Assembly: GCA_964019425.1 (NCBI GenBank)
Contig: OZ025816.1
Coordinates: 1 to 64,000 of the forward strand
Origin: Flectonema sp. DT1601
Lineage: Eukaryota; Euglenozoa; Diplonemea; Diplonemida; Diplonemidae
Direction: 5' to 3'
DNA length: 64,000 nucleotides
In this document: positions 1 to 64,000 of the stretch, in pieces
Layout: each line of letters begins with the position of its first letter
Position numbering within the stretch: the stretch's first letter is position 1
Notes under the pieces: generated by a model
Told to the model about the DNA's origin: nothing
The model's database searches: none
The model's input: only the letters and a program-made list of their open reading frames with translations
Translations under genes and position numbers: made by a program

Positions 1-3000
1 CGGGTTTGCGGGTTTGCGGGTTTGCGGGTTTCGGGTTTGCGGGTTTGCGGGTTTGCGGGTTTGCGGGTTTGCGGGTTTGCGGGTTTGCGGGTTTGCGGGT
101 TTGCGGGTTTGCGGGTTTGCGGGTTTGCGGGTTTGCGGGTTTGCGGGTTTGCGGGTTTGCGGGTTTGCGGGTTTGCGGGTTTGCGGGTTTGCGGGTTTGC
201 GGGTTTGCGGGTTTGCGGGTTTGCGGGTTTGCGGGTTTGCGGGTTTGCGGGTTTGCGGGTTTGCGGGTTTGCGGGTTTGCGGGTTTGCGGGTTTGCGGGT
301 TTGCGGGTTTGCGGGTTTGCGGGTTTGCGGGTTTGCGGGTTTGCGGGTTTGCGGGTTTGCGGGTTTGCGGGTTTGCGGGTTTGCGGGTTTGCGGGTTTGC
401 GGGTTTGCGGGTTTGCGGGTTTGCGGGTTTGCGGGTTTGCGGGTTTGCGGGTTTGCGGGTTTGCGGGTTTGCGGGTTTGCGGGTTTGCGGGTTTGCGGGT
501 TTGCGGGTTTGCGGGTTTGCGGGTTTGCGGGTTTGCGGGTTTGCGGGTTTGCGGGTTTGCGGGTTTGCGGGTTTGCGGGTTTGCGGGTTTGCGGGTTTGC
601 GGGTTTGCGGGTTTGCGGGTTTGCGGGTTTGCGGGTTTGCGGGTTTGCGGGTTTGCGGGTTTGCGGGTTTGCGGGTTTGCGGGTTTGCGGGTTTGCGGGT
701 TTGCGGGTTTGCGGGTTTGCGGGTTTGCGGGTTTGCGGGTTTGCGGGTTTGCGGGTTTGCGGGTTTGCGGGTTTGCGGGTTTGCGGGTTTGCGGGTTTGC
801 GGGTTTGCGGGTTTGCGGGTTTGCGGGTTTGCGGGTTTGCGGGTTTGCGGGTTTGCGGGTTTGCGGGTTTGCGGGTTTGCGGGTTTGCGGGTTTGCGGGT
901 TTGCGGGTTTGCGGGTTTGCGGGTTTGCGGGTTTGCGGGTTTGCGGGTTTGCGGGTTTGCGGGTTTGCGGGTTTGCGGGTTTGCGGGTTTGCGGGTTTGC
1001 GGGTTTGCGGGTTTGCGGGTTTGCGGGTTTGCGGGTTTGCGGGTTTGCGGGTTTGCGGGTTTGCGGGTTTGCGGGTTTGCGGGTTTGCGGGTTTGCGGGT
1101 TTGCGGGTTTGCGGGTTTGCGGGTTTGCGGGTTTGCGGGTTTGCGGGTTTGCGGGTTTGCGGGTTTGCGGGTTTGCGGGTTTGCGGGTTTGCGGGTTTGC
1201 GGGTTTGCGGGTTTGCGGGTTTGCGGGTTTGCGGGTTTGCGGGTTTGCGGGTTTGCGGGTTTGCGGGTTTGCGGGTTTGCGGGTTTGCGGGTTTGCGGGT
1301 TTGCGGGTTTGCGGGTTTGCGGGTTTGCGGGTTTGCGGGTTTGCGGGTTTGCGGGTTTGCGGGTTTGCGGGTTTGCGGGTTTGCGGGTTTGCGGGTTTGC
1401 GGGTTTGCGGGTTTGCGGGTTTGCGGGTTTGCGGGTTTGCGGGTTTGCGGGTTTGCGGGTTTGCGGGTTTGCGGGTTTGCGGGTTTGCGGGTTTGCGGGT
1501 TTGCGGGTTTGCGGGTTTGCGGGTTTGCGGGTTTGCGGGTTTGCGGGTTTGCGGGTTTGCGGGTTTGCGGGTTTGCGGGTTTGCGGGTTTGCGGGTTTGC
1601 GGGTTTGCGGGTTTGCGGGTTTGCGGGTTTGCGGGTTTGCGGGTTTGCGGGTTTGCGGGTTTGCGGGTTTGCGGGTTTGCGGGTTTGCGGGTTTGCGGGT
1701 TTGCGGGTTTGCGGGTTTGCGGGTTTGCGGGTTTGCGGGTTTGCGGGTTTGCGGGTTTGCGGGTTTGCGGGTTTGCGGGTTTGCGGGTTTGCGGGTTTGC
1801 GGGTTTGCGGGTTTGCGGGTTTGCGGGTTTGCGGGTTTGCGGGTTTGCGGGTTTGCGGGTTTGCGGGTTTGCGGGTTTGCGGGTTTGCGGGTTTGCGGGT
1901 TTGCGGGTTTGCGGGTTTGCGGGTTTGCGGGTTTGCGGGTTTGCGGGTTTGCGGGTTTGCGGGTTTGCGGGTTTGCGGGTTTGCGGGTTTGCGGGTTTGC
2001 GGGTTTGCGGGTTTGCGGGTTTGCGGGTTTGCGGGTTTGCGGGTTTGCGGGTTTGCGGGTTTGCGGGTTTGCGGGTTTGCGGGTTTGCGGGTTTGCGGGT
2101 TTGCGGGTTTGCGGGTTTGCGGGTTTGCGGGTTTGCGGGTTTGCGGGTTTGCGGGTTTGCGGGTTTGCGGGTTTGCGGGTTTGCGGGTTTGCGGGTTTGC
2201 GGGTTTGCGGGTTTGCGGGTTTGCGGGTTTGCGGGTTTGCGGGTTTGCGGGTTTGCGGGTTTGCGGGTTTGCGGGTTTGCGGGTTTGCGGGTTTGCGGGT
2301 TTGCGGGTTTGCGGGTTTGCGGGTTTGCGGGTTTGCGGGTTTGCGGGTTTGCGGGTTTGCGGGTTTGCGGGTTTGCGGGTTTGCGGGTTTGCGGGTTTGC
2401 GGGTTTGCGGGTTTGCGGGTTTGCGGGTTTGCGGGTTTGCGGGTTTGCGGGTTTGCGGGTTTGCGGGTTTGCGGGTTTGCGGGTTTGCGGGTTTGCGGGT
2501 TTGCGGGTTTGCGGGTTTGCGGGTTTGCGGGTTTGCGGGTTTGCGGGTTTGCGGGTTTGCGGGTTTGCGGGTTTGCGGGTTTGCGGGTTTGCGGGTTTGC
2601 GGGTTTGCGGGTTTGCGGGTTTGCGGGTTTGCGGGTTTGCGGGTTTGCGGGTTTGCGGGTTTGCGGGTTTGCGGGTTTGCGGGTTTGCGGGTTTGCGGGT
2701 TTGCGGGTTTGCGGGTTTGCGGGTTTGCGGGTTTGCGGGTTTGCGGGTTTGCGGGTTTGCGGGTTTGCGGGTTTGCGGGTTTGCGGGTTTGCGGGTTTGC
2801 GGGTTTGCGGGTTTGCGGGTTTGCGGGTTTGCGGGTTTGCGGGTTTGCGGGTTTGCGGGTTTGCGGGTTTGCGGGTTTGCGGGTTTGCGGGTTTGCGGGT
2901 TTGCGGGTTTGCGGGTTTGCGGGTTTGCGGGTTTGCGGGTTTGCGGGTTTGCGGGTTTGCGGGTTTGCGGGTTTGCGGGTTTGCGGGTTTGCGGGTTTGC

Positions 3001-6000
3001 GGGTTTGCGGGTTTGCGGGTTTGCGGGTTTGCGGGTTTGCGGGTTTGCGGGTTTGCGGGTTTGCGGGTTTGCGGGTTTGCGGGTTTGCGGGTTTGCGGGT
3101 TTGCGGGTTTGCGGGTTTGCGGGTTTGCGGGTTTGCGGGTTTGCGGGTTTGCGGGTTTGCGGGTTTGCGGGTTTGCGGGTTTGCGGGTTTGCGGGTTTGC
3201 GGGTTTGCGGGTTTGCGGGTTTGCGGGTTTGCGGGTTTGCGGGTTTGCGGGTTTGCGGGTTTGCGGGTTTGCGGGTTTGCGGGTTTGCGGGTTTGCGGGT
3301 TTGCGGGTTTGCGGGTTTGCGGGTTTGCGGGTTTGCGGGTTTGCGGGTTTGCGGGTTTGCGGGTTTGCGGGTTTGCGGGTTTGCGGGTTTGCGGGTTTGC
3401 GGGTTTGCGGGTTTGCGGGTTTGCGGGTTTGCGGGTTTGCGGGTTTGCGGGTTTGCGGGTTTGCGGGTTTGCGGGTTTGCGGGTTTGCGGGTTTGCGGGT
3501 TTGCGGGTTTGCGGGTTTGCGGGTTTGCGGGTTTGCGGGTTTGCGGGTTTGCGGGTTTGCGGGTTTGCGGGTTTGCGGGTTTGCGGGTTTGCGGGTTTGC
3601 GGGTTTGCGGGTTTGCGGGTTTGCGGGTTTGCGGGTTTGCGGGTTTGCGGGTTTGCGGGTTTGCGGGTTTGCGGGTTTGCGGGTTTGCGGGTTTGCGGGT
3701 TTGCGGGTTTGCGGGTTTGCGGGTTTGCGGGTTTGCGGGTTTGCGGGTTTGCGGGTTTGCGGGTTTGCGGGTTTGCGGGTTTGCGGGTTTGCGGGTTTGC
3801 GGGTTTGCGGGTTTGCGGGTTTGCGGGTTTGCGGGTTTGCGGGTTTGCGGGTTTGCGGGTTTGCGGGTTTGCGGGTTTGCGGGTTTGCGGGTTTGCGGGT
3901 TTGCGGGTTTGCGGGTTTGCGGGTTTGCGGGTTTGCGGGTTTGCGGGTTTGCGGGTTTGCGGGTTTGCGGGTTTGCGGGTTTGCGGGTTTGCGGGTTTGC
4001 GGGTTTGCGGGTTTGCGGGTTTGCGGGTTTGCGGGTTTGCGGGTTTGCGGGTTTGCGGGTTTGCGGGTTTGCGGGTTTGCGGGTTTGCGGGTTTGCGGGT
4101 TTGCGGGTTTGCGGGTTTGCGGGTTTGCGGGTTTGCGGGTTTGCGGGTTTGCGGGTTTGCGGGTTTGCGGGTTTGCGGGTTTGCGGGTTTGCGGGTTTGC
4201 GGGTTTGCGGGTTTGCGGGTTTGCGGGTTTGCGGGTTTGCGGGTTTGCGGGTTTGCGGGTTTGCGGGTTTGCGGGTTTGCGGGTTTGCGGGTTTGCGGGT
4301 TTGCGGGTTTGCGGGTTTGCGGGTTTGCGGGTTTGCGGGTTTGCGGGTTTGCGGGTTTGCGGGTTTGCGGGTTTGCGGGTTTGCGGGTTTGCGGGTTTGC
4401 GGGTTTGCGGGTTTGCGGGTTTGCGGGTTTGCGGGTTTGCGGGTTTGCGGGTTTGCGGGTTTGCGGGTTTGCGGGTTTGCGGGTTTGCGGGTTTGCGGGT
4501 TTGCGGGTTTGCGGGTTTGCGGGTTTGCGGGTTTGCGGGTTTGCGGGTTTGCGGGTTTGCGGGTTTGCGGGTTTGCGGGTTTGCGGGTTTGCGGGTTTGC
4601 GGGTTTGCGGGTTTGCGGGTTTGCGGGTTTGCGGGTTTGCGGGTTTGCGGGTTTGCGGGTTTGCGGGTTTGCGGGTTTGCGGGTTTGCGGGTTTGCGGGT
4701 TTGCGGGTTTGCGGGTTTGCGGGTTTGCGGGTTTGCGGGTTTGCGGGTTTGCGGGTTTGCGGGTTTGCGGGTTTGCGGGTTTGCGGGTTTGCGGGTTTGC
4801 GGGTTTGCGGGTTTGCGGGTTTGCGGGTTTGCGGGTTTGCGGGTTTGCGGGTTTGCGGGTTTGGTTTGCGGGTTTGCGGGTTTGCGGGTTTGCGGGTTTG
4901 CGGGTTTGCGGGTTTGCGGGTTTGCGGGTTTGCGGGTTTGCGGGTTTGCGGGTTTGCGGGTTTGCGGGTTTGCGGGTTTGCGGGTTTGCGGGTTTGCGGG
5001 TTTGCGGGTTTGCGGGTTTGCGGGTTTGCGGGTTTGCGGGTTTGCGGGTTTGCGGGTTTGCGGGTTTGCGGGTTTGCGGGTTTGCGGGTTTGCGGGTTTG
5101 CGGGTTTGCGGGTTTGCGGGTTTGCGGGTTTGCGGGTTTGCGGGTTTGCGGGTTTGCGGGTTTGCGGGTTTGCGGGTTTGCGGGTTTGCGGGTTTGCGGG
5201 TTTGCGGGTTTGCGGGTTTGCGGGTTTGCGGTTTGCGGGTTTGCGGGTTTGCGGGTTTGCGGGTTTGCGGGTTTGCGGGTTTGCGGGTTTGCGGGTTTGC
5301 GGGTTTGCGGGTTTGCGGGTTTGCGGGTTTGCGGGTTTGCGGGTTTGCGGGTTTGCGGGTTTGCGGGTTTGCGGGTTTGCGGGTTTGCGGGTTTGCGGGT
5401 TTGCGGGTTTGCGGGTTTGCGGGTTTGCGGGTTTGCGGGTTTGCGGGTTTGCGGGTTTGCGGGTTTGCGGGTTTGCGGGTTTGCGGGTTTGCGGGTTTGC
5501 GGGTTTGCGGGTTTGCGGGTTTGCGGGTTTGCGGGTTTGCGGGTTTGCGGGTTTGCGGGTTTGCGGGTTTGCGGGTTTGCGGGTTTGCGGGTTTGCGGGT
5601 TTGCGGGTTTGCGGGTTTGCGGGTTTGCGGGTTTGCGGGTTTGCGGGTTTGCGGGTTTGCGGGTTTGCGGGTTTGCGGGTTTGCGGGTTTGCGGGTTTGC
5701 GGGTTTGCGGGTTTGCGGGTTTGCGGGTTTGCGGGTTTGCGGGTTTGCGGGTTTGCGGGTTTGCGGGTTTGCGGGTTTGCGGGTTTGCGGGTTTGCGGGT
5801 TTGCGGGTTTGCGGGTTTGCGGGTTTGCGGGTTTGCGGGTTTGCGGGTTTGCGGGTTTGCGGGTTTGCGGGTTTGCGGGTTTGCGGGTTTGCGGGTTTGC
5901 GGGTTTGCGGGTTTGCGGGTTTGCGGGTTTGCGGGTTTGCGGGTTTGCGGGTTTGCGGGTTTGCGGGTTTGCGGGTTTGCGGGTTTGCGGGTTTGCGGGT

Positions 6001-6923
6001 TTGCGGGTTTGCGGGTTTGCGGGTTTGCGGGTTTGCGGGTTTGCGGGTTTGCGGGTTTGCGGGTTTGCGGGTTTGCGGGTTTGCGGGTTTGCGGGTTTGC
6101 GGGTTTGCGGGTTTGCGGGTTTGCGGGTTTGCGGGTTTGCGGGTTTGCGGGTTTGCGGGTTTGCGGGTTTGCGGGTTTGCGGGTTTGCGGGTTTGCGGGT
6201 TTGCGGGTTTGCGGGTTTGCGGGTTTGCGGGTTTGCGGGTTTGCGGGTTTGCGGGTTTGCGGGTTTGCGGGTTTGCGGGGTTTGCGGGTTTGCGGGTTTG
6301 CGGGGTTTGCGGGTTTGCGGGTTTGCGGGGTTTGCGGGTTTGCGGGTTTGCGGGGTTTGCGGGTTTGCGGGTTTGCGGGTTTGCGGGTTTGCGGGTTTGC
6401 GGGTTTGCGGGTTTGCGGGTTTGCGGGTTTGCGGGTTTGCGGGTTTGCGGGTTTGCGGGTTTGCGGGTTTGCGGGTTTGCGGGTTTGCGGGTTTGCGGGT
6501 TTGCGGGTTTGCGGGTTTGCGGGTTTGCGGGTTTGCGGGTTTGCGGGTTTGCGGGTTTGCGGGTTTGCGGGTTTGCGGGTTTGCGGGTTTGCGGGTTTGC
6601 GGGTTTGCGGGTTTGCGGGTTTGCGGGTTTGCGGGTTTGCGGGTTTGCGGGTTTGCGGGTTTGCGGGTTTGCGGGTTTGCGGGTTTGCGGGTTTGCGGGT
6701 TTGCGGGTTTGCGGGTTTGCGGGTTTGCGGGTTTGCGGGTTTGCGGGTTTGCGGGTTTGCGGGTTTGCGGGTTTGCGGGTTTGCGGGTTTGCGGGTTTGC
6801 GGGTTTGCGGGTTTGCGGGTTTGCGGGTTTGCGGGTTTGCGGGTTTGCGGGTTTGCGGGTTTGCGGGTTTGCGGGTTTGCGGGTTTGCGGGTTTGCGGGT
6901 TTGCGGGTTTGCGGGTTTGCGGG
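1..6923. repeat. (CGGGTTTG)n octamer satellite, about 865 units
   Basis: The first 6.9 kb is an almost perfect head-to-tail array of one 8-bp unit, CGGGTTTG on the plus strand. Interruptions are few: a unit missing one base near 31, a short loss near 4861-4864, a one-base loss near 5230, and a block of four units with an extra G between 6277 and 6355. The unit has no stop codon in any of the six frames, so the very long reading frames across it are trivial and encode 8-residue periodic peptides such as RVCGFAGL. The G-rich strand has GGG runs every 8 bases, so G-quadruplex formation is plausible. The unit resembles plant or algal telomere repeats only loosely, and at a left chromosome end the plus strand would be expected to be C-rich. 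I therefore call it a satellite rather than a telomere. Confidence 0.97.
6277..6355. repeat. 25-bp higher-order variant inside the satellite
   Basis: GGGG instead of GGG occurs at 6277, 6302, 6327 and 6352. These are spaced exactly 25 bp apart, that is two 8-bp units plus one 9-bp unit. This is a four-copy higher-order repeat nested in the octamer array, and it shows that blocks of three units were duplicated together, as expected from unequal exchange or replication slippage. Confidence 0.9.
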
Positions 6924-7991
6924 TATGCTGCGCCGCTGCCTGTTCCAATGGCACCTGCACCGCAGGCACCTCCGCATTCCAATGGGCCAACAGCCAACCT
7001 TCTTCTTTAAATTGTTCAGGCGTGAGCACAAAGAATGACTCCCGCCTACCAATCAATCCCAGGACCACCTCCCCGGTCACACCGTCGAGATCCACCACGA
7101 ATCCCTTGTCCGACCCGCGCTTCACCTTCGATCCCCTGCACATACCTGCCGGGAAAGCGACCACCTTCGTCTTCGGTACTAGGTGGTGGAGCGTTGTCGC
7201 CATCTGCGATAACACCGTGCTCAGCCCGTCCTGCGCTGTCGGTGCTTGCCGTTGTTGAAGCAGCAGACCCTGCTGCTGTAGCGCCTGCTGCTGCAGCGCC
7301 TGCTGTTGTTGAGTCATCTGCTGTTGCTGTGCGTTCAGACTCTCCTCCAACCTCCGTTGTTCCTGTTGCTGAAACTTGTTCTGCTCCTGTTGCAGCAGCT
7401 GCTGTTGCTGGAGCTGCTGCTGCTGAAGCTGCTGCTCGTTGCTCTTCGCTTGTTCCGCCAGCTTGTGCTGGTCCAGCTGGCGTTGCTGTTCCTGTTGTTG
7501 CACTTGTTGTTGCTTCAGCAGCTCGTCCCGAAGCCTTAACTGCTCCTCCAACTTCCGTTGATCCTCTTGGAACTGTTGAGCTTGCTGTTGTTGAATCTGC
7601 TTCTGTTGCTGTTCTTGTGCCAATTGACTCTGCAGTTCTTGCTTTTGTTGCTGCTGCTTCTGTAATTCCTGCTCCTCTCCCTCTGTTGGTCCAGCAGGTT
7701 TTGCTGCAGCTCGAGTCGCTGCCGCAACTCCTCCCGCTTCTGCTGCTCGGTCTTCAGCACCCCGTCCTGTCTGGCCTTTTCCTTCGCCATCTGCATCACA
7801 GCCTCCCCGAGCTCTTCCTGCCTATCCGCTACGGAGTTGAAAGCCTCTTCGGCCGCACCTTCAACCATGGCGGTGTGTTCTTCCGCCTTCACCTGCCTCC
7901 GGGCTTGCTCGTTGATCACCTGGGCCACCCGGCTCACGGTGATTTCTTCAAACGCACCTCTTTTTTTTTTTGTTGCACAATTTAGTCCCAA
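6924..7991 (-). CDS. Gln-rich coiled-coil protein segment, fragmentary
   Basis: I do not recognise this protein. On the minus strand an open frame from 7991 to 7536 (151 codons) begins at a TTG, with no ATG at its head, and encodes a charged, helix-forming stretch rich in Glu, Gln, Arg and Ala. Strong coding signature continues to the satellite in a different frame: long Gln/Leu runs typical of coiled coils, then a compact domain at about 7180-6960 with the motifs VVDLDGVTGEVVLGLIG and FFVLTPEQFKEEGW. The final residues then run straight into the octamer array, where the frame stays open and would add a QTRKPANP tail. Whether the change of frame reflects an intron, an assembly error or decay cannot be told here. 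The segment may be a host gene or may belong with the retroelement fragment next to it. Confidence 0.4.
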
Positions 7992-8820
7992 CCTACAGAC
8001 ACGATTTGCTTAACAAACAACCTGTTATACGAGCTTCTCATCTCTTATTAAGTAACGTTCATGTGTTATCTTGTTGGGTAAACAAAATTTGTTCATTGGT
8101 TAATATTTTCAACAAAAAGGGGCTCATGTATTCCAGAGTTTTTTTGTAGTCAGAACCACACATCCCCTCGCAGGAATAAAAAGAATACTTGCATCAGTTT
8201 TCATGGAAACAGCACAGCTCTTGCTAGAATAACCTGAAAAAAATGACCGACCACCCGCGTGAGACAATATCACGAGAATATTGACAAGTATTCAGCCCCT
8301 GTTTGCAACAACCATACCTTTGCTACACACAATCATATCCCACCGAAAAACATGAAACGGAAGCACTCTACTCCTACGACATTGCCAAAATCAAAGCGAA
8401 CCCGGGGTCTTCTTTTTCTAGGGTTAAAAAAAATATTAAAAAAAAATTTCCCCATTCAAGAAAAAATACACACTAAAAGAATGCCTATTTACACTACTTA
8501 TGAAGCAACTTTCTGACGGCAATATCTCTGCAGGCAATGCCCATGTATGTCAAATGGCCTCAACAATTGAAGTTGAGAACTCGAACTTCTTTTGACACTA
8601 GCGATAAATAATAAAATGAAAACAGAGAAATGATATTAGATAAATTTAACACTGCCATTTGCAAGGTACCCAAGTGGTAAGGGCATTTAAGTTGTTAATT
8701 GTACTTTTGAAAAGGGAAATAAAGAAAAAACGAAGTTAAGAATCTATAAGGCAAGAATAAATAATGCACCATCATAATTGTATCTGAACTGAGAGAGAAA
8801 AAGGAGTTACGCCACAAGTA
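7992..8820. other. AT-rich spacer
   Basis: No convincing coding region, tRNA or repeat is visible. Short frames here have no recognisable domain and lie among A-runs. A tRNA box-A-like string near 8668-8690 lacks the rest of a tRNA. Confidence 0.6.
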
Positions 8821-9353
8821 CTAACAGACAAAGATTTCCATACATTTACAACGGTGCCGCCCGGTCGGAACCTCGTGGAGAGGCCCAGTCGCGGGACATG
8901 TGCCGTCACGAGCCACCTCCACATCGCGAGTAAAGAGAGCCCTGACCGCCAGTGTGACCTCCTCTCTGTGCTTGCGAGTTCTGATTGTCGTAGGGTCTAC
9001 CCTCGAAGGCAAGTCCGCCGGGTTCAACTGCGATCGAACATATCGGATCGAGAATGTAATCGACCTCCTCTGCACCAATGACCGCTGCATTCATCTTGAG
9101 AGCGGATCGACATTCCCTTCCTCGAAACACCCACCACAGAAGTGTTGTCAATCCATACTGCCACCGTACGACCGTCCAGCTCCGGCGACATCTGGTTCAC
9201 GGTGTTGCGGAAAGCAAGTCCCTCTAAGATGTTGATGTGCAGCTCGCCTACTTGCGCGTCCCAGGAGTCTCCCATCACCACAACTTCAGCCGTCGTGTCG
9301 TTGACAACTCCTCCCCATCCTTTCTTCGAAGCATCGATGAACACAGAGAACAT
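8821..9353 (-). mobile_element. Retroelement pol fragment (RNase H region), broken
   Basis: The minus strand encodes an RNase H-like sequence of the type found after reverse transcriptase in LTR and tyrosine-recombinase retroelements. It shows an FIDASKKGWGGVV start, a GELHINILEGLAF block, a WIDNTSVVGVSRKG block and an RSQLNPADLPSRVDP ending. The HIN-LE and DNT-VV blocks resemble DIRS/Ngaro-type RNase H, and the NPAD-SR ending is also seen in BEL/Pao elements, so the family is uncertain. Only part of the pol region is recognisable. I saw no flanking terminal repeats and no intact reverse transcriptase beside it. The copy is a fossil with at least one interruption, and its small size suggests an old or truncated insertion. 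Confidence 0.65.
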
Positions 9354-10915
9354 CTGCTAATCCCGATAAAGATTGTGTTAAGAAGAAGCATGCACACACG
9401 TCATGGAGAATCTCTTTTTTTTCGTTCATTGTGCCTCCCTACTTGGTGGTAAGTTAATATCAGGTAAGAATGAGAGATGGCTGTGGTACAGCATACTTGA
9501 ACTAAAGGACTTACAACTTACTTTCTCCGCTTCAACCTTCGCTTCGTTGGTGATGCAATCTTTTCATCAAGGTCCCAACATTCACTCTCTTCGTTTTCTT
9601 TGCTGAGCATAGCACAACATAATTTACCAAGGTAAACTGATGATAAAACATCCATCAGTGTGGATCTGTTCGCGTCCTTCTCTGCTGGTGGTTAGCTTCA
9701 GCGGGTATATATCAACCCGCGATTTGTAAACACAATCCCGTAGAGGGATACTTGGATTTCCGTTGTGCATTGTAACACTACATGGTTACTGCAAGCTGCT
9801 CTATTGCTTTCTCGGAACCTTTGTTTCCTGACTCTACCTCAAGTAATACAACCCTGAGCTTATTGCGTGATTCACGCAAGGCACCAAGGCCGCAACCTGG
9901 AGCTGGGTTCAAACGGTTGAAGCTGATGGAAGTGCACATAATAATCGGGAATACCAGATACCGATCTTTTGGTTCCTGAGGGGGTGCTGAATTCTCTGGT
10001 GCACTTGAAGTCCTGGTTAGACCCGCACTCCTCTGCATACAACCCTTCTCCAAAGCAACGTCTGGGTATAACCTTTTCGGTTGGTTCACATCTTGGAATA
10101 CCAGAAAAAGGCATCCACTTGTCATTTAACATGAGTTGCTTAAAAATTTCATAAACTGCCTGGCTTTCGGTACTGTTTGCAGATCTCCCTGCATCTGAAG
10201 CTCTTAAAGGGCCGGAGTCCTGCCAGCTTCGTCGCGACTTCTCCTGCCAGTTCTTTGATCCGAACCTCGGCTTTTGCGATGTTCTGCTCGCGCTGTGTCA
10301 TGAGGTTCTCGTCAGATATCCCGACATGGTCTCCCTCCTTGAATTACTACGCTCTCGAGTTCATCCAAGTCATGAGTTTGTTTACCTGGTTGATGAACAA
10401 AATCAACGAGAATCAACTCAGCCACAATCAATAATATAGGGAATGTGTAAAGTGGTGCATCTCGCGGTAGCGCAGAAGGCAGCTGAGTAATGGCAAAAAA
10501 TACCGACGTGTGTGAATACAAGACAAGACGTTATTTAGTTTGAGACTGTCTGTATTTCAATCACGGATACAATACATCGTAATCCTGAAATAGTTTTTTT
10601 TACAATTTCGGCTGCCAGGGAAAAGATTAGAAGAAAAACATCGAAGTTGCTTGTCCCTGAAGACCTGACAAAAGGATTCCTAAAACCGAATACCGAATGG
10701 CAAAGGCGGAGATCCGCAGAGTATTGCTTACCGAAAAAGAAGAGGAAAAAAAACATATGAAAAGGTCAATGATTCGAAGGGCAACAACGTTCTGTTGCGC
10801 GAGCTCCTTGTAAAAGGATCCCAATACCTGTTTGTTTATTACTTTTAGTCAGCTGTTGAATCGCAGTCAACAAAAAGAGTACATACGAAAACCATAATCC
10901 GTTTACGTTTGTCTG
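9354..10915. other. Low-coding spacer with short coding-like scraps
   Basis: No intact gene is visible. A minus-strand stretch around 10,310-10,150 has a more coding-like composition (about 50 residues, Lys/Glu/Ala-rich, helix-forming) but no recognisable domain; it may be debris of the neighbouring retroelement. Near 10,462-10,484 a short string resembles the D-arm and box A of an elongator tRNA-Met, without a matching anticodon or T-arm. Confidence 0.45.
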
Positions 10916-13549
10916 TTATGCTCTAGATTTATTATTACTCGACCTTCTGGGAGGGTGAGGACTGTACATCGACTCTTCATCGCATTTGAACCCGAGTTTA
11001 CTGCTGCTTTTTCGAAAACTCTTATTGCGTCCTCGCACTGGAGCATATCCAGGGATGCGGACAGGGGGCTCAGTGGCAGTGGGAGAGCATTCAATAGAAC
11101 CTCGGCGGGTAGCAACTCTCGCTGGGACGTATTCGTTTAAAATTTTAACTTTAGAAAAAACTTCCGAGTAGGCGGCAGGCGATAAGACGGATGGTTTTGT
11201 AGGAATCTCAAATGACGGAGGACTTGGTGCAATTCGAGAACTGTTACAGATAGCTGTATAATGACACAGTAGTTGAAAGCGGAGTTCTTCAACCGTAGCC
11301 AGAGCTGCATATGCTTTACTCATTTCATTGTCTTCGGTGTTATATTCCGAAGTGACTTGTCCAAATGGACTAGCTGGGCTACCTGGTTCTGTCAGCTGAT
11401 CAGAATCAACATCTTCATCTGGAACACTTTTAAGAAAATCACAAAGTGCAGGTATTCGTTTTCCCAACTCCTTATCTGTAAACAGTTCAAGATGCATATG
11501 ATAAACTGAAACTAATAACTTTTGATTGATTCTAATTACTTCAAGCAGGTTCAAGACAGCAGAAGTAACTAACGTGTCGCGTTTTTCCGATTGCGAGAAT
11601 AGTTTAATAACTGGACTGGCTGCACAAGATACTTCATAGTAACCAACAATGTCACCACAGTTTGACTGAATCAAGCAACGATGAAGACGAACAATTGCTG
11701 CGACTATAACGGCGTTTGTCGAATACTTGTCAAGAAGACCTGCAAATACTCCGTTTGTTCGAAGGTCACCGGACCTTACAAAATAGCAAACCAAAAGTTC
11801 CTTTAAGTGTCCTCTCCAGGCCTTTTCCGCGTCCGTAATTTCGACTCCATCTTCTTCCATTATGTGACCAAGCAAGGCCAGCGTTCTGTAACAAGTTTCA
11901 CTTCCCACGCTTGCTATTCGTTGCATCCATTGCGGAACAACATGTTTTATAACTTCATCAACTACTTTCTTATCCAACGAGTTCAGTATCTGATCCATAT
12001 GTCCCTGCACTCCTAATGGGTGTTCGAGATCTGAAGAGCTACTCGGATGAACACTTTTCTTTGAGAAGTTACCGAGGAGTAGTTTTGATAGAATTTCAAA
12101 AAGGCACTCCGAGACATCCGAAACTGAAGGGTCATCTGAGAAGGTGATGTCAGCAAAACGAGTCATCAGTTCCTTTGTTGATCGTTCAGATAACATCATG
12201 TATGACTTCAAAGCGATACCATCAGTACAAGGTTTAGGACTTGCTCCAGTACATGCTTCAAGTAGCCTTGCGCATTGTAGTGAGATCTCTTCTCCGAGAT
12301 TGAGTCCTTCAATTAATGCTGGAAACAGTCCGTGGGGAGCCAACTCCAAACATAAATCGCAACCAGCAACTCCAACGTGATAGGTTGCTGATGCAAATTT
12401 AAACAATTCGGAGAGAAATATGTAGTGAGACACATCTTTCCGTTCTTGCATCTCTCGGAAGAAATCTTCCAAAAAAGAGCTGTTGTGAGTAATTGTAGAC
12501 ACTATGTAAAGCTGATTCTCTTGCAAATGAGTTTGAAGTCGGATAATTGCAGCTTCCCAATCTCCTCCACCAGCCACGGAAAATGGTACCACAGAAGGAA
12601 TAGGAGCAGATGATACTGAGGCTGGAATAATAATTGAATTCACCCAATGCATAACTCGAGCTGTTTGATGTATTTTACTTTCCAAAATGGAGTCGTTGAG
12701 TGGTATTAGTTGCTTCAGTTTTCGTAAACCTCCTTCACGAAAACAATTAGTGTGATTGCACGGGATATCAGTTCTGTCCCAAGGAACCACAAATCTACTG
12801 AGGAGCTCTAAATCTGGAGTAGAGGGGTAAGAGACTTCAGAACCTTTTGATGTCTCAGGTGATGTGTAGTCGTACCAGTCGTGGTAGTCTACTAGTAATA
12901 AGTATTGCCACCAGACCTTCACATCTGCTGTGATGTGTTGGAAGAGTTTGTCGTCAGCAGATCGAAGAATTCGATTTGTTAAGTCCCAAATTTGATTTGT
13001 AATTTCGTGTGTTTCGGAATATCGAAGTTTGGGATCCGAGAGACAAACTCCGTGAAAAAGAGAAAGTAGACGATCGATAATTTTACAGCGACAAGCCCAA
13101 AGTCCGAGGACTTGCTGGCTGCAATCCGTAGAGATGCTTTCCAGAATTTCGCCAAGTTTTTCACGCTCGATAGTTTCAGGAAGGTTGCAAGGACACAACA
13201 TGTGCTTTGCAGTTTCTATTTCTTCTGATATTCTCTGGCACTGCTCTGGAGCATCAAAAGACATTGCTTTCTCAATATTATCCGCCTTGCTCCAAAATGT
13301 TATTCCACTACCGCCTTCTATTCTGTATGCACTCGCTGCTTCAATAATCTCGTTTAGCAATAGACCAGATTCATTCTTTATTGTCAGCATCCCTGCCTGT
13401 CCAGTATCATTTACAATATGTACTACTCCACATCCCTGATCAGTCCAGCTACCAGCAGACACATCAAAATGATATAATTGAACTTCGCACTCTTCGGGAT
13501 CACCCGTTCCGTCCTCGTCAACGAATGCGTCATCGCCAGACGCCTCCAT
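10916..13549 (-). CDS. PPP4R3: PP4 regulatory subunit 3 (SMEK/PP4R3-like)
   Basis: An 877-residue protein in one frame. Residues about 20-125 form the PH/EVH1-like domain of this family (EVQLYHFDVSAGSWTDQGCG onward, ending in the SKADNIEKAMSFDAPE region). They are followed by the SMK-1 (DUF625) armadillo-like region, in which KIHQTARVMHWVNSIIIP and the FLSELFKFA/GLFPALIEGL segments match the family pattern. The C-terminal tail, about residues 800-877, is basic and Ser-rich. Family members are the regulatory and targeting subunit of protein phosphatase 4, acting mainly in the nucleus in DNA-damage signalling, histone dephosphorylation and stress responses. The ATG is preceded by a pyrimidine-rich stretch ending TTTACAG (AG at 13560-13559) ten bases upstream, supporting this start and hinting at a splice acceptor. 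The length is typical and I see nothing broken. Confidence 0.85.
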   Translation of the reverse strand: MEASGDDAFVDEDGTGDPEECEVQLYHFDVSAGSWTDQGCGVVHIVNDTGQAGMLTIKNESGLLLNEIIEAASAYRIEGGSGITFWSKADNIEKAMSFDAPEQCQRISEEIETAKHMLCPCNLPETIEREKLGEILESISTDCSQQVLGLWACRCKIIDRLLSLFHGVCLSDPKLRYSETHEITNQIWDLTNRILRSADDKLFQHITADVKVWWQYLLLVDYHDWYDYTSPETSKGSEVSYPSTPDLELLSRFVVPWDRTDIPCNHTNCFREGGLRKLKQLIPLNDSILESKIHQTARVMHWVNSIIIPASVSSAPIPSVVPFSVAGGGDWEAAIIRLQTHLQENQLYIVSTITHNSSFLEDFFREMQERKDVSHYIFLSELFKFASATYHVGVAGCDLCLELAPHGLFPALIEGLNLGEEISLQCARLLEACTGASPKPCTDGIALKSYMMLSERSTKELMTRFADITFSDDPSVSDVSECLFEILSKLLLGNFSKKSVHPSSSSDLEHPLGVQGHMDQILNSLDKKVVDEVIKHVVPQWMQRIASVGSETCYRTLALLGHIMEEDGVEITDAEKAWRGHLKELLVCYFVRSGDLRTNGVFAGLLDKYSTNAVIVAAIVRLHRCLIQSNCGDIVGYYEVSCAASPVIKLFSQSEKRDTLVTSAVLNLLEVIRINQKLLVSVYHMHLELFTDKELGKRIPALCDFLKSVPDEDVDSDQLTEPGSPASPFGQVTSEYNTEDNEMSKAYAALATVEELRFQLLCHYTAICNSSRIAPSPPSFEIPTKPSVLSPAAYSEVFSKVKILNEYVPARVATRRGSIECSPTATEPPVRIPGYAPVRGRNKSFRKSSSKLGFKCDEESMYSPHPPRRSSNNKSRA

Positions 13550-14436
13550 TCGGAGCTCCTGTAAAGAATTAATGAGACCAGGTAAGATGTTTCGCTAATC
13601 TTAGCATCTAAATAGTCTGCCGCATGCCGCGATAGGTTTTGATGTCTTTTTCTGTTTGGTGAGATATGAATTACTAATTTAGGAAGAAGTGATAACAAAT
13701 AATTTCACAGAACGAAGACAAACGATATGATGACTGCCGCTTGCGGGCGCAAGTAAAAAGGATTTTCGTCTTCTGTTTCTAAGTTTGTTATTTTCCTTTT
13801 ACTACGCCGCTGATGGAACGACTTACAGAAATTCATTTAAGCGGATGAACAGACGGACAAAACTCATTCGGAAGGGAGCTGGGAATCATCAGCTGAATTC
13901 AAACTTCTTACGGAGTTTATTAATACAAATATTGAAGACTCTCAGGTGGTGTCACCAATGTTTCTTGCGACATGTCGTTAAGAACAACAACAGAAAATAA
14001 ACATTCTCACATGACAAGGAGATTAGTGAGAGTCGCTGTGAACTTCTTTGGGGATTTCAATAAGATCAGATCGCAAGCACAACATTTACCGAATCCAATG
14101 AGGTGAGCAGGATCACTTCTCAACACTACAGAGGAAGGAACGTTCAGCGCAACACAGCGACCGATTCGAGGCAAGAATGGAATCAGAAACTGAAATATAA
14201 AAAAGTGAATTTGTAAAAAATGATTACGTGAAACGGTGAAAGTGATAACGAGAAATAGTGCGATTGGGTAGGAAGAAATAAATAGTCAACAAGCTTGAGG
14301 TCGATTAGTAAGCCGACTAATTGATGTGCATCAGAATTGATAATTCGATTCACAAGAATTAATATTCATCATGCACGGCACGTCATTCCCAACAGTCGAA
14401 CTTTTGACCTCCGACAATACTAAAGTCTGAAGTACT
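13550..14436. other. Spacer between PP4R3 and the kinase
   Basis: This 0.9-kb stretch is the 5' flank of PP4R3 and the 3' flank of the kinase. Apart from the likely splice acceptor next to the PP4R3 start, I see no gene, RNA or repeat. Confidence 0.6.
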
Positions 14437-16209
14437 TTAAGAACAGGACAATCTCGGATATGAGAATCCCATGAAAGCATCTTTGCTCTTTTTTGGAACT
14501 GGTTTTGCCTTCGAAACTGCAATATTTTGATTTGTATATTTTGCATCAAAGTAACGGGTGTCACCCTTCGTAAAGTTCGGTTTGAACGGAGGTGGTAATT
14601 CCTTCTTTAGCAACTTTTCCCAGTCCATTCCGTTGAAGAAAGGATCTGCTTTTATGAGTTTGGGATCGACCAGTCGCTTTGTTTCATCTCTGGTCAGTAA
14701 TTTTTTGATAAATTTCTTAGCGACACTCGACAAGACTGGAGTGTATTTAACTTCAGTCTGCGTAATCATTAAATACAACTCGCAAGGCTCAGCAGATGAA
14801 AAAGGTGGGTCACCCACAAGCAATTCATAAACAAGAATACCAAGAGACCACCAGTCTACAGCTTCTGTGTACTCCTTCTCGTCTATCATTTCAGGAGCCA
14901 TGTAGGTGTCAGTACCACAAAAAGAGTTCGAACGGAGTCTTGTTGTCCTTTTCGCCATACCAAAGTCTGTTAAGACTGCGTAGCCGTCCGTATCCAAAAC
15001 GATATTTCCCGGCTTCAGGTCGCGATATAAAATCTTTCTGGAGTGCAAGTGTTCCAGTGCGAGTACCAACTGTGCTATGTAGAAGACAGTCATCGGCTGT
15101 GGGAACTGTTGTCTGCTTCTCATGTGAAACTTCAGATCTCCACCAGGTAAGAATGGCATCACAAGATATAAGTTTCCTTCTGTTTGAAAAGCGTATTCAA
15201 GACTCGATAAGAACGGATGGCTTACACCAGCTAAGCTGTTGCGCTCGTTCAGAACCTTGTCAGTGATGCCGTCTTTTATTATCGCTTCTTTTTGGAGTAT
15301 TTTCATTGCAAGAATCTGATCAGTCGACTTCCTCTTCACTTTCAAAACCTTTCCAAATGATCCCCTGCCTACGACTGTTACTAATTCGAAGTCTGTCAAT
15401 GAGGGTCTTTTGTATGTAAGATGACTGTGAGGAATGTCTTCGGCATCCTTCTCTTTGTCGTACATGACTGTGTTTTCATCCGAAAGCCCCTTTCTATCAG
15501 CTTCCTCCTCCATCTTTGTTGCGAGAGCAACTCCCTTTGTTAGGGCATCACGCCATTCCTTTAGCTCCTCTTCACGCTCAAAGACGAGTACAACGTCCTT
15601 TGTGAATCGAGTCGTCTTGCCAATAAACCCTGACAGTAGTAAGCAGTAGTCAGGTGCGCAGATAGTCGGCGCCACGATCGTAGGCGATTGAGGAATTGAT
15701 TGCTCCCCAGGTGAAGGACAGTGTGGAGAAATGATATCACCACCAAGTGGTGTATTTATATTTGGTGTTGACGGAGCTGACGACGACGGAGAATCTGCTA
15801 TGTGATAGAAAGCAGGCAACTCAGCGACTCGTTTTACTTCGACCCCCGCGAGCGAAACCACTCCCTTTTGAGACATTTCTTCAGAGATTGCGTATGAAAG
15901 GTAACCTCCATAGATGCATCCATACCTCCTCTCAAAAAACGCTTTCTTATCAGCTGCATGCTTAACGGATTTCATAACCCACCCGCAGTGGTCCGGCTTT
16001 CCCTCAGTTGGACATCTCTGAACAGGGAGGTTGTTCATTGCTTCAATTTCTGCTCTCTCTTCCACCCTTCGCTTGTGTTTCTTCCCCTGCTTGTGTTCGG
16101 CGAGTGCGTGCTTTGATGCGCACTTCAGAGCGCATTCCTCGCAGTAATGTTCTTCCTCTTTCTTTCCCCCCTTCTTTTTTGCCTTCGGCTTTGGTTTCGC
16201 GGACTTCAT
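14437..16209 (-). CDS. Zinc finger-PH-AGC Ser/Thr kinase (Akt/S6K-like)
   Basis: 590 residues. A U1/matrin-type C2H2 finger (C23, C26, H39, H45) follows a Lys-rich start. A PH-like domain spans about 72-225, from GWVMKSVKH to the closing helix EEELKEWRDALTKG, with a Ser/Pro-rich insertion at 140-180. The kinase domain is about 273-525: GRGSFG loop, K303, E322, YRDLKPGN with D397, DFG at 415-417, APE at 438-440. The activation loop SFCGT puts the PDK1-type site at S429. The AGC tail has PFKP (541-544) and a hydrophobic motif FMGFSY with S583, so the three-part AGC activation scheme appears intact. PH plus AGC kinase suggests recruitment by phosphoinositides, as in Akt; the finger is not part of the usual Akt layout. 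I chose the ATG at 16,209 because the upstream in-frame stretch has only a TTG start and contains the likely acceptor CTCTCGGCAG (AG at 16216-16215). Confidence 0.9.
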   Translation of the reverse strand: MKSAKPKPKAKKKGGKKEEEHYCEECALKCASKHALAEHKQGKKHKRRVEERAEIEAMNNLPVQRCPTEGKPDHCGWVMKSVKHAADKKAFFERRYGCIYGGYLSYAISEEMSQKGVVSLAGVEVKRVAELPAFYHIADSPSSSAPSTPNINTPLGGDIISPHCPSPGEQSIPQSPTIVAPTICAPDYCLLLSGFIGKTTRFTKDVVLVFEREEELKEWRDALTKGVALATKMEEEADRKGLSDENTVMYDKEKDAEDIPHSHLTYKRPSLTDFELVTVVGRGSFGKVLKVKRKSTDQILAMKILQKEAIIKDGITDKVLNERNSLAGVSHPFLSSLEYAFQTEGNLYLVMPFLPGGDLKFHMRSRQQFPQPMTVFYIAQLVLALEHLHSRKILYRDLKPGNIVLDTDGYAVLTDFGMAKRTTRLRSNSFCGTDTYMAPEMIDEKEYTEAVDWWSLGILVYELLVGDPPFSSAEPCELYLMITQTEVKYTPVLSSVAKKFIKKLLTRDETKRLVDPKLIKADPFFNGMDWEKLLKKELPPPFKPNFTKGDTRYFDAKYTNQNIAVSKAKPVPKKSKDAFMGFSYPRLSCS

Positions 16210-16951
16210 TTCTCCTGCCGAGAGAATTAATAAAATAGGAAATGTGATTGACAAAGTAAAAACTACGGGTAGTTAACATTCCTCGACTCTCTAACATTCT
16301 CTGAAACACTTTTCTGATACTCAAAGAGAGTTCCGCAATCTATCGAAGTGGCCTTAGAACGGTCAGCTAATTATATTAAATCTCCCAAAGGTCTCTTTGA
16401 TTCATAAATTGGAACCTGTTCAGAAGTAGTTGATTGAATGGATGTACTCTCTGCTTGGTTACTAATCAAAGAAACGAAAAGAAGAAAATAATCGACTTCG
16501 CAGTTCGTGGCAAGAATACGAAATATTATTTGCGTGAATGTAAATCCAACCAGGACGTGAGGATTGTGGAGGATTGTACTATCAACATCTTTGGAAAAAA
16601 AAAAGTCGAAGAAAGAGAAGAGCAATAAATAAAGGAACAAGTGTAGTTAGTAGCTGTTAGAAGTTAGATGTGTGAGGTCACTGAGAAAACAATCAACAAG
16701 TACTCAACGGTCAAGCACCTGTTGCATTTCTATCAGATCCCGAAAGACATAACAACGAGAAGGTTAGTGAGTTGTTATAGTTCTTAAAAAGAGAGGAAGT
16801 TGAATTATAACTTAAATAGTAATAATTGCCTTCTGAACAAATAACATTATTCAGAAAGCAGTTCTCAGCTAAGTTAGTGAACTCTCGCGAGTATCAAATC
16901 GAATATTTTAAAGGGCAAGGGACGGATTAGATCTCAACAATCTGCGGCAAT
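16210..16951. other. Spacer between the kinase and PARP-like genes
   Basis: No supported gene. The stretch holds the kinase 5' flank, with a splice-acceptor-like CTCTCGGCAG just before its ATG, and the 3' flank of the PARP-like gene. Confidence 0.6.
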
Positions 16952-19885
16952 CTATCTTTTCTTTTTAACAAGATTAATAGTAAGAGAAACAATATGTAAA
17001 GGAATGATATCTGTTGGTTGGCTGACGACGTACAAGGAACTAATTTTTTGGGAATTCGGGTTTGGAATTCGTTTAATAGCCGGGTGATACCAATCCTGAT
17101 ATTCCGCTGAAATCAACTTCTCAGGAAGGAGTACTCGACATCTCATCAGAGTCACGTTATCTCCAGGATTCACTGCTGATGAAATGAGACGACAAGATTC
17201 ACTAAATTGAAGTTGAGAGATGTTGTCACTGATAACAGAACAATACTGACAGTCATTACAGCAGATTGATAATTTACGTCCTTTTGAAGTTGGACAGTGT
17301 TCGTGAGACAAACGATCACTTCCAAAGTGAAATCCCTCGCGAACTACCCGAACTGCATCATCCCTCGTAGTTCCGACACAACACCATAAGTCCTTCCATT
17401 CTCCAGATGGCTTTGAAAGTAGTTCCGGTTGGTAACAAATAGCAGTACAGGAACTAACTGTGCTGACCTTTGATAACTTACTGACTATGTCGTGATGTTT
17501 AGCTGACGTAGAATCGAATTCTTGAAAAAAAAACTTTCTTGTCTGCACTACACTGTTTGTATGAACTCTGCAGCACCCGCTAATTCCCAATTTCTTTCTG
17601 CCATGGCAATTTGTTTTTTTGCATAGCCTCCAACTGCCCCAGTCGTTTCCATGAGCGGCGTCATCAAATCGAATGATCGAATTCGTTCCCTCGAGTCCCC
17701 GCCCGCCAAAGTAATTTAACGAAGCAAAATTCAAAAGTCTAATCGGACCCGAGGTTTCGATGTAAAGTTCAGAATAGCTCCCATCGTTGTAGTACAAGTT
17801 AGTGACACGGAGACCCGTCTTGGACTGAACCAAGCAGCAGACCTGCTCAACTTCCTCTTTTGATGAAATTCCCGAAACGTGAAGGGTCGTTGTTTCCGAA
17901 GAGAACATTCCAACGTCTGAAGAATATGTTTGATTTTCACAAAACCTTCGAAGATGCTCATCGGATGACGTGACTTCGCTCTCCGCTTCGGATACGGTGG
18001 TGCTACTCAGTCCCGGTTCTTCATCCGAAGAGGGGGAACTATTTTCGTTGTTGTTTCTGCTCGCTGCATTCGATTTGTCAACGAGTAAAGCATCCTCGCT
18101 GTCATTTGCTAACACTGTTCTCAGCCGACTGTTTTTGTTTGTTCCGCAGGTTCTGAATTGAACAACATAACGCGGTATAGCCTGTACCCACCCATCACGA
18201 TTCTTAACAATAATATATCCACATTCAGGTATGAATGTATGATCGTGATTATCATCTCGCGATGAGTAATGCGCTGATTTTTCCTTCACGAGAACATCGC
18301 AAATAAATATAAATTCCCCTCCCTTTGTGTAAGTTGATGGAACGCCGATAGCATTCGCAAGGTACTCTCCAGCACCGAAAGCCTGTACATTTCTTCTGCT
18401 GGTGTCGAAACCATACGATGCGATGGAAATAATGTTTTTTTCATCAGTTCCATGACAACCTTGAACTTCAAGTACTGTTCCCTCTTCTGATCCGACCATC
18501 ATATTATGTTTGGTGATGTTGTAGAGGTATTCTTGTCCTCGATTTCTTATTGCCCAACTTCTTACAATGGTTTTCCCCCATCGGTGGCGAAGTCTTTCTA
18601 ATTCTGAACTGTTGACTTCTTCAAATATCGATCGCAAGCCGAGTTCTTCTGTATAGAGAGGATTACAATAAGAACTAATATTATGCGACACGCCGCAGTA
18701 GTTCGCCAGGTCCCTAATTCTTCCCACAACCAACGCCACGTTGTCTGTTTCTGGAATTGTCAACTTTTTGTCAATATCCGTCAACCAAATCGTTCGTCCA
18801 CCGTCGAACCAAATTTCCCTAAAGTCTGGTCTTGTTTCGCCATTCCTCACGTACCGCATTGCAGTGTAATTAGGAACTCGGATAGTACTCCTCTTTGAGA
18901 TGTTAACAATCCTCAAGTGCATCACACGAGACGGTTTAATTATGATATCTGAAGTCTGTCCGAGATTATTTGTATTTTTGAAACAAATTTGGTACGAAGT
19001 TTCTTCCTGCTTGATGTACTTTATTGGGTTTGGTGAAGGAATGGAAAATAATTTATGAGCGTTGTCGTGGGCTAACAGTTTTTCCTCAGCATGTTCTCCG
19101 TAGCTTTTATTATTAGCATTGGTGCAACTTCCGTCGGTAGTTTCACACAAACAGATTTTTTGGTTTCGCTCAGCTGACGGTATGGGGTACGGTTTGACTT
19201 CACTATGACAGTTCGTTTCATTGCGAAGGAGTGGATCGAACCTTCTGCGGAAGGGACTTGATTTGTGTTTCTTAAGAAGTAGGTGAGCTTCGAATTCATT
19301 TCCGTCAAATCTTACAGAAAACTGAACTACCTGACCTGCACGAACGCCATAAGAGTTTGCATCCCTCCGAATTTTTACAACTCCTCCGTAGACACCTGTC
19401 GTGCGCTCATCCGAGTCACGAAACCCAGACGGAACAATTATTGGTCTATCTGGTAAAATATACTTCCTATTAATAAGTACCCTTCCACTTAGTGGTGTTC
19501 CACTATTCTCAGTCAGTCGAATGGTGACTGCTTCTCTTATTATAATTATACCATTTGAGGGTATCGGTTGATCTTTTTTGTTGCTGTCAATTATTTTATA
19601 AATCTTCAGCGACGGGTACATTCCGCACTGCTCTGCAATGCTTCCGCTTCTAACGTTCGTTATTGAGTTCGTGCTATCTAGAGTGACCCCAAGATCTGTA
19701 CCACGAGTTTCATTACTTTTTGGAATAAACAAACTCATCATAGCCAGTCCTAACCTGTTGAAACCATTCTCGTAATACGACATCTCTCTCGTGTAATTAT
19801 TATTGTCTTCACTCTTTGGAGAGAGTGGCACATCCGTCTTCCTAGATTCCAAATGAATCAAAGAAGAACCTTTAACTGCGCTCAT
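16952..19885 (-). CDS. PDZ and PARP-like ADP-ribosyltransferase protein
   Basis: 977 residues. About 63-124 looks like a PDZ domain (LGVTL, GSIAEQCGM). About 440-578 resembles the PARP catalytic fold: HGT at 478-480, GFD at 492-494, a GAGEYLANA block at 504-512 matching the usual G-G-Y-A segment, FICDVLV, and the closing IPRYVVQF. Of the classical H-Y-E triad, H478 and Y508 are present. The position of the catalytic Glu in the ECGYIIV segment appears to be Gly556, so mono-ADP-ribosylation or loss of activity is more likely than poly-ADP-ribosylation. About 840-970 may be a second, weaker copy of the fold (GTTRDDAVRVVREGF, then SLYVVSQPTDIIPLHIVSL) with a CCNDCQYC cluster inside. The ATG follows TTTTTACAG (AG at 19900-19899). 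The coding DNA is visibly more AT-rich than the lectin genes. The domain call comes from motif reading only. Confidence 0.75.
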   Translation of the reverse strand: MSAVKGSSLIHLESRKTDVPLSPKSEDNNNYTREMSYYENGFNRLGLAMMSLFIPKSNETRGTDLGVTLDSTNSITNVRSGSIAEQCGMYPSLKIYKIIDSNKKDQPIPSNGIIIIREAVTIRLTENSGTPLSGRVLINRKYILPDRPIIVPSGFRDSDERTTGVYGGVVKIRRDANSYGVRAGQVVQFSVRFDGNEFEAHLLLKKHKSSPFRRRFDPLLRNETNCHSEVKPYPIPSAERNQKICLCETTDGSCTNANNKSYGEHAEEKLLAHDNAHKLFSIPSPNPIKYIKQEETSYQICFKNTNNLGQTSDIIIKPSRVMHLRIVNISKRSTIRVPNYTAMRYVRNGETRPDFREIWFDGGRTIWLTDIDKKLTIPETDNVALVVGRIRDLANYCGVSHNISSYCNPLYTEELGLRSIFEEVNSSELERLRHRWGKTIVRSWAIRNRGQEYLYNITKHNMMVGSEEGTVLEVQGCHGTDEKNIISIASYGFDTSRRNVQAFGAGEYLANAIGVPSTYTKGGEFIFICDVLVKEKSAHYSSRDDNHDHTFIPECGYIIVKNRDGWVQAIPRYVVQFRTCGTNKNSRLRTVLANDSEDALLVDKSNAASRNNNENSSPSSDEEPGLSSTTVSEAESEVTSSDEHLRRFCENQTYSSDVGMFSSETTTLHVSGISSKEEVEQVCCLVQSKTGLRVTNLYYNDGSYSELYIETSGPIRLLNFASLNYFGGRGLEGTNSIIRFDDAAHGNDWGSWRLCKKTNCHGRKKLGISGCCRVHTNSVVQTRKFFFQEFDSTSAKHHDIVSKLSKVSTVSSCTAICYQPELLSKPSGEWKDLWCCVGTTRDDAVRVVREGFHFGSDRLSHEHCPTSKGRKLSICCNDCQYCSVISDNISQLQFSESCRLISSAVNPGDNVTLMRCRVLLPEKLISAEYQDWYHPAIKRIPNPNSQKISSLYVVSQPTDIIPLHIVSLTINLVKKKR

Positions 19886-22424
19886 AGTTTCGAATAAACT
19901 GTAAAAATAGCCATCAAACAGAAATCAACTCAATTATAAACAACTGAGGGACTCGATACTTATAATCTACGGCTGACCTGAAATAAAAAGAAAAAAACAA
20001 CAATTTAATAACATCTCACATTACAAGGTATGACAATTGGAGGGAGGAAGAAACTCTAATACCTGGACGGCAAGAGTTTCTTTAAAGGAAAGCGAATCGC
20101 TCAAATGATAACAAATAATTAATAACTTTATCGTTTCTCAGATAGATGTCATTTGACAAACAACTGAGTTGGAATACAAGTTCCTACGAAAATAAATAAT
20201 AACATTAGAAATTCCACATAAGCTCGACAACACAGGATGCAACACGACGTTTTCAGAAATGCCAGCTCCCTTACTTGCGGATGGACATCAAATCCAAAAG
20301 GGACTTTGAGTGGGTTGGTGTTCTTTCAACTCTTTCCACCAGAGCTCTGTTGGTTGCTCCGTGGATTCCGTAAGGTCTTTCTTGTAATTCTTTCTTTTGT
20401 TACTAAACAAGGAAAAAGAAAAGGAAGAGACACCCGATGATGATGAACTAGACGACCCACCCTCCGGGGTGTTTGCAGTAGAAGACGGAATAAATTCCGT
20501 CCGAATAAATTCAAAACTCGCTTGCAAACAGTTAGAAAGGAGGAGGAGGGGAGAGAGAAAAACAAGGCTAAAAATCAATCGCCACGAAAGGGATCAACCC
20601 AGGAAATCGCTTTGCAACCAACCAACCAACTAAGACAACCATCACTCACTCACTCGCCAACATTCCCAACACATTCTTCTAGAACAAGAACATGAAAACG
20701 AGAGTATTAAATGATCAGGTTTCCGACTGAAAAATAACGAGCAGCGCAGAAGACCAAAATGCATGAAATACAAAACAGTTTCTTAAAGAAGAAAGCAACA
20801 ATGGTATGTTAAAAGTGCCTGGAAAAAAATGAGTACTCAGCTTTTAAGAAAAAAAGGGTTTGTATCAAAATAAAATCATAAAATTTGTAACCGCACGTTC
20901 CAAACCCGAAAGCAAAACTCCAGATAGACACCACACCACACTACACGCACAACACATTTCCACCATTCCCTCCGAAAACAGCACTCAAACCGATGGCGAG
21001 CAAGAAGTCTTTTTTCACCAAAGGTTCAGCGTTGTCGTCGTAGAAGGGAAGAATAGATGTCATTCTCTCCATCGATCTCGAACAACAATTCGAAACCACG
21101 ATAGCTCAGGAAGGGACCTCACGGCAATCAGGTGGTTGCTTGATGAAAAGCTGATTGAGAGAATTTCTCAACAGATCCAAAATCTGATCACACACGCCTC
21201 CGTGGGGAACACACCGAACAGAAGAGGGCTTTCTGCTGCTGCAGCGCACCCAAGGGGATGTCCGCGGAGACGGCGTGGCTTTTCATTGTGAATAGAATAT
21301 ACTAGGGGGGAAAGAAAAAGGACAAGAGAAAGACAAGGGTAAAAAAAAAGTGGGAGAAAAGGGGAAAAGGAATGATAAAAGAGAAAGGTAGACGCTTCTT
21401 CATCGCTTCCTCCTCGAAAAAAAAGAAGTGATGCCAAGCTGAACACAGTGCTTGCCGGGCAGGGCAATTACAGGTTTCAACCATTCGCGTCACAACAACA
21501 ACATTTTTTTATATTTTTCACTGGTCACGAGGAAGAAACAACGAGCGTGGAGAGGGAGATTGTCAGTTGGTGTGGTGGGAACCAAAAAAAAACAATTTTA
21601 CGAGGCAGCGAGGATTAACCATCTCAAAAAACGGTCATCCGTTTTCGATATGGGAAATCAGTGTTTATGAGATCGGTTCGTTTCCTTTTTATTTCTTTTC
21701 TAAAATTAAACTTCTCCGCAAAACACAACTTCTCAAGGTGTGACTTAACCGCGATACAATCGGTTTCAATTTCTTATTATATCAACTTGGAAAAAAGGCC
21801 AAAATCTAGCAAAACAACAACAACTAAAATAAAAAAGGGCCGTTGATTTCAAATCATTTTTCAAGCGACAAGGAGAAGGAACAGCTGACCGCGGACAGCT
21901 GCTCCCCAGAGCGCAGAAACACTGCGGTCGTCATCCCAAGCAACAGCGTGCATGTACACGTCAAAAAACAGAATGCGTGTGCAGAAAGATACTTCACTGC
22001 CAAGTTTGCTTGGTTGGTTGGTTAGTTGTTTATTTGTGTGCTTCGCTTGGACCACTACGTATCTACTAATATATAGTAGGGTAAGAAAGTTTCCCCGCCT
22101 CGTTCGAGGAGAGGGCACAAAGACTTGGCGCATTTGTCTCCGTGAAGAAGGAAGGCATCCCACGGAATCGTTGGTTTGTATTGAGCCAACTTGATTAATT
22201 TTTTTTTTTCTTTGAGTTTTTTTTTGAGTTTTTGCAGTCTCTCTTCTGCACAAAAAGGGACGAGAAAAAAAGAGTCAGGGGTCACAAGTCAATTTTGAAG
22301 CAAAATAAAGAATGCTTTGGGCGGTTCTATAAGACGCAAGATAGAGGGGGAGGGAGGAAGAGAGAGAAAACTCGTGATACATGAATAAAAGACAAAATCA
22401 CGAAACCAACAACACGAAACCACC
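19886..22424. other. Spacer upstream of PARP-like gene; holds RNA element D
   Basis: There is no supported protein gene in this 2.5-kb stretch. Open frames on both strands, including a 143-codon plus-strand frame at 20,860-21,291, have no recognisable domain and unconvincing composition. The stretch contains the candidate structured RNA at 21,741-21,934, listed separately. Confidence 0.5.
21741..21934 (+). ncRNA. Candidate structured RNA, copy D (3' of lectin 1)
   Basis: The compact form of the family, 194 nt. The ends pair: GTGAC (21741-21745) with GTCAT (21930-21934), then ACCGC (21749-21753) with GCGGT (21924-21928). Conserved blocks in order: GTGACTTAACC; CTTATTATATCA; AAGGAGAAGGAACA at about 21869-21882; CCCCAGAGCG. 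Between blocks two and three, CTTG-AAAAA (from 21786) pairs with TTTTTCAAG (21857-21865). Between blocks three and four, AGCTG (21883-21887) pairs with CAGCT (21896-21900). The G-T pair at the outer end is a wobble only if the plus strand is the RNA. This copy has no T-run just downstream. It lies 490 bp beyond the lectin 1 stop. Family identity and function are unknown to me. Confidence 0.5.
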
Positions 22425-24095
22425 TCAAATGGTTGGTCCGAATCTGATCGGGTTCGAAGCACAAATGGCACACGAGTTTCCATTTCCACCCTGCTGTGGG
22501 CCCGAGTTCTTGTACTTCAGGCACCACTTTTCCACACATGCACCATTCTTCCAGCTGCATCCCGAGGTCGCATCACACTCAGTGGCATCGTTCGCATTCT
22601 GGCACGGCATGATCTGTGAAACTCCGAACACCACGAATTTCGAAAGGTCCGAGGTCAAGAAAGGAAGGTCGATCTCCTCACCCGAAGCGATTCTTCTTCT
22701 GAACGCAACCATCGAGTGCTCGAACCCGTCGTTGTTCTCCACGAACCTCGGTGCGCACGAACCCGCCTGCCATCCGTCCGACAACAACGAAGCAGGGAGA
22801 CCTCCGTTCTCGTTCTTGCAAGGTGGACACAGGTAGTGGGTCACGTAGATGTCACAAGGCTTGTCGTCACATGAGAACGGACACTTCATTCTAATCGCTG
22901 ATCCAGACACGAGGGTGTCAACTGAGAACGCCTGCACAACCTGTCCGTTCGTTTCAGTCAGGTACTTCGGAAGCTTCGCGAGAATCGCGTTCGTCCAAGC
23001 AGGCATCCCGACAGACACATCCGTCCCGTCAAAGTCCATCGTGAATCCGTTCGGCTTGATGATCGACCCAGTCATAGGTGCGCTCGGTGGGCAAGTGTCG
23101 TGGAGAACAACTGCTTGCGACAACTGATTGTTCGGCATGCATGCTTGCGAAATATCTCCCCACTCGCACATGTATCCCTCGATGCTGTGTTTCAGTGGGA
23201 GGTCGCTCCAAACTCCGTCGGCGTAGAAGTTCGCATAGTCCTCACCAGCGGTGTTGCAAAGACCTGGACAAGTGCCTCTGAATTCGTTAGGCTCCGTTGA
23301 CTTGAAGTTGTTGTACATTCCCGGCTCAGCAATCAAACCAGCTCTGTCCGACCTCTGTCTTCCGATGAGAGTTCCAAGTCCACCGCAAATCGCCGAGTCG
23401 CAAGGCTGAAAAGTTGGCTGCAACACCCCCAACGGGCACGCAGTTCTCTCGAACCCGTCCACAGAGAGGTCGTATGGAGGACATCCTTCCGGTCCCACCA
23501 CCCACCTCCACTCACGCTCCACACCGGCATCCGAAGCCCCCATCCAACCTCCTCCGGTCAGCTTCGACTCCGCGATGTTCTGTTCATCCTGGCTCGTGAT
23601 CGTCATCAGGTATCCCGGCAGTCCCAAGATGTCGTTGTCCCTGTTGGAACAAGAAATCTGTGCCTCCTGCCAGCTCATCCATCCACTAAAAAATCTGTAG
23701 AAGTGGTGGTTCTTTCTCGAAAACAAACCGTGCCCGTAGTTCAGCACCATCAACCTCCCTCCAGCTCCGGCAGGTGTGAACACCACCGAAGCCAGGGCCG
23801 CTGCGTAGTCGTTCAGGGTCTGTGCTCCCGAAAGCTGCATCTTGTCCCATCTGAAGTCGCTGGTGATCCCGAGACTCGAGCACTTAGTGCAGCTCAGAAC
23901 ATCACCGCTGTGGAATCCTTCCTCGATGTGAACCGCAGCTCCCTTGATCACCGTGTTGCAATCACAGCTTCCCGTGAAATGATCGTTCACGCAATTCTGG
24001 TTCGGGAACGGCTTCATCGTCTCACCGACTTTGATCACCGCGTCCCCCAAGGCTGACGCAGCCATCAGTAGTATTCCGCTTACCGCAGTCTTCAT
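22425..24095 (-). CDS. Secreted C-type lectin 1 (EPN type), divergent copy
   Basis: 556 residues, the leftmost member of the array. Layout shared by the family: signal peptide about 1-17 (cleavage expected after ALG); a beta-sandwich of cadherin/CSPG-repeat appearance at about 25-118, ending SVVFTPAG; a C-type lectin domain at about 125-314 from HHFY to YMCEWGD, with a Cys-bearing insert near 202-258; then a Cys-rich region with a CPPCKNENGG motif and a PSI-like ending (C-x-SGCSWKNGAC). EPN is present, so Ca2+-dependent binding of mannose-type sugars is expected. The partner motif reads WSD where other copies have WND. This copy also differs in its N-terminal domain (SDFRWDKM, TLNDYAAALA), around EPN (STEPNEFRGTC) and in a longer C-terminus ending NPIRFGPTI. 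The 5' flank lacks the promoter box shared by loci 3-12. An acceptor-like CTCTCATTCAG ends at 24,121. Confidence 0.92.
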   Translation of the reverse strand: MKTAVSGILLMAASALGDAVIKVGETMKPFPNQNCVNDHFTGSCDCNTVIKGAAVHIEEGFHSGDVLSCTKCSSLGITSDFRWDKMQLSGAQTLNDYAAALASVVFTPAGAGGRLMVLNYGHGLFSRKNHHFYRFFSGWMSWQEAQISCSNRDNDILGLPGYLMTITSQDEQNIAESKLTGGGWMGASDAGVEREWRWVVGPEGCPPYDLSVDGFERTACPLGVLQPTFQPCDSAICGGLGTLIGRQRSDRAGLIAEPGMYNNFKSTEPNEFRGTCPGLCNTAGEDYANFYADGVWSDLPLKHSIEGYMCEWGDISQACMPNNQLSQAVVLHDTCPPSAPMTGSIIKPNGFTMDFDGTDVSVGMPAWTNAILAKLPKYLTETNGQVVQAFSVDTLVSGSAIRMKCPFSCDDKPCDIYVTHYLCPPCKNENGGLPASLLSDGWQAGSCAPRFVENNDGFEHSMVAFRRRIASGEEIDLPFLTSDLSKFVVFGVSQIMPCQNANDATECDATSGCSWKNGACVEKWCLKYKNSGPQQGGNGNSCAICASNPIRFGPTI

Positions 24096-27000
24096 TATTG
24101 TGATGTTTTTGTGTTGAAAACTGAATGAGAGAATGTTGCATTGAACAAGATTGATATTGTAGTTTAGGTAATTGTTTTATGAGAAGTTAAAGACGTCTTC
24201 ATTAGTAAAGTTGTTTCGAACGTTTCTGGTAGTCCAGTAGAGAATCGCATGTTATTTTCGTGTTTAAGAATTATGAATAAGTTGAGATTTTGATAAACAA
24301 AAAAACCACAAATACAGTAAGAGGAATGAGGTGTTGGAATACTCGAAAAAATGAAAGAGTTTGATAAAAACAAGCGGTTCGAACTTGGAACGTGTGATTA
24401 GTGGAACTGACAACTACTTTATGAAGTTAAGATTTCCTGCCCTTGTTGTCGGAGTACTATAAAAATTAAAACATCTCTTTAAAATCCATCAAAACATAAT
24501 CGCAAAAGAAAATAATATGGAAACCACATTACTATTTCTTAGGAATACCAAAATTAGCGAAAGTCAACAAACTAAAAGATCACAAGAGATGTGTTTTTAA
24601 TTGTCACAAAAATACAACACAAAAAGTTTTTTTTTAAAAAAATGAACCAAAAAAAAAAGGGTCGAATGATGAAAACGGCAAAAAGCCTTGTGAATGAAGA
24701 ATGCAACTATGAAGCAATATCCAGAAAGAAACATCGAGTGTTGACGATGGCTATATCTTTTCTGTTACATTTAATAAATGTGAATGGGTTTGAAGCTGCA
24801 GTTTACGAACACACGTCTGCCGATAGGTAACTAAAAAAACAAAACATTTAAATTGAGAGGAAGGAAGTTTTTTTTGATCTGACTTTGAGAAAGATCACGT
24901 CATTCGCATGAGACCAGCATAATAATTAGCAAATAACTTCTTGAAGTTTTTTTTTTTTTAAATTTTAAAAAAAAAAAAAACCAAATAAAAACAAGAAATT
25001 TATTTTTTTTTGAGATAGCCATACAAATAAGTAACGCGCTAAAGGCGAAGGATGGAATGAAAGCAAAAAAAAAAATTAAAAAAAAAATTATAAAAAAAAA
25101 ACTGTAATCAAATTGTGAAAAAAGTGATTCACAATAACGATGACATCGATGTATGTAAAACAAGCAAAACAAATGTTTAATTCTTATCGCTTCTCATGTA
25201 TCACAACTCCAAGGCTTTCATGAGAACTGTCTTTTCACACAAAACAAAGCTCAATTTGAGTTACAAGAAAATTCAGTTTCCCCCGAACATTGTTAAGTGC
25301 GAAATGACATTAGTGCTCATTGAAAGATAATTCAGAGCCATGATTAAGATGAGATTAGGTTTGGTTGGGTAGATGTCTGAAACTGTTACTGAAATCAGTC
25401 AACTCAGGTAAAAGGAAACTCAAACAACAATATTGTGATTTTGTTTCCTCCAACACTCCTTTTTCAGTTATTAAGTAACAATGCTATCGAAAGTAGTTTT
25501 GATTGATTGAAGTGTTTCTTTGGTATTCTGTTTAAGTTGAGAACACCTATCAAACACCTTTTGTTGCCAAACCCTGCTATTGAACAGTATCACTTTTTGA
25601 ATACAAACAAATGGGATTTGGACTGGGAACGAATCGGGGGATTGGGAAATGATTGAGAAGAATAGGAAAAACTCCGTTATTACCCTGTGTTTTCAGGTCA
25701 CAGTTGGTGAATTTAAACGGTTGAGAGTTAGATGTTAAGTCAAACACGAAGTTGTTTTGTATCTACCGGTTGCTGTAATAACTTCCCGCGTGGATCAGGT
25801 CCCATTAGGTTATTTTTTTTTTGCATTTTTGTTTTTGTTTTTTCAATTTCGTGTTTTTTTTTTTTTTTTTTTTGTTGTTTCCTACTTCCTAAAAAAAAAT
25901 TCTTTCCGGTGGGTAGGGCGAGAAGCTATCCAAGCCAAGCCAAGCCAAACGCTACTTTGGTAGTTTCGGTAAGTCATTTTCGGTACAATTTACCTTCAGA
26001 CGTTGCAATATGAATTTAGTTATCTTGTTTCCAATTGAAAACAAAATTAAAATTGACAACACCAACTGCTGTACCTTACCTTGGTTAGAAGTACTCTTAA
26101 CAAATAGAGCCGAAAAACAATTCCAATAAAGGAAGCGACTGCTGAACAAGTATTACAAAACACAAAACACAAAAAAAAAAAAAAAAATTGAATTGAAATG
26201 TTTTTTTCTTTTCGCTTTTCTTTTCTTTTTCACACAATAAATCGTGCATGAGGCTAGTTCAGGGGATTTGATGAATATAAACACCTCGCCGTTTAACACC
26301 AACAGAGTAGTATGTCAAATGTTAAATGGTTCTTTTTATTGTTTTTTTTTTTTTGTTCTACCTCATTGCAACTATTAAAGCAATCGACCAACTAACAGGT
26401 CAACATTAGTTTGGGATCAATTATAGTTTTCTTTCAAAAAAAAACAGATTTTTTTTCTTTCTTTTTCTTTCTTTTTTTTTTTTTTTTGCTTTAAAATGCA
26501 AATTTTCATTTATTATCATTACTTTTTTTTTTTTTTTTTTGATTGATTTTCGCAACATAGCAACGTGACTTAACCTTTTTAAGGTGTAAATCTCTTATTA
26601 TATCAAACAAAGAAGGGTTTTCCTACAAAAAGAAAACAAAGGAAGCTTACCTTCCATGCGATAAGGAGAAGGAACAAATGCCGAGAGTATATTCACAAAC
26701 ACAACTAATCCATTAAGATATTTGCGGCAAGGGCGAAAAATAGCTTCTACGAATTTAACATTTTGCAAGCAAAAAACTCCAAAAAACAAAGCTCCCCAGA
26801 GAGTACATCACCAAGGTCGTCACACCCGCGTGAAAAACACAGAATGGTTAATTTTTTTTTTTTTTTTTTTTTTTCAAAAGTCGGTGGGGGTTGAAACTAT
26901 TTGGAAGGGAATAACATAAACAGACACAGACTGCGTTTGATAACAGACTGAACTCACTCTACATGATTACAACAAGACATCATAACTCCATCATCCAAAT

Positions 27001-27163
27001 GAAAGGAGAAAGGATGCTAATCTTGTTGCAAATCTTCGCAAACCGGAGCGAGGGGGGATGTGTTTGGAAACGTTTAACAAATCTCAGTAATGCTTGGGGG
27101 CATTCCAGATAGGAAGGATTCAAAAATAAAACTAAATAAAATAAAAGAAAATTCGCAACCACA
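24096..27163. other. Spacer between lectins 1 and 2; holds RNA element C
   Basis: 3 kb of AT-rich DNA with many homopolymer runs (for example T-tracts near 25,850-25,875 and 26,470-26,545). No supported protein gene. It contains the candidate RNA at 26,565-26,823. A short (CCAAG)3 repeat lies near 25,928-25,947. Confidence 0.5.
26565..26823 (+). ncRNA. Candidate structured RNA, copy C (3' of lectin 2)
   Basis: 259 nt. The terminal helix is GTGAC (26565-26569) with GTCAC (26819-26823), extended by ACCTT (26573-26577) with AAGGT (26813-26817). Copy D has ACCGC with GCGGT at the same place, so both sides changed together. Blocks present: GTGACTTAACC, AATCTCTTATTATATCA, GATAAGGAGAAGGAACA and CCCCAGAG. 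The hairpin between blocks two and three is GAAGG (26612-26616) with CCTTC (26650-26654), plus an inner TTCC with GGAA. A TAATTTTT run follows about 25 nt after the element, which would suit a pol III-type end on the plus strand. It lies 340 bp beyond the lectin 2 stop. Confidence 0.55.
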
Positions 27164-28816
27164 TCACATGGTTGGGTCAGCAGCACAAATAGTGCACGAG
27201 TTTCCGTTTCCATTTTGAGGACCCGCATTCTTCGGGCACCAGTCCTCCGCACATGCACCGTTCTTCCAGCTGCATCCCGAGGTCGCCCCACACTCAGTGG
27301 CATCGTTCGCATTCTGGCACGGCATAATCTGTGAAACTCCGAACACCACGAATTTCGAAAGGTCCGAGGTCAAGAAAGGAAGGTCGATCTCCTCACCCGA
27401 AGCGATTCTTCTTCTGAACGCAACCATCGAGTGCTCGAACCCGTCGTTGTTCTCCATGAATTTCGGTGCGCACGAACCCGCCTGCCATCCGTCCGACAAC
27501 AACGAAGAAGGGAGACCTCCGTTCTCGTTCTTGCAAGGTGGACACAGGTAGTGGGTCACGTAGATGTCACAAGGCTTGTCGTCACATGAGAACGGACACT
27601 TCATTCTAATCGCTGATCCAGACACGAGGGTGTCAACTGAGAACGCCTGCACAACCTGTCCGTTCGTTTCAGTCAGGTACTTCGGAAGCTTTGTCAGCAT
27701 CGCGTTCGTCCAGGCAGGCATACCAACAGTCACGTCGTTTCCGTCCAAAGCCTCAGTGAATCCGTTCGGCTTGATGATCGAACCAGTCACAGGTGCGCTC
27801 GGTGGGCAAGTGTCGTGGAGAACAACTGCCTGAGAGATGTATCCGTTAGGCATGCAAGCCTCAGCAATGTCTCCCCACTCGCACATGTATCCCTCGATGT
27901 TGTGTTCCAGTGGGTAGTCGTTCCAAACTCCGTCAGAATAGAAGTGAGCGTAGTCCTCTCCAGCGGTGGTGCAAAGACCAGGACAAGGGCTTCTGTACTC
28001 GTTAGGCTCGTTTGACTTGAAGTTGTTGTACATTCCCGGCTCAGCAATCAAACCAGGTCTGTCTGACCTTTGTCTTCCGAACAGTTTTCCAAGTCCACCG
28101 CAAATCGCCGAGTCGCAAGGCTGAAAAGTTGGCTGCAACACCCCCATCGGGCACGCAGTTCTCTCGAACCCGTCCACAGAGAGGTCGTATGGAGGACATC
28201 CTTCCGGTCCCACCACCCACCTCCACTCACGCTCCACACCGGCATCCGAAGCCCCCATCCAACCTCTTCCGGTCAGCTTCGACTCCGCGATGTTCTGCTC
28301 CTCCTGGCTCGTGATCGTCATCAGGTATCCCGGCAGTCCCAAGATGTCGTTGTCCCTGTTGGAACAAGAAATCTGTGCCTCCTGCCAGCTCAGCTTTCCA
28401 CCGAAGTAGTTGTAGAAGTGGTGGTTCTTTCTCGAAAACAAACCGTGTCCGTAGTTCAGCACCATCAACCTCCCTCCAACACCAGCAGGTGTGAACACCA
28501 CCGATGACAAAGCAGTTGCGTATTGCTCAATAGTGTGTGCACCCGAAAGCTGCATCTTGTCCCCGCTGAAGTCACAAGTGATCCCGAGACTCGAGCACTT
28601 AGTGCAGCTCAGAACATCACCGCTGTGGAATCCTTCCTCGATGTGAACCGCAGCCCCTCTGATCACTGTGTCACAATCACAGCTTCCTGTGAAAGGAACG
28701 TTCGCACAATTTTGGTTCGGGAACGGCTTCATCGTCTCACCGACTTTGATCACCGCATCTCCTTTGACCAAGGCAGCCATCAGCATGGTACTCAAACCTA
28801 ATGTTTTAATTAACAT
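27164..28816 (-). CDS. Secreted C-type lectin 2, with a different signal peptide
   Basis: 550 residues. The mature protein is close to the gamma type (ANVPFTGSCDC, GITCDFSGDKM), but the leader is MLIKTLGLSTMLMAALVKG instead of the MKTAVSGILLMAASALG found in every other copy whose start is visible. Around the sugar site it reads NEPNEYRSPC and WNDYPLEH. It carries TEALDGNDV where most copies have TVDFDGNDV, a change shared only with lectin 3. I placed the start at 28,816: an upstream in-frame ATG at 28,867 lies before the probable acceptor TTCCTTCTTACAG (AG at 28,845-28,844) and would add a Lys run with no counterpart in the family. The 5' flank is unlike those of loci 3-12. Nothing is broken. 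Confidence 0.92.
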   Translation of the reverse strand: MLIKTLGLSTMLMAALVKGDAVIKVGETMKPFPNQNCANVPFTGSCDCDTVIRGAAVHIEEGFHSGDVLSCTKCSSLGITCDFSGDKMQLSGAHTIEQYATALSSVVFTPAGVGGRLMVLNYGHGLFSRKNHHFYNYFGGKLSWQEAQISCSNRDNDILGLPGYLMTITSQEEQNIAESKLTGRGWMGASDAGVEREWRWVVGPEGCPPYDLSVDGFERTACPMGVLQPTFQPCDSAICGGLGKLFGRQRSDRPGLIAEPGMYNNFKSNEPNEYRSPCPGLCTTAGEDYAHFYSDGVWNDYPLEHNIEGYMCEWGDIAEACMPNGYISQAVVLHDTCPPSAPVTGSIIKPNGFTEALDGNDVTVGMPAWTNAMLTKLPKYLTETNGQVVQAFSVDTLVSGSAIRMKCPFSCDDKPCDIYVTHYLCPPCKNENGGLPSSLLSDGWQAGSCAPKFMENNDGFEHSMVAFRRRIASGEEIDLPFLTSDLSKFVVFGVSQIMPCQNANDATECGATSGCSWKNGACAEDWCPKNAGPQNGNGNSCTICAADPTM

Positions 28817-31800
28817 TTTTTTTTTTTTTTTTTGTCGCAAGAACTGTAAGAAGGAACATTTAAACATTCAGAAAACTTCGAAGATAAACCTGCTGACATT
28901 TGTGTAAAGTACTGAATTGTGAAATATGACGTGAAGAAGGTTTTCGTTGGTGTCGAATTCTAGTAAAGGAGGAGGGGTTACCAGAGCGATCGAAAACGAT
29001 TTGTAGTTTAAAATATGTGATAACTCGATTACGGGAATAACGACACAGCAGGTTGACAAATGCAATAGAAATGTCCTCCAAACAGTGAAGACAGGTGACC
29101 GATGAGAAACTAAGCAATTACTAAATTTTCAACGGAAAATAGAGGTTTTGATGAAAATTTTCACGAAACAGCGTTTTGCAAAAAAAAATAAATTAATTCG
29201 AAACGCCATTTTCACGAAAATTTTGTGATTTTGTTTGACAAAAAAAAAAAAAAAGAAAAAAAGAAAGGAAAAGCCGCTGTTAGGGACCCCCCCACACCCC
29301 ACACAGCCGTGACTCTCAGTTGACGAGAACAGATGTCAGATAATGAAGTCGATTCTTATCAAAAGAGAGAAGGAGAACACTACTGGAAGTTAGAAGAATT
29401 TTAGAATACAAAAAGTAAACAAATAATTACAAGCAACTGGACAACACGACGGCACAAAGACTGCCGTCCATAAAGTAATTACACATCCGAAGTTGTCCAC
29501 TTCTCTTTCACAAATATCAGACTGAAGAAGGAACTGTTGTAAAAAGGTTTCGGAGTACTAAAAATATACAAAAAAAACAGGAGGTTACCCAACCGAGAAG
29601 ACAACAAGTCTACGGGTGGGAGGAGCGTAAGCTCGCAGAAAGCGTCGCTTGTTACAAAATAATTGCAAGGATTCCTCTCAGCTCCATCAGCTGATGTTTT
29701 GACGATAATATAAATGGTAGCTACGAGTTCCCTTTCTAACTTATGCAAGTCATTGTAAGAAGGTGGTTTGGGAACAAAACTCAACAATTGCTACCTTCGA
29801 AGCAAAAATAGAATTCATTTTTTCCAAATGAACAGTTCTGATAAAAAGGACTCCATTCGATCATACGAAGGAATTAAAGAAGTTGAAGTTCGTTACTTCG
29901 CTACTCATAAAATATTTCCTTTTGTATAATTTGGTTGACAAAACTTTTGTTCTTTCGTAGTCGTTTCTCTATTTTGTTCGAACAGTCATTCAAACGATTT
30001 TGATAATAAAAACACATCTGAGTTGAGTTCTTAATTTAGTAAACAATCGTATTAAAGTTGACTGATGAGTTGATTAGTGTTACTTGTCTTCAGTGGACTA
30101 GTTTCACGACGAACTTTAGGAGATAACTTCGAGGTAAGGAAAAGGTGAACAGTGTGATACTTAACGAAGGCCTTCAGAACTTAGTTACCCAAACTCTGAT
30201 GAACTTCTACGTTCACCCAAACCACCAGTTTTGATCGAGGAAAAGGGTGGGAAACAGAAAGAAAACACAACCTGGCACAGGCATAGCGAGGAAAGATAAG
30301 ATTTTTTTTTTCTCTTTTTTCTTTTTTTTTTTTTTTGACGAACCGGGATTTAGAGGGAAGAGAGTCATTTTGCTTACGAAGACGTGAAACATATTTCGGA
30401 CTTTCTAGTAAAGGAAAAAAAAATTTGGGGGGGAAAAAAAACAAAAAAAAGAAGCAAAAAAAAAACAAAAAAAAAAAAACGGGAAGGAAGAAGAAATAAG
30501 CAGAAATCCTTTCGGATATGTTTCTATTTTTTGTGAATCAAATCATTATTTTTGGTTATATTTATTTCTCTTTCGTTAGTTTTTTTTTTTTTTTTTTTTC
30601 CACTCCTTTCGAATAACATTAAAAATAATAATCACAAAAATGCAAAGGAGAGGAAGTAGGGAGAGAAGCTATGCCAAAGCGGAAAGTAGCCAAGAAGCAA
30701 CTGCCTAACTTTATGATACGGATATAAGACAAGGTGCTTAACTGCGATATTTCGCATTTTGATGTATTTTTAGCTCGGGTTTCACAAAACTTTGATAGCA
30801 CTCCAGGAGAACACCAGAACGTCTACTTCAAGAAAAAAAAGATAATTTTATTTCAAACCTTTTTGTGCGCACACATGACTCTCATCGTTAAAATTATTTA
30901 AAAAAAAATAAAAATAATCCTCTACTTCTTATATGATCTTTTTCGGATTTTTTTTTTTTTTTGGTCCGTTCGCTAACAAAAAAAAAAAAAAAAAAAAAAA
31001 ATTAAAAAAAAATTGTAAATATTGCAGCGCAGTCACAGTTGTTTCTTTCCACAGAGTCAAAGCAACGCAAAAGTACATTTTACGTTCCAATTGTGACAGG
31101 AATCGACTTCATAAAAAATCCACAACTAGAATGTAGATCATTTCAAGGTGTGAATTTGAAAAGTTATTTTTTTCTGATAACGGTCGCATTGCTAATATTG
31201 TATTTTGTTTGTTTGTATGTCAGAAAAAATCTGGGGAAACTATATTTTAAAAAAATAAAAAAAAAAATTCTTTTCCAAACGACGGCATACTTCAAGTTTT
31301 TTATTATTTATTCCTTTCATTTTCTCACAACATCTAATTGTTGTGACTTAACCACAACATGTTAATCTCTTATTATATCAGTGAGGGGTTTCTTTAACTT
31401 TAAAAAAAAAAATAACAATAAGATAACCCTCAAATGATAAGGAGAAGGAACAAATGCTACGATTCTCTTGATTGCGACATCAGACAAACACACTCAATTA
31501 AATTCAAATAATATCCGGGCTGCTTCGAGAGTGACCACGGAATAACATTAGTAACAATGGTACGTTATAAGAATGGGAATCAAGAATCAAAACAAAGTTC
31601 CCCAGAGCGTACAACACTAAGGTCGTCACAACAAAACATATTGCGTTCATAACTTAAAACACTTTTACATAATTTTTTTTTCTCGTAGTCAGTAATATAA
31701 TTGGGTAGGGACTTAGTCTTGTCTTTCAAATCAACCACCAGCGCCATCAATCAACAGGCGGGTTACTTCTGTTACTCATCACAACAATTTTACGAAGAAA

Positions 31801-31977
31801 CCTCAGACTGTTTTCACAGATTTCGGTCACCAATTAAGTTAATTGTAAAACAGAATCAGTTGGGGGTAGGGGAAGGTCAATAAGAAAGATAAAATTAAAC
31901 AATAAAACATTACTACATCACTTTCAAAATAAAATAAAAAACCATATTAAAATCGAAAAGAAATTTTCGCAACCACA
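28817..31977. other. Spacer between lectins 2 and 3; holds RNA element A
   Basis: 3.2 kb with no supported protein gene. A 102-codon minus-strand frame at 29,479-29,787 has no recognisable feature. The stretch holds long A and T runs, including T and A runs flanking a short linker near 30,948-31,001, and the candidate RNA at 31,340-31,632. Confidence 0.5.
31340..31632 (+). ncRNA. Candidate structured RNA, copy A (3' of lectin 3)
   Basis: 293 nt, the longest form. The outer helix is 8 bp, GTTGTGAC (31340-31347) with GTCACAAC (31625-31632). ACC then faces GGT without the extra pairs seen in copies C and D. Conserved blocks: GTGACTTAACC, AATCTCTTATTATATCA, GATAAGGAGAAGGAACA, CCCCAGAGCGTACAACAC, GGTCGTCAC. 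The second helix is GAGGG (31383-31387) with CCCTC (31427-31431). The third is TCTTGATT (within 31461-31473) with AATCAAGA (from 31578), enclosing further sequence. A TAATTTTTTT run lies about 40 nt downstream on the plus strand. It lies 345 bp beyond the lectin 3 stop. Confidence 0.55.
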
Positions 31978-33624
31978 TCACATGGTTGGATCAACAGCAC
32001 AAATGGCGCACGAGTTTCCGTTTCCATTTTGCGGGCCCGTATTTCTAGGGCACCAGTCCTCCGCACATGCACCATTCTTCCAGCTGCATCCCGAGGTCGC
32101 CCCACACTCATTGGCATCGTTCGCATTCTGGCACGGCATAATCTGTGAAACTCCGAACACCACGAATTTCGAAAGGTCCGAGGTCAAGAAAGGAAGGTCG
32201 ATCTCCTCACCCGAAGCGATTCTTCTTCTGAACGCAACCATCGAGTGCTCGAACCCGTCGTTGTTCTCAACGAACCTCGGTGCGCACGAACCCGCCTGCC
32301 ATCCGTCCGACAACAACGAAGCAGGGAGACCTCCGTTCTCGTTCTTGCAAGGTGGACACAGGTAGTGGGTCACGTAGATGTCACAAGGCTTGTCGTCACA
32401 TGAGAACGGACACTTCATTCTAATCGCTGATCCAGACACGAGCGTGTCAACTGAGAACGCCTGCACAACCTGTCCGTTCGTTTCAGTCAGGTACTTCGGA
32501 AGCTTTGTCAGCATCGCGTTCGTCCAAGCAGGCATACCAACAGTCACGTCGTTTCCGTCCAAAGCCTCAGTGAATCCGTTCGGCTTGATGATCGAACCAG
32601 TCACAGGTGCACTCGGTGGGCAAGTGTCGTGGAGAACAACTGCCTGAGAGATGTATCCGTTAGGCATGCAAGTCTCAGCAATGTCTCCCCACTCGCACAT
32701 GTATCCCTCGATGCTGTGTTCCAGTGGGTAGTCATTCCAGATACCGTCAGAATAGAAGTGAGCGTAGTCCTCACCAGCGGTGGTGCAAAGACCAGGACAA
32801 GGGCTTCTGTACTCGTTAGGCTCCGATGACTTGAAGTTGTTGTACATTCCCGGCTCAGCAATCAAACCAGCTCTGTCCGACCTCTGTCTTCCGATGAGAG
32901 TTCCAAGTCCACCGCAAATCGCCGAGTTGCAAGGCTGAAAAGTTGGCTTCAACACCCCCAACGGGCACGCAGTTCTCTCGAACCCGTCCACAGAGAGGTC
33001 GTATGGAGGACATCCTTCCGGTCCCACCACCCACCTCCACTCACGCTCCACACCGGCATCCGAAGCCCCCATCCAACCTCTTCCGGTCAGCTTCGACTCC
33101 GCGATGTTCTGCTCTTCCTGGCTCGTGATCGTCATCAGGTATCCCGGCAGTCCCAAGATGTCGTTGTCCCTGTTGGAACAAGAAATCTGTGCCTCCTGCC
33201 AGCTCAGCTTTCCACCGAAGTAGTTGTAGAAGTGATGGTTCTTTCTCGAAAACAAACCGTGCCCGTAGTTCAGCACCATCAACCTCCCTCCAGCTCCGGC
33301 AGGTGTGAACACGACCGATGACAAAGCAGTTGCGTATTGCTCAATAGTGTGTGCACCCGAAAGCTGCATCTTGTCCCCGTTGAAGTCGCTGGTGATCCCG
33401 AGACTCGAGCATTTAGTGCAGCTCAGAATGTCACCGCTGTGGAATCCTTCCTCAATGTGAACCGCAGCCCCTCTGATCACCGTGTCACAATCACAGCTTC
33501 CCGTGAAAGGAACGTCCGCACAATTCTGGTTCGGGAACGGCTTCATCGTCTCACCGACTTTGATCACCGCGTCCCCCAAGGCTGACGCAGCCATCAGTAG
33601 TATTCCGCTTACCGCAGTCTTCAT
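31978..33624 (-). CDS. Secreted C-type lectin 3
   Basis: 548 residues, complete. Its 5' flank resembles that of the gamma genes, and it stands where a gamma gene would in the repeating alpha-beta-gamma order, but its 3' flank is unique. Distinctive residues: ADVPFTGSC, GDILSC, GITSDFNGDKM; GVLKPTFQPCNSAIC in the lectin-domain insert where others read LQPTFQPCDSAIC; SSEPNEYRSPC and GIWNDYPLEH around the calcium site. EPN and WND are both intact. An acceptor-like TCTTCATTCAG ends 25 bp before the ATG (AG at 33,650-33,649). Confidence 0.93.
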   Translation of the reverse strand: MKTAVSGILLMAASALGDAVIKVGETMKPFPNQNCADVPFTGSCDCDTVIRGAAVHIEEGFHSGDILSCTKCSSLGITSDFNGDKMQLSGAHTIEQYATALSSVVFTPAGAGGRLMVLNYGHGLFSRKNHHFYNYFGGKLSWQEAQISCSNRDNDILGLPGYLMTITSQEEQNIAESKLTGRGWMGASDAGVEREWRWVVGPEGCPPYDLSVDGFERTACPLGVLKPTFQPCNSAICGGLGTLIGRQRSDRAGLIAEPGMYNNFKSSEPNEYRSPCPGLCTTAGEDYAHFYSDGIWNDYPLEHSIEGYMCEWGDIAETCMPNGYISQAVVLHDTCPPSAPVTGSIIKPNGFTEALDGNDVTVGMPAWTNAMLTKLPKYLTETNGQVVQAFSVDTLVSGSAIRMKCPFSCDDKPCDIYVTHYLCPPCKNENGGLPASLLSDGWQAGSCAPRFVENNDGFEHSMVAFRRRIASGEEIDLPFLTSDLSKFVVFGVSQIMPCQNANDANECGATSGCSWKNGACAEDWCPRNTGPQNGNGNSCAICAVDPTM

Positions 33625-34984
33625 TATTGTGATGTTTTTGTGTTGAAACTGAATGAAGAAGAAGATGTTTTACATTTCCAATCACGACTACCAACAACTC
33701 ATTGAGGGAGGGAAATTACGAGGTTCGTTGCAGGTTGAAACTCAAAAAGATGATGAATTGCAGAGGAGGGGGTTCGCTCCGAAGATTAGTACTGCGGTCT
33801 GCGAAAGGAAAGGAAAGAAGCTACCAACCAACTAATTAATTAGATTGATTGATAGATAATGAAATCCATTACATTACATTTTGAAAATCGCGAACTATGG
33901 AGCATCGAGTAAGCTCTATAGCGTTAAAAAAGGAATAGTGCAATTTCATTACGCATGTAAAGGATGTATCAAAGCAAACAAGAAGTGACCAACTTGTTAC
34001 TTTAAAGCACAAAAGATTTATATAAAAGAGATCTGTGAGGTGACTTCAACTAACGGGAAGAGAATAAGTTTGTTCAATTCAAATTAATTAAAGAGCACCC
34101 GATTTACTTCGAGTAAATGACAAAATCTCAAAACGTGTGTTGACAGCATTACTACAACACTCAAACAAGGAAGTTGGCAACGATGTTAAAAGTTTTTGAA
34201 TGATCGAAACAAAGGAACTTTTTTATTTTTCTATTTCCCTTTCACATCGTTATTCCAAGACACCCCTGTAAACCAACCCTTGGAATTAGTTGAAATGATT
34301 TAATTTCAGTATTCTTTAATAATATTACCAACAAGTCAGACATCAGAAGTACAGCGATAATCAATTACGACTTACTTCACTTGAGTTGGTTTGGCAGCAC
34401 TCAGTAGAATTAAAATAACAAAACAAGAAGAGCTTTCCTCAATAGTCTCTAAGAACTGAAGCGTTCAACTCACCCAAACCATACAAGGCCAAGGATAACA
34501 TTGCAAAGCAGAAAACAAACAAAAAACAATTTAAATGTATCAAAAAAGAATAAAAAATGATGCCAATCAGAAAGCCATTTCAATTCATTCTGCTCAGCCT
34601 TTCAAACACAATTCAAAGCCTGTGATTTAACCGCAAACGTGACAATTTCTTTTTATTTTAGCTTGGCATTAATAATTTCTACAAATAAAGCTATCAAGAA
34701 AAAAACATGTTTTGATACCTAACCTCGAACATCCGAGAACACGTTGGGTGGGACAACCTTTCCTAAAGAAAGAGTTGACTACAAATATATAAGTTTCGGC
34801 ATTCAAAGGTTTGTATCAAAACAAGAATTACAGTCATCACATTTCAGCATTTAGTGTCGAAAGTATTAACAAACGTAGTTTTCAAAGGTCAGTAACACGG
34901 AGAATTCCTTGTTTGAAAAATATTATTACACACACAACTCTTAAAAACGTTTTTCTTACTCCTCCCATCCTGTATCAAGTTACA
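33625..34984. other. Spacer between lectins 3 and 4
   Basis: Related to the spacers between lectins 6-7, 9-10 and 12-13, with insertions and deletions. It holds the promoter box at 33,775-33,797 and, at 34,622, a decayed start of the RNA element (GTGATTTAACC then CAATTTCTTTTTATTTT). No gene seen. Confidence 0.55.
33775..33797 (-). promoter_or_regulatory. Shared promoter box upstream of lectins 3-12
   Basis: On the gene strand the box begins CCGCAGTACTAATCTTCGGA and ends GCG. It sits about 130-170 bp before each ATG. Further copies: 36,778-36,800; 41,119-41,141; 44,181-44,203; 46,815-46,837; 47,918-47,940; 50,980-51,002; 54,158-54,180; 58,474-58,496 (one mismatch); 61,477-61,499. It stays identical between the alpha-type and beta/gamma-type flanks, which differ around it, so it is probably constrained. 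A promoter or transcription-factor site is the likeliest role. Lectins 1 and 2 lack it. Confidence 0.45.
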
Positions 34985-36631
34985 TCACATGGTTGGGTGA
35001 ACAGCACAAATAGTGCACGAGTTTCCGATTCCATTTTGAGGACCCGCATTCCTCGGGCACCAGTCCTCCGAACAAACACCATTCTTCCAGCTGCATCCCG
35101 AGGTCGCCCCACACTCATTGGCATCGTTCGCATTCTGGCACGGCATGATCTGCGAAACTCCGAACACCACGAATTTCGAAAGGTCCGAGGTCAAGAAAGG
35201 AAGGTCGATCTCCTCACCCGAAGCGATTCTTCTTCTGAACGCAACCATCGAGTGCTCGAACCCGTCGTTGTTCTCCACGAACCTCGGTGCGCACGAACCT
35301 CCCTGCCATCCGTCCGACAACAACGAAGCAGGGAGACCTCCGTTCTCGTTCTTGCAAGGTGGACACAGGTAGTGGGTCACGTAGATGTCACAAGGCTTGT
35401 CGTCACATGAGAACGGACACTTCATTCTAATCGCTGATCCAGACACGAGCGTGTCAACTGAGAACGCCTGCACAACCTGTCCGTTCGTTTCAGTCAGGTA
35501 CTTCGGAAGCTTTGTCAGCATCGCGTTCGTCCAAGCAGGCATACCAACAGTCACGTCGTTTCCGTCAAAGTCCACCGTGAATCCGTTCGGCTTGACGATC
35601 GAACCAGTCATAGGTGCGCTCGGTGGACACTGGTCGTGGAGAACAACTGCCTGAGAGATGTATCCGTTAGGCATGCAAGCCTCAGCAATGTCTCCCCACT
35701 CGCACATGTATCCCTCGATGTCGTGAATTAGAGGGTAGTCGTTCCAAACTCCGTCACTGAGGAAGTGCGCGTAGTCCTCACCAGCGGTGGTGCAAAGACC
35801 AGGACAGCGATTTCTGAATTCGTTAGGCTCCGATGACTTGAAGTTGTTGTACATTCCCGGCTCAGCAATCAAACCAGCTCTGTTCGACCTCTGTCTTCCG
35901 AACAGTGTTCCAAGTCCACCGCAAATCGCCGAGTCGCAAGGCTGAAAAGTTGGCTGCAACACCCCCAACGGGCACGCAGTTCTCTCGAACCCGTCCACAG
36001 AGAGGTCGTATGGAGGACATCCTTCCGGTCCCACCACCCACCTCCACTCACGTTCCACACCGGCATCCGAAGCCCCCATCCAACCTCTTCCGTTCAGCTT
36101 CGACTCCGCGATGTTCTGCTCCTCCTGGCTCGTGATCGTCATGAGGTATCCCGGCAGTCCCAAGATGTCGTTGTCCCTGCTGGCACAAGAAATCTGTGCC
36201 TCCTGCCAGCTCCGTTCTCCTCTGAAGAAGTTGTAGAAGTGATGGTTCTTTCTCGAAAACAAACCGTGCCCGTAGTTCAGGACTAACACCCTCTTTCCCA
36301 CCCCAGCAGGTGTGAACACCACCGATGACAAAGCTCTTGCGTATTGCTCAATAGTCCGTTCACCTGAAAGCTGCATCTTATCTCCGCTGAAGTCCATCGT
36401 GATCCCGAGTCTTCGGCATCTATTGCAGTTCAGAACGTCACCGGTGTGGAATCCTTCCTCGATGTGAACCGCAGCCCCTCTGATCACCGTGTTGCAATCA
36501 CAGTTTCCCGTGAAAGGAACGTCCGCGCATACTTGTCTGGGGAACGGTCTCAACGTCTCACCGACTGTGATCACCGCGTCCCCCAAGGCTGACGCAGCCA
36601 TCAGTAGTATTCCGCTTACCGCAGTCTTCAT
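34985..36631 (-). CDS. Secreted C-type lectin 4, alpha type
   Basis: 548 residues. The alpha type is recognised by ITVGETLRPFPRQVCADVPFTGNC, an Arg-rich NCNRCRRLGITMDF stretch in the beta-sandwich, GKRVLVLNYG, and NFFRGERSWQEAQISCAS at the start of the lectin domain. Around the sugar site: SSEPNEFRNRC and FLSDGVWNDYPLIHD; EPN and WND are present. It has HDQCPPSAP where beta and gamma genes have HDTCPPSAP, and SKLNGRGW where other copies have SKLTGRGW or SKLTGGGW. The C-terminal third is almost the same as in all other copies. Complete, with the shared box and acceptor-like sequence upstream. Confidence 0.93.
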   Translation of the reverse strand: MKTAVSGILLMAASALGDAVITVGETLRPFPRQVCADVPFTGNCDCNTVIRGAAVHIEEGFHTGDVLNCNRCRRLGITMDFSGDKMQLSGERTIEQYARALSSVVFTPAGVGKRVLVLNYGHGLFSRKNHHFYNFFRGERSWQEAQISCASRDNDILGLPGYLMTITSQEEQNIAESKLNGRGWMGASDAGVEREWRWVVGPEGCPPYDLSVDGFERTACPLGVLQPTFQPCDSAICGGLGTLFGRQRSNRAGLIAEPGMYNNFKSSEPNEFRNRCPGLCTTAGEDYAHFLSDGVWNDYPLIHDIEGYMCEWGDIAEACMPNGYISQAVVLHDQCPPSAPMTGSIVKPNGFTVDFDGNDVTVGMPAWTNAMLTKLPKYLTETNGQVVQAFSVDTLVSGSAIRMKCPFSCDDKPCDIYVTHYLCPPCKNENGGLPASLLSDGWQGGSCAPRFVENNDGFEHSMVAFRRRIASGEEIDLPFLTSDLSKFVVFGVSQIMPCQNANDANECGATSGCSWKNGVCSEDWCPRNAGPQNGIGNSCTICAVHPTM

Positions 36632-37380
36632 TATTGTGATGTTTTTGTGTTGAAACTGAATGAAGAAGAAGATTGTTTTACATTTCCAATCACGACTACC
36701 AACAACTCATTGAGGGAGGAAATTTACGAGTTTCAGAAATCCGCAGTGTTGATGAAAAGGTTGCCAGGGAGGGTGTTCGCTCCGAAGATTAGTACTGCGG
36801 GATGCGAGGAATGAAATAGGCAACGAGATATCAGTTAAATGCGTTGTACGGAAGAAAATTAAATTCCCTCGAAACACAACTTACACGGTACTCCTTCTGT
36901 CAAATGTGAGTGACTTTAAGATTAACAGGAACACGTCCGCAATGTTCACCAATTAATTGATGTGAAGTTAAAAGATACCAAACAATTAAATAAAACCGTT
37001 TGATGATATTCTTAAAATTTTTGATTACCCGACGGGTGGGAAATGGAAAGAATCAGGTGTGACAAAATGAGCAAGAAATAAATAAAAAGCTCATCATCTA
37101 CGCAACAGAACAACATCTCCCGTGTAGACGATGACATACAACACAACTCACAAGTAAGGAAGTTGCACAAGCTAATCATTTTTTTTTAAAATGCCCCATT
37201 TCATCTTTAGAAAAATAAAGAAAAACCCTCCTCCCGAGAAATAGGAAGAGGAAGTAAGTTAGATAGATAAGTTAGTTAGCATAAGGAAGTTTTACTTCAT
37301 TAACTAGTATTAGCAAAAATAATAAAAAAAGGAATTTTAATTTAATAAAGAAACAGACCAGGACATCAAACTTTTCTTCC

Positions 37381-37522
37381 GACCAAACCCATTCAATGTC
37401 CAGCACTCTTCTTTATTAGTTGGTTGGTCAGTTAGGAATTTTTGTTTAGTTAACCCGCAGCAAGGACCCAATCGCAAGGAACGTAGTTTCATAGCTTCGG
37501 CGATTCCCAGCTCGCTCCTTGC
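37381..37522 (+). ncRNA. Possible snRNA-like element
   Basis: Read on the plus strand: a stem GACCAA (37381-37386) with TTGGTC (37424-37429), then AATTTTTG (37437-37444), which fits an Sm-protein site, then a 7-bp stem GCAAGGA (37474-37480) with TCCTTGC (37516-37522). Stem, Sm site, terminal stem-loop is the 3' layout of spliceosomal and spliced-leader RNAs. I cannot match it to U1, U2, U4, U5 or U6. An intact duplicate is at 54,748-54,889. In the middle unit the 3' stem was removed by the deletion that truncated lectin 8. Weak evidence: one architecture, no independent covariation. Confidence 0.2.
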
Positions 37523-38859
37523 CCAGAGGCTAACAGGTTGAAAAAAATATATAAAAGGGAAATGGGAGGGGGGAAGGTGAAAAAAAAATAAGAAATCTTT
37601 TTAATTCCATATACAGCATCTCTCTTTGTAAGGCCGACCATTTGTTCGGAACCCTAACTCGTCCAAATCATTGTAATTGTACTGTGTAGGTCTTGCAGAA
37701 AACAATAAACCAGAAGTTTATTATTTTACGTCTTCTTCAAAATAAAAAAGAATTCAAAGAAAAACAGGAACACGAGACTCTCGAACTCATCAGTTTCTTC
37801 ACCAGCAAATTGAAAAAATATAACAAATGCTGAAATATTTTTAAAAAAATAAAAAACTTATTCTCGAAAAAATAGTTGTAATTCTCCTCTTGTCAAGAAA
37901 CGAGAAGAGAAGCACAAACAGTACAACTTTAAGCAGAAAAAACAACTCAACTTCTAATATACTTTTAATGATGTGCTCGTGTACACATCTTTGCGGGTTT
38001 GCACATGTTTTATTTTTTCTCCTCTTCAATCGAACAAGACTGTTATCTGGTGAAACCGTAAAGCCCAAAGAGGAGGACTACACGAGCTGTCAAACTTGTA
38101 ATTTATTTGTTGAGTTTACTTAAAAGAAAAAGAGAACAATTGAGAAAGAAAGGAAATTCCAATACCACAGAGCATTAGTATACAAAAATTGTTGTGTTAA
38201 AATTCGAAAACATAAAAACTGCCACACTCAATGAAAACGAAGCCCAACAAACCTCGTAATCGGCGAAGAGACGATTGCTATTTGAAATGCTTCCTCAACA
38301 CACGTGTTGTTGTTTTATGAGGTTGGCTGAACGTATGATCCAAAATAGGCAGTCAAGAAATAAGGCAACAAGCCATCTACACACGAGGCTTATTATTAAA
38401 TGGTTCTTTTTAAATAAAAGACAACAAGGGAAAGAGAGCAAGCGAAAAAAAGAACCAAGGCACCTTCATTCAGAAAGGAATTTGTTTTGTTTGAAAAAAA
38501 AGAGGAGGAAATAATTAACGTCGGTTAATTATTTCGTTCCTGCCGGGGGTTGGGAGTCAAGCAATGCGAGAACGTCTTTGTCGTTCCCAGTTATTCAAAT
38601 AAGAAACCACTCAACACAACAAGGATGTCAAGCATGCCAAGTGTACTTCAGAGTGTATTCAATTTGTAACCTTTCACATTTACATCGCTTTTCAAAAGTT
38701 CACACAAAATAATTTTGACTGGGAATGGGAATGAGGGAATCTCGCCAGTCTCACGTTGCAAATATATTTATTAATTATTTTTCATTTTTTTTTTTCTATT
38801 TTTCCTGTGCCAATTGACACACAAAACGAACACATAATTTCAATTACTAAGAAACGGTA

Positions 38860-39127
38860 GTGACTTAACCGATATCAAAGTGTTTAATCTCTTATTATAT
38901 CAAATAGAAGGCTAGCCTTACACGATAAGTAGAAGGAACAGGTACTGTTGGTCTAGACTCCAAATAGTTGTCTCGCTGAACATCAAAAGCAGAGAGCGAT
39001 GTGAATGTGAGGAGTCCTCAGAGAGAACCAATCACACTCAAAAGTTCTTCCATCATCCAAAGACAACAACGGAGGGAATGAGTTTTCAGTAAAAGTCCCC
39101 CAGAGCGTACAACACGGCGGTCGTCAC
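38860..39127 (+). ncRNA. Candidate structured RNA, copy B (3' of lectin 5)
   Basis: 268 nt. GTGAC (38860-38864) pairs with GTCAC (39123-39127), and ACCG with CGGT. Blocks: GTGACTTAACC, AATCTCTTATTATATCA, GATAAGTAGAAGGAACA, CCCCAGAGCGTACAACAC, GGTCGTCAC. The second hairpin is short: AAGG (38908-38911), loop CTAG, CCTT (38916-38919). Within the long third interval ACTCC pairs with GGAGT. An AATTTTATTTTTT run follows about 25 nt downstream. It lies 203 bp beyond the lectin 5 stop. Confidence 0.55.
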
Positions 39128-39329
39128 GAAGTGAATCTCTGATCGAGCAAAACATAATTTTATTTTTTCATTCATTGTTTGTTAACTTACATGATCTTCA
39201 GAAGTCTGTACCACAAATGATACATCTTTTGTTATATCCCTTCCACGACAGACAAGATAATCATGTTGTTAGTAAGGCAAGAGTCAGAATGACAAGGAAA
39301 TCATTTAATATCAAGAAACCACAACCACA

Positions 39330-40976
39330 TCACATGGTTGGGTGAACAGCACAAATAGTGCACGAGTTTCCGTTTCCATTTTGAGGACCCGCATTCCTCG
39401 GGCACCAGTCCTCCGCACATGCACCATTCTTCCAGCTGCATCCCGAGGTCGCATCACACTCAGTGGCATCGTTCGCATTCTGGCACGGCATGATCTGCGA
39501 AACTCCGAACACCACGAATTTCGAAAGGTCCGAGGTCAAGAAAGGAAGGTCGATCTCCTCACCCGAAGCGATTCTTCTTCTGAACGCAACCATCGAGTGC
39601 TCGAACCCGTCGTTGTTCTCCACGAACCTCGGTGCGCACGAACCCGCCTGCCATCCGTCCGACAACAACGAAGCAGGGAGACCTCCGTTCTCGTTCTTGC
39701 AAGGTGGACACAGGTAGTGGGTCACGTAGATGTCACAAGGCTTGTCGTCACATGAGAACGGACACTTCATTCTAATCGCTGATCCAGACACGAGCGTGTC
39801 AACTGAGAACGCCTGCACAACCTGTCCGTTCGTTTCAGTCAGGTACTTCGGAAGCTTTGTCAGCATCGCGTTCGTCCAAGCAGGCATTCCAACAGAGACG
39901 TCGTTTCCGTCAAAGTCCACCGTGAATCCGTTCGGCCTGATGATCGAAGCACTCATAGGTGCGCTCGGTGGGCAAGTATCGTGGAGAACAACTGCCTGCG
40001 ACAACTGACTGCTCGGCATGCAGGACTCAGCAATGTCTCCCCACTCGCACATGTATCCCTCGATGTCGTGAATTAGAGGGTAGTCGTTCCAAACTCCGTC
40101 CGAGTAGAAGTGTGCGTAGTCCTCACCAGCGGTGGTGCAAAGACCTGGACAAGGGCTTCTGAATTCGTTAGGCTCGTTTGACTTGAAGTTGTTGTACATT
40201 CCCGGCTCAGCAATTATACCAGGTCTGTCTGACCTTTGTCTTCCGAACAGTGTTCCAAGTCCACCGCAAATCGCCGAGTCGCAAGGCTGAAACGTTGGCT
40301 GCAACACCCCCAACGGGCACGCAGTCCTCTCGAACCCGTCCACAGAGAGGTCGTATGGAGGACATCCTTCCGGTCCCACCACCCACCTCCACTCACGCTC
40401 CACACCGGCATCCGAAGCCCCCATCCAACCCCTTCCGGTCAGCTTCGACTCCGCGATGTTCTGCTCCTCCTGGCTCGTGATCGTCATCAGGTATCCCGGC
40501 AGTCCCAAGATGTCGTTGTCCCTGTTGGAACAAGAAATCTGTGCCTCCTGCCAGCTCATCTTTCCACTAAAAAAGCTGTAGAAGTGGTGGTTCTTTCTCG
40601 AAAACAAACCGTGCCCGTAGTTCAGGACTAACACCCTCTTTCCCACCCCAGCAGGTGTGAACACCACCGATGACAAAGCAGTTGCGTATTGCTCAATAGT
40701 GCGTTCACCTGAAAGCTGCATCTTGTCCCCGCTGAAGTCGACGGTAATCCCCAGACTCGAGCACTTAGTGCAGCTCAGAATGTCACCGCTGTGGAATCCT
40801 TCCTCGATGTGAACCGCAGCTCCCTTGATCACCGTGTTGCAATCACAGCTTCCCGTGAAGGGAATGTTCACGCAATTCTGGTTCGGGAACGGCTTCAGCG
40901 TCTCACCGACTTTGATCACCGCGTCCCCCAAGGCTGACGCAGCCATCAGTAGTATTCCGCTTACCGCAGTCTTCAT
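39330..40976 (-). CDS. Secreted C-type lectin 5, beta type
   Basis: 548 residues. Beta markers: IKVGETLKPFPNQNCVNIPFTGSC, GITVDFSGDKM, GKRVLVLNYG, SFFSGKMSWQEAQ, RPGIIAEPG, and PSSQLSQAVV after the lectin domain in place of PNGYISQAVV. Around the sugar site: SNEPNEFRSPC and FYSDGVWNDYPLIHD, with EPN and WND intact. The lectin-domain start resembles lectin 1 (SFFSGKM against RFFSGWM), while GKRVLVL is shared with alpha genes, so the sequence is mosaic. Complete. Confidence 0.93.
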   Translation of the reverse strand: MKTAVSGILLMAASALGDAVIKVGETLKPFPNQNCVNIPFTGSCDCNTVIKGAAVHIEEGFHSGDILSCTKCSSLGITVDFSGDKMQLSGERTIEQYATALSSVVFTPAGVGKRVLVLNYGHGLFSRKNHHFYSFFSGKMSWQEAQISCSNRDNDILGLPGYLMTITSQEEQNIAESKLTGRGWMGASDAGVEREWRWVVGPEGCPPYDLSVDGFERTACPLGVLQPTFQPCDSAICGGLGTLFGRQRSDRPGIIAEPGMYNNFKSNEPNEFRSPCPGLCTTAGEDYAHFYSDGVWNDYPLIHDIEGYMCEWGDIAESCMPSSQLSQAVVLHDTCPPSAPMSASIIRPNGFTVDFDGNDVSVGMPAWTNAMLTKLPKYLTETNGQVVQAFSVDTLVSGSAIRMKCPFSCDDKPCDIYVTHYLCPPCKNENGGLPASLLSDGWQAGSCAPRFVENNDGFEHSMVAFRRRIASGEEIDLPFLTSDLSKFVVFGVSQIMPCQNANDATECDATSGCSWKNGACAEDWCPRNAGPQNGNGNSCTICAVHPTM

Positions 40977-42390
40977 TATTGTGATGTTTTTGTGTTGAAA
41001 CTGAATGAAGAAGAAGATTGTTTTACATTTCCAATCACGACTACCAACAACTCATTGAGGGAGGAAAATTACGAATTTCAAAAACCCGCAAAGATGATGT
41101 ATTGCAGAGGAGGGGGTTCGCTCCGAAGATTAGTACTGCGGATTGCGAGAAGAAAGGAAAGAAGCGACCAACCAACTAATTAATTAGATTGATTGATAGA
41201 TAATGAAATCCATTACATTACATTTTGAAAATCGCAAACTACGGAGCATCGACTAATCTCCACAGTGTTGAAAGGGAAGATTCGAGCAACGTGTGTTGAC
41301 AGCATTACTACAACATTCAAACAAGGAAGTTGGCAACGAGGATAAAAGTTTTTGAATGTTCAAAGAAAATAGCTAGTTGGAATTATGAAATAAAAAATCA
41401 GATTTCACAACAAGCAAGAATCCAAATATTCCGTTCCCCAAACGGGAACTTCTCTTTGTTTTTTTTCACATCATTCATTATTTCAGGAAATCACTTTGTA
41501 AACCAACTCTTGGAATGAATTGCAATCACGACACAATGCAAAAGGGAGAAAGCGGGGAGAGAGAAGCTGTCCAAACAGTTGAACAACTGATAACAAACTA
41601 ATTTTTAATAATTAATTTGATTTCAGTATTCTTTAATAATATTACCAACAAGTCAGACATCAGAAGTACAGCGATAATCAATTACGACTTACTTCACTTG
41701 AGTTGGTTTGGCAGCACTCAGTAGAATTTAAATAACTAAACAAGAAAGCTTTCCTCAATAGTCTCTAAGAGCTGAAGCGTTCAACTCACGCAAGCCATTC
41801 AAGGCCAAGGATACCATTGCATTGAAAAGCAGAAATCTCAAATATCAAAACAAAAAATATGTAACAAAACAGAAAAAAAAAACCAAGAAAAAAATGAGGG
41901 TTCCAAAATTCCGACACTTGACCAACGAATTCGACCAAGTGACAAAATAAGAAAGTAAAAAATGATGCCAATCAGAAAGATATTTCAATTCATTCTGCTC
42001 AGCCTGTCAAAAACATTCCAAAGCCTGTGATTTAACCGCAAACGTGTTAATTTCTTACTATCTCAGCTTAAAAGGCAGCAATAATTGCTCCAACAAAACG
42101 AATTAAGAAAATGGGAAAATGTTTTGATACCTAACTTTGAACATCCGAGAACACGTTTCGTGAGATTCATATAAGTAAGTCTTGGGCATTCAAAGGTTGG
42201 TAAGCAAATCAAGATTTACGGTCATCACTTCGATTCAGCATTTAGTGTGGAAATTATTAACAAACGTAGTTTTCAAAGTCGGTAACGTAGAGAGAGAGAG
42301 AGAGAGAGAAACTGAATTTAGAAAGAATCCAGTTGCACAAACAACGCTCTCCCAAACAAATTCACATAAAAGTTACTGTATGAAATTACA
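40977..42390. other. Spacer between lectins 5 and 6
   Basis: Beta-to-gamma spacer, repeated at 47,776-49,189 and 58,344-59,686. It holds the promoter box at 41,119-41,141, a (GA)n run near 42,290-42,309, and a decayed RNA element start at 42,027 (GTGATTTAACC then TTAATTTCTTACTATCTCA). No gene seen. Confidence 0.6.
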
Positions 42391-44037
42391 TCACATGGTT
42401 GGGTGAGCAGCACAAATAGTGCACGAGTTTCCGTTTCCATTTTGAGGACCCGCATTCTTCGGGCACCAGTCCTCCGCACAAACACCGTTCTTCCAGCTGC
42501 ATCCCGAGGTCGCCCCACACTCATTGGCATCGTTCGCATTCTGGCACGGCATGATCTGTGAAACTCCGAACACCACGAATTTCGAAAGGTCCGAGGTCAA
42601 GAAAGGAAGGTCGATCTCCTCACCCGAAGCGATTCTTCTTCTGAACGCAACCATCGAGTGCTCGAACCCGTCGTTGTTCTCCATGAACTTCGGTGAGCAC
42701 GAACCCGCCTGCCATCCGTCCGACAACAACGAAGCAGGGAGACCTCCGTTCTCGTTCTTGCAAGGTGGACACAGGTAGTGGGTCACGTAGATGTCACAAG
42801 GCTTGTCGTCACATGAGAACGGACACTTCATTCTAATCGCTGATCCAGACACGAGCGTGTCAACTGAGAACGCCTGCACAACCTGTCCGTTCGTTTCAGT
42901 CAGGTACTTCGGAAGCTTTGTCAGCATCGCGTTCGTCCAAGCAGGCATACCAACAGTCACGTCGTTTCCGTCAAAGTCCACCGTGAATCCGTTCGGCCTG
43001 ATGATCGAACCAGTCACAGGTGCGCTCGGTGGGCAAGTGTCGTGGAGAACAACTGCCTGAGAGATGTATCCGTTAGGCATGCACGCCTCAGCAATGTCTC
43101 CCCACTCGCACATGTATCCCTCGATGTTGTGTTCCAGTGGGTAGTCGTTCCAAACTCCGTCGCGGTAGAAGTGCGCGTAGTCCTCACCAGCGGTGTCGCA
43201 AAGACCAGGACAGCGATTTCTGAATTCGTTAGGCTCCGATGACTTGAAGTTGTTGTACATTCCCGGCTCAGCAATCAAACCAGGTCTGTTCGACCTCTGT
43301 ATTCCGAACAGCGTTCCAAGTCCACCGCAAATCGCCGAGTCGCAAGGCTGAAACGTTGGCTGCAACACCCCCAACGGGCACGCAGTTCTCTCGAACCCGT
43401 CCACAGAGAGGTCGTATGGAGGACATCCTTCCGGTCCCACCACCCACCTCCACTCACGCTCCACACCGGCATCCGAAGCCCCCATCCAACCTCTTCCGGT
43501 CAGCTTCGACTCCGCGATGTTCTGCTCCTCCTGGCTCGTGATCGTCATCAGGTATCCCGGCAGTCCCAAGATGTCGTTGTCCCTGTTGGAACAAGAAATC
43601 TGTGCCTCCTGCCAGCTCAGCTTTCCACCGAAGTAGTTGTAGAAGTGGTGGTTCTTTCTCGAAAACAAACCGTGTCCGTAGTTCAGCACCATCAACCTCC
43701 CTCCAACACCAGCAGGTGTGAACACCACCGATGACAAAGCAGTTGCGTATTGCTCAATAGTGTGTGCACCCGAAAGCTGCATCTTGTCCCCGCTGAAGTC
43801 ACAAGTGATCCCGAGACTCGAGCACTTAGTGCAGCTCAGAACATCACCGCTGTGGAATCCTTCCTCGATGTGAACCGCAGCCCCTCTGATCACCGTGTTG
43901 CAATCACAGCTTCCCGTGAAAGGAACATTTGCGCAATTCTGGTTCGGGAATGGCTTCATCGTCTCACCGACTTTGATCACCGCGTCCCCCAAGGCTGACG
44001 CAGCCATCAGTAGTATTCCGCTTACCGCAGTCTTCAT
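42391..44037 (-). CDS. Secreted C-type lectin 6, gamma type
   Basis: 548 residues from the family ATG at 44,037. An in-frame extension of 25 codons further upstream crosses the probable acceptor and has no counterpart in alpha or beta genes, so I exclude it. Gamma markers: IKVGETMKPFPNQNCANVPFTGSC, SLGITCDFSGDKM, NYFGGKLSWQEAQ, GTLFGIQRSNRPG. Around the sugar site: SSEPNEFRNRC, LCDTAGEDYAHFYRDGVWNDYPLEHN. It also has CSPKFMENN where most copies have CAPRFVENN. Complete; differs from lectins 9 and 12 in having CPLGVLQ rather than CPMGVLQ. Confidence 0.93.
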   Translation of the reverse strand: MKTAVSGILLMAASALGDAVIKVGETMKPFPNQNCANVPFTGSCDCNTVIRGAAVHIEEGFHSGDVLSCTKCSSLGITCDFSGDKMQLSGAHTIEQYATALSSVVFTPAGVGGRLMVLNYGHGLFSRKNHHFYNYFGGKLSWQEAQISCSNRDNDILGLPGYLMTITSQEEQNIAESKLTGRGWMGASDAGVEREWRWVVGPEGCPPYDLSVDGFERTACPLGVLQPTFQPCDSAICGGLGTLFGIQRSNRPGLIAEPGMYNNFKSSEPNEFRNRCPGLCDTAGEDYAHFYRDGVWNDYPLEHNIEGYMCEWGDIAEACMPNGYISQAVVLHDTCPPSAPVTGSIIRPNGFTVDFDGNDVTVGMPAWTNAMLTKLPKYLTETNGQVVQAFSVDTLVSGSAIRMKCPFSCDDKPCDIYVTHYLCPPCKNENGGLPASLLSDGWQAGSCSPKFMENNDGFEHSMVAFRRRIASGEEIDLPFLTSDLSKFVVFGVSQIMPCQNANDANECGATSGCSWKNGVCAEDWCPKNAGPQNGNGNSCTICAAHPTM

Positions 44038-45559
44038 TATTGTGATGTTTTTTGTGTTGAAACTGAATGAAGAAGAAGATTGTTTTACATTTCTAATCAC
44101 GACTACCAACAACTCATTGAGGGAGGAAAATTACGAATTTCAGAAACCCGCAAAGATGATGAATTGCAGAGGAGGGGGTTCGCTCCGAAGATTAGTACTG
44201 CGGATTGCGAGAAGAAAGGAAAGAAGCGACCAACCAACTAATTAATTAGATTGATTGATAGATAATGAAATCCATTACATTACATTTTGAAAATCGCAAA
44301 CTACGGAGCATCGAGTAAGCTCTATAGCGTTAAAAAAGGAATAGTGCAATTTCATTACGCATGTAAAGGATGTATCAAAGCAAACAAGAAGTGACCAACT
44401 TGTTACTTTAAAGCACAAAAGATTTATATAGAAGAGATCTGTGAGGTGACTTCAACTAACGGGAAGAGAATAAGTTTGTTCAATTCAAATTAATTAAAGA
44501 GCACCCGATTTACTTCGAGTAAATGACAAAATCTCAAAACGTGTGTTGACAGCATTACTACAACACTCAAACAAGGAAGTTGGCAACGAGGATAAAAGTT
44601 TTTTTGAATGATCGAAAGAAAATAAAAAGTCAACATTCCACAACAAGCAAGAATCCGAATATTCTGTACCTGAAGCAGAACTTTCATTTGTTTCTTTTTC
44701 ACATCGTAATTCCAGGAAATCACTTTGTAAACCAACTCTTGGAATGAATTGCAATCACGACACAATGCAAAAGGGAGAAAGCGGGGAGAGAGAAGCTGTC
44801 CAAACAGTTGAACAACTGATAACAAACTAATTTTTAATAATTAATTTGATTTCAGTATTCTTTAATAATATTACCAACAAGTCAGACATCAGAAGTACAG
44901 CGATAATCAATTACGACTTACTTCACTTGAGTTGGTTTGGCAGCACTCAGTAGAATTTAAATAACTAAACAAGAAGAGCTTTCCTCAATAGTCTCTAAGA
45001 ACTGAAGCGTTCAACTCACCCAAACCATACAAGGCCAAGGATACCATTGCATTGAAAAGCGGAAAAAAAAAGAATTAATATCAAAAAAAACAGAAATGTA
45101 TAAAAAAAAGAACAAAAATGATGCCAATCAGAAAGCCATTTCAATTCATTCTGCTCAGCCTTTCAAACACAATTCAAAGCCTGTGATTTAGCCGCAAACG
45201 TGACAATTTCTTTATATTTTAGCTTGGCGTCAATAATTGCTGCAAATAAAGCTATCAAGAAAAAAACATGTTTTGATACCTAACTTTGAACATCCGAGAA
45301 CACGTTGGGTGGGACAACCTTTCCTAAAGAAAGAGTTGACTACAAAGAAATAAGTTTCGGCATTCGAAGGTTTGTAATCAAAACAAGAGTTACAGTCATC
45401 ACATTTCAGCATTTAGTGTCGAAAGTATTTATATACGAAGTTTTCAAAAGTCGGTAACACGGAAAGAGAGCATTCTTAGTTTGAAAAATATTATGACACA
45501 CAACTCGTTCCCAAACTCAATAACAAATCTTCTTTAAACGTTTTCTGCATCAAATTACA
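44038..45559. other. Spacer between lectins 6 and 7
   Basis: Gamma-to-alpha spacer, repeated at 50,837-52,364 and 61,334-62,861 and related to 33,625-34,984. It holds the promoter box at 44,181-44,203 and a decayed RNA element start at 45,183 (GTGATTTAGCC). No gene seen. Confidence 0.6.
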
Positions 45560-46668
45560 TCACATGGTTGGGTGGGCAGCACAAATAGTGCACGAGTTTC
45601 CGATTCCATTTTGAGGACCCGCATTCCTCGGGCACCAGTCCTCCGCACAAACACCGTTCTTCCAGCTGCATCCCGAGGTCGCATCACACTCAGTGGCATC
45701 GTTCGCATTCTGGCACGGCATAATCTGCGAAACTCCGAACACCACGAATTTCGAAAGGTCCGAGGTCAAGAAAGGAAGGTCGATCTCCTCACCCGAAGCG
45801 ATTCTTCTTCTGAACGCAACCATCGAGTGCTCGAACCCGTCGTTGTTCTCCACGAACCTCGGTGCGCACGAACCTCCCTGCCATCCGTCCGACAACAACG
45901 AAGCAGGGAGACCTCCGTTCTCGTTCTTGCAAGGTGGACACAGGTAGTGGGTCACGTAGATGTCACAAGGCTTGTCGTCACATGAGAACGGACACTTCAT
46001 TCTAATCGCTGATCCAGACACGAGGGTGTCAACTGAGAACGCCTGCACAACCTGTCCGTTCGTTTCAGTCAGGTACTTCGGAAGCTTTGTCAGCATCGCG
46101 TTCGTCCAAGCAGGCATACCAACAGTCACGTCGTTTCCGTCAAAGTCCACCGTGAATCCGTTCGGCTTGATGATCGAACCAGTCACAGGTGCGCTCGGTG
46201 GGCAAGTGTCGTGGAGAACAACTGCCTGAGAGATGTATCCGTTAGGCTCCGTTCTCCTCTGAAGAAGTTGTAGAAGTGGTGGTTCTTTCTCGAAAACAAA
46301 CCGTGCCCGTAGTTCAGGACTAACACCCTCTTTCCCACCCCAGCAGGTGTGAACACCACCGATGACAAAGCTCTTGCGTATTGCTCAATAGTCCGTTCAC
46401 CTGAAAGCTGCATCTTATCTCCGCTGAAGTCCATCGTGATCCCGAGTCTTCGGCATCTATTGCAGTTCAGAACGTCACCGCTGTGGAATCCTTCTTCGAT
46501 GTGAACTGACGCCCCCTTGATCACCGTGTTGCAATCACAGTTTCCTGTGAAAGGAACGTCCGCGCATACTTGTCTGGGGAACGGTCTCAACGTCTCACCG
46601 ACTGTGATCACCGCGTCCCCCAAGGCTGACGCAGCCATCAGTAGTATTCCGCTTACCGCAGTCTTCAT
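45560..46668 (-). pseudogene. Lectin 7 pseudogene, alpha type, 538-bp internal deletion
   Basis: Compared with lectin 10, the segment matching 53,053-53,590 is missing. The joint is at about 46,246, with one shared base (C) at the ends. The loss removes most of the lectin domain, from WQEAQ through EPN and WND to just before NGYISQAVV. Because 538 is not a multiple of three, the N-terminal part (161 codons, 46,668-46,183) ends in unrelated residues, and the C-terminal part (45,560-46,186) lies in another frame. The N-terminal 141 residues and C-terminal 208 residues are otherwise ordinary alpha sequence. A short secreted beta-sandwich protein could still be made, but lectin function is lost. 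Confidence 0.93.
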
Positions 46669-47500
46669 TATTGTGATGTTTTTGTGTTGAAACTGAATGA
46701 AGAAGAAGATTGTTTTACATTTCCAATCACGACTACCAACAACTCATTGAGGGAGGAAATTTACGAGTTTCAGAAACCCGCAGTGTTGATGAAAAGGTTG
46801 CCAGGGAGGGTGTTCGCTCCGAAGATTAGTACTGCGGGATGCGAGGAATGAAATAGGCAACGAGATATCAGTTAAATGCGTTGTACGGAAGAAAATTAAA
46901 TTCCCTCGAAACACAACTTACACGGTACTCCTTCTGTCAAATGTGAGTGACGTTAAGATTAACAGGAACACGTCCGCAATGTTCACCAATTAATTGATGT
47001 GAAATTAAAAGATACCAAACAATTAAATAAAACCGTTTGATGATATCTTTAAAAAATTTTGATTACCCGACGGGTGGGAAATGGAAAGAATCAGGTGTGA
47101 CAAAATGAGCAAGAAATAAATAAAAAGCTCATCATCTACGCAACAGAACAACATCTCCCGTGTAGACGATGACATACAACACAACTCACAAGTAAGGAAG
47201 TTGCACAAGCTAATCATTTTTTTTTAAAATACCCTATTTCATCTTTAGAAAAATAAAGAAAAACCCTCCTCCCGAGAAATAGGAAGAGGAAGTAAGTTAG
47301 ATAGATAAGGAAGTTGTACTTCATTAACTAGTATTAGCAAAAATAATTAAAAAAGGAATTTTAATTTAATAAAGAAACAGACCAAGACATCAAACTTTTC
47401 TTCCGACCAAACCCATTCAATGTCCAGCACTCTTCTTTATTAGTTGGTTGGTCAGTTAGGAATTTTTGTTTAGTTAACCCGCAGCAAGGACCCAATTTAA
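46669..47500. other. Truncated alpha-beta spacer
   Basis: Matches the start of the spacers at 36,632 and 54,012 up to the GACCCAAT string near 47,496. It then joins, through about four extra bases (TTAA), the inside of lectin 8. It holds the promoter box of lectin 7 (46,815-46,837). The RNA element B and the 3' stem of the snRNA-like element are missing because of the deletion. Confidence 0.8.
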
Positions 47501-47775
47501 CGTTCACCTGAAAGCTGCATCTTGTCCCCGCTGAAGTCGACGGTAATCCCGAGACTCGAGCACTTAGTGCAGCTCAGAACATCACCGCTGTGGAATGCTT
47601 CCTCGATGTGATCCGCAGCTCCCTTGATCACCGTGTTGCAATCACAGCTTCCCGTGAAGGGAATGTTCACGCAATTCTGGTTCGGGAACGGCTTTAGCGT
47701 CTCACCGACTTTGATCACCGCGTCCCCCAAGGCTGACGCAGCCATCAGTAGTATTCCGCTTACCGCAGTCTTCAT
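47501..47775 (-). pseudogene. Lectin 8 pseudogene, beta type, 5' fragment only
   Basis: Only the first 91-92 codons of a beta gene remain: signal peptide and most of the beta-sandwich, to LSGER. Relative to the intact unit (54,840-58,068) about 3.2 kb is deleted, taking the rest of the gene and most of its 3' spacer. The 5' flank and promoter box are intact, so it may still be transcribed. AADHIEEAFHSG replaces the AAVHIEEGFHSG of other copies, consistent with relaxed constraint. Confidence 0.93.
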
Positions 47776-49189
47776 TATTGTGATGTTTTTGTGTTGAAAC
47801 TGAATGAAGAAGAAGATTGTTTTACATTTCCAATCACGACTACCAACAACTCATTGAGGGAGGAAAATTACGAATTTCAAAAACCCGCAAAGATGATGTA
47901 TTGCAGAGGAGGGGGTTCGCTCCGAAGATTAGTACTGCGGATTGCGAGAAGAAAGGAAAGAAGCGACCAACCAACTAATTAATTAGATTGATTGATAGAT
48001 AATGAAATCCATTACATTACATTTTGAAAATCGCAAACTACGGAGCATCGACTAATCTCCACAGTGTTGAAAGGGAAGATTCGAGCAACGTGTGTCGACA
48101 GCATTACTACAACATTCAAACAAGGAAGTTGGCAACGAGGATAAAAGTTTTTGAATGTCCAAAGAAAATAGCTAGTTGGAATTATGAAATAAAAAATCAG
48201 ATTTCACAACAAGCAAGAATCCAAATATTCCGTTCCCCAAACGGGAACTTCTCTTTGTTTTTTTTCACATCATTCATTATTTCAGGAAATCACTTTGTAA
48301 ACCAACTCTTGGAATGAATTGCAATCACGACACAATGCAAAAGGGAGAAAGCGGGGAGAGAGAAGCTGTCCAAACAGTTGAACAACTGATAACAAACTAA
48401 TTTTTAATAATTAATTTGATTTCAGTATTCTTTAATAATATTACCAACAAGTCAGACATCAGAAGTACAGCGATAATCAATTACGACTTACTTCACTTGA
48501 GTTGGTTTGGCAGCACTCAGTAGAATTTAAATAACTAAACAAGAAAGCTTTCCTCAATAGTCTCTAAGAACTGAAGCGTTCAACTCACCCAAGCCATTCA
48601 AGGCCAAGGATACCATTGCATTGAAAAGCAGAAATCTCAAATATCAAAACAAAAAATATGTAACAAAACAGAAAAAAAAAACCAAGAAAAAAATGAGGGT
48701 TCCAAAATTCCGACACTTGACCAACGAATTCGACCAAGTGACAAAATAAGAAAGTAAAAAATGATGCCAATCAGAAAGATATTTCAATTCATTCTGCTCA
48801 GCCTGTCAAAAACATTCCAAAGCCTGTGATTTAACCGCAAACGTGTTAATTTCTTACTATCTCAGCTTAAAAGGCAGCAATAATTGCTCCAACAAAACGA
48901 ATTAAGAAAATGGGAAAATGTTTTGATACCTAACTTTGAACATCCGAGAACACGTTTCGTGAGATTCATATAAGTAAGTCTTGGGCATTCAAAGGTTGGT
49001 AAGCAAATCAAGATTTACGGTCATCACTTCGATTCAGCATTTAGTGTGGAAATTATTAACAAACGTAGTTTTCAAAGTCGGTAACGTAGAGAGAGAGAGA
49101 GAGAGAGAAACTGAATTTAGAAAGAATCCAGTTGCACAAACAACGCTCTCCCAAACAAATTCACATAAAAGTTACTGTATGAAATTACA
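47776..49189. other. Spacer between lectins 8 and 9
   Basis: Copy of the beta-gamma spacer. Promoter box at 47,918-47,940, (GA)n run near 49,089-49,108, decayed RNA element start at 48,826. No gene seen. Confidence 0.6.
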
Positions 49190-50836
49190 TCACATGGTTG
49201 GGTGAGCAGCACAAATAGTGCACGAGTTTCCGTTTCCATTTTGAGGACCCGCATTCTTCGGGCACCAGTCCTCCGCACAAACACCGTTCTTCCAGCTGCA
49301 TCCCGAGGTCGCCCCACACTCATTGGCATCGTTCGCATTCTGGCACGGCATGATCTGTGAAACTCCGAACACCACGAATTTCGAAAGGTCCGAGGTCAAG
49401 AAAGGAAGGTCGATCTCCTCACCCGAAGCGATTCTTCTTCTGAACGCAACCATCGAGTGCTCGAACCCGTCGTTGTTCTCCATGAACTTCGGTGAGCACG
49501 AACCCGCCTGCCATCCGTCCGACAACAACGAAGCAGGGAGACCTCCGTTCTCGTTCTTGCAAGGTGGACACAGGTAGTGGGTCACGTAGATGTCACAAGG
49601 CTTGTCGTCACATGAGAACGGACACTTCATTCTAATCGCTGATCCAGACACGAGCGTGTCAACTGAGAACGCCTGCACAACCTGTCCGTTCGTTTCAGTC
49701 AGGTACTTCGGAAGCTTTGTCAGCATCGCGTTCGTCCAAGCAGGCATACCAACAGTCACGTCGTTTCCGTCAAAGTCCACCGTGAATCCGTTCGGCCTGA
49801 TGATCGAACCAGTCACAGGTGCGCTCGGTGGGCAAGTGTCGTGGAGAACAACTGCCTGAGAGATGTATCCGTTAGGCATGCACGCCTCAGCAATGTCTCC
49901 CCACTCGCACATGTATCCCTCGATGTTGTGTTCCAGTGGGTAGTCGTTCCAAACTCCGTCGCGGTAGAAGTGCGCGTAGTCCTCACCAGCGGTGTCGCAA
50001 AGACCAGGACAGCGATTTCTGAATTCGTTAGGCTCCGATGACTTGAAGTTGTTGTACATTCCCGGCTCAGCAATCAAACCAGGTCTGTTCGACCTCTGTA
50101 TTCCGAACAGCGTTCCAAGTCCACCGCAAATCGCCGAGTCGCAAGGCTGAAAAGTTGGCTGCAACACCCCCATCGGGCACGCAGTTCTCTCGAACCCGTC
50201 CACAGAGAGGTCGTATGGAGGACATCCTTCCGGTCCCACCACCCACCTCCACTCACGCTCCACACCGGCATCCGAAGCCCCCATCCAACCTCTTCCGGTC
50301 AGCTTCGACTCCGCGATGTTCTGCTCCTCCTGGCTCGTGATCGTCATCAGGTATCCCGGCAGTCCCAAGATGTCGTTGTCCCTGTTGGAACAAGAAATCT
50401 GTGCCTCCTGCCAGCTCAGCTTTCCACCGAAGTAGTTGTAGAAGTGGTGGTTCTTTCTCGAAAACAAACCGTGTCCGTAGTTCAGCACCATCAACCTCCC
50501 TCCAACACCAGCAGGTGTGAACACCACCGATGACAAAGCAGTTGCGTATTGCTCAATAGTGTGTGCACCCGAAAGCTGCATCTTGTCCCCGCTGAAGTCA
50601 CAAGTGATCCCGAGACTCGAGCACTTAGTGCAGCTCAGAACATCACCGCTGTGGAATCCTTCCTCGATGTGAACCGCAGCCCCTCTGATCACCGTGTTGC
50701 AATCACAGCTTCCCGTGAAAGGAACATTTGCGCAATTCTGGTTCGGGAATGGCTTCATCGTCTCACCGACTTTGATCACCGCGTCCCCCAAGGCTGACGC
50801 AGCCATCAGTAGTATTCCGCTTACCGCAGTCTTCAT
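49190..50836 (-). CDS. Secreted C-type lectin 9, gamma type
   Basis: 548 residues. The protein appears identical to lectin 12 and differs from lectin 6 mainly by CPMGVLQ. EPN and WND are present. The start is the family ATG at 50,836, not the upstream in-frame extension. Identity with lectin 12 extends through both flanks, so this is a very recent duplicate. Confidence 0.93.
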   Translation of the reverse strand: MKTAVSGILLMAASALGDAVIKVGETMKPFPNQNCANVPFTGSCDCNTVIRGAAVHIEEGFHSGDVLSCTKCSSLGITCDFSGDKMQLSGAHTIEQYATALSSVVFTPAGVGGRLMVLNYGHGLFSRKNHHFYNYFGGKLSWQEAQISCSNRDNDILGLPGYLMTITSQEEQNIAESKLTGRGWMGASDAGVEREWRWVVGPEGCPPYDLSVDGFERTACPMGVLQPTFQPCDSAICGGLGTLFGIQRSNRPGLIAEPGMYNNFKSSEPNEFRNRCPGLCDTAGEDYAHFYRDGVWNDYPLEHNIEGYMCEWGDIAEACMPNGYISQAVVLHDTCPPSAPVTGSIIRPNGFTVDFDGNDVTVGMPAWTNAMLTKLPKYLTETNGQVVQAFSVDTLVSGSAIRMKCPFSCDDKPCDIYVTHYLCPPCKNENGGLPASLLSDGWQAGSCSPKFMENNDGFEHSMVAFRRRIASGEEIDLPFLTSDLSKFVVFGVSQIMPCQNANDANECGATSGCSWKNGVCAEDWCPKNAGPQNGNGNSCTICAAHPTM

Positions 50837-52364
50837 TATTGTGATGTTTTTTGTGTTGAAACTGAATGAAGAAGAAGATTGTTTTACATTTCCAATCACG
50901 ACTACCAACAACTCATTGAGGGAGGAAAATTACGAATTTCAGAAACCCGCAAAGATGATGAATTGCAGAGGAGGGGGTTCGCTCCGAAGATTAGTACTGC
51001 GGATTGCGAGAAGAAAGGAAAGAAGCGACCAACCAACTAATTAATTAGATTGATTGATAGATAATGAAATCCATTACATTACATTTTGAAAATCGCAAAC
51101 TACGGAGCATCGAGTAAGTTCTATAGCGTTAAAAAAGGAATAGTGCAATTTCATTACACATGTAAAGGATGTATCAAAGCAAACAAGAAGTGACCAACTT
51201 GTTACTTTAAAGCACAAAAGATTTATATAGAAGAGATCTGTGAGGTGACTTCAACTAACGGGAAGAGAATAAGTTTGTTCAATTCAAATTAATTAAAGAG
51301 CACCCGATTTACTTCGAGTAAATGACAAAATCTCAAAACGTGTGTTGACAGCATTACTACAACACTCAAACAAGGAAGTTGGCAACGAGGATAAAAGTTT
51401 TTTTGAATGATCGAAAGAAAATAAAAAGTCAACATTCCACAACAAGCAAGAATCCGAATATTCTGTACCTGAAGCAGAACTTTCATTTGTTTCTTTTTCA
51501 CATCATTCATTATTTCAGGAAATCACTTTGTAAACCAACTCTTGGAATGAATTGCAATCACGACACAATGCAAAAGGGAGAAAGCGGGGAGAGAGAAGCT
51601 GTCCAAACAGTTGAACAACTGATAACAAACTAATTTTTAATAATTAATTTGATTTCAGTATTCTTTAATAATATTACCAACAAGTCAGACATCAGAAGTT
51701 CAGCGATAATCAATTACGACTTACTTCACTTGAGTTGGTTTGGCAGCACTCAGTAGAATTTAAATAACTAAACAAGAAGAGCTTTCCTCAATAGTCTCTA
51801 AGAACTGAAGCGTTCAACTCACCCAAACCATACAAGGCCAAGGATACCATTGCATTGAAAAGCGGAAAAAAAAAGAATTAATATCAAAAAAAACAGAAAT
51901 GTATAAAAAAAAGAACAAAAATGATGCCAATCAGAAAGCCATTTCAATTCATTCTGCTCAGCCTTTCAAACACAATTCAAAGCCTGTGATTTAGCCGCAA
52001 ACGTGACAATTTCTTTATATTTTAGCTTGGCGTCAATAATTGCTGCAAATAAAGCTATCAAGAAAAAAACATGTTTTGATACCTAACTTTGAACATCCGA
52101 GAACACGTTGGGTGGGACAACCTTTCCTAAAGAAAGAGTTGACTACAAAGAAATAAGTTTCGGCATTCGAAGGTTTGTAATCAAAACAAGAGTTACAGTC
52201 ATCACATTTCAGCATTTAGTGTCGAAAGTATTTATATACGAAGTTTTCAAAAGTCGGTAACACGGAAAGAGAGCATTCTTAGTTTGAAAAATATTATGAC
52301 ACACACAACTCGTTCCCAAACTCAATAACAAATCTTCTTTAAACGTTTTCTGCATCAAATTACA
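50837..52364. other. Spacer between lectins 9 and 10
   Basis: Copy of the gamma-alpha spacer. Promoter box at 50,980-51,002, decayed RNA element start at 51,986. No gene seen. Confidence 0.6.
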
Positions 52365-54011
52365 TCACATGGTTGGGTGGGCAGCACAAATAGTGCACGA
52401 GTTTCCGATTCCATTTTGAGGACCCGCATTCCTCGGGCACCAGTCCTCCGCACAAACACCGTTCTTCCAGCTGCATCCCGAGGTCGCATCACACTCAGTG
52501 GCATCGTTCGCATTCTGGCACGGCATAATCTGCGAAACTCCGAACACCACGAATTTCGAAAGGTCCGAGGTCAAGAAAGGAAGGTCGATCTCCTCACCCG
52601 AAGCGATTCTTCTTCTGAACGCAACCATCGAGTGCTCGAACCCGTCGTTGTTCTCCACGAACCTCGGTGCGCACGAACCCGCCTGCCATCCGTCCGACAA
52701 CAACGAAGCAGGGAGACCTCCGTTCTCGTTCTTGCAAGGTGGACACAGGTAGTGGGTCACGTAGATGTCACAAGGCTTGTCGTCACATGAGAACGGACAC
52801 TTCATTCTAATCGCTGATCCAGACACGAGCGTGTCAACTGAGAACGCCTGCACAACCTGTCCGTTCGTTTCAGTCAGGTACTTCGGAAGCTTTGTCAGCA
52901 TCGCGTTCGTCCAAGCAGGCACACCAACAGAGACGTCGTTTCCGTCAAAGTCCACCGTGAATCCGTTCGGCTTGACGATCGAACCAGTCATAGGTGCGCT
53001 CGGTGGACACTGGTCGTGGAGAACAACTGCCTGAGAGATGTATCCGTTAGGCATGCACGCCTCAGCAATGTCTCCCCACTCGCACATGTATCCCTCGATG
53101 TCGTGAATTAGAGGGTAGTCGTTCCAAACTCCGTTACGGAGGAAGTGCGCGTAGTCCTCACCAGCGGTGTCGCAAATACCAGGACAGCGATTTCTGAATT
53201 CGTTAGGCTCCGATGACTTGAAGTTGTTGTACATTCCCGGCTCAGCAATCAAACCAGCTCTGTTCGACCTCTGTCTTCCGAACAGTGTTCCAAGTCCACC
53301 GCAAATCGCCGAGTCGCAAGGCTGAAACGTTGGCTGCAACACCCCCATCGGGCACGCAGTTCTCTCGAACCCGTCCACAGAGAGGTCGTATGGAGGACAT
53401 CCTTCCGGTCCCACCACCCACCTCCACTCACGCTCCACACCGGCATCCGAAGCCCCCATCCAACCTCTTCCGGTCAGCTTCGACTCCGCGATGTTCTGTT
53501 CATCCTGGCTCGTGATCGTCATCAGGTATCCCGGCAGTCCCAAGATGTCGTTGTCCCTGCTGGCACAAGAAATCTGTGCCTCCTGCCAGCTCCGTTCTCC
53601 TCTGAAGAAGTTGTAGAAGTGGTGGTTCTTTCTCGAAAACAAACCGTGCCCGTAGTTCAGGACTAACACCCTCTTTCCCACCCCAGCAGGTGTGAACACC
53701 ACCGATGACAAAGCTCTTGCGTATTGCTCAATAGTCCGTTCACCTGAAAGCTGCATCTTATCTCCGCTGAAGTCCATCGTGATCCCGAGTCTTCGGCATC
53801 TATTGCAGTTCAGAACGTCACCGGTGTGGAATCCTTCCTCGATGTGAACTGACGCCCCCTTGATCACCGTGTTGCAATCACAGTTTCCTGTGAAAGGAAC
53901 GTCCGCGCATACTTGTCTGGGGAACGGTCTCAACGTCTCACCGACTGTGATCACCGCGTCCCCCAAGGCTGACGCAGCCATCAGTAGTATTCCGCTTACC
54001 GCAGTCTTCAT
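52365..54011 (-). CDS. Secreted C-type lectin 10, alpha type
   Basis: 548 residues, complete. Differs from lectin 4 in GASVHIEEG, TSQDEQN (otherwise seen in lectin 1), CPMGVLQ, CPGICDTAGEDYAHFLRNGVWNDYPLIHD near the sugar site, DVSVGVPAW, and CAEDWC with CDATSGC at the C-terminus. EPN and WND are intact. The mixture of residues otherwise typical of other types points to gene conversion. It is the best intact reference for the deletion in lectin 7. Confidence 0.93.
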   Translation of the reverse strand: MKTAVSGILLMAASALGDAVITVGETLRPFPRQVCADVPFTGNCDCNTVIKGASVHIEEGFHTGDVLNCNRCRRLGITMDFSGDKMQLSGERTIEQYARALSSVVFTPAGVGKRVLVLNYGHGLFSRKNHHFYNFFRGERSWQEAQISCASRDNDILGLPGYLMTITSQDEQNIAESKLTGRGWMGASDAGVEREWRWVVGPEGCPPYDLSVDGFERTACPMGVLQPTFQPCDSAICGGLGTLFGRQRSNRAGLIAEPGMYNNFKSSEPNEFRNRCPGICDTAGEDYAHFLRNGVWNDYPLIHDIEGYMCEWGDIAEACMPNGYISQAVVLHDQCPPSAPMTGSIVKPNGFTVDFDGNDVSVGVPAWTNAMLTKLPKYLTETNGQVVQAFSVDTLVSGSAIRMKCPFSCDDKPCDIYVTHYLCPPCKNENGGLPASLLSDGWQAGSCAPRFVENNDGFEHSMVAFRRRIASGEEIDLPFLTSDLSKFVVFGVSQIMPCQNANDATECDATSGCSWKNGVCAEDWCPRNAGPQNGIGNSCTICAAHPTM

Positions 54012-56696
54012 TATTGTGATGTTTTTGTGTTGAAACTGAATGAAGAAGAAGATTGTTTTACATTTCCAATCACGACTACCAACAACTCATTGAGGGAGGA
54101 AATTTACGAGTTTCAGAAACCCGCAGTGTTGATGAAAAGGTTGCCAGGGAGGGTGTTCGCTCCGAAGATTAGTACTGCGGGATGCGAGGAATGAAATAGG
54201 CAACGAGATATCAGTTAAATGCGTTGTACGGAAGAAAATTAAATTCCCTCGAAACACAACTTACACGGTACTCTTTCTGTCAAATGTGAGTGACTTTAAG
54301 ATTAACAGGAACACGTCCGCAATGTTCACCAATTAATTGATGTGAAGTTAAAAGATACCAAACAATTAAATAAAACCGTTTGATGATATTCTTAAAAAAA
54401 TTTGATTACCCGACGGGTGGGAAATGGAAAGAATCAGGTGTGACAAAATGAGCAAGAAATAAATAAAAAGCTCATCATCTACGCAACAGAACAACATCTC
54501 CCGTGTAGACGATGACATACAACACAACTCACAAGTAAGGAAGTTGCACAAGCTAATCATTTTTATTTAAAATACCCTATTTCATCTTTAGAAAAATAAA
54601 GAAAAACCCTCCTCCCGAGAAATAGGAAGAGGAAGTAAGTTAGATAGATAAGGAAGTTGTACTTCATTAACTAGTATTAGCAAAAATAATAAAAAAAGGA
54701 ATTTTAATTTAATAAAGAAACAGACCAGGACATCAAACTTTTCTTCCGACCAAACCCATTCAATGTCCAGCACTCTTCTTTATTAGTTGGTTGGTCAGTT
54801 AGGAATTTTTGTTTAGTTAACCCGCAGCAAGGACCCAATCGCAAGGAACGTAGTTTCATAGCTTCGGCGATTCCCAGCTCGCTCCTTGCCCAGAGGCTAA
54901 CAGGTTGAAAAAAATATATAAAAGGGAAATGGGAGGGGGGAAGGTGAAAAAAAAATAAGAAATCTTTTTAATTCCATATACAGCATCTCTCTTTGTAAGG
55001 CCGACCATTTGTTCGGAACCCTAACTCGTCCAAATCATTGTAATTGTACTGCGTAGGTCTTGCAGAAAACAATAAACCAGAAGTTTATTATTTTACGTCT
55101 TCTTCAAAATAAAAAAGAATTCAAAGAAAAACAGGAACACGAGACTCTCGAACTCATCAGTTTCTTCACCAGCAAATTGAAAAAATATAACAAATGCTGA
55201 AATATTTTTAAAAAAATAAAAAACTTATTCTCGAAAAAATAGTTGTAATTCTCCTCTTGTCAAGAAACGAGAAGAGAAGCACAAACAGTACAACTTTAAG
55301 CAGAAAAAACAACTCAACTTCTAATATACTTTTAATGATGTGCTCGTGTACACATCTTTGCGGGTTTGCACATGTTTTATTTTTTCTCCTCTTCAATCGA
55401 ACAAGACTGTTATCTGGTGAAACCGTAAAGCCCAAAGAGGAGGACTACACGAGCTGTCAAACTTGTAATTTATTTGTTGAGTTTACTTAAAAGAAAAAGA
55501 GAACAATTGAGAAAGAAAGGAAATTCCAATACCACAGAGCATTAGTATACAAAAATTGTTGTGTTAAAATTCGAAAACATAAAAACTGCCACACTCAATG
55601 AAAACGAAGCCCAACAAACCTCGTAATCGGCGAAGAGACGATTGCTATTTGAAATGCTTCCTCAACACACGTGTTGTTGTTTTATGAGGTTGGCTGAACG
55701 TATGATCCAAAATAGGCAGTCAAGAAATAAGGCAACAAGCCATCTACACACGAGGCTTATTATTAAATGGTTCTTTTTAAATAAAAGACAACAAGGGAAA
55801 GAGAGCAAGCGAAAAAAAGAACCAAGGCACCTTCATTCAGAAAGGAATTTGTTTTGTTTGAAAAAAAAGAGGAGGAAATAATTAACGTCGGTTAATTATT
55901 TCGTTCCTGCCGGGGGTTGGGAGTCAAGCAATGCGAGAACGTCTTTGTCGTTCCCAGTTATTCAAATAAGAAACCACTCAACACAACAAGGATGTCAAGC
56001 ATGCCAAGTGTACTTCAGAGTGTATTCAATTTGTAACCTTTCACATTTACATCGCTTTTCAAAAGTTCACACAAAATAATTTTGACTGGGAATGGGAATG
56101 AGGGAATCTCGCCAGTCTCACGTTGCAAATATATTTATTAATTATTTTTCATTTTTTTTTTTCTATTTTTCCTGTGCCAATTGACACACAAAACGAACAC
56201 ATAATTTCAATTACTAAGAAACGGTAGTGACTTAACCGATATCAAAGTGTTTAATCTCTTATTATATCAAATAGAAGGCTAGCCTTACACGATAAGTAGA
56301 AGGAACAGGTACTGTTGGTCTAGACTCCAAATAGTTGTCTCGCTGAACATCAAAAGCAGAGAGCGATGTGAATGTGAGGAGTCCTCAGAGAGAACCAATC
56401 ACACTCAAAAGTTCTTCCATCATCCAAAGACAACAACGGAGGGAATGAGTTTTCAGTAAAAGTCCCCCAGAGCGTACAACACGGCGGTCGTCACGAAGTG
56501 AATCTCTGATCGAGCAAAACATAATTTTATTTTTTCATTCATTGTTTGTTAACTTACATGATCTTCAGAAGTCTGTACCACAAATGATACATCTTTTGTT
56601 ATATCCCTTCCACGACAGACAAGATAATCATGTTGTTAGTAAGGCAAGAGTCAGAATGACAAGGAAATCATTTAATATCAAGAAACCACAACCACA
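54012..56696. other. Spacer between lectins 10 and 11; holds RNA element B'
   Basis: Near-identical copy of the lectin 4-5 spacer. Promoter box 54,158-54,180; snRNA-like arrangement 54,748-54,889; candidate RNA 56,227-56,494. No supported protein gene. Confidence 0.55.
56227..56494 (+). ncRNA. Candidate structured RNA, copy B' (3' of lectin 11)
   Basis: 268 nt; I see no difference from copy B, as expected from the recent cassette duplication. It therefore adds no independent covariation evidence. It lies 203 bp beyond the lectin 11 stop. Confidence 0.55.
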
Positions 56697-58343
56697 TCAC
56701 ATGGTTGGGTGAACAGCACAAATAGTGCACGAGTTTCCGTTTCCATTTTGAGGACCCGCATTCCTCGGGCACCAGTCCTCCGCACAAACACCGTTCTTCC
56801 AGCTGCATCCCGAGGTCGCATCACACTCAGTGGCATCGTTCGCATTCTGGCACGGCATGATCTGCGAAACTCCGAACACCACGAATTTCGAAAGGTCCGA
56901 GGTCAAGAAAGGAAGGTCGATCTCCTCACCCGAAGCGATTCTTCTTCTGAACGCAACCATCGAGTGCTCGAACCCGTCGTTGTTCTCCATGAACCTCGGT
57001 GCGCACGAACCCGCCTGCCATCCGTCCGACAACAACGAAGCAGGGAGACCTCCGTTCTCGTTCTTGCAAGGTGGACACAGGTAGTGGGTCACGTAGATGT
57101 CACAAGGCTTGTCGTCACATGAGAACGGACACTTCATTCTAATCGCTGATCCAGACACGAGCGTGTCAACTGAGAACGCCTGCACAACCTGTCCGTTCGT
57201 TTCAGTCAGGTACTTCGGAAGCTTTGTCAGCATCGCGTTCGTCCAAGCAGGCATACCAACAGTCACGTCGTTTCCGTCAAAGTCCACCGTGAATCCGTTC
57301 GGCCTGATGATCGAAGCACTCACAGGTGCGCTCGGTGGGCAAGTATCGTGGAGAACAACTGCCTGCGACAACTGACTGCTCGGCATGCAGGACTCAGCAA
57401 TGTCTCCCCACTCGCACATGTATCCCTCGATGTCGTGAATTAGAGGGTAGTCGTTCCAAACTCCGTCCGAGTAGAAGTGTGCGTAGTCCTCACCAGCGGT
57501 GGTGCAAAGACCTGGACAAGGGCTTCTGAATTCGTTAGGCTCGTTTGACTTGAAGTTGTTGTACATTCCCGGCTCAGCAATTATACCAGGTCTGTCTGAC
57601 CTTTGTCTTCCGAACAGTGTTCCAAGTCCACCGCAAATCGCCGAGTCGCAAGGCTGAAACGTTGGCTGCAACACCCCCAACGGGCACGCAGTCCTCTCGA
57701 ACCCGTCCACAGAGAGGTCGTATGGAGGACATCCTTCCGGTCCCACCACCCACCTCCACTCACGCTCCACACCGGCATCCGAAGCCCCCATCCAACCCCT
57801 TCCGGTCAGCTTCGACTCCGCGATGTTCTGCTCCTCCTGGCTCGTGATCGTCATCAGGTATCCCGGCAGTCCCAAGATGTCGTTGTCCCTGCTGGCACAA
57901 GAAATCTGTGCCTCCTGCCAGCTCATCTTTCCACTAAAAAAGCTGTAGAAGTGGTGGTTCTTTCTCGAAAACAAACCGTGCCCGTAGTTCAGGACTAACA
58001 CCCTGCTTCCCACCCCAGCAGGTGTGAACACGACCGATGACAAAGCAGTTGCGTATTGCTCAATAGTCCGTTCACCTGAAAGCTGCATCTTGTCCCCGCT
58101 GAAGTCGACGGTAATCCCGAGACTCGAGCACTTAGTGCAGCTCAGAACATCACCGCTGTGGAATCCTTCCTCGATGTGAACCGCAGCTCCCTTGATCACC
58201 GTGTTGCAATCACAGCTTCCCGTGAAGGGAATGTTCACGCAATTCTGGTTCGGGAACGGCTTCAGCGTCTCACCGACTTTGATCACCGCGTCCCCCAAGG
58301 CTGACGCAGCCATCAGTAGTATTCCGCTTACCGCAGTCTTCAT
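56697..58343 (-). CDS. Secreted C-type lectin 11, beta type
   Basis: 548 residues, complete. Close to lectin 5. It has GVGSRVLVLNYG, ISCASRDND as in alpha genes, and CAPRFMENN. The sugar-site stretch matches lectin 5 (SNEPNEFRSPC, WNDYPLIHD). Its 5' flank lost about 70 bp present upstream of lectins 5 and 8, and its promoter box has one mismatch. Confidence 0.93.
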   Translation of the reverse strand: MKTAVSGILLMAASALGDAVIKVGETLKPFPNQNCVNIPFTGSCDCNTVIKGAAVHIEEGFHSGDVLSCTKCSSLGITVDFSGDKMQLSGERTIEQYATALSSVVFTPAGVGSRVLVLNYGHGLFSRKNHHFYSFFSGKMSWQEAQISCASRDNDILGLPGYLMTITSQEEQNIAESKLTGRGWMGASDAGVEREWRWVVGPEGCPPYDLSVDGFERTACPLGVLQPTFQPCDSAICGGLGTLFGRQRSDRPGIIAEPGMYNNFKSNEPNEFRSPCPGLCTTAGEDYAHFYSDGVWNDYPLIHDIEGYMCEWGDIAESCMPSSQLSQAVVLHDTCPPSAPVSASIIRPNGFTVDFDGNDVTVGMPAWTNAMLTKLPKYLTETNGQVVQAFSVDTLVSGSAIRMKCPFSCDDKPCDIYVTHYLCPPCKNENGGLPASLLSDGWQAGSCAPRFMENNDGFEHSMVAFRRRIASGEEIDLPFLTSDLSKFVVFGVSQIMPCQNANDATECDATSGCSWKNGVCAEDWCPRNAGPQNGNGNSCTICAVHPTM

Positions 58344-59686
58344 TATTGTGATGTTTTTGTGTTGAAACTGAATGAAGAAGAAGATTGTTTTACATTTCCA
58401 ATCACGACTACCAACAACTCATTGAGGGAGGAAAATTACGCCGCAAAGATGATGAATTGTAGAAGAGGGGGTTCGCTCCGAAAATTAGTACTGCGGATTG
58501 CGAGAAGAAAGGAAAGAAGCGACCAACCAACTAACTACGGAGCATCGACTAATCTCCACAGTGTTGAAAGGGAAGATTCGAGCAACGTGTGTTGACAGCA
58601 TTACTACAACATTCAAACAAGGAAGTTGGCAACGATGATAAAAGTTTTTGAATGTCCAAAGAAAATAGCTAGTTGGAATTATGAAATAAAAAATCAGATT
58701 TCACAACAAGCAAGAATCCAAATATTCCGTTCCCCAAACGGGAACTTCTCTTTGTTTTTTTTCACATCATTCATTATTTCAGGAAATCACTTTGTAAACC
58801 AACTCTTGGAATGAATTGCAATCACGACACAATGCAAAAGGGAGAAAGCGGGGAGAGAGAAGCCGTCCAAACAGTTGAACAACTGACAACAAACTAATTT
58901 TTAATAATTAATTTCATTTCAGTATTCTTTAATAATATTACCAACAAGTCAGACATCAGAAGTACAGCGATAATCAATTACGACTTACTTCACTTGAGTT
59001 GGTTTGGCAGCACTCAGTAGAATTTAAATAACTAAACAAGAAAGCTTTCCTCAATAGTCTCTAAGAGCTGAAGCGTTCAACTCACGCAAGCCATTCAAGG
59101 CCAAGGATACCATTGCATTGAAAAGCAGAAATCTCAAATATCAAAACAAAAAATATGTAACAAAACAGAAAAAAAAAACCAAGAAAAAAATGAGGGTTCC
59201 AAAATTCCGACACTTGACCAACGAATTCGACCAAGTGACAAAATAAGAAAGTAAAAAATGATGCCAATCAGAAAGATATTTCAATTCATTCTGCTCAGCC
59301 TGTCAAAAACATTCCAAAGCCTGTGATTTAACCGCAAACGTGTTAATTTCTTACTATCTCAGCTTAAAAGGCAGCAATAATTGCTCCAACAAAACGAATT
59401 AAGAAAATGGGAAAATGTTTTGATACCTAACTTTGAACATCCGAGAACACGTTTCGTGAGATTCATATAAGTAAGTCTTGGGCATTCAAAGGTTGGTAAG
59501 CAAATCAAGATTTACGGTCATCACTTCGATTCAGCATTTAGTGTGGAAATTATTAACAAACGTAGTTTTCAAAGTCGGTAACGTAGAGAGAGAGAGAGAG
59601 AGAGAAACTGAATTTAGAAAGAATCCAGTTGCACAAACAACGCTCTCCCAAACAAATTCACATAAAAGTTACTGTATGAAATTACA
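58344..59686. other. Spacer between lectins 11 and 12
   Basis: Beta-gamma spacer, shortened by about 70 bp near 58,440-58,535. Promoter box variant at 58,474-58,496, (GA)n near 59,586-59,605, decayed RNA element start at 59,323. No gene seen. Confidence 0.6.
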
Positions 59687-61333
59687 TCACATGGTTGGGT
59701 GAGCAGCACAAATAGTGCACGAGTTTCCGTTTCCATTTTGAGGACCCGCATTCTTCGGGCACCAGTCCTCCGCACAAACACCGTTCTTCCAGCTGCATCC
59801 CGAGGTCGCCCCACACTCATTGGCATCGTTCGCATTCTGGCACGGCATGATCTGTGAAACTCCGAACACCACGAATTTCGAAAGGTCCGAGGTCAAGAAA
59901 GGAAGGTCGATCTCCTCACCCGAAGCGATTCTTCTTCTGAACGCAACCATCGAGTGCTCGAACCCGTCGTTGTTCTCCATGAACTTCGGTGAGCACGAAC
60001 CCGCCTGCCATCCGTCCGACAACAACGAAGCAGGGAGACCTCCGTTCTCGTTCTTGCAAGGTGGACACAGGTAGTGGGTCACGTAGATGTCACAAGGCTT
60101 GTCGTCACATGAGAACGGACACTTCATTCTAATCGCTGATCCAGACACGAGCGTGTCAACTGAGAACGCCTGCACAACCTGTCCGTTCGTTTCAGTCAGG
60201 TACTTCGGAAGCTTTGTCAGCATCGCGTTCGTCCAAGCAGGCATACCAACAGTCACGTCGTTTCCGTCAAAGTCCACCGTGAATCCGTTCGGCCTGATGA
60301 TCGAACCAGTCACAGGTGCGCTCGGTGGGCAAGTGTCGTGGAGAACAACTGCCTGAGAGATGTATCCGTTAGGCATGCACGCCTCAGCAATGTCTCCCCA
60401 CTCGCACATGTATCCCTCGATGTTGTGTTCCAGTGGGTAGTCGTTCCAAACTCCGTCGCGGTAGAAGTGCGCGTAGTCCTCACCAGCGGTGTCGCAAAGA
60501 CCAGGACAGCGATTTCTGAATTCGTTAGGCTCCGATGACTTGAAGTTGTTGTACATTCCCGGCTCAGCAATCAAACCAGGTCTGTTCGACCTCTGTATTC
60601 CGAACAGCGTTCCAAGTCCACCGCAAATCGCCGAGTCGCAAGGCTGAAAAGTTGGCTGCAACACCCCCATCGGGCACGCAGTTCTCTCGAACCCGTCCAC
60701 AGAGAGGTCGTATGGAGGACATCCTTCCGGTCCCACCACCCACCTCCACTCACGCTCCACACCGGCATCCGAAGCCCCCATCCAACCTCTTCCGGTCAGC
60801 TTCGACTCCGCGATGTTCTGCTCCTCCTGGCTCGTGATCGTCATCAGGTATCCCGGCAGTCCCAAGATGTCGTTGTCCCTGTTGGAACAAGAAATCTGTG
60901 CCTCCTGCCAGCTCAGCTTTCCACCGAAGTAGTTGTAGAAGTGGTGGTTCTTTCTCGAAAACAAACCGTGTCCGTAGTTCAGCACCATCAACCTCCCTCC
61001 AACACCAGCAGGTGTGAACACCACCGATGACAAAGCAGTTGCGTATTGCTCAATAGTGTGTGCACCCGAAAGCTGCATCTTGTCCCCGCTGAAGTCACAA
61101 GTGATCCCGAGACTCGAGCACTTAGTGCAGCTCAGAACATCACCGCTGTGGAATCCTTCCTCGATGTGAACCGCAGCCCCTCTGATCACCGTGTTGCAAT
61201 CACAGCTTCCCGTGAAAGGAACATTTGCGCAATTCTGGTTCGGGAATGGCTTCATCGTCTCACCGACTTTGATCACCGCGTCCCCCAAGGCTGACGCAGC
61301 CATCAGTAGTATTCCGCTTACCGCAGTCTTCAT
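59687..61333 (-). CDS. Secreted C-type lectin 12, gamma type
   Basis: 548 residues, apparently identical in protein sequence to lectin 9, 10,497 bp away. EPN, WND, signal peptide and Cys-rich C-terminus are intact. The start is the ATG at 61,333, chosen as for lectins 6 and 9. Confidence 0.93.
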   Translation of the reverse strand: MKTAVSGILLMAASALGDAVIKVGETMKPFPNQNCANVPFTGSCDCNTVIRGAAVHIEEGFHSGDVLSCTKCSSLGITCDFSGDKMQLSGAHTIEQYATALSSVVFTPAGVGGRLMVLNYGHGLFSRKNHHFYNYFGGKLSWQEAQISCSNRDNDILGLPGYLMTITSQEEQNIAESKLTGRGWMGASDAGVEREWRWVVGPEGCPPYDLSVDGFERTACPMGVLQPTFQPCDSAICGGLGTLFGIQRSNRPGLIAEPGMYNNFKSSEPNEFRNRCPGLCDTAGEDYAHFYRDGVWNDYPLEHNIEGYMCEWGDIAEACMPNGYISQAVVLHDTCPPSAPVTGSIIRPNGFTVDFDGNDVTVGMPAWTNAMLTKLPKYLTETNGQVVQAFSVDTLVSGSAIRMKCPFSCDDKPCDIYVTHYLCPPCKNENGGLPASLLSDGWQAGSCSPKFMENNDGFEHSMVAFRRRIASGEEIDLPFLTSDLSKFVVFGVSQIMPCQNANDANECGATSGCSWKNGVCAEDWCPKNAGPQNGNGNSCTICAAHPTM

Positions 61334-62861
61334 TATTGTGATGTTTTTTGTGTTGAAACTGAATGAAGAAGAAGATTGTTTTACATTTCCAATCACGACT
61401 ACCAACAACTCATTGAGGGAGGAAAATTACGAATTTCAGAAACCCGCAAAGATGATGAATTGCAGAGGAGGGGGTTCGCTCCGAAGATTAGTACTGCGGA
61501 TTGCGAGAAGAAAGGAAAGAAGCGACCAACCAACTAATTAATTAGATTGATTGATAGATAATGAAATCCATTACATTACATTTTGAAAATCGCAAACTAC
61601 GGAGCATCGAGTAAGTTCTATAGCGTTAAAAAAGGAATAGTGCAATTTCATTACACATGTAAAGGATGTATCAAAGCAAACAAGAAGTGACCAACTTGTT
61701 ACTTTAAAGCACAAAAGATTTATATAGAAGAGATCTGTGAGGTGACTTCAACTAACGGGAAGAGAATAAGTTTGTTCAATTCAAATTAATTAAAGAGCAC
61801 CCGATTTACTTCGAGTAAATGACAAAATCTCAAAACGTGTGTTGACAGCATTACTACAACACTCAAACAAGGAAGTTGGCAACGAGGATAAAAGTTTTTT
61901 TGAATGATCGAAAGAAAATAAAAAGTCAACATTCCACAACAAGCAAGAATCCGAATATTCTGTACCTGAAGCAGAACTTTCATTTGTTTCTTTTTCACAT
62001 CATTCATTATTTCAGGAAATCACTTTGTAAACCAACTCTTGGAATGAATTGCAATCACGACACAATGCAAAAGGGAGAAAGCGGGGAGAGAGAAGCTGTC
62101 CAAACAGTTGAACAACTGATAACAAACTAATTTTTAATAATTAATTTGATTTCAGTATTCTTTAATAATATTACCAACAAGTCAGACATCAGAAGTACAG
62201 CGATAATCAATTACGACTTACTTCACTTGAGTTGGTTTGGCAGCACTCAGTAGAATTTAAATAACTAAACAAGAAGAGCTTTCCTCAATAGTCTCTAAGA
62301 ACTGAAGCGTTCAACTCACCCAAACCATACAAGGCCAAGGATACCATTGCATTGAAAAGCGGAAAAAAAAAGAATTAATATCAAAAAAAACAGAAATGTA
62401 TAAAAAAAAGAACAAAAATGATGCCAATCAGAAAGCCATTTCAATTCATTCTGCTCAGCCTTTCAAACACAATTCAAAGCCTGTGATTTAGCCGCAAACG
62501 TGACAATTTCTTTATATTTTAGCTTGGCGTCAATAATTGCTGCAAATAAAGCTATCAAGAAAAAAACATGTTTTGATACCTAACTTTGAACATCCGAGAA
62601 CACGTTGGGTGGGACAACCTTTCCTAAAGAAAGAGTTGACTACAAAGAAATAAGTTTCGGCATTCGAAGGTTTGTAATCAAAACAAGAGTTACAGTCATC
62701 ACATTTCAGCATTTAGTGTCGAAAGTATTTATATACGAAGTTTTCAAAAGTCGGTAACACGGAAAGAGAGCATTCTTAGTTTGAAAAATATTATGACACA
62801 CACAACTCGTTCCCAAACTCAATAACAAATCTTCTTTAAACGTTTTCTGCATCAAATTACA
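61334..62861. other. Spacer between lectins 12 and 13
   Basis: Copy of the gamma-alpha spacer. Promoter box at 61,477-61,499, decayed RNA element start at 62,483. No gene seen. Confidence 0.6.
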
Positions 62862-64000
62862 TCACATGGTTGGGTGGGCAGCACAAATAGTGCACGAGTT
62901 TCCGATTCCATTTTGAGGACCCGCATTCCTCGGGCACCAGTCCTCCGCACAAACACCGTTCTTCCAGCTGCATCCCGAGGTCGCATCACACTCAGTGGCA
63001 TCGTTCGCATTCTGGCACGGCATAATCTGCGAAACTCCGAACACCACGAATTTCGAAAGGTCCGAGGTCAAGAAAGGAAGGTCGATCTCCTCACCCGAAG
63101 CGATTCTTCTTCTGAACGCAACCATCGAGTGCTCGAACCCGTCGTTGTTCTCCACGAACCTCGGTGCGCACGAACCCGCCTGCCATCCGTCCGACAACAA
63201 CGAAGCAGGGAGACCTCCGTTCTCGTTCTTGCAAGGTGGACACAGGTAGTGGGTCACGTAGATGTCACAAGGCTTGTCGTCACATGAGAACGGACACTTC
63301 ATTCTAATCGCTGATCCAGACACGAGGGTGTCAACTGAGAACGCCTGCACAACCTGTCCGTTCGTTTCAGTCAGGTACTTCGGAAGCTTTGTCAGCATCG
63401 CGTTCGTCCAAGCAGGCACACCAACAGAGACGTCGTTTCCGTCAAAGTCCACCGTGAATCCGTTCGGCTTGACGATCGAACCAGTCATAGGTGCGCTCGG
63501 TGGACACTGGTCGTGGAGAACAACTGCCTGAGAGATGTATCCGTTAGGCATGCACGCCTCAGCAATGTCTCCCCACTCGCACATGTATCCCTCGATGTCG
63601 TGAATTAGAGGGTAGTCGTTCCAAACTCCGTTACGGAGGAAGTGCGCGTAGTCCTCACCAGCGGTGTCGCAAATACCAGGACAGCGATTTCTGAATTCGT
63701 TAGGCTCCGATGACTTGAAGTTGTTGTACATTCCCGGCTCAGCAATCAAACCAGCTCTGTTCGACCTCTGTCTTCCGAACAGTGTTCCAAGTCCACCGCA
63801 AATCGCCGAGTCGCAAGGCTGAAACGTTGGCTGCAACACCCCCATCGGGCACGCAGTTCTCTCGAACCCGTCCACAGAGAGGTCGTATGGAGGACATCCT
63901 TCCGGTCCCACCACCCACCTCCACTCACGCTCCACACCGGCATCCGAAGCCCCCATCCAACCTCTTCCGGTCAGCTTCGACTCCGCGATGTTCTGTTCAT
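62862..64000 (-). CDS. Secreted C-type lectin 13, alpha type, cut by window edge
   Basis: The frame is open to the window edge, so the N-terminal part lies beyond it. The visible 379 codons, from the DEQNIAESKL stretch to the stop, match lectin 10, including RNGVWNDYPLIHD and SVGVPAW. An internal ATG at 63,956 is not the start. It shows the array continues to the right. Confidence 0.92.
   Translation of the reverse strand, partial: EQNIAESKLTGRGWMGASDAGVEREWRWVVGPEGCPPYDLSVDGFERTACPMGVLQPTFQPCDSAICGGLGTLFGRQRSNRAGLIAEPGMYNNFKSSEPNEFRNRCPGICDTAGEDYAHFLRNGVWNDYPLIHDIEGYMCEWGDIAEACMPNGYISQAVVLHDQCPPSAPMTGSIVKPNGFTVDFDGNDVSVGVPAWTNAMLTKLPKYLTETNGQVVQAFSVDTLVSGSAIRMKCPFSCDDKPCDIYVTHYLCPPCKNENGGLPASLLSDGWQAGSCAPRFVENNDGFEHSMVAFRRRIASGEEIDLPFLTSDLSKFVVFGVSQIMPCQNANDATECDATSGCSWKNGVCAEDWCPRNAGPQNGIGNSCTICAAHPTM

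Follow-up and report, generated by a model that had tools for sequence, protein, structure and literature searches.

Introduction

In Trypanosoma brucei, a 16-mer in the 3′UTR of the VSG genes, a surface-protein multigene family, is described, with CFB2, as required for mRNA stability (PMC5698767, PMC8051951). Elements in the 3′UTRs of the procyclins EP and GPEET (the 26-mer and loop II) are reported to affect both stability and translation and to be bound by CCCH proteins (PMC3070815), and a stem-loop in the NT8 3′UTR is described as a structured RNA needed for regulation (PMC4066783). For euglenid unconventional introns, base pairing is reported to join both ends, and the same source gives co-directional gene clusters, spliced-leader addition and a median 3′UTR length of about 800 bp for Diplonema papillatum (PMC10161547). 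The euglenozoan UTR elements that we found described come from parasites.

Here we examine a family of elements associated with lectin genes in a 64-kb window, the whole 64,000-nt stretch of DNA analyzed, which an original prediction had taken to be a separate structured RNA paired with each lectin gene. By title or abstract start, the open-access literature on diplonemid genomes and lectins yielded no such element, and nothing on diplonemid riboswitches was found there, subscription papers lying mostly outside the scope of both searches.

Lectin Genes and Their Host

We refer to these genes as C-type lectins because a search with the lectin protein finds C-type lectin chains among known structures (best E 2.6e-06) and its relatives carry Pfam PF00059; run directly against Pfam, the lectin matched no lectin family even with the cutoff relaxed to E 10. 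CATTCAG lies 24–25 nt before the lectin ATG in 9 of 9 copies compared, and together with the pyrimidine-rich stretch that it ends (Table 1) likely forms a putative spliced-leader acceptor. A spliced-leader tail pattern had 727 genome matches with at most one mismatch against 0 for controls, many of them in arrays with a spacing of about 610–623 bp. The closest named relative of a neighboring kinase is from D. papillatum (48%). Together, the Diplonema relatives of its genes and the spliced-leader-like sites identify the genome as euglenozoan.

Table 1. Positions of the elements and of an example lectin gene in the window.
Feature	Position	Strand	Remarks
Canonical element, type A	21740..21934	− (sense strand)	Block-defined limits
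Canonical element, type B	26565..26823	−	Block-defined limits
Canonical element, type C	31343..31629	−	Block-defined limits
Type C blocks	31343-31353, 31364-31380, 31436-31452, 31600-31609, 31621-31629		Positions on + strand
Canonical element, type D	38860..39127	−	Block-defined limits
Canonical element, type D, identical copy	56227..56494	−	Block-defined limits
Diverged element, type X	34622..34840	−	GTGAT/ATCAC terminal stem; blocks 3 and 4 unrecognized
Diverged element, type X	45183..45402	−	Downstream of broken lectin copy
Diverged element, type X	51986..52205	−	
Diverged element, type X	62483..62702	−	
Diverged element, type Y	42027..42228	−	
Diverged element, type Y	48826..49027	−	
Diverged element, type Y	59323..59524	−	
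Lectin gene (example)	31978..33624	−	548 aa, single open frame; element C starts 348 nt past stop
Pyrimidine-rich stretch ending CATTCAG	33625..33666	−	Upstream of lectin ATG

Canonical and Diverged Elements

All five elements of the original prediction are present where it had placed them (Table 1), each with the five blocks in invariant order, and the hairpins that it described in the inter-block intervals can be read from the sequence. Copies four and five do not differ in sequence, which leaves four independent copies, as had been counted, and there are only about four canonical lineages. Conservation in the canonical copies, judged by eye, starts and stops abruptly at the terminal stem. 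Identity between copies is 77–94% at fourfold coding sites and 91–97% in the element blocks; since the fourfold sites are this similar, the lectin coding sequence is too homogenized or too recently duplicated to date the 3′ flanks, and we infer constraint on the element from conserved blocks that adjoin unalignable spacers.

The claim that an element accompanies each lectin gene held in altered form: among the 12 lectin loci of the window (a count that excludes a short piece at 47491), five carry the canonical element, while the other seven carry a diverged form, type X or Y, that had been missed and that has a GTGAT...ATCAC terminal stem. Two stem pairs that are C-G in canonical elements are U-A in X and Y, which are double compensatory changes. 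Folding of X and Y is about equal on both strands (z −2.7 and −2.5).

A covariance model (R1), which we left out of the element counts, recovered the canonical elements of the window, four of which had been used to build it. It covered the full length of type A only (117.5 bits over the entire element, a sequence included in the build), reporting B and D as halves and C as a single part; Y copies scored weakly (15 bits, E 0.19) and X copies were unscored. Scans with Rfam release 15 gave no gathering-threshold match in the 64-kb window, where a tRNA scan gave no match either, and permissive Rfam scans of elements A, B, C, and D returned sub-threshold matches only, to families that differed from element to element, in keeping with the prediction that the elements match no known family. 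We rejected SNORA18, which matched element C at E 0.046 with 24.1 bits, where the gathering score is 70, and did not match A, B, or D.

Distribution of the Elements in the Genome

We scanned the whole genome (89.5 Mb) for blocks 2 and 3 separately, with one or two degenerate positions in each and no mismatches. Both patterns occurred at the same 14 places and nowhere else (reversed-pattern controls, 0), and each of these 14 canonical places, spread over two contigs (C37 and C40), sits just downstream of a lectin gene, always in the same relative orientation. When two mismatches were allowed, blocks 2 and 3 gave 90 and 65 matches against 63 and 24 in controls, and outside C37 and C40 the nearest block 2/block 3 pair was 3,259 bases apart. 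Three one-mismatch block 2 places, inspected as possible distant copies, lacked the other blocks. The block patterns also matched 81 + 32 viral-contig stretches, none of which (0/113) had both blocks, and viral relatives were likewise rejected. We also rejected a transposon or MITE, as all 14 canonical places adjoin lectin genes, with no dispersal to unrelated sites, and the 12-nt flanks of A, B, C, and D show by eye no direct repeat of the kind left by target-site duplication.

Some form of the element was found in 30 of the 33 lectin copies examined (14 canonical and 16 diverged), and three were without any form. The lectin search of C37 gave 34 rows, of which 30 were examined, leaving out two N-terminal and two stop-bearing pieces. 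A lectin paralogue on C50 (53% identical) had no element in the 1.3 kb searched. In the ten copies measured, the element follows the stop codon at 144–549 nt on the coding strand (144–490 nt in seven window copies and 548–549 nt in three C40 copies), as a 3′UTR cis-regulatory RNA would.

The lectin array recombines, and in one copy (C37:126788) the 3′ flank has been replaced just before the element's place. Element type showed no clean agreement with a coding tree of 29 copies; this tree omits two fragments (45563 and 73360) and two long frames (87351 and 117278).

Consensus Fold and Strand

RNAalifold, which the original prediction had proposed to run on both strands, gave a consensus fold for the five full elements, stronger on the lectin-sense strand (−18.9 kcal/mol) than on the opposite strand (−11.3 kcal/mol), which was the one the prediction had used. 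The strand that it chose is probably not the right one, as the alignment folds better on the lectin-coding strand (z −5.4 vs. −3.4). In a trimmed six-sequence alignment, z was −5.35 for sense and −3.36 for opposite, with 0 of 300 column shuffles reaching either; with one sequence per lineage, the values were −5.32 and −3.15 (0/300 and 1/300 shuffles), and with a variant from outside the window (C37:134588) replacing D they were −4.42 and −2.18 (1/300 and 7/300). Sequences folded singly did only modestly better than their dinucleotide shuffles (sense z from −0.9 to −3.5), and across 10 elements neither strand was favored: the better z fell on the sense strand in five and on the opposite strand in five, including B, C, and A2.

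The structure that we propose pairs 95.3% of 191 cells, compared with 39–50% in slid versions, and its covariation score exceeded 500 of 500 shuffles; for further pair types, 116 of the 500 did at least as well, and for pairs with both sides changed, 12 did. The ends pair through the terminal stem in types A, B, C, D, X, and Y. The compensation reported to flank the terminal helix does extend pairing in A, B, and D, but C pairs ACC/GGT only and the C37:134588 variant shows no extension. The TCTC/GAGA helix has one pair broken in D and one in A1. Varying stem pairs outside the variable arm included seven G-U on the sense strand and three A-C (10 and four with that arm), a weak wobble asymmetry in favor of the sense strand, on which the structure itself was picked. 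The conserved fold lies on the mRNA strand, as expected of a 3′UTR element, with few independent sequences behind it, and the element probably forms an RNA fold on the strand that encodes the lectin.

Discussion

Our preferred reading, in which we place somewhat better than even confidence, is of a structured RNA that acts in cis from the 3′UTR of lectin mRNAs, is probably protein-bound, and sets stability or translation. We observed the position of the element, the confinement of its canonical form to lectin 3′ flanks, the conservation of its blocks, a consensus fold and compensatory changes. The element would be included in the lectin mRNA. On the lectin (minus) strand, a terminal stem, GTGAC GACC ... 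GGTT AA GTCAC, would close a branched structure with two arms. The first would rise from a conserved base, GGGGAAC/GTTCCTT, to a tip that varies. The second would start with TCTC/GAGA, continue through an asymmetric internal loop, with CT on one side and TAATAA on the other, and through TATCG/TGATA, and end in a hairpin that also varies. A putative RNA-binding protein, which may set the stability or translation of the lectin mRNA, would probably make contact with the conserved strands that stay unpaired; we propose this mode of action because euglenozoan gene control is thought to be mainly post-transcriptional and to act largely via 3′UTRs. A precedent comes from trypanosomes, in which mRNAs for surface proteins carry 3′UTR elements (PMC8051951, PMC5698767, PMC3070815).

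The GAGA strand may alternatively pair with CTCT of the 5′ linker, and a bistable RNA switch in the 3′UTR of a euglenozoan multigene family is a further idea, to which we give a low probability. The strand around AAGAGA would then pair either with CTCT of the 5′ linker or with TCTC at the second arm's base, each pairing excluding the other, and lectin output could be switched by a ligand or protein that tips the balance. Pairing of AAGAGA with CTCT had a mean probability of 0.86–0.98 in B, C, D, and the 134588 variant, and in A2 the TCTC partner was ahead (0.40 vs. 0.18). The TCTC pairing is also backed by compensatory change in X and Y, in which, judged by inspection, both kinds of partner seem to be kept with altered sequence.

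The alignment fold and the double changes support the original prediction of a conserved structured RNA, but the place of the element after lectin stop codons makes part of an mRNA likelier than a separate RNA gene. A gene for a trans-acting non-coding RNA next to each lectin gene, whichever its strand, would fit the abrupt limits of conservation seen by eye at the terminal stem, which suit a discrete transcript. On the opposite strand, too, the alignment beats shuffles (z −3.4), and for 5 of 10 elements that strand gives the better single-sequence z. We nonetheless regard such a gene as unlikely, since a trans-acting RNA would not require a copy at nearly every lectin gene, the genome scans found no canonical copy away from lectin genes, the window has no Rfam gathering or tRNA match, and the alignment fold is better on the sense strand. 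That last difference, which is clear, also counts against an element acting as DNA, such as a landmark for recombination or gene conversion or a series of sites bound by proteins, whose fold would follow from inverted repeats that fold on either strand. Recombination in the array, with the replaced flank of C37:126788, and the loose relation of element type to the coding tree of 29 copies speak for such an element, but conserved single-stranded blocks separated by variable hairpins are not typical of cruciforms, and we consider it improbable.

Very improbable, in our judgment, is a ribozyme or a signal for RNA processing by which the 3′ ends of lectin mRNAs would form: the branched fold, the conserved unpaired strands and the location past the stop codon would suit one, but no ribozyme family was among the Rfam matches and we recognized no known catalytic core. 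We give least credence to a Euglena-like unconventional intron in the 3′UTR, its ends joined by pairing. The two ends of the element do pair in all types from A to D and in X and Y, but the interior of unconventional euglenozoan introns is understood not to be conserved, and that of the element strongly is. What we take to be the euglenid end motif is absent from the corresponding positions of the element. Such introns are reported in some unclassified diplonemids, but the same source describes none as detected in D. papillatum (PMC10161547).

If the element is real, a probable diplonemid would have a conserved, structured UTR element of large size that accompanies an entire family of lectin genes, and its natural variants (canonical, X, and Y) could be compared with one another. 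One could then ask whether UTR control of multigene families predates parasitism.

As described, the VSG 16-mer shares with the lectin element its nature as a conserved motif in the 3′ regions of a euglenozoan multigene family, but it is a short linear motif of other genes, whereas the lectin element is a branched structure of 190–290 nt. The intact 16-nt motif was not found in the ten elements, and part of block 2 with the following linker resembles it, as published (PMC9044945), if a gap of 6–8 nt is allowed. The best scores were 10–13 of 16 in the ten elements, with a gap in each, and a score of 13 was reached in 7 of 10 elements and 2 of 400 control windows for a resemblance spotted after the fact; possible homology to the 16-mer is a weak lead. 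The procyclin elements are likewise 3′ cis-elements of one protein family, in their case abundant surface proteins, but are described as a 26-mer and a loop and not as a branched structure of the lectin element's size. NT8 offers another structured 3′UTR RNA, described as a short single stem-loop in contrast to the branched lectin element. With the euglenid unconventional introns the element has end pairing in common, and it differs from them by its conserved interior.

Element blocks and their pairing with lectin genes

The coordinates originally predicted for five elements matched ours to within three bases, and the blocks were indeed found in a fixed order (GTGACTTAACC, AATCTCTTATTATATCA, GATAAGGAGAAGGAACA, CCCCAGAGCG and GGTCGTCAC, with small departures from block sequence), separated by intervals that differ in sequence and length. 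As a chance test, blocks 2 and 3, each allowed one or two degenerate positions, were run separately against the 92 contigs (89.5 Mb) of the genome that contains the window. Each matched 14 times, at an identical set of 14 places (11 on C37, contig OZ025816.1, which holds the window, and three on contig C40), while the reversed-pattern controls gave none in the same 89.5 Mb. With two mismatches allowed, blocks 2 and 3 matched 90 and 65 times, compared with 63 and 24 for the controls, and the nearest pair of these blocks outside C37 and C40 lay 3,259 bases apart. A series of block-3-like 17-mers on contig C31, near which this two-mismatch scan placed no block 2, is probably an unrelated tandem array.

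The complete genes adjoining the elements lie on the minus strand, and each is a single-frame ORF of 548–567 aa; they are relatives of C-type lectins, the best match of solved structure having E = 2.6e-06. The EPN and WND motifs typical of mannose-type C-type lectins were invariant across six aligned family members, and an acceptor-like CATTCAG common to the lectins lay 24–25 nt upstream of the ATG in nine of nine copies inspected. The family search returned 34 rows on C37, three on C40 and one 53% paralogue on contig C50. Segments 34–50% identical to the lectin's N-terminal part also occurred on contigs C3, C10, C56, C70, C23, C31 and C59, inside single open frames of ~12,400 to 18,600 codons, with units roughly 38–44 kb apart on the repeat-bearing contigs among them.

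All canonical elements lie downstream of a lectin stop codon, in one relative orientation throughout; this holds on C40 too, where both gene and element are inverted. Among 30 C37 copies examined, 11 had a canonical element, nine the diverged form X, seven the diverged form Y and three no element; the C40 copies were canonical in 3/3, and the C50 paralogue had no recognisable block within 1.3 kb downstream. Forms X and Y start with GTGAT and end with ATCAC, and blocks 3 and 4 are no longer seen in them at the thresholds used. The five elements first predicted stand, with the X and Y copies missing from that count. The stop-to-element distance was 144–490 nt in seven window copies and 548–549 nt in the three C40 copies.

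Locations of individual features (window positions are those of C37)
Location	Feature	Observation
Window 16952-19885	977-aa gene	Weak match to a PARP domain, under the Pfam cut-off
Window 27164-28867	Lectin copy B	N-terminus unlike other copies compared
Window 31978-33624	Lectin gene	Among the six aligned for EPN and WND
Window 45560-46668	Broken lectin copy in array	Keeps type X element downstream
Window 47491-47775	Broken lectin copy in array	
C37:87351	Lectin copy inside open frame of 2,005 codons	No element block in 750 bases past lectin match
C37:117278	Lectin copy inside open frame of 2,013 codons	No element block in 750 bases past lectin match
C37:134588	Canonical element variant	Outside the window
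C31:286237-332041	Block-3-like 17-mers	18 matches, spaced ~2 to 6 kb
C16:1432460-1446807	Spliced-leader-like array, among matches listed	~623 bp spacing
C20:1248665-1287266	Spliced-leader-like array, among matches listed	~610 bp spacing

Proposed fold and strand

On the lectin (minus) strand, the terminal stem pairs GTGAC with GTCAC and, beyond an AA bulge, GACC with GGTT, the first arm pairs GGGGAAC with GTTCCTT beneath a variable arm, and TATCG pairs with TGATA beneath a variable hairpin. The AAGAGA strand has two possible partners, CTCT in the 5′ linker or TCTC directly past the first arm. In the CTCT register 95.3% of 191 cells were paired versus 39–50% with slid partners, a margin that a structure fitted to these sequences gains for that reason alone. 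The covariation score in this register exceeded all 500 shuffles, and for two of five structure measures 12 and 116 shuffles out of 500 did at least as well, bearing in mind that related sequences can outscore shuffles. The TCTC register scores similarly (94.1% of 186 cells paired). In X and Y, pair 5/340 and, in the TCTC register, pair 203/311 have U-A in place of C-G, both bases having changed; these compensatory changes amount to a small number of events that several copies inherited, and the stem exceptions are C-A at 203/311 in A1 (a copy of type A) and A-G at 205/309 in D.

The original prediction had read the element on the plus strand, which is most likely wrong: the alignment folds better on the lectin strand, although the single-sequence z-scores are neutral between the strands. 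Five full elements gave −18.9 kcal/mol on the lectin strand versus −11.3 on the plus strand, and a trimmed six-sequence alignment gave −21.1 (z −5.35) versus −12.6 (z −3.36), equalled by 0/300 column shuffles on either strand. Using A2, B, C and D only, z was −5.32 versus −3.15 (reached by 0 and 1 of 300 shuffles), and with the 134588 variant swapped for D it was −4.42 versus −2.18 (1 and 7 of 300). Single-sequence z-scores, spanning −0.03 to −3.70, were better on the lectin strand in A1, D, the 134588 variant, Y1 and Y5 and on the plus strand in B, C, A2, X1 and X2. In the lectin-strand reading, columns 4, 32, 33, 66 and 69 of the trimmed alignment exchange A and G opposite a constant U, and three constant stem pairs are G-U; A-C falls at columns 1, 24 and 74 and once in X2. 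Varying stem pairs were G-U rather than A-C by 7 to 3 without the variable arm and 10 to 4 with it, a sequence-level imbalance that is suggestive only in favouring the lectin strand.

Setting and interpretation

The best named relative of the neighbouring kinase is from Diplonema papillatum (48%), with closer matches from transcriptomes. A pattern presumed to represent the tail of euglenozoan spliced leaders gave 727 genomic matches (≤1 mismatch) versus 0 for the control, many in ~610–623 bp arrays; isolated copies outside the arrays may stem from retroposition of transcripts. On these grounds we regard the host as a diplonemid or a near relative of one. In D. papillatum, mRNAs bear spliced leaders, genes form extended co-directional clusters that are presumed to be transcribed together, and the 3′UTR median is ~800 bp (PMC10161547). 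From these features and the stop-to-element distances, the element would fall in the 3′UTR. We conclude that the element is real and conserved, is probably structured and most likely acts in the lectin mRNA. The best reading of these analyses, in which we infer both mRNA inclusion and effect, is a 3′UTR element that would act in cis within the lectin mRNA and be occupied by an RNA-binding protein.

Comparison with known systems

No Rfam family fits the element, in agreement with the original prediction that it belongs to no known RNA family. Surface-protein mRNAs of Trypanosoma brucei have 3′UTR elements affecting stability and translation (PMC5698767, PMC8051951, PMC3070815). Block 2 and its linker resemble the 16-mer of T. 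brucei VSG mRNA 3′UTRs if a gap is allowed: the score was 13 in 7/10 elements (A2, B, C, D, the 134588 variant, Y1 and Y5) and 10–12 in A1, X1 and X2, and among 400 random C37 windows two scored 13 and 26 scored 12. Spotted post hoc and gapped, this sequence resemblance is a lead only. Unconventional introns share paired ends with the element; unlike it, they are not known to have a conserved interior. The element's sequence and setting are new, and its kind is already known.
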